DNA of 59,002 bases, taken from positions 1 to 59,002 of the forward strand of contig QPGA01000011.1 in assembly GCA_003332265.1 (NCBI GenBank). The letters run 5' to 3'. Positions within the stretch are counted from its first letter, which is position 1; each line of letters starts with the position of its first letter. This DNA is from Candidatus Accumulibacter meliphilus. Its GTDB lineage: Bacteria > Pseudomonadota > Gammaproteobacteria > Burkholderiales > Rhodocyclaceae. Below the pieces are notes generated by a model. The model saw only the letters and a program-made list of their open reading frames with translations, searched no databases and was not told the origin of the DNA. Below are positions 1 through 59,002 of the stretch, one piece after another. The translations under genes and the position numbers were made by a program.

Positions 1-588
1 TGCGCGCTGCACGCCTACGTCCAGATGACCAACCACGTGCACCTCTTGCTGTCTCCGCCGGAATCCGAGGCTGTCCCCCGGCTGATGATTTCGCTGGGCC
101 GGCGCTACGTGCAGTACATCAACAAGTCGTACCGTCGCACCGGCACCTTGTGGGACAGCCGCTACAAGTCTTCTCTGGTGCAGGCCGATTTCTATCTACT
201 CCTTTGTCAGCGCTATATCGAACTCAATCCCGTGCGCGCAGCGATGGTCGATGACCCGGCGCACTATCGCTGGAGTAGTTATCGGACGAACGGATTGGGG
301 CAGAGTGACTCATTGCTGACTCCGCATGCGGTGTATTCCAGTCTGGGCGCAAACGAGGCTGACCGGCTGGTGAACTATCGGTCCTTGTTCCGCCCGGAAC
401 TGGATACCGAGGCAATCAGCGACATCCGCATGGCCTTGGATCAGGGACAGCCGCTCGGGGATGCTCGGTTTATCGACAGCATCGAACGGGCCACTGGACA
501 GCGGCGCGAAAGTCGCCCGCGGGGTCGGCCGCGGAAGGCAATGCTTGAAGAAACGGGACCACAGGACCAGAAGTCATTTGATATGTGA
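1..588 (+). CDS. REP-associated tyrosine transposase (RAYT), 5' end outside window
   Basis: Y1/HUH-type transposase of the REP-associated class, thought to nick and mobilise short palindromic repeats. The reading frame is open from base 1, so the gene begins upstream; the first internal ATG is at 25. The HUH metal-binding motif is visible as NHVHLL around bases 31-50, followed by the family signatures ending in YIELNPVRA (about 217-241) and WSSY (about 271-282). The C-terminus is rich in Arg and Gly. The gene ends 35 bases before a beheaded higB, and the spacer holds a long T run. The block looks like an insertion that removed the start of higB. The palindromic repeats elsewhere in this window are possible substrates, which is inference only. 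Confidence 0.85.
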   Translation, partial: CALHAYVQMTNHVHLLLSPPESEAVPRLMISLGRRYVQYINKSYRRTGTLWDSRYKSSLVQADFYLLLCQRYIELNPVRAAMVDDPAHYRWSSYRTNGLGQSDSLLTPHAVYSSLGANEADRLVNYRSLFRPELDTEAISDIRMALDQGQPLGDARFIDSIERATGQRRESRPRGRPRKAMLEETGPQDQKSFDM

Positions 589-622
589 GCCTGGCCCCTT
601 TTTTTCTTTCCTTTCTTCTTCA

Positions 623-793
623 TTGGACACTGCACAGGCTGTCGAGGACATGGATATTCCGGGCTTCCGGCTTCACCCGCTGAAGGGCGCAATGCGCGGG
701 CGGTGGTCGATCTCAGTAAACGGTAATTGGCGGCTGACGTTTGAGTTCCAGGATGGGAACGCCTACGTCCTAGACTACGAGGACTATCACTAA
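623..793 (+). pseudogene. higB: higB toxin remnant, N-terminus missing
   Basis: The translated fragment (LDTAQAVEDMDIPGFRLHPL and onward, then GRWSISVNGNWRLTFEF, ending in LDYEDYH) matches the C-terminal part of HigB/RelE-family mRNA interferases, which are usually about 92 residues. Only about 56 residues remain. The frame stays open upstream to 461, but that stretch reads antisense-like sequence of the RAYT gene rather than HigB. The break falls near 590-622, right after the RAYT stop codon and a T-rich spacer. The toxin is probably inactive because the N-terminal helices are gone. It overlaps higA by one base (TAATG), the usual coupling for this pair. Confidence 0.75.
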
Positions 794-1086
794 TGGCTAT
801 GTACAACCCCCCGCATCCCGGTGAGTTCATTACCGACGTTTACCTCGAACCGAATGGCGTCAGTGGTCGCGAGCTCGCGGAGAAGCTGGACGTGGCTGCG
901 TCTACTTTGAGCCGTATCCTCAAGGGCACCAGCCGGGTGACCCCGGAGATGGCGCTTCGACTGTCTAAGGCTCTTGGTCGCACTCCCGAGAGTTGGCTCG
1001 CCATGCAGGACTGCCACGATCTGTGGGTGGCGAGGCAGCACGTGGACCTCAAGCGCGTGAGCAAGCTTCGGCTGGCCGCGGCCTAA
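793..1086 (+). CDS. higA: HigA-family antitoxin, XRE-type DNA-binding protein
   Basis: A 97-residue antitoxin and autorepressor. The N-terminal PPHPGEFI motif followed by a helix-turn-helix (ELAEKLDVAASTLSRILKG, then RVTPEMALRLSKALG) is typical of HigA proteins that bind the toxin and the operator of their own operon. Length and order are complete. The ATG overlaps the stop of the higB remnant. Since the toxin gene is truncated, this is an orphan antitoxin, and its native promoter upstream of higB has probably been displaced by the RAYT insertion. It could still act on related HigB toxins elsewhere in the genome. Confidence 0.9.
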   Translation: MAMYNPPHPGEFITDVYLEPNGVSGRELAEKLDVAASTLSRILKGTSRVTPEMALRLSKALGRTPESWLAMQDCHDLWVARQHVDLKRVSKLRLAAA

Positions 1087-1130
1087 TGAATAAGTTGGAA
1101 TTTGGGGACAGCCCACAGTTCTTTTGAAAA

Positions 1131-1325
1131 TCATGCACCGACTCGGCTGACATGAGGAAACTTTTCCGGATGACGAATGGATTCAACGGCCAAATCAATG
1201 TCAAGTTCGGGCCAGTACAGATGGTTTGCAGAGGGGAGTTCGACGTGCAGGAGCTTGCCGACCGGAACCTCTCGAAACCAGGGGAACCCCGAGAACGGGA
1301 GGAACAGCTCCTGATCGTCCAGCAA
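1131..1325 (-). CDS. DUF2442 domain protein
   Basis: A 64-residue protein beginning MLDDQELFLPFSGFPWFR and containing LYWPELDIDLAVESI and HPEKFPHVS, the recognisable DUF2442 pattern. DUF2442 proteins commonly sit directly after a DUF4160 gene and the pair has been predicted to be a toxin-antitoxin-like module; no activity can be inferred here. It begins 33 bases after the stop of the DUF4160 gene on the same strand, consistent with co-transcription. It converges with higA, separated by about 45 bases. Confidence 0.8.
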   Translation of the reverse strand: MLDDQELFLPFSGFPWFREVPVGKLLHVELPSANHLYWPELDIDLAVESIRHPEKFPHVSRVGA

Positions 1326-1358
1326 GAGCCAGAAGCCATGCTCGGGGAGGCGGTCACC

Positions 1359-1610
1359 TCAACCGGGAAAGTGCTTATGCCAGGCGCTGCGGATGTCATC
1401 CTGGTGCTCCTGAACTAATCGAAGGGCCTCGTTAGTTTCGCGCGGTGCGAGGCCGATGTGCTGGGCCAGTTTAATCGTGGGTTCGAGCCAGAACTTGGCC
1501 TCGCCATTTTGGCCTTGAACATGGACACGAATTGTCGATTCTTCTCGTGAAAAGAACCGGAAGCCACTTTCTTGAAATACAGTCGGACTCGTGAGCAGAA
1601 TGATACGCAC
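1359..1610 (-). CDS. DUF4160 domain protein
   Basis: About 83 residues. The core (PTVFQESGFRFFSREEST, then VHVQGQNGEAKFWLEPTI and LRLVQEHQDDIRSAW) matches DUF4160, a small protein family usually paired with DUF2442 as it is here. The start is uncertain. Family members normally open Met-Pro-Thr-Val, but here the codon before Pro is AGT (Ser). The nearest usable in-frame start I see is GTG at 1610, adding a short hydrophobic lead. The reading frame itself stays open far upstream, antisense to the deacetylase gene, which is chance. The original start may therefore be mutated and the GTG may or may not rescue it. Confidence 0.7.
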   Translation of the reverse strand: MRIILLTSPTVFQESGFRFFSREESTIRVHVQGQNGEAKFWLEPTIKLAQHIGLAPRETNEALRLVQEHQDDIRSAWHKHFPG

Positions 1611-1814
1611 AGTAGTGGCATGTAGCGATCCAGGCGAAAAAGTACCCCCCAAGTTCCCGAGTGACTGCGTAGGAAGAGTTTGACCCGTCGAGCACTCTGC
1701 TGGCCAACAGAACGTCCGGAAGGGGGCGGAGAAGTTCTCGGCTACACAAGGTACACGTGCTCGCACCAACGCAGGTCGGCTAGAATCGGTCTGCTCCACT
1801 CGTTGGTCGTCCTC

Positions 1815-2792
1815 GTGAAACTCTTCTATACCGACGTTTTCGTCCTGCCGCTGCCCGCCGGCCATCGTTTTCCGATGGAGAAATACGCGCGTCTGCGCGC
1901 GCGGCTGTACGCATCCGGGGCATTCTGCGACGGCGATTTCGAGACCCCGGCGGCCGCGACCAGCGAACAGCTTTGTCGCGCGCATGATGCGGCTTACGTC
2001 GCGCGCGTAAGCGCTGGCGAACTCAGTGCCGCCGAGATCCGGCGCATCGGTTTCCCCTGGAGTCCGGAGATGGTCGAACGTTCGCGGCGCTCGGCGGGGG
2101 CGACGATTGCCGCCTGCCGCGAAGCGCTGCGCACGGGTTGCTCGGTCAATCTGGCGGGTGGGACGCACCATGCGCATGCCGCCCACGGCGAGGGTTTCTG
2201 CGTCTTCAACGACACGGTGGTGGCTGCTCGTGTGCTGCGCGCCGAGGGGCTGCTGCAGCGTACCGCGGTGATCGACCTCGATGTCCATCAGGGTAACGGC
2301 ACGGCGAGCATCTGCGCCGATGACGAGGCGATCTTCACTTTTTCGATGCACGGGGCACGCAATTTTCCTGTCCGCAAAGCGCGCAGCGACTTCGACATCG
2401 AGTTGCCCGACGCGACCGGCGATGCGCCGTATCTGCAGCAACTGGCAGTGGCGCTCGAACGCGTCTTCACGCTTGCCCGCCCAGAGCTGGTTATCTACCT
2501 GGCGGGCGCCGATCCCTACCACGATGATCGTCTCGGGCGCCTGGCGCTGAGCTTCGATGGTCTCGCGGCGCGCGACGAGATGGTGCTCGCTGCCTGCCGC
2601 CAGCGGACCGTTCCGGTGGCGATCAGCATGGCCGGCGGCTACGCGCGCGACATCGACGACACGGTCAGCATCCACTGCCGGACGGTGCTTACGGCGCGGC
2701 AAATCTTTCCTGTGAAAGTCGCGTACGCGACTCACGAAGCTCCCTTCTCCCCTCGCGGGAGAAGGGTTGGGGAAGAGGGGCAACGGTCATGA
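1815..2792 (+). CDS. Histone deacetylase family protein (arginase/deacetylase fold)
   Basis: A Zn-dependent deacetylase of the HDAC/acetylpolyamine amidohydrolase class, about 325 residues. Visible signatures are GGTHHAH (charge-relay His pair), DLDVHQGNGT (metal-binding Asp and His), and GADPYHDDRLG near the C-terminus. The GTG at 1815 is chosen because VKLFYTDVFVLPLPAGHRFP is where the family begins; the open frame extends to 1680 without family similarity. Bacterial members deacetylate small acetylated amines or proteins, and the substrate here is unknown. The last ~27 codons are supplied by a dispersed palindromic repeat (2712-2831), so the C-terminal tail VKVAYATHEAPFSP... is foreign to the family; its stop codon (TGA) lies inside the repeat. 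Confidence 0.88.
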   Translation: MKLFYTDVFVLPLPAGHRFPMEKYARLRARLYASGAFCDGDFETPAAATSEQLCRAHDAAYVARVSAGELSAAEIRRIGFPWSPEMVERSRRSAGATIAACREALRTGCSVNLAGGTHHAHAAHGEGFCVFNDTVVAARVLRAEGLLQRTAVIDLDVHQGNGTASICADDEAIFTFSMHGARNFPVRKARSDFDIELPDATGDAPYLQQLAVALERVFTLARPELVIYLAGADPYHDDRLGRLALSFDGLAARDEMVLAACRQRTVPVAISMAGGYARDIDDTVSIHCRTVLTARQIFPVKVAYATHEAPFSPRGRRVGEEGQRS

Positions 2793-2831
2793 CTTTCATG
2801 ATTTGGGGTGTCTCGACCGTCATGACCGTTA
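2712..2831. repeat. Dispersed three-hairpin repeat, copy 1
   Basis: About 120 bp with three palindromes in order: AGTCGCGTACGCGACT (perfect), a CCCTTCTCCC/GGGAGAAGGG stem, and ACGGTCATGA paired with TCATGACCGT about 30 bases later. Near-identical copies lie at 9861-9981 and 48751-48866, a diverged one at 14471-14568 and a partial one at 43855-43912. This copy runs through the end of the deacetylase gene and beyond its stop codon. Confidence 0.9.
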
Positions 2832-2857
2832 ATCCTCTTCTGGGCTAGTATCCGGCA

Positions 2858-4369
2858 ATGACGACTCCGATCCGATCCGAACCGCTTTATCGCGCCGCCG
2901 ACTTGCGGCGCATCGAGGCGGCTGCCGCCGCGCAACCGCTGATGGAGCGTGCCGGCGAGGCTGCCGCCGACCTGGCTGTTTCGCTCTCGCGTCTCGAAGG
3001 TGGCGCGGTGCTGGTGCTCGCCGGACCAGGCAACAATGGCGGCGATGCTTTCGTCGCGGCTCGACATCTGCGCCTGCGCGGCTTCGCGGTGAGCGTTGTT
3101 TTTGTCGGTGAGAGCAGTCGCTTACCGCAAGATGCGGCCGCGGCGTATCGCCATTTCGACGCCGATGGCGGCAGTACGCTGCAGGCCATTCCCTCCGGCT
3201 CGCGCTGGTCGCTGATCATCGATGGCCTGTTCGGCATCGGCCTGCAGCGAGCGATCGCTGGTCGCTACGCCGAGTTGGTGCAGGCCGCCAATACCCTGGC
3301 GCTGCGCCACCATTGTCCCTTGCTGGCGCTCGATTGTCCGAGCGGCCTCGACGCCGATACCGGCAAGCGCTGTGGCGAGACGATTCGCGCCAGCCACACG
3401 ATCACCTTCATCGCCGGGAAACCGGGTCTGCTCAGCGGCGACGGCCCGGAATACTGCGGCAGCATTACCCATGCCGCGCTCGATCTGCACGCCGAGCGCC
3501 TGGCGCCGCCCTGCGCGCGCACCATCGGCAGCGATCTGTTTGCCGCCTGGCTGCGCCCACGCGCCAAGAACACCCACAAGGGCAGCTTCGGCAGCGCTGG
3601 TGTGCTCGGCGGTGCGAGCAGCATGGTCGGCGCCGTTTTTCTCGCCGGACGGGCGGCGCTGAAGCTGGGCAGCGGCCGCGTTTATCTCGGCCTGCTCGAT
3701 GCGCAGGCGCCGACTTTCGATCCGCTGCAGCCGGAGCTGATGTTGCGCCGCCCCGAGGCTCTGCTGACCACGGCGCTGAGCGCGCTCGCCTGCGGCCCGG
3801 GAATGGGCGGCAGCGATGCAGCGCGCGAGCTGCTGCTGCGCGCCTGCGCCCTGGGTGTGCCGCTGCTGCTCGACGCCGACGCCCTGAACCTGTTGGCCAA
3901 CGACGAGCGCCTGCAGGAAGCGTTGAGCGAGCGGGCGCAGCGCGGCGTCGCGACCTTGCTCACGCCGCATCCGACCGAGGCCGCGCGCCTGCTCACCAGC
4001 GACACGGCGCAGGTACAGGCCGACCGCGCCGGCGCGGCGCTCGAACTCGCCAGCCGTTACCACGCCGTGGTGGTCTTGAAAGGTTGCGGGACCATTGTTG
4101 CCGCGCCTGGCGGGCGCTGGTTCGTCAACACCACCGGTCATCCGGCCCTGGCCACGGCGGGCACCGGTGACGTTCTCAGCGGCATGATCGTCGCGCTGCT
4201 CGCGCAGGGCTGGCCGGCGCTGGAGGCTTCGCTGGCTGGCGTACATCTGCACGGCGCCGCCGCCGAGGAAAAGGTTGCCAGTGGCTGCGGACCGGTTGGG
4301 CTGACGGCCAGCGAGATCATCGACAGCGCCCGCCTGTGTCTAAACCACTGGATCGCGCATGGCCGTTAG
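2858..4369 (+). CDS. nnr: Bifunctional NAD(P)H-hydrate epimerase / ADP-dependent dehydratase
   Basis: Repairs hydrated NAD(P)H: the N-terminal YjeF_N half epimerises R- and S-NAD(P)HX and the C-terminal carbohydrate-kinase-like half dehydrates the S form using ADP. The 503-residue length fits the fused bacterial form. Residues about 50-70 show GPGNNGGDAFVAARHL, the YjeF_N signature; the C-terminal half shows KGSFGSAGVLGG near its start, then LTPHPTEAARLL, and TAGTGDVLSGM with the catalytic Asp. The ATG at 2858 follows the repeat element by 26 bases. The downstream EamA gene overlaps its end by 11 bases, so the two are probably translated together. Confidence 0.95.
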   Translation: MTTPIRSEPLYRAADLRRIEAAAAAQPLMERAGEAAADLAVSLSRLEGGAVLVLAGPGNNGGDAFVAARHLRLRGFAVSVVFVGESSRLPQDAAAAYRHFDADGGSTLQAIPSGSRWSLIIDGLFGIGLQRAIAGRYAELVQAANTLALRHHCPLLALDCPSGLDADTGKRCGETIRASHTITFIAGKPGLLSGDGPEYCGSITHAALDLHAERLAPPCARTIGSDLFAAWLRPRAKNTHKGSFGSAGVLGGASSMVGAVFLAGRAALKLGSGRVYLGLLDAQAPTFDPLQPELMLRRPEALLTTALSALACGPGMGGSDAARELLLRACALGVPLLLDADALNLLANDERLQEALSERAQRGVATLLTPHPTEAARLLTSDTAQVQADRAGAALELASRYHAVVVLKGCGTIVAAPGGRWFVNTTGHPALATAGTGDVLSGMIVALLAQGWPALEASLAGVHLHGAAAEEKVASGCGPVGLTASEIIDSARLCLNHWIAHGR

Positions 4370-5270
4370 CCAGGATGTTCAGCTTGACCAGGCCAGCCTG
4401 GCCAACTCGGATGGCGCGCCGCTCCGCCTGCACGCCGCCCTGCTGTTCCTGACCGCATTACTCCTTTTCGCCGCGCTCGACGCGACCGCCAAACATCTCA
4501 GTGCCCTTTTCGCCGTGCCGCTGCTGGTCTGGGCGCGCTATCTGGTGCACCTGGTGATCATGTTGCTCGCCGTTGCGCCGAGCATGGGGCGCCGCCTGAT
4601 CGTCACCGAGCGGCCGTGGTTGATGAGCTTGCGTGGCTTGACGCTGGTCGCCGTCACGCTGCTCGGTCAACTGGCGCTGAAGACGCTGCCTCTGGCCGAA
4701 ACGACGGCCCTGATCTTCGTCGCGCCGCTGCTGGTGGCTTTGCTCGCCGCGCCGCTGCTCGGCGAGACGGTGCGCTTGCGGACCTGGCTGGCGACCATCG
4801 CCGGTTTCGTTGGCGTGCTGCTGATTGCCCGGCCCGGCGGCAGCCTGTTCGGCCCCGGTGTGGCTTACGCGCTGGGTGCGGCGCTGAGCTATGCAGCCTA
4901 CCAGATTTTGACCCGCAAGCTCGCCGCCAGCGAGCATCCGATGCGCCTGCTGTTCTATACCGCCTTGCTCGGCACCTTGGCGATGCTGCCCGTTCTCCCG
5001 GTCTACTGGGATGGAATCTGGCCGACGCCGACGCAGAGCCTGCTGATCATCTCGCTCGGCCTCTATGGAGGCATCGGGCACTTTCTGCTGATCCGTGCTT
5101 TCCACGAGACTTCGGCCTCGCTGCTCGCGCCCTTGATCTATACCCAGCTGGTCTGGGCGACGCTGCTCGGCTGGCTGGTTTTCGACCACTTTCCGGACCT
5201 GTTGACCGTCGTCGGGATGATCGTCATTGGCGCGTCGGGACTCAGCCTGGCGATTCGCTGGCGGCGCTGA
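4359..5270 (+). CDS. EamA/DMT family transporter
   Basis: A drug/metabolite-transporter superfamily inner-membrane protein of 303 residues with about ten hydrophobic segments arranged as two EamA repeats. The first repeat ends near GFVGVLLIARPGG and the second runs from the ALSYAAYQILTRKLA region to the C-terminus. Members export amino acids, nucleobases or other small metabolites, and the substrate cannot be predicted. The start overlaps the preceding gene by 11 bases. It converges with the patatin-like gene, leaving only 14 bases between stop codons. Confidence 0.9.
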   Translation: MAVSQDVQLDQASLANSDGAPLRLHAALLFLTALLLFAALDATAKHLSALFAVPLLVWARYLVHLVIMLLAVAPSMGRRLIVTERPWLMSLRGLTLVAVTLLGQLALKTLPLAETTALIFVAPLLVALLAAPLLGETVRLRTWLATIAGFVGVLLIARPGGSLFGPGVAYALGAALSYAAYQILTRKLAASEHPMRLLFYTALLGTLAMLPVLPVYWDGIWPTPTQSLLIISLGLYGGIGHFLLIRAFHETSASLLAPLIYTQLVWATLLGWLVFDHFPDLLTVVGMIVIGASGLSLAIRWRR

Positions 5271-5284
5271 GTGTGCTCAGCCTG

Positions 5285-6253
5285 TCAGCCCGAAAACAGC
5301 GTCGCCGCTTCCTCCTGGCCGAGCTCGAAGTAGCGCTTCTGGGCGCTGCTGTCCTTCAGCGAAATGGTCATGCTTTCGAGGTCTTTCGGGCGCAGCACGT
5401 GCAGGGGTTTGGCGTAATAGCGCTTGCCGTCGATGTCCACGCTCTTCTTGCCCATTGCCTTGAGCATGTCATTGACCAGCCTGGCCTGCGTGAATACCCG
5501 CGTGTTGGGTAGCGAGAGTTGCATGTCGCTGACCAGCAGGTGGGTGTCGATGCTGGTGAACGGCAGGCTGAAAGTGCTCGAGTTGTAAAGCTTGTCGAGT
5601 TCGCGGTGGTAGTCGTAGTCGGTGAAGTCGACGGCGATGATTTCGTCGACCTGATCGTCCTCGAACAGCGTGCGCAGCGGCGTGTTGTCCAGGTAACCGC
5701 CTTCGATGAAGTAATCGCCGTCGATGCTGATCGCCTTGAAGTAGGGGATGGTGGTGATGCCGGCGAGGAAGGCATCCATGAAGACATCCAGACTGGCGTC
5801 GTCGACGGTTTTCAGGATCTCGTTGACCTTGAAGAAATGCCCCTGCCGCTTGCTGAGGTTGGTCGCGCGGATGTCCCAGCGCACGCTTTCGAGATGTTCG
5901 GCGAGGAGCGCCCGGCGCTCAGGCTCGTCGAGGAGCAGCGATTTTCGGCACTTGTCCTTGTTGACCGTGAACAGGTGCGTGCCGGTGGGCAACAGCTGCG
6001 GACGCAGGCCGAGGAAGTTGGAACAAATATGGAAAATGTCGGTCGCGCTCATTCGCGTCGTGCGCGTCAGCACCGGTGGCAGTTCCTCGCTTTGCACGTT
6101 CCAGAGCAGGTAGTCGACGACGATGTTGTTGCCCGAGCTGGTCGAGGTGATGTGTACCACCGGCACTTCGTTCCTCTTCAGCCATACCAGCACGCCTTCG
6201 GTGTAGAAGCTCCGATAGCCGCCGCCCGAGGCGACAAAACCATATCTGGTCAT
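5285..6253 (-). CDS. Patatin-like phospholipase family protein with altered catalytic motifs
   Basis: A 322-residue protein with the patatin layout: an oxyanion-type GGGYRS at residues 10-15, a nucleophile-elbow region and a C-terminal EGGYLDNTP. In active patatins the elbow is G-x-S-x-G and the second catalytic residue is Asp in D-G-G/A. Here the elbow reads S37-T-S39-S-G41, so the leading Gly is Ser, and the Asp position is Glu184. No signal peptide is visible. It is transcribed divergently from the HIT gene across a 224-base gap. The fold assignment is confident; whether it still hydrolyses lipids is open. Confidence 0.8.
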   Translation of the reverse strand: MTRYGFVASGGGYRSFYTEGVLVWLKRNEVPVVHITSTSSGNNIVVDYLLWNVQSEELPPVLTRTTRMSATDIFHICSNFLGLRPQLLPTGTHLFTVNKDKCRKSLLLDEPERRALLAEHLESVRWDIRATNLSKRQGHFFKVNEILKTVDDASLDVFMDAFLAGITTIPYFKAISIDGDYFIEGGYLDNTPLRTLFEDDQVDEIIAVDFTDYDYHRELDKLYNSSTFSLPFTSIDTHLLVSDMQLSLPNTRVFTQARLVNDMLKAMGKKSVDIDGKRYYAKPLHVLRPKDLESMTISLKDSSAQKRYFELGQEEAATLFSG

Positions 6254-6477
6254 CGTTTTACCCCCTGTATTTGTGGCGTGCCGGCGAGTGCCAGCCGCGT
6301 GGTCGACTGTGCCATAGTTGTGCAGACGCGAGGAGGGGCGGGCCCGCTCGTTGCCTGGTTTTTTGTGCTACCGTCCGCACAGCACGGCGCTGGTAGGGGC
6401 CGAGGGCAAGGGTAGCGAAGCCAGCTGGCGGTGGACTTACGGGCACTTTTCGTTTCGACTTTCGTGGGAGAAAAAAG

Positions 6478-6936
6478 ATGGACGTGGATGAAGTGCAGCT
6501 ACTTGCCGATTTTCGAGCCAAGTTTCGCGTTGACGAACTGCTGATCGCGAGTACGCCGGCCTGGTCGTGGTCGCTCAGGCCGGCGCAGGCGACGGTGGGA
6601 GCCGGGGTCTTGTCCTTGAATCGCTACGCGGCCGCTTTTGCGGAGGTCAGTGCTGCAGAAATGGCCGAGTTGGCGGTCCTCGTCGCTCAGCTGGAAGGAG
6701 CGCTCAAGAGTGTTTTCGACTACGACGTCATCAATTACCTGATGTTGATGATGGTCGACAAGCACGTCCATTTTCACGTCATCCCCAGATACCAGGGAGT
6801 ACGCCAGTTTGCCGGGCTGGAATGGGTCGACAGCGCCTGGCCGGCGGTGCCGGCCTTGTCCGTCAGCCAGCACTCCGGGGAGGAGGGCGTCCTGTCGACC
6901 ATCCGGGAAGCGGTCGGCATGGCATGCGCCAGCTAG
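6478..6936 (+). CDS. HIT family nucleotide-binding protein
   Basis: A 152-residue histidine-triad protein. The signature HVHFHVIPRY (His-x-His-x-His) lies at residues 100-109, where these enzymes form the nucleotidyl-His intermediate when cleaving phosphoramidate or dinucleoside polyphosphate bonds. The N-terminal region has the expected SWSLRPAQATVGAGVLSLNRY segment. The ATG at 6478 follows a purine-rich stretch (GGGAGAAAAAAG) that can serve as ribosome-binding site. The protein is slightly longer than minimal HIT proteins because of its C-terminal tail. The next gene on the strand begins about 118 bases on. Confidence 0.88.
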   Translation: MDVDEVQLLADFRAKFRVDELLIASTPAWSWSLRPAQATVGAGVLSLNRYAAAFAEVSAAEMAELAVLVAQLEGALKSVFDYDVINYLMLMMVDKHVHFHVIPRYQGVRQFAGLEWVDSAWPAVPALSVSQHSGEEGVLSTIREAVGMACAS

Positions 6937-7054
6937 CCGGTCAGCGGATCGCTCCGCAGAGCGGTGCCGGGTGCGATCGATGCTGGCTGCGCTTGTTCGC
7001 CGGCGCCGTCGAACAGCCTGCCGCGCGGCGAGCCTTGTGCTCAGGGATCCGCTG

Positions 7055-8084
7055 ATGCGAGCGCTCGATGTCCTGAAGCTGCCGCTGCACGCGCTGGCCC
7101 TGGCCGGCAAAACCAAGTCATTCGTTGCCAATCCGCTGATCGGCTCGCATTGGCTCAACGAACGGGGACTGCACCGGCAGCGTGTGGCCTTGGCCGACCG
7201 TAGCGCCTGGGCGCGGCGCCGACAGCTGGGAAAAGTGCTGGGCGCTGGCGAGCGCGATGCCTACGCGCGTGACGGTTTCGTGGTCAAGCGCGACTTCCTG
7301 CCGGCCGATCTGTTTTCGCGCCTACAGGCCGAGGCGCCGGCGCATGTCGCCGCGGCGCGCGAGATGCGGCAGGGGCCTGTGGTGACCCGCCGGGTCGCAC
7401 TCGATCGGGTCGATGCCGCGCATTTGCCCAATGCTGTGGCGGCAGCCAACGATCCGCGCATCGATCAACTGATGCGCTACGTCGGTGCTCACGATGCGGT
7501 TGCGCTGATGTATCTGCAGACGATCATCGTCGATCCGGCGCGCGGCGTACAGGATCCGCAGACCGTGCTGCACCGCGATAATTTCCATTCCATCGCCAAG
7601 GCCTGGCTCTTTCTGCAGGATGTCGGCGAAGATGACGGCCCTTTTTCCTATGTGCCCGGATCGCATCGTCTGACCGATGCGTGCCTGGGAGTACGAAGAG
7701 TCGCTAACAGCGGCGTCTTCGGAGAACGTATATCACGCCCGCGGTTCGTTTCGCATGCCGCCTGCAGACCTCGGCCGGCTCGGCCTGGGGCCAGCGCTGA
7801 AGGTCGTCGTAGCGGCCAATACGCTGGTCGTTGCCGATAACCATGGCTTCCATGCGCGCACGCCGTCGCTGCGCGCGACGGTGCGCATGGAGATCTACGG
7901 GACTTTGCGCGGCAATCCCTATGGGCTCGGCTTTGGGCTTGACCCGCTGGCCTGGCCGGGAATCCGTTCGCGGCGGGCGAACCTGGTCGATCAGGCGGAG
8001 GAGCTCGCGGGGCGCCTCAAGCTAGGCGGCAAGGGCTGGCGGGTGGTCTCGGCGCGGCGGATGGACAGCCCGGAGATTGGTTGA
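7055..8084 (+). pseudogene. Phytanoyl-CoA dioxygenase family protein, frameshifted
   Basis: An Fe(II)/2-oxoglutarate-dependent oxygenase of the PhyH family split by a frame change. The first part runs in one frame from the ATG at 7055 (preceded by AGGGA) to about 7680, including the iron-binding H173-R-D175 and the segment SYVPGSHRLTDA. The rest (WEYEESLTAASSENVYHARGS onward to 8084, with the distal NHGFHAR motif) continues in the +1 frame. The join falls near 7676-7690, where the family normally reads SHRLT...WEYEES without a break. One extra or two missing bases would explain it. Both halves are otherwise well conserved, so the change is recent or a sequencing error; if it is an error this is one intact CDS of about 343 residues. 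Confidence 0.75.
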
Positions 8085-8129
8085 CGGCGGTTGGCTGCGC
8101 TTGCCCGAGCTTCACTGGCACGCCGATGC

Positions 8130-8276
8130 CTACTTCTTTTCATTGCGCCAGTCGTGCAGCGTTTCCTTGCGCGGTAGCGGCGGCGTGCTGCCGCCGCCCC
8201 GTTTGCTGATCAGCGGCAACGCGCCGCTGATCACGAACACCACACAGATGACAAAAACGATCCAGCCTGCGCTCAT
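8130..8276 (-). CDS. Small single-pass membrane protein, unknown function
   Basis: A 48-residue ORF, MSAGWIVFVICVVFVISGAL then a positively charged tail ending WRNEKK. One N-terminal transmembrane helix (residues about 4-22) precedes a short Gly/Pro-rich cytoplasmic-type tail. It begins 25 bases after the stop of the stomatin-like gene on the same strand and is preceded by AAGGAGTG, a good ribosome-binding site. It is probably the third gene of the nfeD/stomatin operon. I do not recognise a family. Confidence 0.7.
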   Translation of the reverse strand: MSAGWIVFVICVVFVISGALPLISKRGGGSTPPLPRKETLHDWRNEKK

Positions 8277-8301
8277 GGCATATCACTCCTTGGGGAACAA
8301 A

Positions 8302-9183
8302 TCAGGCTTGTCCGGTCTTGTTGACCCGCTGGAAGAGTCCGCGCAGCGTACTCTGGAGATCGGCGGGCAGCAGCACGACTTTGGCGTTTTCGGATTCGGC
8401 GAGCTTGCCGACACTGGCGATGTATTTCTCGCCGAGCAGGTAGAGCATCGGCAGTTCGTTGTCGCCAAAGGCGGCGTTGACTTTCTTGATCGCCTGCGCC
8501 GACGCCTCGGCAAGGGTGATTTGCGCCACGGCGTCACGCTTGGCCGATTCCAGGCGCGCTTCGGCGCTGAGGATCATCGACTGCTTCTCGCCTTCGGCGC
8601 GGGTGACCATTGCCTTGCGCTCGCGTTCGGCCGAAGCCTGCAGTTCCATCGCCCGCTGCATCGATTGCGAGGGCTTGATGTCCTGGATCTCGACCGACTT
8701 GACGGTCAGTCCCCAGTCCAGCGCCTCGTCGGCGACGCCGGCTTTCAGGCGTGCCTTGATCATGTCGCGTGAGGACAGCGCTTCGTCCAGCTCCATGTCG
8801 CCGACGATCGAACGCAGCGTGGTCATGATCATGTTGCGAATCGCTTCGGAATAATCCTCGACTCCGTAGACGGCTTTGACCGGGTCGGTGACTTTGATGA
8901 AGGAGATCGCATTGACCACGATCACCGCGTTGTCGCGGGTGATTACCTCCTGCTCCTGGACATCGAGAATGATGTCCTTGGTGGTCACCTTGTACGAGAT
9001 GTTGTCGACGTAGGGAATGATGAAGCGCAGCCCGGGGAGCAGCGTCGTGCGGTATTTGCCGAGGCGCTGCACGATCCACTCTTCGCCCTGGGGAATGATG
9101 CGTACGCCGTTGGCGACGGTCACCACCACGAACAGGAGGATGACCAGGGACACGATGGTCATGCCGTTCATCAGGTTGCTCAT
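8302..9183 (-). CDS. SPFH/Band 7 (stomatin-like, QmcA/paraslipin) membrane protein
   Basis: A 293-residue stomatin-type scaffold protein. It has an N-terminal membrane anchor (residues about 8-26), then the Band 7 core with VRIIPQGEEWIVQRLGKY and RFIIPYVDNISYKV, a coiled-coil (SAERERKAMVTRAEGEKQ) and a C-terminal oligomerisation region. Such proteins form ring assemblies in the inner membrane and often work with an NfeD partner and membrane proteases. The nfeD gene directly upstream overlaps it by four bases (ATGA), supporting a functional pair in membrane quality control. Confidence 0.95.
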   Translation of the reverse strand: MSNLMNGMTIVSLVILLFVVVTVANGVRIIPQGEEWIVQRLGKYRTTLLPGLRFIIPYVDNISYKVTTKDIILDVQEQEVITRDNAVIVVNAISFIKVTDPVKAVYGVEDYSEAIRNMIMTTLRSIVGDMELDEALSSRDMIKARLKAGVADEALDWGLTVKSVEIQDIKPSQSMQRAMELQASAERERKAMVTRAEGEKQSMILSAEARLESAKRDAVAQITLAEASAQAIKKVNAAFGDNELPMLYLLGEKYIASVGKLAESENAKVVLLPADLQSTLRGLFQRVNKTGQA

Positions 9184-9641
9184 CTTGCTTTCTCCACTTT
9201 GATATAGCTGCCGTTGACGGCGACGACGCGAACTCTTTCGCCAGCGGCGATTGCCGTGTCGGAATACGCCTCCCAGACATCGGCGCCGAGGATCGGTTTC
9301 TGGAAACGCACCTGGCCGCGGCTATCGGGGGTCAGGGCGGCGACCAGAATGCCGACCTCGCCGGCCGCCGTTGCTGCCGAAGTGCCGACCGTGGTCATCG
9401 TTCGTGGCCGGAGGTAGCGAAACCAGATCCCCACCAGGATGGCCGAGAGGCCCGCCCAGAGGAGGAGCTGGGTCGCTAGCGCGGGAGGCGGCAGCGCCAG
9501 GGCCGGCGCGGCCAGCAGGATCACCCCGACCAGGGCCGCTGCGATCCCGAACCAGACCACGAAAAACGAGACCATGGCGAGTTCGGCCATCGTCAGGAGC
9601 AGTCCGAGTACCAGCCAGTGCCACCATTCCGGCGCAAACAT
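9180..9641 (-). CDS. NfeD family protein
   Basis: A 153-residue short-form NfeD. Three to four hydrophobic segments (from WWHWLVLGLLLTMAEL to LLLWAGLSAILVGIWF) are followed by an OB-fold soluble domain (GEVGILVAALTPDSRGQVR, ending VVAVNGSYIKVEKAR). The start at 9641 is chosen over an upstream in-frame ATG at 9734 because an AGGAA sequence precedes it and the first helix begins at once; the extra 31 residues are polar and unlike the family. The stop overlaps the stomatin start. NfeD OB domains interact with SPFH proteins. Confidence 0.88.
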   Translation of the reverse strand: MFAPEWWHWLVLGLLLTMAELAMVSFFVVWFGIAAALVGVILLAAPALALPPPALATQLLLWAGLSAILVGIWFRYLRPRTMTTVGTSAATAAGEVGILVAALTPDSRGQVRFQKPILGADVWEAYSDTAIAAGERVRVVAVNGSYIKVEKAR

Positions 9642-9860
9642 GTCGTGTTCCTCTGTCAATTCGTCCGCGTACACGTCCGCGACTGAGCCCGGCAGCGCAC
9701 GCGCGCGGCGTTTGCAAGCGTCGATCACTCGCACAGCGAAGCCAGTGGATTAGACGCCAGAACGGGATGGCTGGCAAGTCGGGAGCTGGATTCCGCTGCC
9801 TGTCGGGCGGTTGTCGGAGCAGCAGCCTTGCTCGGAGCGCTTGCGGTATTTCTGTTTAAT

Positions 9861-9981
9861 GTGAAAGTCGCGCACGCGACTCACGAAACTCCCGTCTCCC
9901 CTTGCGGGAGAAGGGTCAGGGGAAGAGGGAAACGGTCATGACTTTCATGATCAGGGGTGTCTCGACATGTCATGACCGTTA
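9861..9981. repeat. Dispersed three-hairpin repeat, copy 2
   Basis: An intergenic copy of the ~120-bp repeat, lying between the start of nfeD and the end of the MocR gene. It keeps the AGTCGCG/CGCGACT palindrome, the central stem with one mismatch on the left arm (CCCGTCTCCC), and the ACGGTCATGA/TCATGACCGT arms. The rest of the 9642-10055 spacer shows no gene or clear signal. Confidence 0.88.
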
Positions 9982-10055
9982 GCCGCTGTCGCCCGATTCA
10001 TCGGGCAATGTTCGGCTGGGCGCGTGTGAGCTGGGCGCGTCGCTGGCATAGCCGG

Positions 10056-11570
10056 CTACGTGTGGACGAAAGCCTCTTCGCGTCGGCAGCGTCGCTCGAC
10101 CACGCGGCACAACAGCGCGGCGGCGGTCTCGATGGTCTGGGCGTCGATCGCGGCAAAGCCGAGGACCATCCCGGAGCGGCAGTTCGCAGCGTTGGCGTAG
10201 TACATGGACAGCGGTCGCACGATGATGCCGGCTTCGAGCATCTCGTTGGACAGGGCGACATCGTCGAGCAGCTGGGTGAAGAAGTAGGGAAGATGCAAGC
10301 CGGCCAGGCCTCCGGTGGTGCTCACCAGGTCGCCGAGCCGCGATTCGATGGCGCGGCGCAGGACGTTGCGGCGTTCCTGATAGATGCTGCGTACCCGTTT
10401 CAGGTGCGCGCCGAGGTGGCCTCCATCGATGAACTCGGCGAGTGCGGCCTGTTCGATCATGCGCCCTTCCCGGTAAAGCTCGGCGTTGCCGATGGCGAAG
10501 GCTTCGGCGAGTTGTTCGGGGACGACCAGATAGGCGAGGCGCAAACCGGGGAACATGGTCTTGCTGAAAGTGCCGAGATAGATCACGCGCTGCGAACGCG
10601 CTTGACCAAATAGCGAGCCGATGGTGTAGGGGTGATAGCGAATTTCGTTGTCGTAGTCATCCTCGATTACCCAGGCATTGTTCGTTTCGGCCAGTTCGAG
10701 AAGCTGCATGCGGCGACTGAGGGACATCACGACCCCGGTCGGGTACTGGCTCGAGGGGGAGACGAAGATCAGGCGCGGTGCTGCTGGCGCACCCGGCGGC
10801 GGTAGCGAGAGGCCTTCGTCGTCGACCGGGATCGGCGCGATCTGCAGGCCATTGGCGCGCAGGACGTTGCTCGCGCCCCAGTAGCCGGGGTCCTCCATCC
10901 AGGCATGATCGCCGTGGTCACAAAGCATGCGTGCGCAGAGATCGATGGCCTGGTGCGAGCCGTTGAGGATCAGGATTTGCCGCGGCGAACAGATCATCCG
11001 GCGTGATGCACGCAGGTAGTCGGCGAGCGCCGCTTTCAAGGGCCCGTAGCCGCCGTGGCTGTAGCGCGCGAGGTGGCGCTGTTCGAAGCGAATGTTTTTC
11101 GCCAGCAGGCGCCGCCAGGTGGCGAAGGGAAACAGACCGACGTCGGGCGCTCCCGGCAGGAAGGCGCCGCCCTGGATGCGGCTGCTGGTGGCGTGCTGCG
11201 CGATCTCGCGACCGCGCCGCGACAAGCTCGTCGCCAGACTGGCCGGCGAGGGGTAATTGGCCGGGTGCGTCCGGCGCGCGGAGCCGGGCAAGGCCGCGGG
11301 CAGCGCTTCCGATACCAGCGTGCCGGAGCCGCCACGACTCTGCAGATAGCCTTCGACGAGCATTTGCTCGTACACCCTGACCAGCGTGCTGCGGCTGACG
11401 CCGAGTTCGCTGGCCAGGCGTCGGGTTGGCGGAAGCGGGCTGCCAGCAGGCAATTCGCCGTCGAGAATCAAGCGCCGCAGGACAAGGTGCAGGGCGGCTT
11501 GCGTCCGCGATCCCCGCGGCTCGCTCTCGAATCGATCACGAATGAGCTCTATGTGCAGCGACTTGTCCAT
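10056..11570 (-). CDS. MocR/PdxR-family transcriptional regulator (GntR wHTH fused to aminotransferase domain)
   Basis: A 504-residue chimeric regulator. The N-terminal winged helix (residues about 20-85) shows PLPPTRRLASELGVSRSTLV then EGYLQSRGGSGTLV. The remainder is a class I aminotransferase-like domain with the PLP-Lys region YLGTFSKTMFPGLRLAYL. MocR proteins such as GabR and PdxR sense PLP adducts or amino acids and control divergently transcribed genes. Here the divergent gene is a GabT-like aminotransferase heading a long metabolic block, so this is the likely regulator of that block. The effector may be an amine or amino acid, by analogy with GabR. Confidence 0.93.
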   Translation of the reverse strand: MDKSLHIELIRDRFESEPRGSRTQAALHLVLRRLILDGELPAGSPLPPTRRLASELGVSRSTLVRVYEQMLVEGYLQSRGGSGTLVSEALPAALPGSARRTHPANYPSPASLATSLSRRGREIAQHATSSRIQGGAFLPGAPDVGLFPFATWRRLLAKNIRFEQRHLARYSHGGYGPLKAALADYLRASRRMICSPRQILILNGSHQAIDLCARMLCDHGDHAWMEDPGYWGASNVLRANGLQIAPIPVDDEGLSLPPPGAPAAPRLIFVSPSSQYPTGVVMSLSRRMQLLELAETNNAWVIEDDYDNEIRYHPYTIGSLFGQARSQRVIYLGTFSKTMFPGLRLAYLVVPEQLAEAFAIGNAELYREGRMIEQAALAEFIDGGHLGAHLKRVRSIYQERRNVLRRAIESRLGDLVSTTGGLAGLHLPYFFTQLLDDVALSNEMLEAGIIVRPLSMYYANAANCRSGMVLGFAAIDAQTIETAAALLCRVVERRCRREEAFVHT

Positions 11571-11964
11571 CGGTGAACGGCTGAATGGATTCGTTGATGA
11601 GGGCGGGCAGAATTGGTATCAGAACTTATCAGGCAATTGGTTCGATTGTGCACCGTTTTGGGGCGTACAGTCAATTCTTGACCTCCGCAATGCGCAGCGC
11701 ACGCGAGGAGGTGTTCGCGCCGGTGGCGCCGGATTTTTCCTTCAAGCCGCGGCTGAAGCGGTGGCCATAGTCACCGATACCGAGTATGGTCTGGCGTCTT
11801 CGGTGATTTCTGTCAAGGGACAACCCATCTTGGCGGTTTTTTCGTCCGCCTTCCGTCTTTTCGACAATCGCCCTGGTTCACTACCGAGAATTTGGCAAGA
11901 TGGTAGGTTGTTTGACAGAAGTCGCCTTAACTGCGCCTGCGGGCGAATTGAAGAGGAGAAGGAA
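11571..11964. promoter_or_regulatory. Divergent regulatory region between MocR gene and aminotransferase
   Basis: A 394-base spacer that must hold both divergent promoters. AATTGGT occurs twice in direct orientation at 11611-11617 and 11635-11641, 24 bases apart; MocR/GabR-type operators are often direct repeats spaced by about two helical turns, so this is a candidate operator. I could not place a convincing -35/-10 pair. The stretch is lower in GC than its surroundings from about 11600 to 11680. A good ribosome-binding site (GAGGAGAAGGAA) precedes the ATG at 11965. Confidence 0.35.
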
Positions 11965-13272
11965 ATGACGGTAGCTAAGGAAAAGACGAGCACCCAAACC
12001 AACGCCGAGCTGATGGCCCGCCGCCAGGCAGCCTTGCCGAGAGGTGTCGGCCAGGCGCACCCGCTGTTCGCGGAGCGTGCCCGGAACGCCGAGATCTGGG
12101 ACGTCGAGGGTCGTCGCTGGATCGATTTCTGCGCCGGTATCGCGGTGGTCAATACCGGGCACTGCCATCCGCGGCTGATCGCTGCGGCACGCGAGCAACT
12201 GGAGGCGTTCACGCACACCTGCTTCCAGGTGGTCGCCTACGAGTCCTATGTCGAGCTGTGCGAGCGGCTCAATGCCGCTGCCCCGGGCAGCACGCCGAAG
12301 AAATCCTTTCTGGTCAATACCGGCGCGGAAGCGGTTGAGAACGCGGTGAAGATCGCCCGCGCGGCCACCGGACGGAAGGGCGTCATCGCTTTCGGCGGTG
12401 GCTTCCATGGTCGGACCATGTTCGGTCTGGCGCTGACCGGCAAGGTGGCTCCGTACAAGGTGAAGTTCGGACCCTTCCCTGGCGGCATCTTCCACGTGCC
12501 GTTTCCGAATGCCCTGCACGGCGTCTCGGAAGATGACTCCATCGCCGCCATCGAACGTCTCTTCGCCTACAGCATCGAAGCCACCGATGTCGGCGCCATC
12601 GTTATCGAACCCGTACAAGGCGAGGGAGGCTATCTGCCTGCACCGCTCGGTTTCCTGGGTCGTTTGCGGACCTTGTGCGACAAGCACGGGATCCTGCTGG
12701 TTGCCGACGAAGTGCAGTCCGGCATCGCCCGTTGCGGCAAGCTGTTTGCCACAGAACACTACGACGTCGAGGCGGACATCATTACCCTGGCCAAGGGTCT
12801 TGGTGGTGGCCTGCCGGTTGCCGCCATTGTCGGCAAAGCCGAGATCATGGATGCGGCAGAAGTTGGCGGTCTCGGTTCCACCTACGCCGGCAGTCCGATT
12901 GCCGTCGCCGGCGCGCTGGCGGTGCTCGACATTGTCGAGGAAGAACAGCTCTGCAGTCGCTCGATGGCTCTCGGTGAGCGCATGCGTACTCGCTTCACGG
13001 CGATGCAGGCGAAGTATGCGAGCATCGCCGACGTGCGTGGCCTCGGGGCGATGACGGCGGTCGAGTTCTGTCGCCATGGGGACCCGCAGCAGCCGGCTGC
13101 AGATTTGGCCACGGCGCTCAAGAACGAAGCGGCGAAACGTGGTCTGCTGTTGCTGTTGTGCGGATCGCACGGTAATGTACTGCGCGTAATGATTTCGCTG
13201 ACCATCTCCGAGGCGCTTCTGGACGAGGGCCTGGATGTCATCGAGGCCTCACTGCAGGCGATTGGCGCCTGA
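11965..13272 (+). CDS. gabT: Class III aminotransferase, 4-aminobutyrate transaminase-like
   Basis: A PLP-dependent omega-amino acid transaminase, 435 residues. Key motifs: FLVNTGAEAVENAVKIAR (cofactor phosphate binding), FGGGFHGRT, VADEVQSGIARCGK (Asp contacting the pyridine N) and LAKGLGGGLPVAA, which carries the Schiff-base Lys. These match GABA/5-aminovalerate transaminases closely. The ATG at 11965 is chosen because it follows a strong Shine-Dalgarno and family similarity begins there; an open frame upstream to 11386 is non-homologous. The gene is divergent from the MocR gene. Given the decarboxylase and amidase downstream, it may deaminate a diamine- or amide-derived omega-amino acid rather than GABA itself. 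Confidence 0.9.
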   Translation: MTVAKEKTSTQTNAELMARRQAALPRGVGQAHPLFAERARNAEIWDVEGRRWIDFCAGIAVVNTGHCHPRLIAAAREQLEAFTHTCFQVVAYESYVELCERLNAAAPGSTPKKSFLVNTGAEAVENAVKIARAATGRKGVIAFGGGFHGRTMFGLALTGKVAPYKVKFGPFPGGIFHVPFPNALHGVSEDDSIAAIERLFAYSIEATDVGAIVIEPVQGEGGYLPAPLGFLGRLRTLCDKHGILLVADEVQSGIARCGKLFATEHYDVEADIITLAKGLGGGLPVAAIVGKAEIMDAAEVGGLGSTYAGSPIAVAGALAVLDIVEEEQLCSRSMALGERMRTRFTAMQAKYASIADVRGLGAMTAVEFCRHGDPQQPAADLATALKNEAAKRGLLLLLCGSHGNVLRVMISLTISEALLDEGLDVIEASLQAIGA

Positions 13273-13284
13273 GTTGGCGACGCT

Positions 13285-13332
13285 GCCGGAATGCCTATCC
13301 GACATTTCGGCATTCCGGCATTCCGGCTTTTT
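13285..13332 (+). terminator. Probable Rho-independent terminator after aminotransferase gene
   Basis: An 11-base stem, GCCGGAATGCC (13285-13295) pairing with GGCATTCCGGC (13317-13327), is followed at once by TTTTT. The right arm is partly duplicated (GGCATTCCGGC also at 13309-13319), offering two alternative hairpins. It suggests the aminotransferase may form its own transcript, separate from the amidase gene that begins 127 bases further on. Confidence 0.7.
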
Positions 13333-13458
13333 CAGGAGCTGCGCATCTGCCACTTGCCGCTCGCGGTGATCCGGTTGAGTTCGGTAGCCCGGAGCTTGAC
13401 GTCAATTCGACAAATTTTTGTACCGATACATCCTTAAAGCGGCAGGAGAGCCCATTTC

Positions 13459-14457
13459 ATGATTCCTTTTTCAATTGCCGGTATCCAGATGAACATCTCG
13501 ATGGAGCGTGAGAACATCACCGCGATGGGACACAAGCTGGATGTCGTCATGGCCCGTTTTCCATGGGTGCAGATGGTCGTCTTCAGCGAGCTGGCTCCCT
13601 TCGGGCCGGCGCCTTATCATGCGCAGCCGACCGGCGGGCCGGCCGAGCAGATTTTTTGCCAGATGGCCGCCAAGCACGGCCTTTGGTTGCTGCCGGGGTC
13701 GATGTTCGAACGTATTGGTGACGACATCTACAACACCACGCCGGTGATCGATCCGAACGGAACGGTGGTCGCCCGTTACCGCAAGATGTTCCCTTTCCTG
13801 CCTTACGAAATGGGTATCAAGCCCGGAACCGACTTCTGCGTGTTTGACATCCCCAACATCGGGCGTTTCGGTGTCTCCATCTGCTACGACATGTGGTTTC
13901 CCGAAACGACCCGCACACTGGTCTCGATGGGGGCGGAATGCATTCTCCATCCGACCATGACCGACACCATTGACCGCGATGTCGAGCTACCGATCGCCCG
14001 CGCCAATGCAACCATCAATCAGTGCTATTTTTTCGATGTGAATGGTGTGGGCGACTGCGGCACCGGCCGTTCGATCATTGTTGGCCCTTCCGGCTACGTC
14101 ATCCATGAAGCCGGCGGTGGCGAAGAAATCATGCCGGTGGAAATCGATATATCGCGTGTTCGTCGAGAGCGCGAGGTGGGCATTCGTGGCCTCGGGCAAA
14201 CGCTGAAGAGCTTCCGTGACCGACCGATCGAGTTTCCGGTGTACCAGAAACATCTCGGCCATGAGGGGGAGTATCTGAATAGCCTGGGTCCGCTGATCAA
14301 GCCGACGCGCGGAACACGTTCAGAGCCTGTTGTCCTGCCGGCCGGCGTAGTTGCCGGGCCGGACGGATTGCACGTCAAGGTGGCCGATCTGAAGACGAAT
14401 ATGGACGTCGCTGCCGCGGCGGCGGAGAACTCGGCACCGTATTTTTCTGGTCCATGA
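13459..14457 (+). CDS. Carbon-nitrogen hydrolase (nitrilase superfamily amidase)
   Basis: A 332-residue nitrilase-superfamily enzyme, expected to hydrolyse an amide, carbamoyl or nitrile bond through a Cys-Glu-Lys triad. All three are visible: Glu in VVFSELAPFG, Lys in YRKMFPFLPYE, and Cys in SICYDMWFPETTR. The ATG at 13459 follows GCAGGAGAGCCC. The protein has a C-terminal extension beyond the core domain (after about residue 270) that I cannot assign. It lies between an aminotransferase and an ATP-grasp ligase, and the neighbourhood suggests an amide intermediate. Substrate unknown; aliphatic amidase or N-carbamoyl-amine amidase types are the nearest functional models. Confidence 0.88.
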   Translation: MIPFSIAGIQMNISMERENITAMGHKLDVVMARFPWVQMVVFSELAPFGPAPYHAQPTGGPAEQIFCQMAAKHGLWLLPGSMFERIGDDIYNTTPVIDPNGTVVARYRKMFPFLPYEMGIKPGTDFCVFDIPNIGRFGVSICYDMWFPETTRTLVSMGAECILHPTMTDTIDRDVELPIARANATINQCYFFDVNGVGDCGTGRSIIVGPSGYVIHEAGGGEEIMPVEIDISRVRREREVGIRGLGQTLKSFRDRPIEFPVYQKHLGHEGEYLNSLGPLIKPTRGTRSEPVVLPAGVVAGPDGLHVKVADLKTNMDVAAAAAENSAPYFSGP

Positions 14458-14470
14458 GTCGCTTGATTGA

Positions 14471-14568
14471 TGTCAAAGTCGCGCACGCGACTCACGAAAC
14501 TCCCTTCGCCACCTGCGGCCGAAGGGCTGGGAGAAGAGGGGGGCGGTCATGACCTTGGTGACCGTTGG
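14471..14568. repeat. Dispersed three-hairpin repeat, copy 3 (diverged)
   Basis: Shares the first palindrome exactly (AGTCGCGCACGCGACT) and the following CTCACGAAACTCCCTTC. The central stem differs but still pairs: CCCTTCG with CGAAGGG, replacing the T-A pair of other copies by G-C. The third module is shortened to GGTCATGACCTTGGTGACC. It lies between the amidase gene and the ATP-grasp gene and falls within the open frame upstream of the latter. Confidence 0.8.
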
Positions 14569-14718
14569 CGGGCGAAAGAGGGTGGTCTGGTGAGTGCCGG
14601 TTTGATGATTGTCGGGTTGGCCATCGGCACCCTTCTCGGATTCGGGATTTTTGCGCTACAGCAGCGCCGCAACAAAGCAGTACCTCAGACAAATACACCA
14701 CCTCAGAGGAGACAAGAA

Positions 14719-16188
14719 ATGACTCAAGCCCCGTTGTCAACAATCACCAGCATGTCGGACTTGCGCCTGTTTTTTCACCGCAACAAGCGTCCTATCTATT
14801 TCATCAGTGCCACCAACTTCAATCTGGCGGGCATGGACGAAAGGGTGCCGCACTTCAAGCACATCAACTACATCGATTGCTACGACGGTCGTCACCCGAA
14901 CGTCTTCGTTCCCAAGGAGCAGCCGCATCCGGAGTTCGAAGGCATCGAGGACATCAACAACTATCTGTTGCAGAACAAGGAAGTCATCGATTACATCAAG
15001 GGGCGCGGCGGCGATCCGGTCGCCGTGTTCCTGATGTTCGACGAAAAGACCGAGGAGTTGTGCAAGGACCTGGGCATCGAGCTGTGGTTTCCGCCGGCCT
15101 CCCTGCGCACGCGTTGCGACAACAAGATGGAAACGGTACGCATCGGCAACAAGGCCGGTGTGCCGTCGGTGCCGAACGTGCTGGCCAAGGTTGAAAGCTA
15201 CCAACAGCTGATCAAGCTGACCGAGGAAAACGGCCTGGGTAGCGACTTGGTGATTCAGTCGGCTTTTGGCGACTCGGGTCACACCACTTTCTTTATTTCG
15301 AACGAAGAAGAGTGGAAAAAGTACGCTGACGAGATCGTCAAGGATCCCGAGGTCAAGGTAATGAAGCGGATCAACTGCCGCGGCGGCACGCTCGAAGCCT
15401 GCGTCACTCGCTGTGGCACCGTGGTCGGACCGCTGTTGACCGAAATCGTCGGCGCCAAGGAGTTGACGCCGTACAAGGGGGGCTGGTGCGGCAACGAGGT
15501 CTTTCCGGGTGCCTTTCCCGAAAAGGCACGAATCACCGCGCGCGACTACGCCTATACCTTCGGCAACCAGTTGCTCGAGGAAGGTTATCGCGGCTACTTC
15601 GATCTCGATTTTCTGGTTGATCAGGACAGCGAAGAGGTTTATCTGGGTGAACTCAATCCGCGCGTCTGCGGTGCCAGCCCGATGACCAACCACGCCGCTT
15701 TCTCCTATGCCGACGCGCCGCTGTTCTTCTTCCACCTGCTCGAGTTCAGCGGTGCGGACTTCAAGCTCGACGTGGCGGCGATGAACGAACGCTGGAAGAA
15801 TCCAAAGTACATCGACAGCTGGAGCCAACTGGTGATGAAGTACACCGACAAGGAGGTGGATGTCGTCGAGCAGGCGCCACAATCGGGGATCTACCGCATG
15901 GACGACGCCGGCAAGGTCAGCTATCACCGCTTCGATTATCACCGCCTGGCGGTCGAAGGCGAGCACGAGGCATTCTGGCTGCGCATCACCGGCCCCGGCG
16001 ACTACCGCTATGAAGGAGCCGATCTGGGGATTCTGATCACCCGCGGCCGTTCGATGACCGAGGAGTTCAAGCTCAACCCGCGCGCGGAGAACTGGATCAG
16101 CGGCATTCAGAGCTTCTACAAGGGCCGGCCGCTGGATACCGGCATTCAGGAACCGGCGCCGTCGGCCGGCGCGTTCAAGATCCTCTGA
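14719..16188 (+). CDS. ATP-grasp domain ligase
   Basis: A 489-residue ATP-grasp enzyme, expected to activate a carboxylate as acyl-phosphate and join it to an amine or thiol. Visible elements: RTRCDNKMETVRIGNKAGVP at the start of the ATP-binding region, VIQSAFGDSGHTTFF as the glycine-rich nucleotide loop, and YFDLDFLVDQD...LGELNPRVCGAS with the Asp/Glu/Asn that ligate Mg-ATP. The ATG at 14719 is preferred because GAGGAGACAAGAA precedes it, the same leader seen before the decarboxylase gene. An alternative GTG at 14590 in the same frame would add a hydrophobic N-terminal helix (GLMIVGLAIGTLLGFGIFAL), making it membrane-anchored. The C45 hydrolase gene follows after 16 bases. Confidence 0.85.
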   Translation: MTQAPLSTITSMSDLRLFFHRNKRPIYFISATNFNLAGMDERVPHFKHINYIDCYDGRHPNVFVPKEQPHPEFEGIEDINNYLLQNKEVIDYIKGRGGDPVAVFLMFDEKTEELCKDLGIELWFPPASLRTRCDNKMETVRIGNKAGVPSVPNVLAKVESYQQLIKLTEENGLGSDLVIQSAFGDSGHTTFFISNEEEWKKYADEIVKDPEVKVMKRINCRGGTLEACVTRCGTVVGPLLTEIVGAKELTPYKGGWCGNEVFPGAFPEKARITARDYAYTFGNQLLEEGYRGYFDLDFLVDQDSEEVYLGELNPRVCGASPMTNHAAFSYADAPLFFFHLLEFSGADFKLDVAAMNERWKNPKYIDSWSQLVMKYTDKEVDVVEQAPQSGIYRMDDAGKVSYHRFDYHRLAVEGEHEAFWLRITGPGDYRYEGADLGILITRGRSMTEEFKLNPRAENWISGIQSFYKGRPLDTGIQEPAPSAGAFKIL

Positions 16189-16204
16189 GCAGCGGCCGAA
16201 CTGG

Positions 16205-17209
16205 ATGGCGCTCATTCAGACCCAGTCGCTGCTTTTCCGGGCCATCGAGGAAGCACGACCGGGCGCCATCTGGCAAGCGCTGTTTGCGGAGTTCTGGCCG
16301 TCGTATCGCCGCTGGTACCTGCAAGGCGGCAATGCGGCGCGCCCCTACTACCTGCCTTGCGTTCGGGCGCTGAAAAAGCACATGCCGGAGCTGCTGCCGA
16401 CCTACGAAAGGCTGGCCGAGCTCGCTGGTGGCGGCGATCTGGAGGCCCGCTTCCTGTCGCTGTTCTGTCCGCCGCCGTATGTCACCGCGTGTTCGCAGGT
16501 CGCCTGGCCCGGTGCGCAGCCGCTACTGCTGCGCAATTACGACTATCCGGCGCAGTTGTGCGAAGGCGTGATCCTGAAGACCGCCTGGAACGGGCGCCAG
16601 GTGATCGGCGTCAGCGACTGCGTATGGGGTTTGCTCGACGGCATCAACGACGACGGCCTGGCGGTATCCCTGTCGTTTGGCGGCCGCCTGGACGTCGGCG
16701 AAGGATTCGGCGTGCCGCTGGTCCTGCGCTACGTGCTGGAAACCTGCAGCCGAACGGCTGCGGCGGCTGCCGCTTTGGCGCGGGTGCCGGTGCACATGAG
16801 CTACAACGTGACCGTGCTTGATCGGCACGGCGACTTTGCGACGGTCTATATGGCGCCGGGCAAGAACGGCGATATCCAGCGCATTGCGGCGGCGACCAAC
16901 CACCAGCAGAAGGTCGAGTGGCAGCAACATGCGCGTGCCACGTCGACGGTCGAGCGCCTGCGTTTGCTGCGGCTGATGCTGGACGACAGCGCGATCACCA
17001 GCGAGGCGCTGATCGCCGCTTTCCTGCAAGCGCCGATCTACTCGAACGCGTTTGCCCGTGGTCTTGGCACGCTCTACTCGGCCGCCTACTGGCCGGACGA
17101 AGGGCGTGCCGATTTTCTCTGGCCAGGCCATAGCTGGTCACAGTCGTTTGCCGATTTCACGGTTGGCGCGCGGCTCATCGAGTTTGGCAGTTCCCCCACT
17201 ACCGCCTAA
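16205..17209 (+). CDS. C45 family autoproteolytic acyltransferase/hydrolase
   Basis: A 334-residue N-terminal-nucleophile hydrolase of the acyl-CoA:6-APA acyltransferase (peptidase C45) type. These are made as a proenzyme that cleaves itself before a Cys, which becomes the nucleophile. The likely site is before Cys96 in YVTACSQVAW, followed by the family-typical LLRNYDYP and GLLDGINDDGLAVSLSFGG. Members hydrolyse or transfer acyl groups on amide bonds (penicillin acyltransferase; beta-alanyl-amine hydrolases of insects). Placed directly after an ATP-grasp ligase, it could break or trim the amide that the ligase makes; this is inference. Confidence 0.85.
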   Translation: MALIQTQSLLFRAIEEARPGAIWQALFAEFWPSYRRWYLQGGNAARPYYLPCVRALKKHMPELLPTYERLAELAGGGDLEARFLSLFCPPPYVTACSQVAWPGAQPLLLRNYDYPAQLCEGVILKTAWNGRQVIGVSDCVWGLLDGINDDGLAVSLSFGGRLDVGEGFGVPLVLRYVLETCSRTAAAAAALARVPVHMSYNVTVLDRHGDFATVYMAPGKNGDIQRIAAATNHQQKVEWQQHARATSTVERLRLLRLMLDDSAITSEALIAAFLQAPIYSNAFARGLGTLYSAAYWPDEGRADFLWPGHSWSQSFADFTVGARLIEFGSSPTTA

Positions 17210-17247
17210 CGATACGCCAGGCATTGACCGGCGTGAGGAGACAAGCA

Positions 17248-20013
17248 ATGAAGACAGAAAGCAAGAGCAAGAAGTCGCTGGGTGAATATTACAGCGCGCT
17301 GCAACTGCGGACCGACCGCTGGAGTGCCTTGAAAATCGCCTGCGAGCAACTCGTCCAGAGCAACTCGGATCGTCGGCGCAACGAAGCCGAGCGAAAAGTC
17401 GTCGAGTTGATCGACGCCTTGCGTCCGATCGAACTCTACTGGGCTTTCCCGGGGCACGACACTTTCGGCCGGCTCGGCGAACTGGTCACCCTGGGTCGCT
17501 TTGACGTGCTGGCCATTACCGTGCGCAACATCTGTCACGCGCTGCTGAGCAACAGCTATCGACGCAATCCGCATCACCACGACGTCGAGGAGTTGACCGA
17601 GGGCAGTCCGGACGACGAGTCTACCGAAAATGCGACCAAGGATGTGCTCTACTTCGAGGTCTTGTTCGTAGACAAGTTTTCGTCGATGCAGGAAGAGAAT
17701 CTGCGTCGCACCCTGCGTTCGCTGCGCCGCCCCGAGGACCCCTTCCTCTATGAACCGGTGTTCGTACCCAGCCTCACCGATGCCCTGATCGGCGTGATGT
17801 TCAACCACAACGTGCAGGCGGTAGTTATTCGCAACGACCTGAAGCGCGAGTCGGAACAGACGCTGGAACTCCTGCATCGCTATCTTTCGCGCCTCGAAGA
17901 GGCGGTGCTGGAAGAGGTGGAGCCCAAGGAGTACGGTCCCGAACTGTGCCGGATGATTGCCAAGCTTCGTCCCGAACTCGACGTCTATCTGTTCACCGAT
18001 CAGTCGGTCGAAGAGATAGCCGGTACCAAGCTCGGCAACTGCCGGCGGGTCTTCTACAATCAGGAAGACCATCTGGACCTGCACCTGAACATCCTGCGCG
18101 GCGTTTCGGAGCGCTTCGAGGCGCCCTTCTTCAACGCCCTGACGCAGTACGCGCGCATCCCCACCGGCGTCTTTCACGCCATGCCGATCAGTCGCGGCAA
18201 GTCGATTACCGCATCGCACTGGATCAAGGACATGGGCGACTTCTACGGGATGAACATCTTCCTGGCAGAAACCTCGGCCACCTCGGGCGGCCTCGACAGT
18301 CTGCTCGAGCCGCACGGTCCGATCAAGAAAGCGCAGGAGATGGCCGCCCGTGCCTTCGGCTCGAAACAGACTTTCTTCGCCACCAACGGCACGTCCACCT
18401 GCAACAAGATCGTCGTGCAGGCGATTGTCCGCCCCGGCGACATCGTGCTGGTCGATCGCGACTGCCACAAGTCACACCACTACGGCATGGTCCTCGCCGG
18501 CGCGCAGGTCGTTTATCTCGACAGCTACCCGCTCAACGCTTACTCGATGTACGGCGCCGTGCCGATCAAGGAAATCAAGCACCGGCTGTTGGAATTGCGG
18601 GCGGCAGGCAAACTCGACCGGGTGCGCATGTTGCTGCTGACCAACTGCACGTTCGATGGCGTGGTCTACAACGTCGAGCGGGTGATGGAGGAATGCCTGG
18701 CGATCAAGCCCGATCTGGTCTTCCTGTGGGACGAGGCGTGGTTTGCCTTTGCCCGTTTTGGTCCCGCCTACCGCCGGCGCACGGCGATGTACTGCGCCGG
18801 CCTGCTGCGCGAGCGTTACCGTTCGCCCGAGTACCGTGCGGCCTACGCCGAGTACCAGGAAAAAATGGCCGGTGCCGATGACGAAACGCTGCTCAAAACC
18901 CGGCTGATGGCAGACCCGGACCAGGTGCGGGTGCGTGCCTACGCCTGTCAATCGACGCACAAGACGCTGACCGCGCTGCGTCAGGGGTCGATGATCCACG
19001 TGCACGATCAGGACTTCAAGGACGAAGTCGAGCAGGCCTTCCACGAGGCCTACATGACGCACACCTCTACTTCGCCGAACTATCAAATCATTGCTTCGCT
19101 GGATATCGGCCGGCGGCAGGTCGAGCTCGAGGGCTTCGAGTTCATCCAGCGCCAGGTCGAGCAGGCGATGTCGCTGCGCAAGGTGATCAATACCCACCCG
19201 CTGATCAGCAAGTATTTTCACGTCCTCACCGTTGCCGAAATGATTCCGGACGAGTATCGCAAGTCGGGGATCAAGAGCTACTGGGATCCGGAGCATGGCT
19301 GGAGCGACATCATGGCCGCCTGGAGCGAGGACGAATTCGTTCTCGATGCGACGCGGATCACGCTGTCGGTGGCGGGTTCGGGCTGGGACGGAGACACCTT
19401 CAAGAACGAAATCCTGATGAACAAGCACGGTATCCAGATCAACAAGACCTCGCGGAACACGGTGCTGTTCATGACCAACATCGGCACCACGCGCTCGTCG
19501 GTGGCCTATCTGATCGAGGTCCTGGTCAAGATCGCGCGCGATCTGGACGACCGCCTCGACGACGCCAGTAACGTCGAGCGCAAGATCTTCACGCGCCAGG
19601 TCAAGGCCTTGCGCGAGGATCTGCCGCCGCTGCCCGATTTCAGCTGCTTTCACGATTCGTTCCGGCTGAGTTCGGGCGAAGGCACGCCGGAGGGCGACAT
19701 CCGCTCGGCGTTCTTCCTCGCTTACGACGAGAGCAAGTGCGAATACGTGCCGATCGCCGGTCGGGCCATCGAGAAGGAACTCGCCACCGGACGGCAGCTG
19801 GTGTCGACCACTTTTGTCATCCCGTACCCGCCAGGTTTTCCGATTCTGGTCCCGGGACAGGTGATCAGTCAGGAAATCATTACCTTCATGCGCGCGCTGG
19901 ACGTCAAGGAGATTCACGGCTACCGGCCCGAACTTGGCCTGCGCGTGTTTACCGAGCACGCGCTGGCGGTGCTCGAGGTATCACCGTCGTCGATTCAGGA
20001 ATTGCCGACCTGA
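17248..20013 (+). CDS. Orn/Lys/Arg decarboxylase family protein, unusually long
   Basis: A fold-type I PLP-dependent decarboxylase of 921 residues, against roughly 710-760 for the classical inducible enzymes. The PLP site is visible: ATNGTSTCNKIVVQA, FLWDEAWFAFARFGPAY and CQSTHKTLTALRQGS with the Schiff-base Lys572. The C-terminal domain contains PYPPGFPILVPGQ. The first ~330 residues precede the catalytic core and are longer than the usual wing domain; they contain no motif I recognise. The start at 17248 follows GAGGAGACAAGCA. In this setting it likely produces a primary amine from a basic or modified amino acid for the neighbouring ligase and aminotransferase. Confidence 0.9.
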   Translation: MKTESKSKKSLGEYYSALQLRTDRWSALKIACEQLVQSNSDRRRNEAERKVVELIDALRPIELYWAFPGHDTFGRLGELVTLGRFDVLAITVRNICHALLSNSYRRNPHHHDVEELTEGSPDDESTENATKDVLYFEVLFVDKFSSMQEENLRRTLRSLRRPEDPFLYEPVFVPSLTDALIGVMFNHNVQAVVIRNDLKRESEQTLELLHRYLSRLEEAVLEEVEPKEYGPELCRMIAKLRPELDVYLFTDQSVEEIAGTKLGNCRRVFYNQEDHLDLHLNILRGVSERFEAPFFNALTQYARIPTGVFHAMPISRGKSITASHWIKDMGDFYGMNIFLAETSATSGGLDSLLEPHGPIKKAQEMAARAFGSKQTFFATNGTSTCNKIVVQAIVRPGDIVLVDRDCHKSHHYGMVLAGAQVVYLDSYPLNAYSMYGAVPIKEIKHRLLELRAAGKLDRVRMLLLTNCTFDGVVYNVERVMEECLAIKPDLVFLWDEAWFAFARFGPAYRRRTAMYCAGLLRERYRSPEYRAAYAEYQEKMAGADDETLLKTRLMADPDQVRVRAYACQSTHKTLTALRQGSMIHVHDQDFKDEVEQAFHEAYMTHTSTSPNYQIIASLDIGRRQVELEGFEFIQRQVEQAMSLRKVINTHPLISKYFHVLTVAEMIPDEYRKSGIKSYWDPEHGWSDIMAAWSEDEFVLDATRITLSVAGSGWDGDTFKNEILMNKHGIQINKTSRNTVLFMTNIGTTRSSVAYLIEVLVKIARDLDDRLDDASNVERKIFTRQVKALREDLPPLPDFSCFHDSFRLSSGEGTPEGDIRSAFFLAYDESKCEYVPIAGRAIEKELATGRQLVSTTFVIPYPPGFPILVPGQVISQEIITFMRALDVKEIHGYRPELGLRVFTEHALAVLEVSPSSIQELPT

Positions 20014-20091
20014 GAGCGGCCGGCGGCGCGGCTCGCCGCTCTTCGGGTCGCGCCGACTCGTTCACTTACCGAGAGAAGAGGAGCGCTAGCG

Positions 20092-20874
20092 ATGCAGAGC
20101 GAAACGATCATTTATCGATCGGCCGACGGGATCGCAGAAATCCGTTTGAACCGACCCGAGCGGCTTAACGCGGTCACGCAGCAACTCTACGACGAAGTCA
20201 ACGCCGCGCTCGGCGTCGCCGAAGCCGACCGCGACGTACGGGTGGTGCTGTTGACCGGCGAGGGCCGGGCCTTCTGCGTCGGGGCTGACCTCAAGGCCCA
20301 TCAGGCGGGCCGAACGGCCTTCGATCGACGCCAGTACCTGCTTGGCGAGCAGAGAGTGTGCAAGCGGCTGCTGTCGTTGTCGAAGCCGGTGGTGGCCGCG
20401 GTCAATGGTTTCGCACTCGGCGCCGGTGCCGAAATGGCGATCGCTTCGGACTTCATCCTGATGGCCGAGAGCGCGCAGATCGGCCTGCCCGAGGTGAGCA
20501 TCGGCACTTTTCTGGGCGGTGGCGTCACCTATCTGCTGCCGCGCCTGGTCGGGCTGGCGAAGGCGCGCGAACTGGTCTTTCTCGGCGAACGGATCAAAGG
20601 CGAAGAGGCGGTACGTATCGGCCTGGCCAATCGTGTACTGCCGGACGAGGGTTTTCTCGGCGCCGCGCGGGAATTTGCGGGGCGGATCGCCGGCAAGGCG
20701 CCACTGTCGATGCAACTGGCCAAGGAGCAGTTGAACATGGCCGCCGAACGTACTCTCGACGCAGCCCTGACCGCCGAACTCGAAGGGATGACCTTCGTCG
20801 GCAGCACGCAGGACTGGCAGGAGGGAATCGACGCCTTCGCCGAAAAGCGCCTGCCGGTCTTCAAGGGCTGCTGA
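20092..20874 (+). CDS. Enoyl-CoA hydratase/isomerase family protein (crotonase fold)
   Basis: A 260-residue crotonase. The oxyanion-hole segments are present: GRAFCVGADLKAH and NGFALGAGAEMAIASDF, followed by GLPEVSIGTFLGGGVTYLLPRLVG. The last lacks the usual catalytic Glu pair in the standard spacing, so the reaction (hydration, isomerisation, C-C cleavage) cannot be named. The ATG at 20092 follows AGAAGAGGAGCG. It is spaced one base from the acyl-CoA synthetase ATG at 20876, indicating a tightly coupled pair that acts on a CoA thioester made by the next enzyme. Confidence 0.9.
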   Translation: MQSETIIYRSADGIAEIRLNRPERLNAVTQQLYDEVNAALGVAEADRDVRVVLLTGEGRAFCVGADLKAHQAGRTAFDRRQYLLGEQRVCKRLLSLSKPVVAAVNGFALGAGAEMAIASDFILMAESAQIGLPEVSIGTFLGGGVTYLLPRLVGLAKARELVFLGERIKGEEAVRIGLANRVLPDEGFLGAAREFAGRIAGKAPLSMQLAKEQLNMAAERTLDAALTAELEGMTFVGSTQDWQEGIDAFAEKRLPVFKGC

Positions 20875-20875
20875 G

Positions 20876-23071
20876 ATGACGACTACCGAACCGGCAAGCA
20901 CGCGCAGCCCGCTGCACGGTTTTCTCGCCCCCGATTCGATCGCCATCATCGGCGCCTCAACCGATCCCACCAAGCGTGGCTACAAGGCCATGGTCGGGCT
21001 GATCAAGGACGGCTACGCGGGCAAAATCTACCCCATCAATCCGAAGGTGGATAGGGTTCTTGGTGTCAAGGCCTACCCGTCTCTGGCCGACATCCCGGGT
21101 ACTGCCGATCTGGCGCTGATCTGTACGCCGGCTTCCTCGCTGCCGGCTTTGCTGGTCGAATGCGGCAAGAAGGGTGTCAAGGGGGCGGTGATCCTGGCCA
21201 GCGGCTTTCGCGAGACGGGCCGCCCGGAAGGTATCCAGCTCGAGCAGGAAATGCTGGCTGCCGCACGCCAGAGCGGCGTACGGGTCATTGGCCCGAATAC
21301 CTCGGGAATGTTCAACCTGCACAAGAAGCTGAATCTGCTGGCGCTGAGCAATGTCAAGGCCGGCGGTATCGGCCTCATCTCGCAATCCGGCAACATGCTG
21401 TTGTCGCTGGTGCTGGAAGCCGAGCGCAACGGTCACGTCGGCTTCAGCACCTACGCCGGGCCGGGCAACCAGGCCGATATCGGCTTCAATGATTATCTGC
21501 GCTACCTTGGCGAAGATCCGCACACCCGTGTTGCGACGCTGTACGTCGAAGGCTTTCGTGACGGGCGTCGCTTCCTTGACGCGGCGCGCGAAATCACGGC
21601 GCTGAAACCGGTGGTGGTGTACAAATCCGGATCAACCGCAGCGGGTCAGAAGGCGGCCAGTTCGCACACCGGCGCCCTGGCCGGCAGCTATGCGATGACG
21701 GTCGACGTCCTGCGTCAGGTCGGCGTCAGCGTGGTGCAGCATTCGGACGAAATTCTGCCGGTCGCCGAAGGTCTGGGGCTGTTGCAGAAGGCGGGTGGCA
21801 AGCGCGTGGTGGTCGTCGCCGACGGTGGCGGTCAGGCGACCATCGCCTGCGATCGCCTCGCCGAAGCCGGACTTGAGCTGGCCGAGCTGAGCGCGGCAAC
21901 GCAACGACGCCTCGGCGAAATCCTTTTCCCGCAGGCCTCGCTGATCAATCCTGTGGACGTCGCTGGCAGTAGCGACGCCAACCCGGCACTGCTCGCCGAT
22001 TGCCTGGAAATCGTCGCCGAGGATGACAATGTCGACAGCATTTTCCTGGTCGGCATGTTCGGCGGCTATTCCACGCGCTTTGCCGAGGACCTGCTCGGCG
22101 GCGAAATGCGTGGCGCCGAAGCAATGATCGAACTGGCGCGCACCTGCGCTAAACCGCTGATCGTCTATAGCCTCTATGCGCCGGTCAATCCGCCGGCCCT
22201 GCGCCGCCTGCACGAAGCAGGTGTGCCGGTCTACAGTTCGATTGAACACGCCGTGCGCGTCCTGGCGGCCCTGGGCGAACGCGGCATTTATCTGGCTTAT
22301 CTGGCGGCGAGCAGCGGCCAGAAAAGCCCGCCGGTGGTGCCCAGCCGCCAAGGGCAGCTCGCTTTTGCCAATGCTCAGAGCGAGGGCCGCGACCTCTTCG
22401 AATTCGAAGCCAAGAACTTGCTGCGCGCGCACGGCCTTGCCGTACCGGAAGAGCTGCTGGCCAGTTCGCCTGACGATCTGGCCAGTATTGCGGCGCGCTT
22501 CGGCGATCAGCCGCTGGCCATGAAGGTGGTTTCCAAGGACATCCTGCACAAGTCGGATGCCGGCGGCGTCAAGCTCGACGTGCGCGGCGAAGCCGGCATG
22601 CGCAGTGCTTTCGACGAAATAATGGTCGCCAGCCGGGCCTATGATCCGCAGGCGGTGATCAAGGGTGTTCTGCTGACACCGATGGCGCGCAAGGGGGTCG
22701 AGGTCATCATTGGTGTCATTCGCGATCCCATTTTCGGGCCGGTTTTGATGTTCGGGCTGGGCGGCATTTTCGTCGAGATCCTCGAGGACGTCGCTTTCCG
22801 GGCCATTCCCCTGTCGCCGCATGACGCGTCGTCAATGCTCGAACAGATCAAGTCGCGCAAGATCCTTGCCGGCGCGCGCGGCGAAGCGGCCGTCGACAAA
22901 GCGGCGCTGGTCGATTTGCTGCTGAAAGTGTCGAGCATCGTCGAGGCTTATCCGGAACTGCTCGAACTGGACCTCAACCCGGTCATCGCCCTGAGCGATG
23001 GTTATGCGATCGTTGATGCGCGGATAATCGTCAGCCGCGAAGCGGTCGCGCCAAGGGAGGTGTTGTCATGA
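20876..23071 (+). CDS. Acetate-CoA ligase family protein (ADP-forming acyl-CoA synthetase)
   Basis: A 731-residue fused NDP-forming acyl-CoA synthetase. Order: CoA-binding Rossmann domain (SIAIIGASTDPTKRGYKAM), succinyl-CoA ligase-like domains with ASSHTGALAGSYAM carrying the probable phospho-His, and a C-terminal ATP-grasp_5 domain (LAMKVVSKDILHKSDAGGVKL, ending LLELDLNPVIAL). It should convert an organic acid to its CoA ester with ATP and release ADP. Its partner crotonase lies directly upstream and a deleted crotonase overlaps its end by four bases. The acid substrate is unknown; aromatic or branched acids would suit the TRAP importer and monooxygenase downstream. Confidence 0.92.
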   Translation: MTTTEPASTRSPLHGFLAPDSIAIIGASTDPTKRGYKAMVGLIKDGYAGKIYPINPKVDRVLGVKAYPSLADIPGTADLALICTPASSLPALLVECGKKGVKGAVILASGFRETGRPEGIQLEQEMLAAARQSGVRVIGPNTSGMFNLHKKLNLLALSNVKAGGIGLISQSGNMLLSLVLEAERNGHVGFSTYAGPGNQADIGFNDYLRYLGEDPHTRVATLYVEGFRDGRRFLDAAREITALKPVVVYKSGSTAAGQKAASSHTGALAGSYAMTVDVLRQVGVSVVQHSDEILPVAEGLGLLQKAGGKRVVVVADGGGQATIACDRLAEAGLELAELSAATQRRLGEILFPQASLINPVDVAGSSDANPALLADCLEIVAEDDNVDSIFLVGMFGGYSTRFAEDLLGGEMRGAEAMIELARTCAKPLIVYSLYAPVNPPALRRLHEAGVPVYSSIEHAVRVLAALGERGIYLAYLAASSGQKSPPVVPSRQGQLAFANAQSEGRDLFEFEAKNLLRAHGLAVPEELLASSPDDLASIAARFGDQPLAMKVVSKDILHKSDAGGVKLDVRGEAGMRSAFDEIMVASRAYDPQAVIKGVLLTPMARKGVEVIIGVIRDPIFGPVLMFGLGGIFVEILEDVAFRAIPLSPHDASSMLEQIKSRKILAGARGEAAVDKAALVDLLLKVSSIVEAYPELLELDLNPVIALSDGYAIVDARIIVSREAVAPREVLS

Positions 23072-23337
23072 GCATCCCGCGAGTCACCGATGCTCTGCTC
23101 GAAGTGGATGGCCGTGTGGCGCTTCTGACCCTCAATCGCGACGACGTCCGCAACGCCCGGACCGGACGCCACGTCGGCGTCGAGGAGGCCACGGCGCTGC
23201 GCCTTGCCAAGCGATTGATGAAAATGGCGCAACGCATGGAGTTAAAAGACTTTCTCCATCTTTGCGCTGCTTTTCAGGGGATGTGCCATAACGAAGTGGA
23301 GCATCCGGATGCGGTGCACCGGATGCTCAAGGAATGA
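23068..23337 (+). pseudogene. Internally deleted enoyl-CoA hydratase remnant (N- and C-termini fused in frame)
   Basis: An 89-residue ORF joining the first ~30 residues of a crotonase (TDALLEVDGRVALLTLNRDD, then VRNA) directly to the last ~57 (GVEEATALRLAKRLMKMAQR, then LHLCAAFQGMCHNEVEHPDAVHRML). The central ~170 residues that form the active site and oxyanion hole are missing, with the joint near 23155-23190. The frame is intact and the ATG overlaps the synthetase stop (ATGA), as a functional operon gene would. It cannot be catalytically active as a crotonase. It was a second, different crotonase from the gene at 20092. Confidence 0.75.
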
Positions 23338-23640
23338 CTGCGGCGCTGCGTCGGTAGCAGATATTTGCCTGGAATGGGTCTAGGCGCGAGCGGGTTTTGT
23401 GTGTAGAGTCGTTGCGCGTTGGTTTTCGTCGCTTGCCCGAAGCGCTATGTTTCGGTAGCTTGATGTCAGCCAGCGTGCCGACAGGATTGGGCATGACTGA
23501 GGAATGACTGCTCAGAAAGTGGCGCTGAGTTGATGGGGCGGCGGCGAAGTTTTGCTCACTTTTCCATCATCAGACTGCCACCCTGCCTGGTCGCGGGATG
23601 CCTCGTTTCCATCGCTTGAACATATTAAAAGGAGACAACT
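23338..23640. other. Intergenic spacer before TRAP importer genes
   Basis: A spacer of 303 bases without a credible gene. The ten-base string GGAATGACTG occurs at both ends of its first 180 bases (around 23332 and 23502), each followed by a short related sequence ending in GGCGCTG, hinting at a small duplication linked to the deletion just upstream. The last part carries AAAAGGAGACAACT before the TTG start of the TAXI gene. A promoter for the transporter is expected here but I could not define one. Confidence 0.4.
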
Positions 23641-24606
23641 TTGAACAAACTTAGCACTCTTGCCGCAGCCCTTGCCATTTCCGCCAGCGTCGCCAGCCCA
23701 ACAGCGTTCGCGCAACAGAAATTCGTCACCATCGGTACGGGTGGCGTGACCGGCGTGTACTACGCGGCGGGCGGCGCGATCTGCCGCCTGATGAACAAGG
23801 AAAGGGCGACGCACGGCATTCGCTGCTCGGTCGAGAGTACCGGCGGCTCGGTCTATAACGTCAATACCATCAAGGCCGGTGAGCTTGACTTTGGCGTTGC
23901 TCAGTCCGACGTGGCGTACAACGCGCTGAAGGGAGAAAACCAGTTCAAGGGCGCAGCTTTCGGCGATTTGCGTTCGGTCTTCTCGATTCATCCCGAGCCG
24001 CTGGTCGTGCTCGCCCGCGAGGACGCCAAGGTCGTTTCGCTGCTCGACTTCAAGGGCAAGCGCTTCAACATCGGCAATCCGGGCTCCGGACAGCGCGCGA
24101 CCATGGATATCCTGCTGCCGGCGCTGGGCATGAAAACCAGCGACTTCTCGCTGGTGTCCGAGATGAAGGCCGATGAACACGGTGCCGCGCTGTGCGATAA
24201 CAAGATCGACGGCTTTGCCTACGTCGTCGGCAACCCGTCGGCGAATATCCAGGACCCGACCACCACCTGTCACGCGCAACTGGTCAATATCATCGGGCCG
24301 GCAGTTGACAAGCTGGTCAAGACCTATCCCTACTACGCGGCGGTGAGTATCCCGGGTGGAATGTACGCGCACAACCCGAACCCGACGAACACCTTCGGCG
24401 TGGTTGCGGCCTTTGTCTCGTCGTCGAAAGTTTCCAACGACGTGGTCTATGCGATGGTGAAAGCGGTCTTCGACAACCTCGACGACTTCAAGAAGCTGCA
24501 TCCGGCTTTCGCGCATCTAGATCCGAAGGAAATGATCAAGAACGGCCTGTCCGCACCCCTGCACGACGGCGCTGTGAAGTACTACAAGGAGAAGGGCTGG
24601 ATGTAA
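23641..24606 (+). CDS. TAXI family TRAP transporter solute-binding protein
   Basis: A periplasmic solute-binding subunit, 321 residues. A signal peptide ([20 protein letters not shown], then TAFAQQ) precedes the mature start [20 protein letters not shown], the TAXI-family signature; [17 protein letters not shown] and [16 protein letters not shown] are also typical. The start codon is TTG, chosen because AAAAGGAGA lies just upstream and the signal peptide begins there. It delivers a carboxylate-type ligand to the fused TRAP permease encoded next. A strong hairpin between the two genes could set different expression levels. Confidence 0.93.
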
Positions 24607-24676
24607 CGCGGTCGGAAGCATGCGGGAGCGGCGCGTAGTCGTGTAGTCATAGTCAGCCGTTCCCGGTAGACCTGCC

Positions 24677-24697
24677 GACGGCCCCGACGGGGCCGTC
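24677..24697 (+). terminator. Strong hairpin between TAXI and TRAP permease genes
   Basis: A perfect nine-base stem, GACGGCCCC and GGGGCCGTC, with a three-base loop (GAC). Only two T residues follow, so full termination is doubtful; partial termination or 3' stabilisation of the binding-protein mRNA is more likely. That would explain higher amounts of the periplasmic subunit than of the permease. Confidence 0.55.
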
Positions 24698-24726
24698 TTA
24701 CGTTGAAGTCTGCGGAGATTGTGCAC

Positions 24727-27330
24727 ATGGCTGAAAAAGAAACGGAGGCCGTCCTGACGGACGAGCAACTCAAACAACTGGTTGCCGAAGCAGACACCGG
24801 TGGTCGCAAGCCGGGCGGCGCGGTCGCCAAACTGATGATGTTTACGGCCCTGGCCTGGTCGCTGTTCCAACTCTGGATCGCTTCGCCGCTGCCGTATTCG
24901 CTGGGCATCCTGGTGCTCAATGACACCGAGTCGCGTTCGGTCCACCTGGCTTTTGCCATGTTTCTCGCTTATCTCGCCTACCCGGCATTCAAGAGTTCGC
25001 CGCGGGCCTATGTGCCGCTTCTGGACTGGGTGCTGGCCCTGGTCGGCGTTTTCTGCGCCTCGTATCTCTTCGTCTTCTACTCCGAGTTGTCCACGCGGCC
25101 CGGTCAGCCGACGACGCTCGACCTGGTTGCCTCGGTCGCCGGCATCGTGCTGCTGCTCGAAGCGGCGCGGCGCGCGCTTGGCCTGCCGATGGTGATTCTG
25201 GCGGCGATTTTCATCGGCTACATTTTTCTCGGTCCCCACATGCCGGACCTTATCGCCCACAAAGGGGCGTCTCTCGGCAAGGGCATGTCGCACCTGTGGT
25301 TGAGCACCGAAGGCGTCTTTGGCGTTGCGCTGGGTGTTTCATCGGGCTTTATCTTCCTCTTCGTGTTGTTCGGCGCCCTTCTGGAAACCGCCGGTGCCGG
25401 CAACTATTTCATCAAGTCGGCCATCTCGCTGCTCGGTCACCTGCGTGGTGGTCCGGCCAAGGCGGCTGTCGTTGCTTCGGCATGCACCGGGCTGATTTCC
25501 GGGTCGTCGATCGCCAACGTCGTGACCACCGGAACCTTCACCATTCCGCTCATGAAGCGGGTCGGCTATCGTCCTGACAAGGCCGCCGCCGTCGAGGTCG
25601 CGGCTTCGGTCGACGGTCAGATCATGCCGCCGGTGATGGGCGCTGCAGCTTTCCTGATGGTCGAGTACGTCGGCATTCCCTACACGCAGGTGCTCAAGCA
25701 CGCCATCCTGCCGGCGCTGATCTCCTACATCGCGCTGTTCTACATCGTGCATCTGGAAGCGATGAAGGCCGACATCCGTGGCATTCCGCACGTGCACGAG
25801 GCCAGCTTGAGCCAGCGCATGATTTCCTTCCTGATGACCGTTTCCGGAATGGTCATCCTTGCCGGCATCGTTTACTACGGCTTTGGCTGGCTCAAGGACG
25901 TCTTCGGCGACGCCTCGATCTATATCGTCGGCGTGGTGATGATGGCGGCCTACATCGGCCTGTTGAAGTTCGGTACCCGTTATCCTGAATTGCTCATGGA
26001 CGACCCGGATGCGCCTATCGAGCACTTGCCGGATGCCGGCCCGACGCTGAAATCGGGTCTGCACTTCCTGCTGCCGGTGGTGGTGCTGATCTGGAACCTG
26101 ATGGTCGAGGAACTTTCGCCGGCCTTGTCCGCCTTCTGGGCGACGGTGTTCCTGATGTTCATCCTGGTCACGCAAAGGCCGATCATTGCGCACTTCCGCA
26201 AGCAGGGCGATCCCGGCGGCGCGATTCGTCAGGGCTTTCAGGATCTGCTCGACGGCCTGGTTACCGGCGCGCGCAACATGATCGGCATCGGTATCGCCAC
26301 GGCCGCCGCCGGCATCATCGTCGGTACCGTGACGCTGACCGGCATTGGTCTGGTGATGAGCGAGCTGGTCGAACTGATCTCGGGTGGCAACCTGATGATC
26401 ATGCTCTGTCTGGTCGCGGTAATCTGCCTGATCCTCGGCATGGGTCTGCCAACGACCGCCAACTACATCGTCGTATCGACGCTGATGGCGCCGGTGGTCG
26501 TCGAACTCGGTGCGCAGAGTGGTTTGCTGGTGCCTCTGATCGCCGTGCATCTGTTCGTTTTCTATTTCGGGCTGATGGCCGACGTCACGCCGCCGGTAGG
26601 CCTGGCGTCGTATGCCGCCGCCGGGGTGGCACGCTGCGATCCGATCAAGGTCGGCGTGACCGCTTTCGGCTACAGCATTCGAACGGCGATCCTGCCCTTC
26701 ATGTTCATCTTCAACACGCAGTTGCTGTTGATCGGTATCGACAATGCCTGGCACCTGTTCATGACCGTGTCCACCGCGATTCTTGCCAATCTGCTCTTCG
26801 CTGCGGCGACGCAGGGCTGGTTCATGGCCCGCAATCGCTGGTGGGAGGCGCTGCTCTTGCTGGTGGTGACTTTTACCCTCTTCCGTCCGGGTTTCTGGAT
26901 GGACATCGTCCATCCGCCTTACGACAAGCTACCGCCGACCAGGATCATGGAGGTCGTCGAACAAGCCCCCGCCGATGACCGCCTGCGCGTCTGGATCGAG
27001 GGCGAGGACATCAATGGCAAGAAGATCTCCAAGGGCGTCCTGTTGCCGCTCGGTGCCCAGGCACCGGCGCTGCAGCGTCTCAACAGCGCCGGCCTGAGCC
27101 TGATGGCCTCGGGTGATCAGGTCGATATCCTGGGGGTCAAGTTTGGCAGCCGCGCGGCGAAGCTCGGTATCGAGCAGGGATTCACCATCACCGCGCTGGA
27201 AGTGGAGACGGCACGGCCGGCCAAGGAATGGTTCTACATTCCCGCTTTGCTGCTGATGGGGCTGGTCATCGTCATCCAGCGGCGGCGTGCTGCGGTGATT
27301 GCCGCTGACGAGCTGAAGCCGGCCAGCTAG
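24727..27330 (+). CDS. Fused TRAP transporter permease (4TM-12TM), with C-terminal DUF3394-type domain
   Basis: An 867-residue inner-membrane protein of the fused DctQ-DctM type used with TAXI binding proteins. The N-terminal small-subunit helices (from about residue 25) are followed by a long DctM-type array with GLISGSSIANVVTTGTFTIP, QIMPPVMGAAAFLMVEYVG and the FGLMADVTPPVGLASYAAAG signature. The last ~180 residues include a soluble segment (LRVWIEGEDINGKKISKGVL, LDVQ-like PDZ-type fold) ending in one more helix and a basic tail. The ATG at 24727 is preferred over the upstream TTG at 24703. Na+- or H+-driven uptake of an organic acid for the flanking catabolic genes is the likely role. Confidence 0.93.
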   Translation: MAEKETEAVLTDEQLKQLVAEADTGGRKPGGAVAKLMMFTALAWSLFQLWIASPLPYSLGILVLNDTESRSVHLAFAMFLAYLAYPAFKSSPRAYVPLLDWVLALVGVFCASYLFVFYSELSTRPGQPTTLDLVASVAGIVLLLEAARRALGLPMVILAAIFIGYIFLGPHMPDLIAHKGASLGKGMSHLWLSTEGVFGVALGVSSGFIFLFVLFGALLETAGAGNYFIKSAISLLGHLRGGPAKAAVVASACTGLISGSSIANVVTTGTFTIPLMKRVGYRPDKAAAVEVAASVDGQIMPPVMGAAAFLMVEYVGIPYTQVLKHAILPALISYIALFYIVHLEAMKADIRGIPHVHEASLSQRMISFLMTVSGMVILAGIVYYGFGWLKDVFGDASIYIVGVVMMAAYIGLLKFGTRYPELLMDDPDAPIEHLPDAGPTLKSGLHFLLPVVVLIWNLMVEELSPALSAFWATVFLMFILVTQRPIIAHFRKQGDPGGAIRQGFQDLLDGLVTGARNMIGIGIATAAAGIIVGTVTLTGIGLVMSELVELISGGNLMIMLCLVAVICLILGMGLPTTANYIVVSTLMAPVVVELGAQSGLLVPLIAVHLFVFYFGLMADVTPPVGLASYAAAGVARCDPIKVGVTAFGYSIRTAILPFMFIFNTQLLLIGIDNAWHLFMTVSTAILANLLFAAATQGWFMARNRWWEALLLLVVTFTLFRPGFWMDIVHPPYDKLPPTRIMEVVEQAPADDRLRVWIEGEDINGKKISKGVLLPLGAQAPALQRLNSAGLSLMASGDQVDILGVKFGSRAAKLGIEQGFTITALEVETARPAKEWFYIPALLLMGLVIVIQRRRAAVIAADELKPAS

Positions 27331-27409
27331 CGACCGACCGCTAATCCCCGTCCGCTCGCAAGCTCGCGCCAGGTGATCCTGTCGGTTTCCGCATTTTTTG
27401 GAGCAGCGC

Positions 27410-28375
27410 ATGAACAAGCAATTTGCATCGGTCGCCGATCTTGAGGAGAAGAAAACGACGTTTGTCCAGCTCTCCGAGCACTGCTGGGGTTACACCGCCG
27501 AGGGCGATCCGAACACCGGCGTGATCATTGCCGACGACAGCGTCCTGATCGTCGATACGCTGGCGACGCCGGTGATGGCGGCTCGCCTGATCGCCGAGAT
27601 TCGCCGCCTGACCGACAAGCCGATCAAGTACGTCGTGCTCTCGCACTATCACGCGGTGCGTGTGCTCGGCGCTTCGGCGTATCGCGCCGAAGGCTTGCAG
27701 GAGATCATCGCCAGCCAGGGCACTTACGAGATGATCGTCGAGCGTGGCGCGCAGGATATGCAGTCGGAGTACGAGCGTTTTCCACGCCTGTTCCAGGATT
27801 TTGATTCGATCCCCGGGCTGACCTGGCCAACGCTGGTTTTCCAGGATACGATAAGGCTGAACATGGGCGGGCTGGAGGTGCAGGTGATGCATCCCGGGGC
27901 CGGGCATACGCGCGGTGATACCGTCGTCTGGGTGCCTGCCGAGAAAGTGCTCTTCTCGGGCGACCTCGTCGAGTGCGATGCGGCCTGCTACACCGGCGAC
28001 GCGCAACTCGCGGAATGGCCGACGACGCTGGCGACGATACGCGGCTTCGGCGCCGAAAAACTGCTCCCTGGGCGAGGCCCGGCGCTGACAACGCCCGCGG
28101 AAGTGGCCCGGGGCCTCGACTATACGACCGATTTCGTCACCACCCTCTTCTCTTGCGCCCAGCAGGCGGTCGCCGCCGAGATGAACCTCAAGCAGGCCAT
28201 GGCACACATCCGGCAGGCGATGGACCCGAAGTTCGCACAGGTGTTCATCTACGAGCATTGTTTGCCGTTCGACGTGGTGCGAGCCATTGACGAGGCCAAG
28301 GGTATTCGTCACCCGCGGATCTGGACGGCGGCGCGTGACCAGGAGATGTGGCACGGTCTGCAGCCTGCGGATTGA
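27410..28375 (+). CDS. MBL-fold metallo-hydrolase-like protein with incomplete metal site
   Basis: A 321-residue metallo-beta-lactamase-fold protein. The fold is clear (TGVIIADDSVLIVDTLATPV; GAGHTRGDTVVW; VLFSGDLVE). The canonical HxHxDH motif, however, reads H79-Y-H81-A-V83-R84, so the Asp and third His are lost. His166 and Asp185 are kept, and the usual C-terminal Gly-His is Gly-Arg222. At most one metal could be bound in the normal way. The ATG at 27410 follows GGAG. It lies between the TRAP permease and a flavin monooxygenase, so a role on an ester, thioester or lactone intermediate is possible, but chemistry cannot be assumed. Confidence 0.82.
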   Translation: MNKQFASVADLEEKKTTFVQLSEHCWGYTAEGDPNTGVIIADDSVLIVDTLATPVMAARLIAEIRRLTDKPIKYVVLSHYHAVRVLGASAYRAEGLQEIIASQGTYEMIVERGAQDMQSEYERFPRLFQDFDSIPGLTWPTLVFQDTIRLNMGGLEVQVMHPGAGHTRGDTVVWVPAEKVLFSGDLVECDAACYTGDAQLAEWPTTLATIRGFGAEKLLPGRGPALTTPAEVARGLDYTTDFVTTLFSCAQQAVAAEMNLKQAMAHIRQAMDPKFAQVFIYEHCLPFDVVRAIDEAKGIRHPRIWTAARDQEMWHGLQPAD

Positions 28376-28420
28376 TGTCTTGAGGGGCTGGCGACTGAAT
28401 CAGCAGAGGGAGAGTGCGTC

Positions 28421-30103
28421 GTGCTGAGTACCTACGTTTATCCCCATTTCGACTACCTGACGCCGGCGGAGCTGCATGGCGGGGCACGGCGTCGGCACCC
28501 GGTGATCGTCGTCGGTGCCGGACCGGTTGGCTTGGCGACAGCGATCGATCTGGCGCAGCAGGGCATGCCGGTACTGTTGCTCGACGACGACGCCAGCGTT
28601 TCGGTGGGCTCGCGCGGTGTCTGCTACGCAAAACGCACGCTCGAGGTCCTCGACCGCCTCGGCGTTGGTGATCGCTGCTTCGCCAAGGGGGTCAGCTGGA
28701 ACGTTGGTCGCACGTTCTTCCGTGAGCACGAGGTCTACAATTTTCAGCTGCTCTCGCAGCCGGACCACAAACGTCCGGGGATGATCAACCTGCAGCAGTA
28801 TTACCTCGAGGAGTTCCTCGTCCGGCGTGCGCAGGAGCTTCCCGGCATCGACCTGCGCTGGCAGAACCGGGTCGTCGGCGTGCAGCAGGAGGGGCAGGAC
28901 GGTGAGGGCGGCGTGACACTGCAGGTCGAAACGCCGGACGGCGTGTACGCGCTCGCCTGCGACTGGCTGATCGTCGCCGACGGTGCGCGCAGCAGCATTC
29001 GCCGGATGCTGAAGCTGGAAGTCGAGGGCAAGGTGTTCATGGACCGCTTCCTGATCGCCGACGTCGTCATGAAGGCCGATTTTCCCGCCGAGCGCTGGTT
29101 CTGGTTCGACCCGCCTTTCCATCCCGGGCAGTCGGTGCTGCTGCACCGCCAGGCCGACAACGTCTGGCGGATCGACTTTCAGCTCGGTTGGCAGGCCGAT
29201 CCCGACGAGGAGCAGAAGCCCGAGAAGGTCATGCCGAGAATAAAGGCCATGCTCGGTGAGGATCGGGAGTTCGAACTCGAGTGGGTCAGCGTGTACACCT
29301 TCCAGTGTCGGCGCATGAGCAGCTTTCGCCAGCAGCGGGTGCTGTTCGTCGGCGATGCAGCGCATCAGGTGAGTCCTTTTGGCGCCCGCGGTGCCAATTC
29401 GGGAATACAGGATGCCGACAACCTGGTCTGGAAGCTCAAGCTGGTTATTGACGGCCAAGCTCCGGACAGCCTGCTCGACAGCTACGGCGAGGAACGCGAG
29501 TTCGCTGCCGATGAGAACCTGCTCAACTCGACGCGATCAAGCGACTTCATTTCGCCCAAGAGCAAAACGTCGCTGAGCTTTCGCAACGCGGTGTTGACGC
29601 TGGCGCGCAAGTACCCTTTTGCGCGGGCGCTGGTCAACTCGGGGCGACTTTCGGTGCCGGCATTTTTGTGTGGGTCGTCGCTTAACACTCACGACGGCGA
29701 AGCGTTCAACGGCCAGATGTGGCCCGGAGCAGCGATGGATGACGCGCCGATCCGTGAGCAAGGGCGTGACGGCTGGCTGCTCGACGCCGTCGGTGAGCAC
29801 TTCATGCTGCTCTGCAGTGTCGATGATCCGGCCGCTGTCAATGCGTCGACCATGGCGGTCTTCAGCGCGCTGGCCGCTGCTCCGGTTCCGGTCGAAGCCG
29901 TGCTTCTCGCCAGCGGCGGTGGTGCCGCAGGCGCGGGCCTGCGGGTGTTCGAGGACTGCCGGGGTCGCTACGCCGAACGTTATGATGCCCGGCCGGGGAC
30001 GGTGTACCTCCTGCGCCCGGACCAGCACATCGCCGCGCGTTGGCGCCGTCTTGACGCGGCCGCCGTCGCGGCGGCGCTGACGCGCGCCATTGGCAAGCAC
30101 TAA
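28421..30103 (+). CDS. FAD-dependent monooxygenase (group A, PheA/TfdB/MhpA type)
   Basis: A 560-residue NAD(P)H-dependent flavin hydroxylase. The FAD-binding fold HPVIVVGAGPVGLATAIDLA lies near residues 26-45; the second FAD signature FVGDAAHQVSPFGARGANSG and the following DADNLVWKLKLVI are intact, and the C-terminal thioredoxin-like domain is present (GRDGWLLDAVGEHFML to LLRPDQHIAARW). Relatives hydroxylate phenolic rings. GTG at 28421 is the start, with AGAGGGAGAG upstream. The DUF2783 gene begins 13 bases after its stop, a pairing often seen with this monooxygenase type. An aromatic substrate is therefore likely for this part of the block. Confidence 0.9.
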   Translation: MLSTYVYPHFDYLTPAELHGGARRRHPVIVVGAGPVGLATAIDLAQQGMPVLLLDDDASVSVGSRGVCYAKRTLEVLDRLGVGDRCFAKGVSWNVGRTFFREHEVYNFQLLSQPDHKRPGMINLQQYYLEEFLVRRAQELPGIDLRWQNRVVGVQQEGQDGEGGVTLQVETPDGVYALACDWLIVADGARSSIRRMLKLEVEGKVFMDRFLIADVVMKADFPAERWFWFDPPFHPGQSVLLHRQADNVWRIDFQLGWQADPDEEQKPEKVMPRIKAMLGEDREFELEWVSVYTFQCRRMSSFRQQRVLFVGDAAHQVSPFGARGANSGIQDADNLVWKLKLVIDGQAPDSLLDSYGEEREFAADENLLNSTRSSDFISPKSKTSLSFRNAVLTLARKYPFARALVNSGRLSVPAFLCGSSLNTHDGEAFNGQMWPGAAMDDAPIREQGRDGWLLDAVGEHFMLLCSVDDPAAVNASTMAVFSALAAAPVPVEAVLLASGGGAAGAGLRVFEDCRGRYAERYDARPGTVYLLRPDQHIAARWRRLDAAAVAAALTRAIGKH

Positions 30104-30116
30104 GAGGGAAGGTCAG

Positions 30117-30344
30117 ATGTCGACACTGATTACCGAGGCCAACTTCGGCGCGCCCGGCGAGCATTATTTGCGTTCGTTTACTCCGGGCGACGATTTCTAC
30201 GAAGCGCTGCTCGACGCGCACCGCGATCTTTCCGACGCGCAGAGCGAACTGCTTAACGCACGCTTGATTCTCCTTCTCGCCAACCACATTGGCGACCTTG
30301 GCGTACTACGCGAAGCCCTGCACATTGCCCGCGAAGAGGTTTAG
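30117..30344 (+). CDS. DUF2783 domain protein
   Basis: A 75-residue protein with the recognisable DUF2783 core: DDFYEALLDAHRDLSDAQSE, then LLNARLILLLANHIGDLGVL. It is mostly helical and acidic. The family is found beside FAD-dependent monooxygenases, as here, and may be a small accessory subunit or stabiliser; no activity is established to my knowledge. The ATG at 30117 is preferred over an in-frame upstream start at 30090 that would overlap the monooxygenase, because AGAGGGAAGG precedes it. Confidence 0.85.
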   Translation: MSTLITEANFGAPGEHYLRSFTPGDDFYEALLDAHRDLSDAQSELLNARLILLLANHIGDLGVLREALHIAREEV

Positions 30345-30443
30345 GGGAAGGCAGGTCGAAGAGAAGGCGAGGGGGAGCGGAGGCATGGGTACCGGAAGTG
30401 GCCGTCACGCTGGCGTGGCGAGTGTCGGCTCGGGCGGCCGGCG

Positions 30444-32456
30444 GTGAGCTGGCTGCACGGAACGATCGCGGCTCTCGCTGGCGTGCTCGGGCTGTTCATC
30501 GCCGGGCATCATCCCTTGTGGCCGAATGTGCTCAGCGTCGTTTTCGTCGCCTGGGCCTTCGCCGTCGCCCGGCGCCCGTCGCGCTTCCTGTTCGTGCTCC
30601 CGGCACTGTTACCGGTCGCCAGTTTCTCTGCGTGGACCGGCTGGATCGGCATCGAGGAATTCGACCTGCTGGTGCTGGCGGCGGTGAGTGGCTGTCACGC
30701 ACATATGCTTGTGGTCAAGGCTGCCCCGACATCTCATGACCGTTCCGGCGAGGCATCCGAGCACGCCTGCTTTCGCTTGGCCCGGCTCGGGCTGGGCGCG
30801 CTAGCCGTGTCCTACGCAGTGGCCCTGCTGCGCGGTCTGAGCGACGCCGATCCCTCCCTGGCCGGATGGTTCCAGGGCTACGAAGAGCCCTTGAACAGCT
30901 TGCGCGTCGGCAAGAGCTTTCTCTTCGCCTTGCTCCTCTTGCCGTCACTGCGCCGCCTGCAGGAGCATGCACCAGCCCTGGCGGCGTCCCGTCTTGCCGC
31001 GGGCGTCGCGACCGGATTGGGCCTGGTGGTGATGGCGATTATCTACGAACGCAGCGCTTATCCGGGGCTCTTCGACTTTTCGACAGCCTATCGCAGCACC
31101 GCCCTGTTCTGGGAGATGCACGTCGGTGGCGCGGCGCTCGACGGCTATCTTGCGCTGGCGGTTCCGTTTGCCGTCCATGCGGTGTTGCGTGCGCCAGATC
31201 GCTTGCGCTGGGGTGTCGCCGCGCTGTTGGCGGTGGGCGTTGGCTATGCTTGCCTGACGAGTTTCTCGCGTAGCGTCTATCTGGGTGTCGGGCTTTCCCT
31301 GCTGCTGCTGGTCTGGCGGCTGTCGGTGCCGTGGCTGGGGCTGGGGCCGTCGCGGGCGCGGCCAACATCGTTGCTGGCGAGCGAGCCGATGTTTCCCCCA
31401 TTGCCGCCGCCGGAGCCCTGGCGTGTCTGGGGAGGGCGTTTGCTGCTGGCGGTACTGGCCTTTGAAGTGCTCGCCGTCTTCGGCCTCGGTGATTTCATGG
31501 GCCGGCGGCTGTCGGCCAGCGAGCGCGATCTGGGCAGTCGTCTGCAGCACTGGTCCGCGGGCTTGGCCCTGCTGCGTGCGCCATCAGAGCTCCTGCTCGG
31601 CAGGGGCCTGGGTCGTTTTCCCAGCAACTATTCACGAGCGGTGGCCGAGCGCGCGATTCCGGGTCGCCTGCAGGTCATCGCTACGCGTGAAGCTGGCGCC
31701 TACTTGCAGCTTTCCGGTCCGCCGCACAACGCGCATCGGGACGGCGCCTTCGAACTGTTGCAACGCGTGCCGCCGCTGCACGACGGGAGTTATAGGCTGA
31801 TGATGGACCTGCGCGCGCCGCAGCAAGCCAGGCTACGTGTCGCTGTTTGCCAGCGGCATTTGCTCTACGACGCTGCGTGCACTTCGACCGTCGTCAGCGT
31901 GCCAGGCGGGGATACCCAATGGCACCATTTCTCGCTGCAATTCACGGCTCCCATGGCGAGCTCCGCTGGGGCATGGCCGGCTTTCGGCTTTCTCAGCTTG
32001 CGCCTCCTGGCTGGCTTGGGCGAGGTCATCGACCTCGACAAGCTGCACCTCTTTGACGCCACCGGTCGGCAACTGCTGCACAATGGCGACTTTTCCGACG
32101 GGCTGTCGCGGTGGTTCTTTGCCGGTCGCCACTACTTCGTGCCTTGGCACATCGACAACCTGTTCCTCGAAATGCTGATTGACCAGGGTGTCATCGGCCT
32201 GCTGCTGCTGCTCGCCCTGCTCGCTCTGGCCTGGGTCAATCTGCTTGACGGTCCGGGGTGCAGGCATGACTTTGCCCCCTATTTGCTGGCCGCATTGACG
32301 GCCTTCACAGTGATCGGGGTTTTTTCCAGCCTTCTGGACATGCCGCGGGCTGCCTTCCTGTTCTTCTTGCTGCTATGCTCTGCCCTGTTCCTGAACGGGC
32401 ACGCCGTTGTTGCCGACCCTCGTGCAGCACCGTCTGCCCCAGTTCTGGAGCCCTGA
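30444..32456 (+). CDS. O-antigen ligase/polymerase-like membrane protein of the exopolysaccharide block
   Basis: A 670-residue polytopic protein with about a dozen hydrophobic segments. The region LLGRGLGRFPSNYSRA resembles the Wzy_C/O-antigen ligase motif. Unusually, a ~170-residue hydrophilic domain (about 31640-32110) follows it and precedes the last three helices. Parts of it (DGSYRLMMDLRAPQQARLRV, then WHHFSLQFTAP and LLHNGDFSDGLSRWFF) look like a carbohydrate-binding beta-sandwich, probably periplasmic. It likely polymerises or ligates the polysaccharide whose first sugar is loaded by the next gene. The GTG at 30444 lacks a strong ribosome-binding site, so the start is provisional. Confidence 0.8.
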   Translation: MSWLHGTIAALAGVLGLFIAGHHPLWPNVLSVVFVAWAFAVARRPSRFLFVLPALLPVASFSAWTGWIGIEEFDLLVLAAVSGCHAHMLVVKAAPTSHDRSGEASEHACFRLARLGLGALAVSYAVALLRGLSDADPSLAGWFQGYEEPLNSLRVGKSFLFALLLLPSLRRLQEHAPALAASRLAAGVATGLGLVVMAIIYERSAYPGLFDFSTAYRSTALFWEMHVGGAALDGYLALAVPFAVHAVLRAPDRLRWGVAALLAVGVGYACLTSFSRSVYLGVGLSLLLLVWRLSVPWLGLGPSRARPTSLLASEPMFPPLPPPEPWRVWGGRLLLAVLAFEVLAVFGLGDFMGRRLSASERDLGSRLQHWSAGLALLRAPSELLLGRGLGRFPSNYSRAVAERAIPGRLQVIATREAGAYLQLSGPPHNAHRDGAFELLQRVPPLHDGSYRLMMDLRAPQQARLRVAVCQRHLLYDAACTSTVVSVPGGDTQWHHFSLQFTAPMASSAGAWPAFGFLSLRLLAGLGEVIDLDKLHLFDATGRQLLHNGDFSDGLSRWFFAGRHYFVPWHIDNLFLEMLIDQGVIGLLLLLALLALAWVNLLDGPGCRHDFAPYLLAALTAFTVIGVFSSLLDMPRAAFLFFLLLCSALFLNGHAVVADPRAAPSAPVLEP

Positions 32457-32755
32457 CAGACGCCACAGCTTGTCGCTTACTTGGCTGTGTGTTCGCGAAA
32501 ATAATCAATAAAAATTAAACATATCAAATTGTTACCGAGCTTTATGAAAGTTCACTTTTGGTATTCGCAGGGAGTTGCAGGGTATGTTTCGCAGGGTATT
32601 GCCTCCCGCTTGTGTATTCCGTCACGGTCTTGCCGGCGACCCGCTGATAACCTTTGTGTCGTGAGATTCGCCGAGCTTGTCGCCTCTCAGGGCGGTCCGC
32701 GGCAGGTCAGTTATCAACGAGAAGTTGTCGGATTCGTGCTTGCAAGGGGGCTATC
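32457..32755. promoter_or_regulatory. AT-rich regulatory spacer upstream of XrtA-system sugar transferase; IHF-like site
   Basis: A 299-base spacer that is much richer in A/T than its surroundings between about 32495 and 32560. TATCAAATTGTTA at 32522-32534 matches the IHF consensus WATCAANNNNTTR exactly, and an A-rich tract lies just upstream as in strong IHF sites. The heptamer-like CGCAGGG/TGCAGGG occurs three times at about 32566-32596. IHF often assists sigma-54 promoters, and the PrsR activator encoded downstream belongs to that class, but I could not define a convincing sigma-54 promoter here. Confidence 0.35.
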
Positions 32756-34138
32756 GTGATCAAGGTCTTCAATCATTGGTTTTATCGGGCGACCATTGCC
32801 CGGGTGGCGATCGATCTGATGTTCCCGGTGATCTGCGTCATCCTGGTTGCCATTTGGGTTGGTCGTGGCGGCGAGATCGCCCTTGAGAAGGTCGCTTTCT
32901 ATGCGCTGATTTTTGCGCTGATGAGCATTGCCTTCAACGCCTGGCTGGGTATCTATCAGCGGGTTCATAGCCGTACTCGGGCGGAGACGCGGGCGCGTGC
33001 AGTGCTGTCCTTGTACCTGGCGATTCCATTGGCCTATGTGGTGTTTTCCCTGCTGTCGGTGGCCGAGGTGGATCGCGGCTTCATGCTCTTGTCTGGTCTG
33101 GCGGCACTTTTCGCGACCCTGCTGCACCGCGTCCATTCGGCGCACAGCCGCACCGGCATGCTGCTCAGCCACCGGGTGCTCGTTTTTGGCGCTGGCGACG
33201 AGGCGGAAAATGTCGGCCGCGTGTTGCGCAAGTCGGATCCGGCTATCGAAATCGTTGGTTTCTATCCCAGTCCGACCGACCTCGACATCGTCGTTCCGGC
33301 GCAGGTTCTGCTGTCGCGTGACATGTCGCTGTCGGATACTGCTCATGCGCTGAAGGTGGACGAGATCATTGTTGCCGTGCGCGAGCGTCGTGGTGGGGCG
33401 CTTCCCCTGCGCGAACTCCTTGACTGCAAGCTTTCCGGCGTCAAGGTTCTCGACTTGGCGAGCTACTTCGAACGTGCTCTCGGGCAGATCAGGATCGATT
33501 CGCTGCGCGTCAGCTGGCTGATCTTCGGCGACGGGTTTCGGCAGAGCTGGCGGCGTAGCAGCGTCAAGCGCCTGTTCGACATCATCGCTGCGGCGGTCCT
33601 TTTGCTGCTCGCCGCACCGGTGATGTTGCTGACCATGTTGCTGATCGTTCTCGAAGATGGGTTTTCAGTCTTTTACCGGCAGGAGCGGGTAGGTCTCGAC
33701 GGCCGCTTGTTCAATGTCATCAAGTTTCGCAGTATGCGCAAGGACGCGGAAAGCGATGGCCAACCCCGCTGGGCGACCGCCAACGATGATCGCGTGACCC
33801 GTGTCGGCAGGTTGATCCGCAAGGTCCGCATTGACGAGCTGCCGCAACTGTACAGTGTGCTGACCGGCGACATGAGCCTGGTCGGCCCACGCCCCGAGCG
33901 CCCGTATTTTGTCGATCAACTGACGCGCGATGTCCCCTTCTACGCCGTACGCCACAGTGTCAAGCCCGGGATCACCGGTTGGGCGCAGGTCAGTTATCAC
34001 TACGGTTCGACGGTCGACGATTCAATTCAGAAGCTGCAGTACGATTTGTTCTACGTCAAGAATCACAGCCTGTTCCTCGATATCTTGATTCTCTTTCAGA
34101 CGGTCGGCGTGGTGTTGACCGGCAAGGGTGCTCAGTGA
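32756..34138 (+). CDS. PEP-CTERM/XrtA-system sugar transferase (polyprenyl glycosylphosphotransferase)
   Basis: A 460-residue initiating transferase that should load the first sugar-1-phosphate onto undecaprenyl phosphate. N-terminal helices (residues about 10-120) and a nucleotide-binding-like middle (VLVFGAGDEAENVGRVLRKS) lead to a C-terminal bacterial sugar transferase domain: KRLFDIIAAAVLLLLAAPVM, YRQERVGLDGRLFNVIKFRS and DELPQLYSVLTGDMSLVGPR, which hold the catalytic Asp-Glu and the lipid-phosphate binding arginines. Family resemblance is to the TIGR03013 group found in exosortase-linked clusters. The start GTG at 32756 has AAGGGGG upstream. Confidence 0.9.
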   Translation: MIKVFNHWFYRATIARVAIDLMFPVICVILVAIWVGRGGEIALEKVAFYALIFALMSIAFNAWLGIYQRVHSRTRAETRARAVLSLYLAIPLAYVVFSLLSVAEVDRGFMLLSGLAALFATLLHRVHSAHSRTGMLLSHRVLVFGAGDEAENVGRVLRKSDPAIEIVGFYPSPTDLDIVVPAQVLLSRDMSLSDTAHALKVDEIIVAVRERRGGALPLRELLDCKLSGVKVLDLASYFERALGQIRIDSLRVSWLIFGDGFRQSWRRSSVKRLFDIIAAAVLLLLAAPVMLLTMLLIVLEDGFSVFYRQERVGLDGRLFNVIKFRSMRKDAESDGQPRWATANDDRVTRVGRLIRKVRIDELPQLYSVLTGDMSLVGPRPERPYFVDQLTRDVPFYAVRHSVKPGITGWAQVSYHYGSTVDDSIQKLQYDLFYVKNHSLFLDILILFQTVGVVLTGKGAQ

Positions 34139-34199
34139 GTTTTCTGGCGATGAGCATGGCAGAGTGCGGATGGATGCGAATTGGGGAGCTTTGTCGATC

Positions 34200-36314
34200 A
34201 TGATGGACAATGAAATGGCAATGATTTCTACCTGGAGCTACGGGCTGACCGGACTGCTGGCCGCCTTTCTGGCGCTCTATCTGGCGTCTGGCTGGAAGGT
34301 CGGAGGTCGTAGTCGCGCGATGTTCCTGGCGGTCAGTCTGTGTGCACTGTGGGGACTGCTGGGGATGGCTTTTGCGCTGACCCAAAACGTGCTGTTCCTG
34401 GCTGGCAGTATGCTCGCCGATTCCTTGCGCTTCGGCGGCTGGTATCTGTTCCTGATCCTGCTGATGAGACCGGAGTCGGCTGACGGTGTGCCGGCGAGTG
34501 TGCGCTTCGGCTGGTTGAGGGGCATCGCCTTGCTGCTCGTTGTCGTTGGTTTCGGCGCGCAGTTACTGGTAGTTACGGGAATTGACCTGGCGCTACCGGC
34601 GCAGCGCCTTTCCTTGTTTTCATCGCTGGCGATGAGCGTCTTCGGTCTGGTGTTGCTGGAGCACTTGTTCCGCAACGTCTCGCCCGATTTTCGCTGGAGT
34701 ATCAAACCGCTATGTCTGGGGCTCGGCGGTACCTTCCTGTTTGATCTTTACCTTTTCTCCGATGCGCTGTTGTTCAACCGGATCGACTCCGACGCCTTCA
34801 GCATTCGTGGTTTCGCGCATGCTGTAAGCTTGCCGCTGGTCGCTTTGTCGGCGATCCGCAGCCACGACTGGAAGCGTCGCCTGGTGATGTCGCAGCGCGC
34901 CGCCCTGCAGTCCGCAACCTTGGTTATTGTCGGTATCTATCTGTTGTTTATGGCTTCCGCCGGCTACTATGTGCGTTTGTTCGGCGGCGAATGGGGGCGG
35001 GCTCTGCAGTTGGCGCTGCTCTTTGCGGCCATGCTGGTTCTCGTTGCCTTGACCTTTTCGGGTTCCATGCGGGCGAGTTTGCGGGTCCAGGTCGGCAAGC
35101 ACTTCTTTAGCTACCGCTATGACTACCGCGAGGAATGGTTGCGCTTCACGCAGACGCTTTCCTCGCAAGATGGCTTCTCGGGGATGGGACGGCATGCCGT
35201 GCGCGGTCTGGCCGACATGGTCGAGAGTCCCGGCGGTGCGCTGTGGTTGAAGGAGCCGTCGGGCCGCTTTTTTGCTCAAGCCGCGTGCTGGAACATGCCG
35301 GTGTCGGCGGCTACCGAGGATGATGGCAGTCCCTTGTGCCGCTTTTTGCTCGACAGTGGTTGGGTGATCAACCTCGAGGAATATCGCTCTCTGCCGCGGC
35401 GTTATGATGGTCTCGTCCTGCCGCCGTGGCTGGTCGAAGTGCCAAACGCATGGCTGGTGGTGCCCCTGACCACCGGCAACGAGCTGATCGCCTTTGTCGT
35501 GCTGGCCACCGCGCGGGCCCGGATCGACGTCAACTGGGAGGTGAACGACCTGCTGAAAACCGCTGCTCGGCAGGCGGGTGCCTTTCTTGGCCAGATGCAG
35601 GCGAGCGAGGCGCTGCTCGAAGTGCGCAAATTCGACTCCTTCAACCGCATGTCGGCTTTCGTCGTCCATGACCTGAAGAACATCATCGCGCAGTTGTCGT
35701 TGATGATCAAGAATGCTGAACGCCACCGCGACAACCCCGAGTTCCAGAAAGACATGCTGATGACCGTCGAAAACTCGGTCGAGCGAATGCGCCAGTTGAT
35801 GTTGCAACTGCGCGAGGGCGCAACCCCGCTTGACGGTCCGCGCGGCATCGATCTGGCTGACGTGGTGCGCCGCATCCAGACTGCCAAGACCAGCCTGGGA
35901 CGTGAGGTGGAATTGAGCATCGAGGAGAAACTGGTAGCTCGCGGCCACGAAGACCGCATCGAGCGCGTCATTGGCCATCTTGTGCAGAACGCGCTGGAGG
36001 CCACAGAACAGGGTGGGCGGGTGTGGATCCGCTTGGCTCGGCAGGGGAGCAATGCCCTGGTCGAGGTCGGCGATAGCGGCCACGGAATGAGTCCGGAGTT
36101 CGTTCGCGAGCGCTTGTTCAAGCCTTTTCAGACCACCAAGCCAACCGGAATGGGGATTGGTGCTTACGAGAGTTTCCAGTACGTGCATGAATTGGGTGGC
36201 AAGCTGTCGGTCGATAGTGCTGTCGATATCGGTACGCAGGTGGCCTTGTTGTTGCCATTGTTTGATGCGGGCTCGACAAAGAACTCCGCTGATTTGCCCG
36301 AGGAGTCGGAATGA
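34200..36314 (+). CDS. prsK: PEP-CTERM system histidine kinase PrsK
   Basis: A 704-residue membrane sensor kinase. About ten N-terminal helices (residues 5-300) form a sensory membrane domain, followed by a GAF-like region (about 325-470) and the kinase core: FNRMSAFVVHDLKNIIAQLS with the phospho-His, NALEATEQGGRVWI (N box), and GDSGHGMSPEFVRERLFKPF, then TTKPTGMGIG. This arrangement matches PrsK, partner of PrsR. The ATG at 34200 follows GGGGAG; in-frame ATGs at 34203, 34215 and 34221 are alternatives. The stop overlaps the prsR start by four bases, a strong sign of a cognate pair. Confidence 0.92.
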   Translation: MMDNEMAMISTWSYGLTGLLAAFLALYLASGWKVGGRSRAMFLAVSLCALWGLLGMAFALTQNVLFLAGSMLADSLRFGGWYLFLILLMRPESADGVPASVRFGWLRGIALLLVVVGFGAQLLVVTGIDLALPAQRLSLFSSLAMSVFGLVLLEHLFRNVSPDFRWSIKPLCLGLGGTFLFDLYLFSDALLFNRIDSDAFSIRGFAHAVSLPLVALSAIRSHDWKRRLVMSQRAALQSATLVIVGIYLLFMASAGYYVRLFGGEWGRALQLALLFAAMLVLVALTFSGSMRASLRVQVGKHFFSYRYDYREEWLRFTQTLSSQDGFSGMGRHAVRGLADMVESPGGALWLKEPSGRFFAQAACWNMPVSAATEDDGSPLCRFLLDSGWVINLEEYRSLPRRYDGLVLPPWLVEVPNAWLVVPLTTGNELIAFVVLATARARIDVNWEVNDLLKTAARQAGAFLGQMQASEALLEVRKFDSFNRMSAFVVHDLKNIIAQLSLMIKNAERHRDNPEFQKDMLMTVENSVERMRQLMLQLREGATPLDGPRGIDLADVVRRIQTAKTSLGREVELSIEEKLVARGHEDRIERVIGHLVQNALEATEQGGRVWIRLARQGSNALVEVGDSGHGMSPEFVRERLFKPFQTTKPTGMGIGAYESFQYVHELGGKLSVDSAVDIGTQVALLLPLFDAGSTKNSADLPEESE

Positions 36315-37669
36315 GTTCCGAAAAGCTACCTAATCTGCTCATCGTCGAAGACGATCGAGCGCTACAGAAACAGATGCGCTGGGCTTTCGACCAGTACGAG
36401 ACCCTGACCGCTGACGACCGCGAGAATGCGCTGGCACAGATTCGCCGTTACCAGCCACCGGTGGTGACCATGGACCTCGGCTTGCCGCCGGACGCCGATT
36501 CCGTCTCCGAGGGATTCAAACTGCTCGAAGAAATCCTGACCCTGGCGCCGGACACCAAGATTATCGTTCTGACCGGTCAGAATGATCGCAGCAATGCTCT
36601 GCGGGCGATCGCCCTCGGTGCGTACGACTTCTTCGCCAAGCCTTTCGAGATCGAGATGCTCGGCTTGACGATAGATCGCGCTTACCGCCTGCATGAACTA
36701 CAACGGGAAAACAAACGACTGCAATCGATGCAGCAGCCCGATGTGCTGTCCGGCCTGCTCACTCGCGACCCGGCGCTGCTGCGTGTTTGCCGCACCATTG
36801 AACGGGTGTCGGTCAGCGATGCGACGGTCTTGCTACTCGGCGAAAGCGGCACCGGCAAGGAGATCCTGGCGCGTGCGGTACATGAGTCGTCGGCGCGGCG
36901 TGGTGAGCGCTTCGTGGCCATCAATTGCGCGGCGATTCCGGAGAACTTGCTGGAAAGCGAGCTCTTTGGTTATGAGAAGGGTGCTTTTACCGGCGCGGCG
37001 CGAATGACGCCGGGCAAGATCGAGACTGCCAACAACGGCACCCTGATGCTCGACGAGATTGGCGACCTGCCGCATTCGCTGCAGGCCAAGCTGCTGCGCT
37101 TTCTGCAGGAGCGTGTGGTCGAGAGGATCGGTGGGCGCCAGGAGATTCCGGTCAATGTGCGCATTGTCTGTGCGACGCACCAGAATCTCAAGTCCCTGAT
37201 CAGCGGAGGGGGGTTCCGTGAGGATTTGTACTATCGCCTTGCTGAAATTGTGGTAAACATTCCTCCACTGCGCGATCGTTCCGGTGACCCCGCCCTACTG
37301 GCACATGCCTTTGTCAGGCGCTTTGCCGAGGAGCAGAATCGCGGCGCGATGACCATGCGCGAAGATGCTGTGCGGGCAATCGAAGCACACCTCTGGCCGG
37401 GCAACGTGCGCGAGCTCGAAAATTGCATCAAGCGCGCGGTGATCATGGCCGAAGGCAATCAACTCACCGCCGACGATATCGGCTTGTCCGGCGTAGAGTC
37501 GCCGGACGCGGTGCTGCTGGACCTGCGTCAGGCACGCGACGACGCCGAACGACGGGTCATCATCGCGGCCATGGCGCGGGCCGACGGCAACGTCGTCAAA
37601 GCCGCGGAACTGCTCGGCGTCAGCCGCCCGACACTGTACGACTTGATGCATCGATTTGGACTCAAGTAG
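36311..37669 (+). CDS. prsR: PEP-CTERM-box response regulator PrsR (sigma-54 activator)
   Basis: A 452-residue NtrC-type regulator. Receiver domain at residues 1-~125 (LLIVEDD; phospho-acceptor Asp in [10 protein letters not shown]; Lys in FAKPFE). AAA+ domain at ~145-380 with Walker A GESGTGKE, the sigma-54 contact loop GAFTGA and Walker [10 protein letters not shown]-terminal Fis-type helix-turn-helix [20 protein letters not shown]. It should switch on sigma-54 promoters of PEP-CTERM protein and polysaccharide genes upon phosphorylation by PrsK. No target promoter with a clear -24/-12 element was found in this window. Confidence 0.95.
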
Positions 37670-37706
37670 CCTTGTTGTCAATTTTAACCACTCCGTGGGG
37701 ATACCT

Positions 37707-40496
37707 ATGAATACCCGTCACTCATCAATGCAGCGGCTGCGCAAAGTGGCCGTCTCCGGTTTGCTGGCCGCACTGCTCCTGGTCGGCTGTGGAGGCGAGA
37801 AGCCAGAAGCCATGCTCGCATCGGCCAAGCAGTACCTGGCCAAGAACGAACCCAAGGCGGCCACCATCCAGCTGAAGAACGCTTTGCAGCAAAAACCGGA
37901 TCTGGCGGAAGCGCGTTTTCTGCTGGGCAAGGCGCTGCTTGAGGCCGGTGATGCGACCGGCGCCGAGATTGAGCTGCGCAAGGCGCAGGGCTACAAATAC
38001 CCTGCCGACGAGGTGACGCCGCTGCTCGCGCGCAGCATGCTGGCGCTGGGGCAGGCGGACAAAGTGACTGGCGAAATGGCCAGCGCCGAACTGTCTACGG
38101 CGCAGGCCAAGGCCGACCTGCAGACTTCGCTGGCGATGGCTTACTTGATGCAGAACAAGCCGGAGCAGGCCGACGCCGCTTATGCGGCGGCCGTGGCGGC
38201 GCAACCGGGCTACCCACCGGCATTGCTTGGCCAGGCCAGGCTGAAAGCAACCCACGGCGACCTGCCGGCGGCGATGGTACTGCTTGATGCCGCCATTGCG
38301 ACATCGCCGGCACTCTACGAGGCCTGGCAGCTGAAGGGAGATCTCTTGTCGAACCAGGGTGATGCGGCCGCTGCGATGCTGGCGTATCGGAAGACAATGG
38401 AATTGCGCCCGAGCTACCTGCCGGCGCATGCGGCGGTCATCCGGCAACTCCTGGCGGACGGAAAAATCGACGAGGCTACCCAACAATTGGCGGTGATGAA
38501 GGGCGTCGCTCCGGGTCAGCCGCAGACGATCTATCTGGAGGCCTTGCTGGCCTACCAGACGAAAGACTTTCCGGCGGCCAGGGAATTCATTCTGGAGCTG
38601 TTGAAGCGGACGCCGGACAACCCCCTTGGCTTGCAGTTGGGCGGGCTTATCGAATACGAGCTGAAGGCTTTTCCGCAGGCTGAGAACTACCTGCTCAAGG
38701 CACTCCCGAACACGTCTGAGCTCGGTATTGCACGGCGCGTCCTGATTGCCAGCTACCTGCGTAGCTCGCAGCCTGGCAAAGCGCTGAGTGTGCTCACGCC
38801 GGTGCTCGACAAGATCGAAAAGGATTCGAACATGCTGGCGCTGGCCGGCCAGGTCTACATTCAGAACGGCGATATCGAGAAAGGGGGCGAGTACTTCGCG
38901 AAGGCTGCCGCCCTGGACCCGCAGAACGCTGGCAAGCGAACCTCTCTGGCGATGGTCAATCTGGCGAAAGGTGAAAGCGAGGTGGCTTTACGCGACCTCG
39001 AGAAGGTTGCCGCCGCCGACCCCGGCAACCGCGCCGATCTGGCGCTGATTGCCGCGCACCTGCAGCGTCGTGAATTCGACGCGGCGCTGCAGGCTGTCGT
39101 CAGCCTGGAAAAGAAGCAGGCCGATGACCCGCTGGTGCATAATCTGCGCGGCACGGCCTTACTCGGCAAGCGCGATCTCGCTGGCGCGCGGGCGAGTTTC
39201 GAGCAAGCACTGGCTCTGAGCCCGACCTATTATCCGGCGGCGGCCAATCTGGCCAATCTGGATATCGCCGCGAACAAGCCTGCCGACGCCAGGCAGCGTT
39301 TCGAGACCCTGCTGGCCAAAGATCCGAAGAACATGCAGGCTCTCCTGGCGCTCGCGCAGCTACGCGCCAAGGAAGGCGGTACAACCGAGGAAGTGGCTGT
39401 TCTGATCAACCGGGCGGTGACCGCCAACCCGAGCGAGCCCACTCCGCGGCTGGCCCTGATCGGCCTGTATCTTGGCAAGAAAGACACCAAGAGCGCGCTT
39501 TCCGCGGCCCAGGAAGCGGTCGCAGCCATTCCAAACGAGGCCGCGATTCTGGACGCTGCCGGGCGCGCCCAGCAGGCAGCCGGAGAGTATAACCAGGCGC
39601 TTGCCACCTACGCCAAGCTGGCTACGCTCAAGCCCGATCTCCCCTTGCCCTATCTACGCATGGCCGAGGTCCAAGTTGCGGCAAAGGACAAGGAAGCGGC
39701 TTTGCAGAGCCTGCAAAAGGCGTTGAAGGTCACGCCCGATTCGCTCGATGCACAGCGCGGAATCATCATGCTCGAACTTGATGCCGGTCGCGTGACGGAA
39801 GCGGTCGCTGTCGCACGTGCAGTCCAGAAGCAGCGTCCAAAGGAGGCGGTCGGCTACATTTTTGAGGGCGATCTCCATGCCGCCAAGCGTTCCTGGGCCG
39901 ATGCTGCAACGGCCTACCGTGCCGGGCTCAAACAGATCCCTGCGGCGACCGAGATAGCCATCAAACTGTACGCGACCTTGTCCGTGAGTGGCAATGTTGC
40001 CGAAGCCGACCGCTTTGCTCAGACCTGGCTGAAGGATCACCCCACGGATGCCCGCTTCAGCCTTTATCTGGCCGAGAGTGCGACCGCTCGCAAGGACTAT
40101 GCCGCAGCGGCCAAGCTCTATCGACCCTTGCTTGAGGCGCAGCCGGATAACGCCGCGCTACTCAATAACGTCGCCTGGGTGGCAGGTCAGTTGAAGGATC
40201 CGAAAGCCATCGAATATGCCGAGAAAGCCAACAAGTTGGCACCAAACCAGCCCGCCGTGATGGATACTCTCGGTGTCTTGCTGGTAGACCTGGGTGACCA
40301 GGCACGTGGGCTGGTGCTGCTCAAGGAGGCCGTGGCGCTGGCCCCGCAGCAGGCAATGATTCGTCTCAACTATGCCAAGGCGCTGATCAAGGCCGGACAG
40401 AAAAACGAAGCCCGGAGCGAACTTGACGAGCTTGCCAAGTTGGGCGACAAATTCGCGGCGCAGGCCGAAGTCACGGCGTTGCTCAAGGGGCTCTGA
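37707..40496 (+). CDS. prsT: PEP-CTERM/XrtA-system TPR-repeat lipoprotein PrsT
   Basis: A 929-residue protein built almost wholly of tetratricopeptide repeats. The N-terminus (LLAALLLVGCGG) is a lipoprotein signal with the lipobox Cys at about residue 27. Repeats such as PKAATIQLKNALQQKPDLAE and GDIEKGGEYFAKAAALDPQN recur through the whole length. PrsT accompanies prsK and prsR in exosortase loci and is thought to act as a periplasmic scaffold in polysaccharide or PEP-CTERM protein export. The ATG at 37707 follows GGGGATACCT. The gene begins 37 bases after prsR. Confidence 0.93.
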   Translation: MNTRHSSMQRLRKVAVSGLLAALLLVGCGGEKPEAMLASAKQYLAKNEPKAATIQLKNALQQKPDLAEARFLLGKALLEAGDATGAEIELRKAQGYKYPADEVTPLLARSMLALGQADKVTGEMASAELSTAQAKADLQTSLAMAYLMQNKPEQADAAYAAAVAAQPGYPPALLGQARLKATHGDLPAAMVLLDAAIATSPALYEAWQLKGDLLSNQGDAAAAMLAYRKTMELRPSYLPAHAAVIRQLLADGKIDEATQQLAVMKGVAPGQPQTIYLEALLAYQTKDFPAAREFILELLKRTPDNPLGLQLGGLIEYELKAFPQAENYLLKALPNTSELGIARRVLIASYLRSSQPGKALSVLTPVLDKIEKDSNMLALAGQVYIQNGDIEKGGEYFAKAAALDPQNAGKRTSLAMVNLAKGESEVALRDLEKVAAADPGNRADLALIAAHLQRREFDAALQAVVSLEKKQADDPLVHNLRGTALLGKRDLAGARASFEQALALSPTYYPAAANLANLDIAANKPADARQRFETLLAKDPKNMQALLALAQLRAKEGGTTEEVAVLINRAVTANPSEPTPRLALIGLYLGKKDTKSALSAAQEAVAAIPNEAAILDAAGRAQQAAGEYNQALATYAKLATLKPDLPLPYLRMAEVQVAAKDKEAALQSLQKALKVTPDSLDAQRGIIMLELDAGRVTEAVAVARAVQKQRPKEAVGYIFEGDLHAAKRSWADAATAYRAGLKQIPAATEIAIKLYATLSVSGNVAEADRFAQTWLKDHPTDARFSLYLAESATARKDYAAAAKLYRPLLEAQPDNAALLNNVAWVAGQLKDPKAIEYAEKANKLAPNQPAVMDTLGVLLVDLGDQARGLVLLKEAVALAPQQAMIRLNYAKALIKAGQKNEARSELDELAKLGDKFAAQAEVTALLKGL

Positions 40497-40541
40497 GCAC
40501 AAACGTTTGCCAATGAATAATAGCGAGAGGACAAAAAGTAA

Positions 40542-41822
40542 ATGACTACTGTTGCTGTGGTTGGTTTGGGTTATGTGGGTCTGCCGCTGGCCGTCGAGTT
40601 CGGCAAGAAGAGGCGAACCATCGGTTTCGACCTCTCAGCCAGCAAAATTGCCCATTATCGGCAGCACTTTGACCCGACCGGCGAGGTCACCAGCGCCGAT
40701 CTCAAGGCTGCCACGCACCTCGAGGTGGGAACCGATGCGGCGGCATTGGCGGACGCTGATTTCGTGATTGTCGCCGTGCCGACGCCGGTGGACGATGCCC
40801 ATCGGCCTGATTTCGGGCCCTTGATCGGCTCTTCCGAAGCGGTCGGCAGGAACCTGAAGCGCGGTGCGACGGTCGTCTTCGAGTCGACCGTCTACCCCGG
40901 CGCGACCGAGGAAGTCTGCATTCCGATCATCGAGAAGTTCTCCGGAATGAAGTGGAAAGAAGACTTCTTCGTCGGTTATTCGCCCGAGCGGATCAACCCC
41001 GGCGACAAGGAGCGGACGCTCACGAAAATCGTCAAGGTCGTTTCCGGAGACACTCCGGAGACCCTTGAACGGGTCGCCGCGGTCTACTCGGAAATAATCA
41101 CGGCGGGTGTCTTTCCGGCCTCCAGCATCAAGGTGGCCGAGGCTGCCAAGGTCATCGAGAATACCCAGCGCGATCTCAATATTGCCCTGATGAACGAGCT
41201 GGCGATCATCTTCGATCGCGTCGGCATTGATACCCTCGAAGTGCTCGAAGCTGCCGGCAGCAAGTGGAACTTCCTGCCTTTCCGTCCCGGTCTGGTCGGC
41301 GGCCACTGTATCGGTGTCGATCCCTATTACCTGACGCACAAGGCCGAGATGCTCGGTTATCACCCACAAGTGATCAACGCCGGGCGGCGCATCAACGACG
41401 GCATGGGCAAGTTCATCGCCGAGCAGACGATCAAGCACATGATTCGCAACGGCCTGCCGATCAAGGGCGCGCCGATCATCGTCCTGGGCCTGACCTTCAA
41501 GGAGGACTGCCCGGATCTGCGCAACTCGCACGTCATTGACGTGATTCGGGAGCTCGAGTCGTACGGGGCGCAGGTGCTGGTGCACGAACCGGTCGCCGAT
41601 GCCGATGAAGCTCGCCACGAGTACGGTGTCGAGTTGACGCCCTGGGAGCAGTTGCCCACCGCAGCGGCAATCGTCGCCGCCGTCGCGCACCGCGAGTTCA
41701 AGCAGCGGCCACTGGCCGAGATTGCCGGCAAGCTGCAGAAAGGTGGTGTCCTGGCAGATGTCAAAAGCATGTTCAGTGCGGCAGAACTGGTTGCCCAAGG
41801 GGTCACCGTGTGGCGTCTGTGA
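40542..41822 (+). CDS. tviB: UDP-N-acetyl-hexosamine 6-dehydrogenase (Vi polysaccharide TviB/WbpA type)
   Basis: A 426-residue nucleotide-sugar dehydrogenase, oxidising UDP-GlcNAc (or GalNAc) at C6 to the uronic acid in two NAD-dependent steps. Rossmann motif [18 protein letters not shown] at the N-terminus; catalytic Cys in [20 protein letters not shown]; substrate-binding Lys in [15 protein letters not shown] region neighbours; C-terminal UDP-binding domain from [16 protein letters not shown]. Closest in appearance to the TviB/VipA group. It overlaps the next gene (TGATG), a 4-epimerase, giving the TviB-TviC pair that yields UDP-GalNAcA-type donors for the polysaccharide. Confidence 0.92.
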
Positions 41823-42880
41823 TGTTCGCTTCACAGACCACCCTGGCAGCACTTGAGCAGCGCCTGCTGGCCCAGCCGGCGCGCTGGCTGGTGACCGGTA
41901 GCGCTGGTTTTATTGGCTCGCACCTGGTCGAGGCACTGCTTCGGCTCGGGCAGACGGTCGTCGGTCTCGATAACTTTGCGACCGGGCATCGTCGCAACGT
42001 CGATGAAGTGCGGTCGCTGCTCACTCCCGAGCAGTGGCAAGGTCATCGTTTCATCGAAGCCGACATCTGTGATCCTGACGCCTGCCGCGAGGCCTGTAGC
42101 AGCGTCGACTATGTTCTTCATCAGGCGGCGCTGGGTTCGGTGCCGCGCTCGCTGGCCAATCCGCAGGCCACCAACGCCGCCAACATCGATGGTTTTCTCA
42201 ACATGCTGGTTGCCGCTCGCGACGCGGGTGTCAAGCGCTTTGTCTATGCCGCCTCGAGTTCGACCTATGGTGATCATCAGGCGCTGCCGAAAGTCGAAGA
42301 CACGATCGGGCGGCCGCTGTCGCCGTATGCGGTCACCAAGTTGGTCAATGAACTCTACGCGGAGGTCTTCGGGCGCTGCTACGATTTCCCGTCAGTCGGT
42401 CTGCGCTATTTCAACGTCTTCGGTGCGCGCCAGGATCCGGAGGGTGCCTACGCTGCGGTCATTCCCCGCTGGGCGCGTGCCCTGCTGCTTGGTGAACCGG
42501 TGACGATCAACGGCGATGGCGAGACCAGCCGTGATTTCTGTTTCGTGGACAACGCCGTGCAGGCCAATCTGCTGGCGGCGACGAGCGACGATCCGGCGGC
42601 GCTCAATCAGGTCTATAACGTCGCCGTCGATGATCGTACGACGCTGAATCGGCTCTTCGAAATCCTCCGCGAGGCGCTTGCCGACATTCGCCCTGACGTA
42701 CGCCAGGTGCAAGCCGTGTACACGGATTTTAGAGCCGGCGACGTGCGTCATTCTCAGGCCGATATCGGCAAAGCCAGGCGTTTGCTCGGCTATTCGCCGA
42801 GCCACTCGCTGCTGGCGGGGGTGAAAGTGGCGATGCCGTGGTATGTGTCACGTTTCGCACGGCCGGGAGGCGGCACGTGA
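41822..42880 (+). CDS. tviC: UDP-hexosamine 4-epimerase, SDR family (TviC/WbpP type)
   Basis: A 352-residue extended short-chain dehydrogenase/reductase. N-terminal [15 protein letters not shown] binds [12 protein letters not shown] and [15 protein letters not shown] supply the catalytic Ser/Thr and the Tyr-x-x-x-Lys; [20 protein letters not shown] is typical of UDP-GlcNAc 4-epimerases. The ATG at 41822 is chosen since [12 protein letters not shown] then falls at the family-normal distance from the N-terminus; a GTG at 41810 is possible. Coupled to the upstream dehydrogenase by TGATG and to the downstream transglycosylase in the same way. Confidence 0.92.
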
Positions 42881-43809
42881 TGCAAGCCGTCGCTGTCCGC
42901 TCGCCGCTGCTGCGCCGTGGTGCCATGGCCTTCTTCGGCGCGCTGCTGGCGTTCGTTCTGACCGCGACGGCCAGCGCAGCGGAGAAGGCAGATAAGGTAA
43001 ACCAGGCCGATACCGCGCAGCGGCTGGCGATGCGTAGCGAGGCGCTGAGTTACGAGCACGGTGAAGGGGTGCCCAAAGACCCGCTGCGAGCGGCGCGACT
43101 GTATTGTCAAGCGGCGCTGCTCGGCGACGCCGAGGCGCAGTTCAATCTCGGCTGGATGTACGCCAATGGCCGCGGGGTCGAGCGCGATGATACGCGCGCA
43201 GCGTACTTTTTTGGGCTGGCGGCAAAGCAGGGGCATGCACAGTCGCAGAAGATGTTGCGTTTCGTCGGAGAGCCCGGTCCGAAGCTGCCCGAATGTATGC
43301 TGCCGACGGTTCTTGCCGACGATGGCCGTGATGTCCTGGTCGCCCGCAGCGAAGCTCAGAAAGTCGTTTTCGGTCTGGTCAGGCAGCTGGCACCCGAGTA
43401 TGGCGTCAGTCCGCGCCTGGCCCTGGCCGTCATCCGTACCGAGTCCAATTTCAATTCGCAGGCGCTCTCGAACAAGAATGCGCAGGGCCTGATGCAGCTG
43501 ATTCCCGATACCTCCGCGCGTTTCAACGTCAAGCAACCCTTTGATCCGGAGCAGAACCTGCGTGGCGGTCTCGCCTATCTGCGCTGGTTGCTGGCCTATT
43601 TCGAAGGCGACGTCAGCCTCGTTGCGGCGGCCTACAACGCCGGCGAGGGGGCGGTCAATCGTTACCGCGGCGTACCTCCGTACGCCGAGACGCGCGGCTA
43701 CGTGAAGCGCATCATTGGTCTTTTTCAGCGTGAGGCGCATCCTTACGACGCCCGTGTGACGACACCTTCGCCAGCGTTGTCGCTCATCCGCCTGACCCAG
43801 GGAAGCTAG
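42880..43809 (+). CDS. Lytic transglycosylase with Sel1 repeats, exported
   Basis: A 309-residue exported muramidase-like protein. An N-terminal signal peptide (FFGALLAFVLTATASAAE) is followed by two Sel1-like repeats (YEHGEGVPKDPLRAARLYCQ and WMYANGRGVERDDTRAAYFF) and a C-terminal SLT domain: VIRTESNFNSQALSNKNAQG with the catalytic Glu, then LMQLIPDTSARF and AAYNAGEGAVNRY. It cuts peptidoglycan glycan strands, which may open the wall for the polysaccharide export machinery encoded upstream. The ATG at 42880 overlaps the epimerase stop, so it belongs to the same operon. Confidence 0.9.
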   Translation: MQAVAVRSPLLRRGAMAFFGALLAFVLTATASAAEKADKVNQADTAQRLAMRSEALSYEHGEGVPKDPLRAARLYCQAALLGDAEAQFNLGWMYANGRGVERDDTRAAYFFGLAAKQGHAQSQKMLRFVGEPGPKLPECMLPTVLADDGRDVLVARSEAQKVVFGLVRQLAPEYGVSPRLALAVIRTESNFNSQALSNKNAQGLMQLIPDTSARFNVKQPFDPEQNLRGGLAYLRWLLAYFEGDVSLVAAAYNAGEGAVNRYRGVPPYAETRGYVKRIIGLFQREAHPYDARVTTPSPALSLIRLTQGS

Positions 43810-43854
43810 GAACGTGACGCGCCAAGTCGCGGCGAAAAGCTGCGCACGGAAAGT

Positions 43855-43912
43855 GACGGGGGACGGTCATGACTTTCGTGGTCTGGGGTAGCTCGACCGC
43901 TCATGACCGTCA
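43855..43912. repeat. Dispersed repeat, partial copy 4 (third hairpin module)
   Basis: Contains GACGGTCATGACTTTCGTGG and, 22 bases on, TCGACCGCTCATGACCGTC, the two arms of the third palindrome of the ~120-bp repeat. The first two modules are absent or too degraded to call. It lies between the transglycosylase and the protease gene; the remainder of that 154-base spacer shows only the ribosome-binding site AAAGGAGC before 43964. Confidence 0.75.
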
Positions 43913-43963
43913 GCAGAATCACTCCCGCGTCAGCCTGCGATTGATGTCCGCCAAAGGAGCAAG

Positions 43964-44824
43964 ATGAACTTCTGGTCCCGAATTTTTTCCCTTTTGAGCA
44001 AGGGCCACGACCGCCTGCCGGGCAGCCGGCAGCTTGCCGTGAAGGCGCTGATGGGGTTGTCCTGGGGCTGCCACGGCGTCTCGGTGGCCGGCTTGCTGCT
44101 CTTCGCCGCTCCGGTGGCGGCGGATCTGCCCGAGGTGATCGATCACGTAAAACCTTCGATCGTCGTTGTCGGCACCTATCAGCTGACCCGCAGCCCGCAG
44201 TTTGTGATGCGTGGAACCGGCTTCGTGGTTGGCGACGGCCATCACGTCGCGACCAATTCGCACGTCCTGCCGGACAAGATCAACGAGGCGGCAGGCGAGC
44301 GCCTGGTGATCATGGCGCGTTCGGGGGGCTCGTCACTGCAGCAGCGCGAAGCCCGCTCGGTGGCGGTCGACAAAGCTCACGATCTCGCCCTGCTGCGGGT
44401 CGACGGCCCGCGCATGCCGGCGCTGACGCTGCACGACTCCGAGCGGGTGCGCGAGGGGCAGGCCGTGGCGTTTACCGGCTTTCCGATTGGTGCCGTGCTC
44501 GGGCTGTCGCCGGTGACCCACCGCGGGATCATTGCGTCGATCACACCGATCGTTCTACCCAGCGCGAACGCCCGCAATCTCAATGCCAAAGTCATTGCCC
44601 GCTTGCGGAGTGGCAGCTTCGACATTTTCCAGCTCGACGCCACGGCCTATCCCGGCAACAGCGGCGGCCCTCTCTACGAGGTGAGCCGTGGCGAAGTGGT
44701 CGGGATCATCAACATGGTCTTCGTCAAGGAGAGCAAGGAATCGACGCTGAGCAAACCTTCCGGGATCAGTTTTGCCATTCCCTCTGAGTATCTGAGCGAC
44801 TTGCTGCGCGACGCGAATCTGTAG
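43964..44824 (+). CDS. Trypsin-like serine protease, exported
   Basis: A 286-residue S1C-type protease without a PDZ domain. A hydrophobic N-terminal segment (VSVAGLLLFAAPVAADLP) preceded by a long basic region acts as signal peptide or anchor. The catalytic triad is complete: His in VATNSHVLP, Asp in AHDLALLRV, Ser in PGNSGGPLYEVSRG. The fold resembles DegP/HhoA catalytic domains, suggesting envelope proteolysis. It follows the polysaccharide genes after a repeat-bearing gap and has its own good ribosome-binding site, so it may be a separate unit. Substrate unknown. Confidence 0.9.
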   Translation: MNFWSRIFSLLSKGHDRLPGSRQLAVKALMGLSWGCHGVSVAGLLLFAAPVAADLPEVIDHVKPSIVVVGTYQLTRSPQFVMRGTGFVVGDGHHVATNSHVLPDKINEAAGERLVIMARSGGSSLQQREARSVAVDKAHDLALLRVDGPRMPALTLHDSERVREGQAVAFTGFPIGAVLGLSPVTHRGIIASITPIVLPSANARNLNAKVIARLRSGSFDIFQLDATAYPGNSGGPLYEVSRGEVVGIINMVFVKESKESTLSKPSGISFAIPSEYLSDLLRDANL

Positions 44825-44922
44825 TCGGGGAGGCATCGGGAAGCAGTAGTCAGTATTGTCAGTATTCGCGCTGCCGGCGCCAGCTTCTGGTAGCATGCAG
44901 CGCTGCTTTCGATGATCCGCGC

Positions 44923-46869
44923 ATGACCGCCCTGCTTTCCGAAGTCTTCTCTGCCAATGGCCCGCTGGCCAGCGGTGTTCCCGGCTATCGGCTGCGCACT
45001 CAGCAGCTCGAACTGGCCGAGCGCATTGCCGCCGCGATGGCCGACAACAGCGTGCTGATCGCCGAAGCGGGCACCGGCACGGGCAAGACCTATGCCTATC
45101 TGGTTCCGGCGCTGCTCTCGGGTGGCAAGGTGATCGTTTCGACCGGCACCAAGAACCTGCAGGATCAGCTCTTCTCGCGCGACATCCCGACCATCCGCCA
45201 GGTGCTCAAGGCGCCCGTCCGGGTGGCGCTGCTCAAGGGCCGCGCCAACTACCTCTGTCACTATCATCTCGAGCGCGCGCTGGCCGACGGCCGTTTCCTT
45301 TCCCGAGAAGATGCCGCCTACGCGCGGCACATCGCGCGTTTCGCCAAGCAGACGCGCACTGGCGACAAGGCCGATTGCGCCGACGTGCCGGAGAACGCCT
45401 CGGTGTGGGGCATGGTCACCTCGACGCGCGATAACTGCCTCGGCCAGGACTGCCCGCAGCACAAGGAGTGCTTCGTCCTGGCGGCGCGCCGCGAAGCGCT
45501 GGCTGCCGACCTGGTGGTGGTCAACCATCATCTGTTCTTTGCCGACGTGATGTTGCGCGATGAAGGGACGGCCGAACTGCTGCCGGCGTGCAACACGGTG
45601 ATTTTCGACGAAGCGCATCAGTTACCGGAAGTCGCCAGCCTGTTTTTCGGCGAGAGCGTATCGACGGCGCAGCTCGGCGAGCTGGTTCGCGATACCCAGA
45701 TCGCCGCGCTGGCGTCGGCGCGCGACTGCCTCGACCTGCCCAAGCTGTGTGCCAGCCTCGAAAAAGCGGTGCGCGACCTGCGCCTGACACTGCCGGTGGA
45801 GGCGGCGCGTTTCGCCCTTTTGCAGCTCGAGGGAAGGGAGGGGTTCGCGAGCGGCGTCAGCAGCGTGCTCAGTGCGCTCGAAGCGCTGGCCAGCTTGCTG
45901 GAAACGCAGGCACAGCGCTCGGAGGGCCTCGACAGCTGTTGGCGACGTGCCGGCGACTTGCTGCTACGCGTACGCAATTGGCAGAACGGCGCCAATGCCG
46001 ATTTCGTGCGCTGGGGGGAGACGCATACCCACAGCCTGCAGCTCAACGCGACGCCGCTGGTGATCGCCGAGATCATGCAGAAGCAGATGAGCGGTCATCC
46101 GCGGGCCTGGATTTTCACCTCGGCGACGCTCGCCGTGCAGGAGGATTTCGGCCACTACTGCGCCGAAATGGGGCTTGTCGACGCCAACTCGGCGCGTTGG
46201 GAGAGCCCTTTCGACTATCCTAATCAGGCCTTGCTGTACGTGCCGAAAGGACTTCCCGAACCGAACAGCCAGGGCTACACCGAAGCGGTGGTCAAGGCTG
46301 CTTTTCCCTTGCTCAAGGCCAGCCACGGCCGCGCGTTTTTTTTATGCACCTCGCTGCGCGCGATGCGTCGCACACACGAACTGCTCGGCGAAGCGCTCGA
46401 GCGAGCCGGCCTCGATTTGCCCTTGCTGCTACAGGGTGAGCGCAGCAAGAACGAGCTGCTGGAACGTTTTCGCCGCCTTGGCAACGCCATCCTGATCGCC
46501 AGCCAGAGTTTCTGGGAAGGCGTCGATGTGCGCGGCGAAGCCTTGTCGCTGGTGGTCATCGACAAGCTGCCCTTCGCGCCGCCTGACGATCCGGTGCTCT
46601 CGGCGCGTATCGAGCGCATGCGGAGCGCCGGTCGCAACGCCTTCATGGAGTACCAACTGCCGCGCACGGTGATCAATGTCAAGCAGGGCGCCGGACGCCT
46701 GATTCGTGACGAGAGCGACCGTGGGGTGTTGATGATCTGCGACCCGCGGCTGATCAGCAAACCCTACGGCAAGCGCATCTGGCGCAGCCTGCCACCGATG
46801 AAGCGCAGTCGCGATGTCGAGGAGGCACTTGCTTTCTTCGCAGCGCCAAATGTGGCGGGGCGTGGATGA
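44923..46869 (+). CDS. ATP-dependent DNA helicase, DinG/XPD type
   Basis: A 648-residue superfamily 2 helicase. Walker A is AEAGTGTGKTYAYLVPALLS (near residue 50) and the DEAH box is NTVIFDEAHQLPEVA. Four cysteines that could hold a 4Fe-4S cluster lie between them (in RANYLCHYHLERAL, then ADCADVPENA, DNCLGQDCPQHKECF). The C-terminal motifs SQSFWEGVDVRGEALSLVVI and QGAGRLIRDESDRGVL are typical. It unwinds DNA/RNA duplexes during repair. A run of eight T at about 46336-46343 lies within the coding frame. The stop overlaps the next start by four bases. Confidence 0.93.
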   Translation: MTALLSEVFSANGPLASGVPGYRLRTQQLELAERIAAAMADNSVLIAEAGTGTGKTYAYLVPALLSGGKVIVSTGTKNLQDQLFSRDIPTIRQVLKAPVRVALLKGRANYLCHYHLERALADGRFLSREDAAYARHIARFAKQTRTGDKADCADVPENASVWGMVTSTRDNCLGQDCPQHKECFVLAARREALAADLVVVNHHLFFADVMLRDEGTAELLPACNTVIFDEAHQLPEVASLFFGESVSTAQLGELVRDTQIAALASARDCLDLPKLCASLEKAVRDLRLTLPVEAARFALLQLEGREGFASGVSSVLSALEALASLLETQAQRSEGLDSCWRRAGDLLLRVRNWQNGANADFVRWGETHTHSLQLNATPLVIAEIMQKQMSGHPRAWIFTSATLAVQEDFGHYCAEMGLVDANSARWESPFDYPNQALLYVPKGLPEPNSQGYTEAVVKAAFPLLKASHGRAFFLCTSLRAMRRTHELLGEALERAGLDLPLLLQGERSKNELLERFRRLGNAILIASQSFWEGVDVRGEALSLVVIDKLPFAPPDDPVLSARIERMRSAGRNAFMEYQLPRTVINVKQGAGRLIRDESDRGVLMICDPRLISKPYGKRIWRSLPPMKRSRDVEEALAFFAAPNVAGRG

Positions 46870-48254
46870 CCGCGATGATCGACACGGCGGCCCGCGGCGA
46901 GATGGCCGAAGCCCTGCCGCCGGCACTTGCCGAACTGATGCCGGCCGACTGCGGCGCCGCCGCCGAGTGGCTCAATCGCGGCTGTGCCTGTGTTTCGGTC
47001 GATCACCCGTCGCTGAAGCGGGCACTCGAAGAAGGGCAGGGACGCGTCTCGCACGCCGAACTCCTGGCGACGCGGCCACACCTCTTTTCGGACAGCGTCG
47101 TCTTTGTCAGCGAAGGGCATCTGTTGCGCATGGCGCAGACCATCGCCGCCATCGAGCGGGTGCTGGTGCTGCCGGCGTATCGCCAGCGGGTGCTGGCCTA
47201 CGCCCCGGCAATTGCCCGTCATTCGCCTGCTGCCGCCGGCGTTTTCCTGGGCTACGATTTTCACCTCGGACCGCAGGGCCCGCAGCTGATCGAGATCAAT
47301 TCGAATGCCGGCGGGGCGCTGCTCAACGCCCGCCTGTTGCGCGCCCAGCGCGCCTGCTGTGCACCGGTCGCGAAAATGATGCCCGCGCCACGTGCGCTCG
47401 AGGCGGCTTTCGTGCGCATGTTTCGCGACGAGTGGCGACTCGCGCAGCTGGCGCGGCTGGCCCAGGGAGAAGCGCAAGAGCGGCCGCTGACGCGCATCGC
47501 GATTGTCGATAGCCGGCCCGGCGAGCAGTATCTGGCGCCTGAGTTTGAACTCTTCCGCGAGTTGTTCGAAACGCATGGCATTGCGGCGATGGTGGCTGAC
47601 CCGGAGGATCTGGCATTCGACGGCGAGCGCCTGACTTGTCGTGGCGAGACGGTCGACCTGGTTTACAACCGGCTCACCGATTTCGCCCTCGCCGAGCCGC
47701 AGCATGCGGCCCTGCGTGCCGCCTATGTGGCCGACGCGGTGGTACTCACCCCGCATCCGCAGATGCACGCGCTGTACGCCGACAAGCGCAATCTGGTCGC
47801 CCTCGGTGACCAGCAATGGCTGGCACAGATTGGCGTCGGCGAACATGATTGCCGGCTTCTGGCGAGCAACATTCCGCGCACCGAGGAGGTTTTGCCGGCC
47901 GCGGCGGACACCTTCTGGAACAGTCGCAAGCAATGGTTCTTCAAGCCGGCGGCCGGTTTTGGCAGCAAGGCGGCTTACCGGGGCGACAAGATCACCCGCC
48001 GCGTCTTTGCCGAGATCGCGCGGGGCGGCTATGTCGCGCAGACGCTGGTCGCTCCCTCCGAGCGCCATCTGCTGGTTGATGGTGTTGGGCAGGATTTCAA
48101 GCTGGACCTGCGCAACTACGTCTACCGTGGCGAGGTGCAATTGCTCTCGGCGCGGCTCTACCGTGGTCAGACGACCAATTTCCGTACCCCGGGTGGCGGC
48201 TTTGCGGCGGTGCTGCCGGTCTCCTGTCAGGAGTCGTCCGGAGGCTGTCGATGA
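46866..48254 (+). CDS. Unrecognised protein with ATP-grasp-like motifs in reversed order
   Basis: 462 residues, no family I can name. The N-terminal third contains YDFHLGPQGPQLIEINSNAG, resembling the metal-ligating E-x-N end of ATP-grasp domains; much later come FFKPAAGFGSKAAYRGDKIT, like a nucleotide-binding Lys plus glycine loop, and LDLRNYVYRGEVQLLSARLY. In standard ATP-grasps these occur in the opposite order, so a circular permutation is possible. Coupled by ATGA overlaps to both the helicase upstream and mobB downstream. It could be a ligase acting on a peptide or cofactor; function unknown. Confidence 0.65.
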   Translation: MTAMIDTAARGEMAEALPPALAELMPADCGAAAEWLNRGCACVSVDHPSLKRALEEGQGRVSHAELLATRPHLFSDSVVFVSEGHLLRMAQTIAAIERVLVLPAYRQRVLAYAPAIARHSPAAAGVFLGYDFHLGPQGPQLIEINSNAGGALLNARLLRAQRACCAPVAKMMPAPRALEAAFVRMFRDEWRLAQLARLAQGEAQERPLTRIAIVDSRPGEQYLAPEFELFRELFETHGIAAMVADPEDLAFDGERLTCRGETVDLVYNRLTDFALAEPQHAALRAAYVADAVVLTPHPQMHALYADKRNLVALGDQQWLAQIGVGEHDCRLLASNIPRTEEVLPAAADTFWNSRKQWFFKPAAGFGSKAAYRGDKITRRVFAEIARGGYVAQTLVAPSERHLLVDGVGQDFKLDLRNYVYRGEVQLLSARLYRGQTTNFRTPGGGFAAVLPVSCQESSGGCR

Positions 48255-48829
48255 AAGTCTTCGGGGTCGCCGGCTATTCCGGTTCGGGTAAGACGACGCT
48301 GCTCGAGAAACTGCTGCCGGAGATCATCGCGCACGGCCTGCGCGTCTCGGTGATCAAGCATACGCACCACAATTTCGATATCGATCGTCCAGGCAAGGAC
48401 TCCTTCCGTCACCGCCAGGCGGGGGCTGGCGAAGTGCTGCTGGCCAGCGCTTCGCGCTGGGTGCTGATGAATGAGTTGCGCGGCGCTCCCGAGCCGTCAT
48501 TGGCCGACTATCTGGCCCGCTTTTCGCCGTGTGATCTGGTGCTTGTCGAGGGTTTCAAGGACGAGGAGGTGCCGACGCTGGAAGTCTACCGGCCGGCCAA
48601 CGGCAAGCCGCCGCTGTGGCCAGAGCGTCGCCAGATCGTCGCCGTGGCTTCCGACGAGCCACTGCCGGCGGGCTTTCCAGCCGCTCTGATGGCGCTGGAT
48701 TTGAACGACACGGCGGCGATCGTCCGCTACATTCTCGATACGCTCAATCCAAAAGTCGCGCACGCGACTCACGAAACTCCCTTCTCCCCTTGCGGGAGAA
48801 GGGCCGGGGGAAGAGGGGGACGGTCATGA
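48251..48829 (+). CDS. mobB: Molybdopterin-guanine dinucleotide biosynthesis adapter MobB
   Basis: A P-loop GTPase of 192 residues that assists formation of the guanine dinucleotide form of the molybdenum cofactor. Walker A FGVAGYSGSGKTTLLEKLLP at the N-terminus, then VSVIKHTHHNFDIDRPGKDS and DLVLVEGFKDEEVPTLEVYR match the family. The natural protein probably ended near YILDTLN; the last ~28 residues (KVAHATHETPFSP...) are encoded by the dispersed repeat at 48751 and resemble the tail on the deacetylase at 1815. It heads the cofactor genes moeA, moaD and moaE. Confidence 0.92.
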   Translation: MKVFGVAGYSGSGKTTLLEKLLPEIIAHGLRVSVIKHTHHNFDIDRPGKDSFRHRQAGAGEVLLASASRWVLMNELRGAPEPSLADYLARFSPCDLVLVEGFKDEEVPTLEVYRPANGKPPLWPERRQIVAVASDEPLPAGFPAALMALDLNDTAAIVRYILDTLNPKVAHATHETPFSPCGRRAGGRGGRS

Positions 48830-48866
48830 CTTTCATGATCTGTAGTATCTCGACTGTCATGACACT
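48751..48866. repeat. Dispersed three-hairpin repeat, copy 5
   Basis: A near-complete copy of the ~120-bp repeat: AGTCGCGCACGCGACT, a perfect CCCTTCTCCC/GGGAGAAGGG stem, and CGGTCATGAC with the degraded right arm CTGTCATGACAC. The mobB frame enters it and stops at the TGA inside GGTCATGA, as in copy 1. Confidence 0.9.
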
Positions 48867-48916
48867 TCAACTGAGTTCCCTTCCACTAAGGTCCATTTCA
48901 CCGAGGGAAACCCGCG

Positions 48917-50122
48917 ATGCTGACCTTTGATGATGCCCTGTCACAGTTGCTGGCGGCCGCCTCCGCCGTTTCCGAAACGAGCTCCTTGCCAACGCTGGCC
49001 GCCGCCGGGCGCGTGCTGGCACAGGCGCAGCGGGCGCCGATCGACGCGCCGCCGCTCGACAATTCGGCAATGGACGGCTATGCCGTCGCCGTTGCCGACG
49101 TTCGCAACGTGCCGACGCGTCTGCCGGTGGCGCAGCGTATCCAGGCCGGCAGCGTGGGCACGCCGTTGCAGCCGGGAACGGCCGCCCGGATTTTTACCGG
49201 CGCGGCAATTCCGGCCGGCGCCGACGCAGTGGTCATGCAGGAGCTTTGTGAACATGCGACCGGCGAAGTGACCGTCAATCATCGCCCGGAAGCCGGCGAC
49301 CACATCCGCCGTGCGGGCAGCGACATTGCCGCTGGCAGCGAGATACTCGCCGCCGGCCAGCGCCTGCGGCCGCAGGACACGGCGCTGGCTGCGTCGGTGG
49401 GAATCGCTTCGCTGCCCGTCTTGCGGCGTCTTCGGGTCGCTATCTTCTTTACCGGCGACGAACTGCGCATGCCTGGCGAGGCGCTTCAGGCGGGGGCGAT
49501 CTACAACGCCAATCGTTTCTTGTTGACCGGTCTGCTGGAGCGTTTGGGCTGCGAGCTGCGCGACCACGGGCAGGTGCCCGACGATCTCGCCGCGACACGC
49601 CAGGCCTTGCGCGCTGCGGCGCAGGACAACGATCTGATTCTCACCTCGGGCGGCGTTTCCGTCGGCGAGGAGGACCACGTCAAGGCGGCCGTCGAAGCCG
49701 AAGGGCGGCTCGCTATGTGGAAAATCGCCATCAAACCGGGTAAGCCGCTGGCCTTCGGTCAGATCACTTCAGCGGGGCGTGCCGTGGCTTTCATCGGCCT
49801 GCCGGGAAACCCGGTGTCGAGCTTCGTCACTTTCCTGATGCTGGTGCGCCCTTTCTTGCTCAGGATGCAGGGCGCGTGCCGCACGGAGCCGCTGAGTTTC
49901 TGGCTGCGCGCCGACAGCGAGTGGCCACGGCCGGACGCGCGTCGCGAGTTCCTGCGCGCCAGGATCAACGCCGACGGTGGCGTCGAGCTCTTTGCCAACC
50001 AGGGGTCGGGCGTGCTGACTTCGGCGGTGTGGGGCGACGGCCTGGTGGATAACCCGCCGCAACAGGCGATACGCCGCGGTGATATGGTGCGCTTCGTGCC
50101 GTTTTCCGAACTGCTGAACTGA
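48917..50122 (+). CDS. moeA: Molybdopterin molybdenumtransferase MoeA
   Basis: A 401-residue enzyme that inserts molybdate into adenylylated molybdopterin. PLDNSAMDGYAV at the N-terminus, IFTGAAIPAGADAVVMQE, RVAIFFTGDEL, the LTSGGVSVGEEDHVKAAV loop and FIGLPGNPVSSFVTFLML are all standard. The ATG at 48917 follows GAGGGAAACCCGCG. The upstream gap to mobB is filled largely by the dispersed repeat, so moeA may still be co-transcribed. moaD starts 25 bases after its stop. Confidence 0.96.
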   Translation: MLTFDDALSQLLAAASAVSETSSLPTLAAAGRVLAQAQRAPIDAPPLDNSAMDGYAVAVADVRNVPTRLPVAQRIQAGSVGTPLQPGTAARIFTGAAIPAGADAVVMQELCEHATGEVTVNHRPEAGDHIRRAGSDIAAGSEILAAGQRLRPQDTALAASVGIASLPVLRRLRVAIFFTGDELRMPGEALQAGAIYNANRFLLTGLLERLGCELRDHGQVPDDLAATRQALRAAAQDNDLILTSGGVSVGEEDHVKAAVEAEGRLAMWKIAIKPGKPLAFGQITSAGRAVAFIGLPGNPVSSFVTFLMLVRPFLLRMQGACRTEPLSFWLRADSEWPRPDARREFLRARINADGGVELFANQGSGVLTSAVWGDGLVDNPPQQAIRRGDMVRFVPFSELLN

Positions 50123-50147
50123 AGCAATCGAAGATAGTGGAAAGAGG

Positions 50148-50414
50148 GTGACGAGCGTGAAGAGTCTGAAAATTCTCTACTTCGCCGGCCTGCGCGAGCG
50201 ACTCGGGCAGGGCAGCGAGGAGCTCGAGCTGCCCGCCGAGGTGAGCGATGTCGCGGCTCTGCGCGACTTGCTGGCCGCCCGCGGCGGCCCCTGGGAAAGC
50301 CTGCTGACGCTGCGGAACCTGCGCTATGCCGTCAATCAGCAGATGGCACGGCTCGATTCCCCCGTGTGCGCGGGCGACGAAGTCGCTTTTTTCCCGCCGG
50401 TAACTGGGGGCTGA
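50148..50414 (+). CDS. moaD: Molybdopterin synthase sulfur carrier subunit MoaD
   Basis: An 88-residue ubiquitin-like sulfur carrier. The hallmark is the C-terminal Gly-Gly (FFPPVTGG), which is adenylated by MoeB and turned into a thiocarboxylate before sulfur transfer in the MoaDE synthase. KILYFAGLRERLG and YAVNQQMA match the family. GTG at 50148 is the likely start, with AAAGAG upstream; a second in-frame GTG at 50157 is an alternative. moaE follows after one base. Confidence 0.95.
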   Translation: MTSVKSLKILYFAGLRERLGQGSEELELPAEVSDVAALRDLLAARGGPWESLLTLRNLRYAVNQQMARLDSPVCAGDEVAFFPPVTGG

Positions 50415-50415
50415 G

Positions 50416-50880
50416 ATGCGAATCCGCGTTCAGGAAGCCGATTTCGACGTCGGCGTTGAGCTGGCTGCCCTGCGCCAGGGGAATCGGCAGATCGGCGCCG
50501 TGGCGTCCTTTGTCGGCCTGGTCCGCGATAACAACGACGGAGCCGGCGTTTCCGAGATGAGCCTCGAGCACTATCCGGGGATGACCGAGAAAGCGCTTGG
50601 CGAGATCGTCGAAGAGGCCGGCCGGCGCTGGGCGATTATCGACGCCTTGGTGATTCACCGCGTCGGTCGCCTCTTGCCGAGCGATCAGATCGTCCTGGTT
50701 GCGGTGGCTGGCGCGCATCGCGGCGAAGCCTTTGCCGCCTGCGAGTTCATCATGGACTATCTCAAGACGCGCGCACCGTTCTGGAAGCGCGAAGTCACGC
50801 CGAGCGGCACGCATTGGGTAGACGCCCGCGACGCCGACGATCAGGCCGCCGAACGCTGGCAGGAGCCAGGCACCGCCTGA
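50416..50880 (+). CDS. moaE: Molybdopterin synthase catalytic subunit MoaE
   Basis: The large subunit of molybdopterin synthase, 154 residues. It converts cyclic pyranopterin monophosphate to molybdopterin using two MoaD thiocarboxylates. Recognised by ASFVGLVRDNNDG, SLEHYPGMTEKAL, IHRVGRLLPSDQIVLVAVAG, AHRGEAFAACEFIMDYLKTR and APFWKRE with the conserved Lys. The start is one base after the moaD stop, so translation is coupled. Confidence 0.96.
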   Translation: MRIRVQEADFDVGVELAALRQGNRQIGAVASFVGLVRDNNDGAGVSEMSLEHYPGMTEKALGEIVEEAGRRWAIIDALVIHRVGRLLPSDQIVLVAVAGAHRGEAFAACEFIMDYLKTRAPFWKREVTPSGTHWVDARDADDQAAERWQEPGTA

Positions 50881-50909
50881 CTGGGCAGCGCGCAGCGTTC
50901 CTAAGCCGC

Positions 50910-50948
50910 CGTCATTGCGAGGAGGCGCAGCCGACGCGGCAATCCAGT
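50910..50948. repeat. Short palindromic intergenic repeat (CGTCATTGCGAGGAG type)
   Basis: CGTCATTGCGAGGAGGCGCA and the following GCCGACGCGGCAATCCAG form an imperfect palindrome (ATTGC...GCAAT) of a kind widely scattered in proteobacterial intergenic regions. Only one copy lies in this window. It sits in the 255-base spacer between moaE and clpB. Confidence 0.55.
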
Positions 50949-50971
50949 TCCATCCTCTCGCTGTTTTCCGC

Positions 50972-50999
50972 CGCATACCGCATACCGCATACCGCACTC
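50972..50999. repeat. Heptamer tandem repeat
   Basis: CGCATAC occurs three times in a row followed by CGCACTC, a diverged fourth unit. It is a small microsatellite in the moaE-clpB spacer, about 70 bases upstream of the putative clpB promoter; copy number could vary between strains. Confidence 0.8.
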
Positions 51000-51071
51000 C
51001 CGACGAGCGGTTCAGCAAGCCGGACAGCCGCGCAACGCACGCAAGAAATAGGCTTTCGAGTCAGCCTTGGC

Positions 51072-51099
51072 GTTGACTTAGCCCGGCATGCCCCCACTT
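51072..51099 (+). promoter_or_regulatory. Candidate sigma-32 heat-shock promoter of clpB
   Basis: GTTGACT (51072-51078) and CCCCACTT (51092-51099) are separated by 13 bases and fit the sigma-32 pattern CTTGAAA-N13-CCCCATTT with few mismatches, including the tell-tale CCCCA. Transcription would start near 51106, giving a leader of about 30 bases before the clpB ATG with its AAGGAG site. Heat-shock control is the norm for clpB. Confidence 0.55.
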
Positions 51100-51135
51100 G
51101 ACGCGCATGAACATAAAACTCCGAAGGAGCACCGC

Positions 51136-53718
<2,583 letters not shown>

Positions 53719-53761
53719 GATACAGGCATGGCCCGCGGGGGGCCGAAACGGAGCGACCGAT

Positions 53762-53995
53762 ATGAACCTCGTCTATGACAGTGCCCACTACTCGATCGTC
53801 GCTTATCCGGTGCAGGAGGGCTTCGAGCTGGTCGACAAGGCGGCCAGCCGCAGCCTCTTCGTCCAGGGCTCGGTGGCCAGGGCCCTGCGCCGCACGCTCG
53901 ACGAGATCCCCGACAACGAGCGCGACGAAGAGTCGATCGACGCCGTGCTCGACACCTACTGCGCGGGCGCCGCCCGCGCCATCGTGCTGCACTGA
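53762..53995 (+). CDS. DUF3567 family protein
   Basis: A 77-residue protein of a family that is largely betaproteobacterial: MNLVYDSAHYSIVAYPV, then GFELVDKAASRSLFVQGSVA, and the C-terminal YCAGAARAIVLH. Function unknown. It begins 43 bases after clpB; the sequence between (GGCCCGCGGGGGGCC) could form a small hairpin but lacks a T run. Its stop lies 9 bases from the end of the convergent RTX gene. Confidence 0.85.
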   Translation: MNLVYDSAHYSIVAYPVQEGFELVDKAASRSLFVQGSVARALRRTLDEIPDNERDEESIDAVLDTYCAGAARAIVLH

Positions 53996-54004
53996 CGGCG
54001 CCGC

Positions 54005-57000
54005 TCAGGTCACCAGAAAGTCCGCGTAGGTCAGGGCCGGGGCAGCGCTAAAGGCAGCGAATTGCACTGCCGCCGCCACCCCGTTGCCATCCGCGTCGTA
54101 GTACAGGGCTCCGGTGGTGTCGTCGTAGATCAGGTAGTCGTCCGCATCGACGGCGGCGGCACCCCGCCGGAACGACCCGAGCCCCAGGGTGCCAGTCGTC
54201 GTCAGTGCGGTGAAGATGGCATTCTCGAGATGAATCGTGTCGTCGGCGACGTTGTAGTCGGTGATCGTGTCGACATTGGTGAGCGCGTTCAGCATGCTGT
54301 CGAAGCGGATGCTGTCGCGACCGTCGCCCGCGCTCAGGGTATCGTTGCCCAAACCCCCATTGAGCGTGTCGTTGCCGGAAAGGCCGCCCAGCGTGTCGTC
54401 ACCGGCGTGGCCGCGCAGACTGTTGGCCAGTTCGTTGCCGGTCAGGGTGGCGGCGGTGGCGACATTGAGGTACAGGTGCTCGACGTTGTCGGCCAGGGTG
54501 TGGTCGGCGTAGGTATAGACGCGGTCGATGCCCCCGGCATCATCTTCGACGGCACTGTCCCCGACCCCGAGGTAGTAGACGTCGTTGCCCAAGCCTCCGG
54601 TCAGCACGTTGGGCGCACTGTTGGCGTGACCGTAGAGCGTGTTGGCCAGCGCATTGCCGATGGCAGTGGTGGCGTTGCTGCCGGTCAGGTAGAGGCGCTC
54701 GACATGCTCGCCGAGGGCCCAGGAGACGCTGCTGTAGATGATGTCGTTGCCCTCGTCGAGCGCCTCGACGACGTGGTCGCCGCTGTTGTCGACGTTTTCG
54801 ACGTTGTCGACGTAGTAGCGGTCATTGCCCAGCCCACCGATCATCGTGTCGGCCCCGAGGCCCCCGTTGAGCGTGTCGTTGCCGCTGAGCCCGACGAGCG
54901 TATCGTCGCCGGCATTACCGCGCAGGCTGTTGGCGAGTTCGTTGCCGGTCAGGGAAGCCGCCGTGGCAACATTGAGGTACAGGTGCTCGACGTTGTCGGC
55001 CAGGGTGTGGTCGGCGTAGGTATGGACGCTGTCGGTGCCCGCGTCGTCGTCTTCGACGGCACTGTCGTCCGCTCCGAGGAAGTAGACGTCGTTGCCCAAG
55101 CCTCCGGTCAGCACGTTGGGCGCACTGTTGGCGTGACCGTAGAGCGTGTTGGCCAGCGCATTGCCGATGGCAGTGGTGGCGTTGCTGCCGGTCAGGTAGA
55201 GGCGCTCGACATGCTCGCCGAGGGCCCAGGAGACGCTGCTGTAGATGATGTCGTTGCCCTCGTCGAGCGCCTCGACGACGCGGTCGCCGCTGTTGTCGAC
55301 GTAGTAGCGGTCATTGCCCAGCCCACCGATCATCGTGTCGGCCCCGAGGCCGCCGTTGAGCGTGTCGTTGCCGCTTCCGCCAGTCAAGGTGTCGGCACTC
55401 GCCGTTCCACGCAGCATCTTGCTCAGGCTTTTCACAGCGATCTCGAAGACGTCGCTGGCCGCCAATCCGCCGCTGTCGGTGGCCGTCACTCGGATGCTGA
55501 TCGTGCCCGCGGCGGTGGGTATCCCATGCCATGTCCGGGTAACCGCATCGAAAGATAACCAGGCGGGGAGTGCCGAGCCATCGGCAAGGCCGGCCGAATA
55601 GGTCAATACATCGCCGGGATCGATATCGCTGAAGGTGCCCGCCGGGAGGGTCGCCGAGAACTCAATCCCATCGGTAAGCACCTGGTCGCTGATCGCGCTA
55701 GCGACTGTCGGGGCGTCATTGACATCGGCAATGGCTGTCGTAGCGGAACTGGTCTTGCTTTCTACGGTGCCGGAACCGTCCGTGTAACTGGCGACTACGC
55801 GTAGCTGCTTGCCGACATGCGCTTGGCTCGGCTCGATACTGCTCGATGTAGCACCGTTGATCACGCTCCAGTTCGTGCCATCGGCCGAAATCTGCCATTC
55901 GTAATTGATGGCGCCCATACCGTCCTCGTCAGCCAGGGTGTTGCTGGCCGTAAGCACCTGCTTCTCGGCGGCGCTACCATTGATCGTCACCTCGCCTGTT
56001 GGCGCAGACCCGACGAGGGCGACAGTGACCTGGAATTCGTTGCTGACTGCACTCTCGCCTGCCAGATCCGTGGCCACCAGCTTCAGGCGGATGCTTCCCG
56101 CGTCGCTCCTCGACGGCACGCCGTTGAAGGTCAGGGTCGCTGCATCGAATGAGAGCCAGGCAGGCAAGGCGGAACCATCTGTTTGCGTCGCGGAAAATGC
56201 CAGCGAGTCGCCAACGTCAGTTTCGGCGAAAAAACGAGCCGGCACGCTGAAGTGGAGCAGCGTGCCATGGTCAACGGTATGGTCGGCGACACCGATCGTG
56301 CCGCCGAAGGTCGTGTCCAGAGTTCCATCGGCGTTGTAGCGCACCAGGACGAAAGTAGTGTCCGAGTCGTCGTCGTTATAGCGTCCGCCGGCAACGACAA
56401 TCTTTCCATCTGCTTCAACGACCACGGCGTTGCCGGAATCATAGGAACTGCTTGTCTTGGTCGTGGCAATGCCGTTAATACCAAATGCCGTATCCGGCGA
56501 CCCATCCGAGTTATATCGCGCCAAGGCGAGATCGCTGCCGAATGAACCCGTGACAAGAATCTTTCCGTCGGGCTGCAAGGTCAGCGATTTGCCATAATCT
56601 GAACTTACAAACGCGATAGCCGCTCTGCCGCCGACGCCAAAGCCGGCATCGAAGGCGCCATTGTCATTGAAACGCCTCAGGAAACTACCGCTGCTATCTG
56701 AGCCGACGACAACGATCTTGCCGTCAGCTTGGGCGCTTACCGATTTGGCTGCGTCGTACCGGCCGGTATCAAGGGTGACGATGCCATCGCCGTCAAAGCT
56801 GGCGTCCAGAGAACCATCGATGTTGTAGCGCAGAAAGATAAAATCAGTTTCTCTATAGTCTTCGCCGCGACCGTAGCCCGCGGCAAGAATCTTGCCATCG
56901 GACTGGACAGTTACGGCGTTCAGGATTTGCTCGTTGTAGCCCGCCGTGCTTGTCAGCTTGCCATCGCCAGCGAAGCTGCTATCGAGCGAACCATCGCTGT

Positions 57001-58372
57001 TATAGCGAACCAGCGCAAAATCGCTAGTGCTGCTGGGGTTTCCAGAGGCCATTCCGGCCAACAAGACCTTGCCATCCGATTGCACGGCCAGCGCATAGGC
57101 CTGGTCCCAGAAACCGCCAATATCTGTCGTCACCTTGCCGTCGCCACTGAAACTGGTATCCAGGCTGCCGTCGCTGTTATACCGGGCTAGCGCAAAATCA
57201 GTTGCCCACTGTGACGAGAAGCCACCCACCAGAATCCGGCCGTCGGCCTGCACGGCGACCGCGTAGCTGCTATCCCAATACAGCCCAAAGGCAGTGGTCA
57301 CCTTCCCGTCGCCGTCGAAACTGGTATCTAGTGAGCCGTCAGTGCTGTAGCGCAATAGGGTAAAGTCCGTATAGTCTCCGACCGTATTCTCACCGGTAAG
57401 TAGATACTTTCCATCGGACTGGATCGCAACACTGTACCCCCATGCCGTGGCGAGCCCGGCGCTGCTAATAACAACCCCTGGCATATTTTTGTTCCCCACG
57501 AAGACGGGGCCGGTGTTAGTGATGGCGATGGGCGAACTGTAGGAACTCTCCGGAACGCCGTGCCCATCCATATAGTAAGCAACGACTCGTACCTGCTTGG
57601 CAAACTGGTCTATCGAGACGATGAAGGCATTTGAGGTCGCCGCATCGATGTCGGTCCAGTTGATGCCGTCTGTTGAGCTCTGCCATTGATAGCTGATCGG
57701 ACCCAGTCCGTCCGCATCCGCCAGAGTGTTGTCGGCTATTAGCACCTGATTTAAAGCCGGCGTGCCTGTAACGGTCACCAAGCCTGTGGGCATAGCGTTA
57801 ACGTTGGCCACCACGGCGGTAGCCAGACTGCTTACTGATTCGAGTGTTCCAAGCCCATCCCGATAGCTGGCAACGACCCGTACCTGTTTGCCGATCTCCG
57901 CCTCTGTCAATCCTAAATAGGCTGTTGTCGCACCCGCGATGATGTTCCACGCGCTATTATCCGCCGAGCTTTGCCACTGGAAGGTGACCGAACCCATTCC
58001 GTCAACATCAGCCAGGGTATTGTCGGCAAATAGCAGCTGATTTTTGGCGGCGGTTCCAACGATGCTTATCGCCCCTGTTGGCGAATGGTTAACAAGGCCA
58101 ACAATCTCCTGAATGCTCCATATCCTGTGGTCCGAGAACTCGATCTGTTGAATCGGATTTGCGGGGTTTTCTGGATTATTGTCGAGATAGAAATTTTCGA
58201 TCGTTATCTTGTCGGCGCCGGTAACAAGGCCGACGACAAGATCGTTTTCTGAACGAGCCAACGTCACATCCTCCGTACGTATGCCCGCCGCCAAGCGGAG
58301 GCAGGGCCTAGGCACTCGAATGGCATGGCGTTTCTTGCTGGACCGGCGAAGCGAAAAATCGTTAACATTCAT
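54005..58372 (-). CDS. Large RTX/delta-60/Ig-like repeat protein, 5' end apparently lost
   Basis: A secreted calcium-binding adhesin-like protein. From its start: a hemolysin-type domain end (GIRTEDVTLARSENDLVVGL to IQQIEFSDHRIW), two Ig-like repeats with ADNTLADxDG and QWQSSxD, about eight delta-60 repeats (for example LVRYNSDGSLDSSFAGDGKL, 57490-56290), cadherin/He_PIG-like domains, a third Ig-like repeat, then RTX nonapeptides (GGSGNDTLNGGLGADTMIGG, 55410-54340) and a C-terminal tail typical of type I secretion. Family similarity begins only near 58300. Before that the frame, open to 58591, is antisense to an ISAs1 transposase gene, so the real N-terminus was probably removed. The start at 58372 is the nearest in-frame ATG and may be spurious. 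Confidence 0.8.
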   Translation of the reverse strand: MNVNDFSLRRSSKKRHAIRVPRPCLRLAAGIRTEDVTLARSENDLVVGLVTGADKITIENFYLDNNPENPANPIQQIEFSDHRIWSIQEIVGLVNHSPTGAISIVGTAAKNQLLFADNTLADVDGMGSVTFQWQSSADNSAWNIIAGATTAYLGLTEAEIGKQVRVVASYRDGLGTLESVSSLATAVVANVNAMPTGLVTVTGTPALNQVLIADNTLADADGLGPISYQWQSSTDGINWTDIDAATSNAFIVSIDQFAKQVRVVAYYMDGHGVPESSYSSPIAITNTGPVFVGNKNMPGVVISSAGLATAWGYSVAIQSDGKYLLTGENTVGDYTDFTLLRYSTDGSLDTSFDGDGKVTTAFGLYWDSSYAVAVQADGRILVGGFSSQWATDFALARYNSDGSLDTSFSGDGKVTTDIGGFWDQAYALAVQSDGKVLLAGMASGNPSSTSDFALVRYNSDGSLDSSFAGDGKLTSTAGYNEQILNAVTVQSDGKILAAGYGRGEDYRETDFIFLRYNIDGSLDASFDGDGIVTLDTGRYDAAKSVSAQADGKIVVVGSDSSGSFLRRFNDNGAFDAGFGVGGRAAIAFVSSDYGKSLTLQPDGKILVTGSFGSDLALARYNSDGSPDTAFGINGIATTKTSSSYDSGNAVVVEADGKIVVAGGRYNDDDSDTTFVLVRYNADGTLDTTFGGTIGVADHTVDHGTLLHFSVPARFFAETDVGDSLAFSATQTDGSALPAWLSFDAATLTFNGVPSRSDAGSIRLKLVATDLAGESAVSNEFQVTVALVGSAPTGEVTINGSAAEKQVLTASNTLADEDGMGAINYEWQISADGTNWSVINGATSSSIEPSQAHVGKQLRVVASYTDGSGTVESKTSSATTAIADVNDAPTVASAISDQVLTDGIEFSATLPAGTFSDIDPGDVLTYSAGLADGSALPAWLSFDAVTRTWHGIPTAAGTISIRVTATDSGGLAASDVFEIAVKSLSKMLRGTASADTLTGGSGNDTLNGGLGADTMIGGLGNDRYYVDNSGDRVVEALDEGNDIIYSSVSWALGEHVERLYLTGSNATTAIGNALANTLYGHANSAPNVLTGGLGNDVYFLGADDSAVEDDDAGTDSVHTYADHTLADNVEHLYLNVATAASLTGNELANSLRGNAGDDTLVGLSGNDTLNGGLGADTMIGGLGNDRYYVDNVENVDNSGDHVVEALDEGNDIIYSSVSWALGEHVERLYLTGSNATTAIGNALANTLYGHANSAPNVLTGGLGNDVYYLGVGDSAVEDDAGGIDRVYTYADHTLADNVEHLYLNVATAATLTGNELANSLRGHAGDDTLGGLSGNDTLNGGLGNDTLSAGDGRDSIRFDSMLNALTNVDTITDYNVADDTIHLENAIFTALTTTGTLGLGSFRRGAAAVDADDYLIYDDTTGALYYDADGNGVAAAVQFAAFSAAPALTYADFLVT
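54353..55351. repeat. Tandem ~507-bp duplication inside RTX gene
   Basis: Two adjacent copies, about 54353-54860 and 54861-55351. About 199 bases are identical (54575-54773 and 55082-55280, offset 507), while the flanks differ by scattered substitutions and one copy has a short extra segment (residues VENVDN). Each unit encodes one RTX block plus a segment rich in GNxLANTLYGH. The local identity implies recent duplication or gene conversion. Confidence 0.88.
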
Positions 58373-59002
58373 GGACTTATGACAAGGGCTTGTAAACCCC
58401 TCTGGAATCAGGTCTACTCTCGTCTTTTGGACGACCGAAATGAGTGTGACGAATGGAGCCAGCCTGATGCGCTGCTTGAGGGAAGTAGACGATCCGCGCA
58501 AACCCAGCAATGGAACGCTGCATGATTTTGTGGAGATTCTGGTGATTGCCATGGCCGCTGTGCTCTCAGATTGTGACACCGTCGAAGACATCGCCTATTG
58601 GGCGTCCGAGAAGGAGGATTGGCTGCGTGACTTTCTGCGACTCAAGAACGGCGTGCCCTCCAAGAAGACGTTTCTGAGGATCTTCCAAGCGCTGGACCCG
58701 AAGCAATTCGAGGTGGCGTTTCGCCGCTGGGTCGCTGAGGTGGTCGGTGCCCTCAATGGCGGCATCGCGGTCGATGGAAAGACCGTGCGTGGATCGGGCA
58801 GCGGCGGTGAGACGGCCATTCACATGGTCAGTGCCTTCGCCACAGCATTGGGCGTCGTTCTTGGCCAGGAAAAGGTCGCCGCCAAGAGTAACGAGATCAC
58901 CGCCATCCCGGAACTGCTCCAGGCCCTGGATATCAAGGACTTGCTGATCACCATTGACGCCATGGGGTGCCAGAAGAACATCGCCCGTCAGATCACCGAC
59001 CA
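58302..59002 (+). mobile_element. ISAs1-family insertion sequence, right part outside window
   Basis: Carries the transposase gene from 58440. The left boundary is placed near 58302, where CAGGGCCTAGGCACTCG begins and where RTX-family similarity on the opposite strand stops. Neither the right terminal repeat nor a target duplication can be checked because the element runs off the window, so the boundary is provisional. Confidence 0.6.
58440..59002 (+). CDS. ISAs1 family transposase, 3' end outside window
   Basis: The first ~187 residues of a DDE transposase in a frame that is open to the window end. LMRCLREVDDPRKPSNGTLH, then LVIAMAAVLSDCDTVEDIAYWA and KKTFLRIFQALDP form the ISAs1 N-terminal signature (DDE_Tnp_1-associated). 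The first catalytic Asp is in IAVDGKTVRGS and the second in LLITIDAMGCQKNIARQ. The Glu would lie beyond the edge. ATG at 58440; an internal ATG at 58467 (MRCLREV) is an alternative. Confidence 0.92.
   Translation, partial: MSVTNGASLMRCLREVDDPRKPSNGTLHDFVEILVIAMAAVLSDCDTVEDIAYWASEKEDWLRDFLRLKNGVPSKKTFLRIFQALDPKQFEVAFRRWVAEVVGALNGGIAVDGKTVRGSGSGGETAIHMVSAFATALGVVLGQEKVAAKSNEITAIPELLQALDIKDLLITIDAMGCQKNIARQITD

What the first reader, a model, noticed from the sequence alone, without database searches (positions are those of the whole stretch)
10056..30344. Candidate uncharacterised pathway: MocR-controlled amide/amine block joined to CoA, TRAP and monooxygenase genes
One strand carries, in order, an omega-aminotransferase, nitrilase amidase, ATP-grasp ligase, C45 self-cleaving acyltransferase/hydrolase, oversized Orn/Lys/Arg decarboxylase, crotonase, ADP-forming acyl-CoA synthetase, TAXI-TRAP importer, MBL protein, flavin hydroxylase and DUF2783, with a divergent MocR regulator. 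Seen: the gene order and intact catalytic motifs. Known: ATP-grasp enzymes form amide bonds, and C45 and nitrilase enzymes break or transfer them; the decarboxylase and transaminase handle amines. Inferred: an imported, probably aromatic acid is hydroxylated or CoA-activated, and an amine conjugate is made or dismantled. I know of no named pathway with this set.
Basis: partly seen in the sequence, partly recalled or inferred. Interest (0 to 1): 0.8.

Follow-up and report, generated by a model that had tools for sequence, protein, structure and literature searches.

The report
GABA-linked amide ligase and hydrolase genes
The finding holds a real, widely shared but uncharacterised block of bacterial genes that seems to make and break amide bonds around the amino acid GABA; the CoA and ring-oxidising genes beside it mostly belong to separate, more ordinary gene sets.

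Summary
The genes are there as described, in Candidatus Accumulibacter, but form three separable modules, not one pathway. (1) Core: divergent MocR, GABA transaminase, nitrilase-fold amidase, ATP-grasp enzyme, C45 Ntn hydrolase and a 921-aa Orn/Lys/Arg-type decarboxylase (OKR). Of 398 evenly drawn Pseudomonadota genomes 11 have the ATP-grasp gene and all 11 have this OKR type; in 16 even-sample loci C45 lies within 5.1 kb of it in 16 and OKR within 4.1 kb in 15. (2) Crotonase, acyl-CoA synthetase, TAXI-TRAP: TAXI-TRAP recurs beside cores elsewhere, the CoA genes only in Accumulibacter. (3) MBL, flavin hydroxylase, DUF2783: a separate trio, often beside homogentisate genes. "Biotin carboxylase" looks wrong for the ATP-grasp protein. 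"Orn/Lys/Arg" is doubtful: the residue proposed to hold lysine is Asn, and the sister clade sits beside AspT antiporters in 6 of 6 sampled genomes (three genera). Best reading, substrates unproven: glutamate (or, by swapped-in genes, arginine) gives GABA, which is ligated, released and drained to succinate; a succinate-semialdehyde dehydrogenase relic lies between MocR and transaminase. The closest solved relative, M. tuberculosis Rv2531c, has no known activity.

The parts
10056..11570 (-). MocR/PdxR-type GntR-aminotransferase regulator, divergent
   Evidence: Pfam GntR + Aminotran_1_2; PdxR model over cut-off 373 vs 320, rhizopine MocR 457 below 650, GabR 256 below 600; MocR homologue in 15 of 87 core loci, 0 of 16 even-sample loci
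11679..11800 (+). piece of a decayed succinate-semialdehyde-type aldehyde dehydrogenase gene; a full-length gene without stops lies at this place in strain HK-STAS-PROT-102 (L047)
   Evidence: 81% DNA identity over 123 nt to L047 and 83% to C57, residues 388-428 of 495 in two frames; L047 gene: no stop, Aldedh profile 1-461 of 461
11802..11926 (.). MITE-like 125-bp element with 31-nt imperfect inverted ends (74% complementary), right after the relic
   Evidence: 7 partial matches elsewhere in the own genome
11965..13272 (+). GabT, class-III 4-aminobutyrate transaminase
   Evidence: TIGR00700 549 bits over cut-off 506.65; three other GABA-transaminase models score higher but under their own cut-offs
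13459..14457 (+). nitrilase-superfamily amidase (core gene)
   Evidence: PF00795; Glu44-Lys109-Cys142; in 73 of 87 core loci, 10 of 16 even-sample loci
14719..16188 (+). ATP-grasp enzyme of the PRK06524 family, annotated 'biotin carboxylase' (core gene)
   Evidence: NF005096 769 bits over cut-off 684; model pLDDT 86.9, biotin carboxylase/PurK-like fold, TM about 0.6
16205..17209 (+). C45 autoproteolytic Ntn hydrolase/acyltransferase (core gene)
   Evidence: NF040521 173.6 over 85; Cys96 invariant in 36 sequences; model pLDDT 95.2, best PDB match isopenicillin N acyltransferase 2x1c, TM 0.67
17248..20013 (+). Rv2531c-type Orn/Lys/Arg-family PLP decarboxylase, 921 aa (core gene)
   Evidence: PF01276; full-length match to PDB 9n0n/9n0o (844 bits); Lys572, N732-K-T-S-R736-N
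20092..20874 (+). crotonase (module 2; neighbour, not part of the core)
20876..23071 (+). ADP-forming acyl-CoA synthetase (module 2; neighbour)
23072..23640 (+). second crotonase with an internal deletion against L049, where a 229-codon stretch without stops lies
23641..24606 (+). TAXI solute-binding protein (recurrent partner of the core in other genomes)
   Evidence: TIGR02122 328 over 84; in 26 of 87 core loci, 2 of 16
24703..27330 (+). fused TRAP permease
   Evidence: TIGR02123 692 over 321; in 24 of 87, 3 of 16
27410..28375 (+). MBL-fold protein (module 3; neighbour)
   Evidence: with hydroxylase and DUF2783
28421..30103 (+). FAD_binding_3 hydroxylase (module 3; neighbour)
30117..30344 (+). 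DUF2783 protein (module 3; neighbour)
   Evidence: PF10932 98 bits over 25; 54-67% identical to the annotated DUF2783 proteins of L166-L168

Best explanation
The core (Nit, ATP-grasp, C45, OKR, in part of the loci with GabT and/or a succinate-semialdehyde-type dehydrogenase, and with a MocR or XRE-cupin regulator) is a GABA-centred conjugation/deconjugation module. Shown: it is a conserved unit, and in some loci its supply gene (OKR) is replaced by a set of arginine-keto genes whose textbook end product is GABA. Inferred: the OKR-fold enzyme decarboxylates an acidic amino acid, most likely glutamate to GABA. The ATP-grasp enzyme spends ATP to join GABA to a second metabolite by an amide bond. 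The self-cleaving C45 hydrolase and the nitrilase-fold amidase cleave or transfer that bond. GabT and the dehydrogenase drain GABA to succinate, and TAXI-TRAP, ABC or permease systems import the amino acid. The partner of GABA, and whether the net direction is synthesis or breakdown, are unknown. The crotonase/acyl-CoA synthetase pair and the MBL-hydroxylase-DUF2783 trio are neighbours, not parts.
For: Unit: ATP-grasp in 11 of 398 phylum genomes, Rv2531c-type OKR in 17 of 398, all 11 shared, the own genome among them (overlap P 1.4e-17, not corrected for kinship). In 16 other loci from the class and phylum draws C45 is within 601 bp of the ATP-grasp gene in 14 and within 5.1 kb in 16; OKR within 240 bp in 11, within 1.3 kb in 14 and within 4.1 kb in 15 (the 16th contig starts inside the ATP-grasp gene); Nit in 10. 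GABA: GabT in 29 of 87 and ALDH in 19 of 87 loci; TIGR00700 names the window GabT, TIGR01780 the own C57 ALDH an SSADH, both over cut-off; a relic of that dehydrogenase lies in the window and a full gene in L047. Swap: a D-amino-acid dehydrogenase and an ornithine-racemase-like racemase in 6 loci, a 2-ketoarginine-type TPP decarboxylase in 5 of these 6, each in 0 of the 72 OKR loci (families checked on L077 and partly L039; the racemase scores 399.5, under its model's 480). Acidic substrate: the position of LDC Glu526 and ODC E532 is Asn732; N732-K-T-S-R736-N is identical in 22 of 22 core sequences of A7 (Glu526 as proposed substrate site, passages of PMC5607190). The single-origin sister clade keeps the motif in 9 of 9 and has AspT-family antiporters beside it in 6 of 6 even-sample genomes and 3 plasmids; in L246, L247 and L251 the AspT next to OKR is diverged, 372-379 bits against 535-542 for the other (cut-off 547). 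Glutamate-dehydrogenase-family genes within 15 kb of cores in L126, L128 and L043 and an FMN glutamate-synthase-family gene in 11 of 87 loci.
Against: No substrate was tested. The own genome already has a canonical glutamate decarboxylase (637 bits, cut-off 380), as does one other of 16 core genomes. OKR-fold glutamate decarboxylases are unknown to me. The six AspT genomes are of three genera only (four share g317). In L129 both AspTs flanking OKR are over the Asp/Ala cut-off (704 and 562), and AspD lies beside in L129, L134 and L248, so AspT may serve AspD alone. Nit is missing in 6 and GabT in 12 of 16 even-sample loci. Nine genomes whose core locus lacks OKR were searched whole: one (G661, keto type) has a core-type OKR elsewhere, two (G658, G659) only a weak partial match of about 227 bits, six none; of the eight without it, six (L051, L054, L056, L058, L062, L070) also show no keto genes in the locus, though L054 and L056 have almost no upstream flank. 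A rhizobial OKR reads NKTTRN. Arginine as OKR substrate would also explain the swap.
Confidence: 0.4

Rival explanations
1. Basic-amino-acid version: OKR is an arginine (or ornithine) decarboxylase, and the ATP-grasp/C45 pair is a protect/deprotect couple, as in the Puu pathway. The distal amine of putrescine, agmatine or ornithine is acylated, the carbon chain is oxidised to N-acyl-GABA, and C45 (with Nit) releases GABA.
For: OKR family name and Pfam. Keto-type loci use an agmatinase-family enzyme and an AruI-type decarboxylase (over cut-off) and an ornithine-racemase-like racemase (under cut-off), so arginine or ornithine enters there. Protection would explain why ATP-grasp and C45 are in both types: free 5-amino-2-oxopentanoate and 4-aminobutanal cyclise (recalled). 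S. meliloti IlvB1, an AruI homologue, has sevenfold higher activity with 5-amino-oxopentanoate (passages of PMC7268258). XRE-cupin regulators, the PuuR build (recalled), in 18 of 87 loci (domains). E. coli arginine decarboxylase also lacks the Glu at this position (Thr571).
Against: The distal-amine Glu of LDC and ODC is Asn, with a conserved Arg four residues on. An agmatinase-family gene is in only 1 of 72 OKR loci. AspT-type antiporters flank the sister clade; E. coli AdiC and CadB found no match there at 60 bits. The DAO query matched 0 of 72 OKR loci; no other amine oxidase was recognised, but only part of the neighbours was annotated.
Confidence: 0.28
2. Biosynthesis of an unknown small conjugate (osmolyte, signal or storage compound): the decarboxylase and ATP-grasp ligase make it, C45 is an acyltransferase, and Nit, GabT and SSADH recycle.
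For: ATP-consuming ligase plus a relative of isopenicillin N acyltransferase. On one R. leguminosarum plasmid the triad lies next to nifHDKEN (L043), and on another near an AHL synthase and Nif11/radical-SAM peptide genes (L128).
Against: Importers recur beside the core: TAXI-TRAP, Dpp-type ABC, amino-acid permease, SBP_bac_3. Among neighbour clusters found in six or more loci no exporter or tailoring enzyme was recognised, apart from what by the L042 annotation is a lipid-transport (MlaD) set in 7 loci.
Confidence: 0.16
3. One reading: an imported aromatic acid is hydroxylated or CoA-activated and its amine conjugate made or dismantled by all genes 10056-30344.
For: Gene adjacency here and in one other Accumulibacter genome (L047/L265).
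Against: 0 of 11 other class genomes with the hydroxylase have the core. The hydroxylase trio sits with homogentisate genes elsewhere. 0 of 87 and 0 of 16 core loci carry MBL, hydroxylase or DUF2783 within the flanks held (in L046, L047 and L049 the flank ends before that place, and L047's genome has them further on). ACC003 lacks the hydroxylase.
Confidence: 0.05
4. The ATP-grasp protein is a genuine biotin-type or biotin-free carboxylase, as its annotation says.
For: NF005096 name 'biotin carboxylase'; closest folds are biotin carboxylase and PurK.
Against: In the profile alignment with E. coli AccC, the E-x-N-x-R stretch is kept but the following Gln-Val-Glu296 is Cys-Gly-Ala. No biotin carrier or carboxyltransferase was recognised among the annotated neighbours. 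The hhalign probability is only 74%.
Confidence: 0.08

Closest known systems
Puu (gamma-glutamyl-putrescine) pathway of E. coli
   Same: ligase and hydrolase that make and break an amide around a GABA-yielding compound, a GABA transaminase, an SSADH-type dehydrogenase, and in 18 of 87 loci an XRE-cupin regulator
   Different: ligase is ATP-grasp, not glutamine-synthetase type; hydrolase is a C45 Ntn enzyme, not a class-I amidotransferase fold; a decarboxylase supplies the substrate (Puu features recalled)
M. tuberculosis Rv2531c 'probable amino acid decarboxylase' (PDB 9n0n, 9n0o, 9n0p)
   Same: full-length homologue of the window OKR including the long N-terminus and the insert before the PLP lysine (844 bits)
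   Different: activity unknown (PMC12910592 passages); its printed alignment has Ile where the core has Arg736; a link to an ATP-grasp/C45 pair was not tested
AspT/AspD aspartate-decarboxylation acid-stress system
   Same: the OKR sister clade lies beside AspT-family antiporters
   Different: the core OKR is linked to ATP-grasp/C45 instead; AspT in 0 of 87 core loci
Arginine racemase/dehydrogenase route (DauA, AruI, guanidinobutyrase) to GABA
   Same: such genes take the place of OKR beside ATP-grasp/C45 in six loci
   Different: the textbook route needs no ATP-grasp, C45 or nitrilase (recalled)
Homogentisate-linked MBL / FAD hydroxylase / DUF2783 trio
   Same: the same trio at 27410-30344
   Different: no homogentisate dioxygenase match in the own genome; not linked to the core outside Accumulibacter

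Membership tests
Orn/Lys/Arg decarboxylase family (PF01276) | family profile match and PLP-binding lysine | tested here: met
   255 bits over 27; Lys572 invariant
Orn/Lys decarboxylase by specificity | acidic residue for the distal amine (LDC Glu526, ODC E532) | tested here: not met
   Asn732, identical in 22 of 22 core sequences of A7 (numbering; role proposed in PMC5607190)
Biotin carboxylase | Gln-Val-Glu296 after the E-x-N-x-R motif (role recalled) | tested here: not met
   Cys-Gly-Ala in the hhalign alignment to AccC
Biotin carboxylase | biotin carrier partner encoded nearby | tested here: inconclusive
   none recognised, but not every neighbour was annotated
PRK06524 / NF005096 | score over curated cut-off | tested here: met
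   769 vs 684 bits
C45 autoproteolytic Ntn hydrolases (NF040521) | score over cut-off and conserved nucleophile Cys | tested here: met
   173.6 vs 85; Cys96 invariant in 36
C45 autoproteolytic Ntn hydrolases (NF040521) | self-cleavage | not testable with these tools
   needs purified protein
Nitrilase superfamily | Glu-Lys-Cys triad | tested here: met
   Glu44, Lys109, Cys142; PF00795
GABA transaminase (TIGR00700) | score over equivalog cut-off | tested here: met
   549 vs 506.65
GabR (NF052285) | score over cut-off | tested here: not met
   256 vs 600; PdxR model is over its cut-off, 373 vs 320
Puu pathway | PuuA-type ligase and PuuD-type hydrolase in the cluster | tested here: not met
   the ligase candidate is ATP-grasp and the hydrolases are C45 and nitrilase-fold
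Puu pathway | gamma-glutamyl intermediates | not testable with these tools
   needs metabolite analysis
One pathway with the TRAP/CoA/hydroxylase genes | both halves travel together in most genomes | tested here: not met
   TAXI-TRAP is a partial exception

The most novel reading that the evidence does not exclude
An undescribed GABA-conjugation module spread through Pseudomonadota, in which an OKR-fold enzyme has turned from basic amino acids to glutamate (with a sister clade that forms a new glutamate/GABA acid-stress pair with a diverged AspT antiporter), an ATP-grasp protein misnamed biotin carboxylase makes a GABA amide, and a C45 Ntn hydrolase releases it. It would give the first functional lead for the orphan Rv2531c decarboxylase family.
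Probability: 0.31. Interest if true: 0.8.

Novelty: new variant of a known kind. Interest (0 to 1): 0.6.

Why it matters
Yet the gene is filed as biotin carboxylase and its partner as Orn/Lys/Arg decarboxylase. The swap between OKR and arginine-keto genes, and the AspT-linked sister clade, turn an orphan enzyme family with a solved structure but no known activity into a directly testable question: is it a glutamate decarboxylase?

Tried and rejected
Rejected: (a) one joined aromatic pathway (see rivals). (b) Biotin carboxylase activity. (c) A lysine 5-aminovaleramide (DavB/DavA) reading of Nit + GabT: considered; no monooxygenase of that kind was recognised among the neighbours that were annotated. 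(d) A rhizopine link because of MocR: the rhizopine MocR model is below its cut-off. (e) Homogentisate breakdown in this strain: no hmgA match in the own genome, which is 91% complete. (f) Absence of canonical glutamate decarboxylase as support: it is present in the own genome, so this does not help. (g) A structured RNA in the window: none at gathering thresholds. (h) An own-genome PF07722 search as a sign of PuuD: 5 matches over a permissive cut-off, and all 14 control genomes ring, so uninformative. (i) A sequence search of C45 against PDB gave one chance-level hit, E 0.42. (j) Paper searches for the combination: searches found no paper, one unrelated listing, and none of the 31 papers listed (20 of 31) holds PRK06524. 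These cover only the held open-licence library, so they do not prove that nothing is in print.

Corrections and limits: an earlier count said Nit 11 of 16; searches show 10 of 16. For these I lowered the best reading from 0.42 to 0.40, the novel case from 0.33 to 0.31, and raised the first rival from 0.27 to 0.28. The core OKRs are not one clade (2 label changes; the sister clade sits among or beside them), and long branches limit that tree. The 80 loci are the best by identity, hence biased to near kin. Many loci are from metagenome-assembled genomes, where absence is weak. For strain SBR_S (L049) no hydroxylase was found, but the held contigs did not let me look downstream of its TRAP gene.

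Full report
What is there. The window belongs to Candidatus Accumulibacter: the ATP-grasp protein matches A. phosphatis SBR_S at 100%. The + strand stretch falls into three modules: core 11965-20013, CoA plus TAXI-TRAP 20092-27330, and MBL-hydroxylase-DUF2783 27410-30344, with a divergent MocR at 10056-11570. The MocR scores over the PdxR cut-off and under those of GabR and rhizopine MocR.

The core is a real unit. In an even draw of 398 Pseudomonadota genomes (the own one included) the ATP-grasp family occurs in 11 and the OKR type in 17; all 11 are shared. The hypergeometric probability is 1.4e-17, not corrected for kinship. The six OKR-only genomes score 1132-1148 bits against the core profile; most core members score above 1400, the two most divergent (G310, G337) 876 and 700. 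In 16 other loci taken from the class and phylum draws, C45 is in the locus in 16 (within 601 bp of the ATP-grasp gene in 14), OKR in 15 (within 240 bp in 11; in L165 the contig starts inside the ATP-grasp gene), Nit in 10, GabT in 4, TRAP permease in 3, TAXI in 2, crotonase in 1 at 34%, MocR, synthetase, MBL, hydroxylase and DUF2783 in 0, ALDH in 5. In 87 loci (80 best from genome contigs, six plasmid loci, one own) the numbers are ATP-grasp 87, C45 86, Nit 73, OKR 72, GabT 29, TAXI 26, TRAP 24, MocR 15. The own genome has a second core on contig C57 with a GabT 84% identical, an SSADH-type dehydrogenase, and OKR, ATP-grasp and C45 at 57, 70 and 52%. The two OKRs fall in different branches, so OKR was not recently duplicated here.

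Neighbours. Acyl-CoA synthetase and crotonase of the window type are beside the core only in the three Accumulibacter loci L046, L047 and L049 (hits at 29-31% in L071, L083 and L088 are taken as other family members). TAXI, TRAP, crotonase and synthetase occur together without the core in G126 (L231). The TRAP permease is in 19 of 210 class genomes, the own included; 16 of the other 18 have no core ATP-grasp gene, and in the remaining two (G154, G155) the match is on another contig or 65 kb away, though a further TRAP piece lies by the core in L160. The hydroxylase is in 12 of 210, the own included, and none of the other 11 has the core. Of the seven hydroxylase loci fetched out of these 11 genomes, six carry MBL and DUF2783 with it and four carry maiA, hmgA or fahA; three plasmid loci show the same. 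Among nine genomes with near-kin cores, four have the hydroxylase, and only in L047's genome was it seen next to the core.

Relics. Between MocR and GabT the window keeps a 120-bp piece of an aldehyde dehydrogenase (residues 388-428 of 495) followed by a MITE-like element. L047 has a full gene there without stops, and NCBIfam names the related C57 gene SSADH. So the ancestral cluster probably carried a complete GABA-to-succinate drain. The 569-bp gap before TAXI is a second crotonase with an internal deletion.

What the enzymes look like. ATP-grasp: NF005096 over cut-off. The model (pLDDT 86.9) is nearest to biotin carboxylases and PurK at TM about 0.6, but the Gln-Val-Glu296 that follows the E-x-N-x-R motif in AccC is Cys-Gly-Ala, so the name is probably wrong. 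Weak profile hits to a propargylglycine-glutamate ligase and an ATP-grasp peptide ligase (E 0.21 and 0.68, below many carboxylase hits) are only hints. C45: the model (pLDDT 95.2) is closest to isopenicillin N acyltransferase and then to NAAA. OKR: full-length kin of Rv2531c; a 2026 review says that the cryo-EM study of Rv2531c did not clarify its activity (passages of PMC12910592). A study of this fold says that a considerable number of homologues of B. subtilis SpeA are unlikely to be arginine, ornithine or lysine decarboxylases (passages of PMC8503589).

Which substrate. LDC Glu526, proposed to bind lysine (passages of PMC5607190), and ODC E532 align with Asn732; E. coli arginine decarboxylase has Thr571 there. 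NKTSRN is identical in 22 of 22 core sequences of A7; a looser pattern search found it or a near form in 70 of 79 core pieces, some of them partial, and one rhizobial OKR reads NKTTRN. The sister clade (support 100/100) keeps the motif in 9 of 9, and in 6 of 6 sampled genomes (three genera) and 3 plasmids has AspT-type antiporters alongside. In L246, L247 and L251 the AspT next to OKR scores 372-379 bits on the Asp/Ala antiporter model and the other 535-542 (cut-off 547); in L129 both are over it. This points to an acidic substrate close to Asp, hence glutamate to GABA as first guess, but AspT serving AspD alone is not excluded. Independently, six loci without OKR carry a D-amino-acid dehydrogenase and an ornithine-racemase-like racemase; five of them also carry a 2-ketoarginine-type decarboxylase and an agmatinase-family enzyme. 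The first three of these genes are in 0 of 72 OKR loci, the last in 1. Both supplies can end in GABA. Against: a canonical glutamate decarboxylase exists in the own genome, some genomes have the ATP-grasp/C45 pair with neither supply seen, and arginine could be the shared substrate instead.

Mechanism proposed. Amino acid in (TRAP, ABC or permease), GABA made, an amide made with ATP, the amide cut or transferred by C45 and Nit, excess GABA drained. Steps shown: gene linkage, family membership, catalytic residues. Steps inferred: every substrate and the direction. Context of interest: on a Rhizobium leguminosarum plasmid the triad is next to nifHDKEN. The FixJ-activated genes SMa0680/SMa0682 of S. 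meliloti (passage of PMC13327599) may or may not be this type; that was not tested.

Verdict. A conserved, unnamed metabolic module with a good lead to its chemistry; ordinary neighbours. Interest 0.6; new variant of a known kind.

Noticed in passing
L045 (own genome contig C57), 7273-16736: Second core in the same genome: SSADH, GabT (84% to the window's), and OKR-ATP-grasp-C45 on the other strand, with an SBP_bac_3 amino-acid-binding protein beside C45.
   Followed up: partly
window 11802-11926: MITE-like 125-bp element with 31-nt imperfect inverted ends in the MocR-GabT gap, right after an aldehyde dehydrogenase relic; 7 partial matches on contigs C3, C29, C44 and C58 of the own genome.
   Followed up: partly
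window 23072-23640: Second crotonase gene with an internal deletion against L049 18393-19079.
   Followed up: yes
L246-L251, L129, L130, L134: Rv2531c-type decarboxylase beside AspT antiporters (with AspD in L129, L134 and L248): looks like an undescribed acid-stress decarboxylase-antiporter pair.
   Followed up: partly
L043 10255-17480: Core triad next to nifHDKEN on an R. leguminosarum symbiosis plasmid.
   Followed up: no
L044, L128: Nif11 leader, radical-SAM epimerase and C-methyltransferase genes near the core triad on clover-rhizobium plasmids.
   Followed up: no
L127 12001-12886: ATP-grasp gene present only in pieces in S. medicae plasmids (partial hits H25-H32).
   Followed up: no
L083: Record titled Oceanobacillus sp. 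HTM 045 holds a core whose ATP-grasp gene is 64% identical to the window's; possibly a mislabelled or contaminated assembly.
   Followed up: no
L049 12530-15293: OKR gene split into two overlapping frames in A. phosphatis SBR_S, an assembly error or a real frameshift.
   Followed up: no
window 30444-37669: Wzy_C-like protein (24.5 bits, below Pfam's 31.7), bacterial sugar transferase, GAF histidine kinase and sigma-54 response regulator: perhaps the start of an exopolysaccharide gene set.
   Followed up: no
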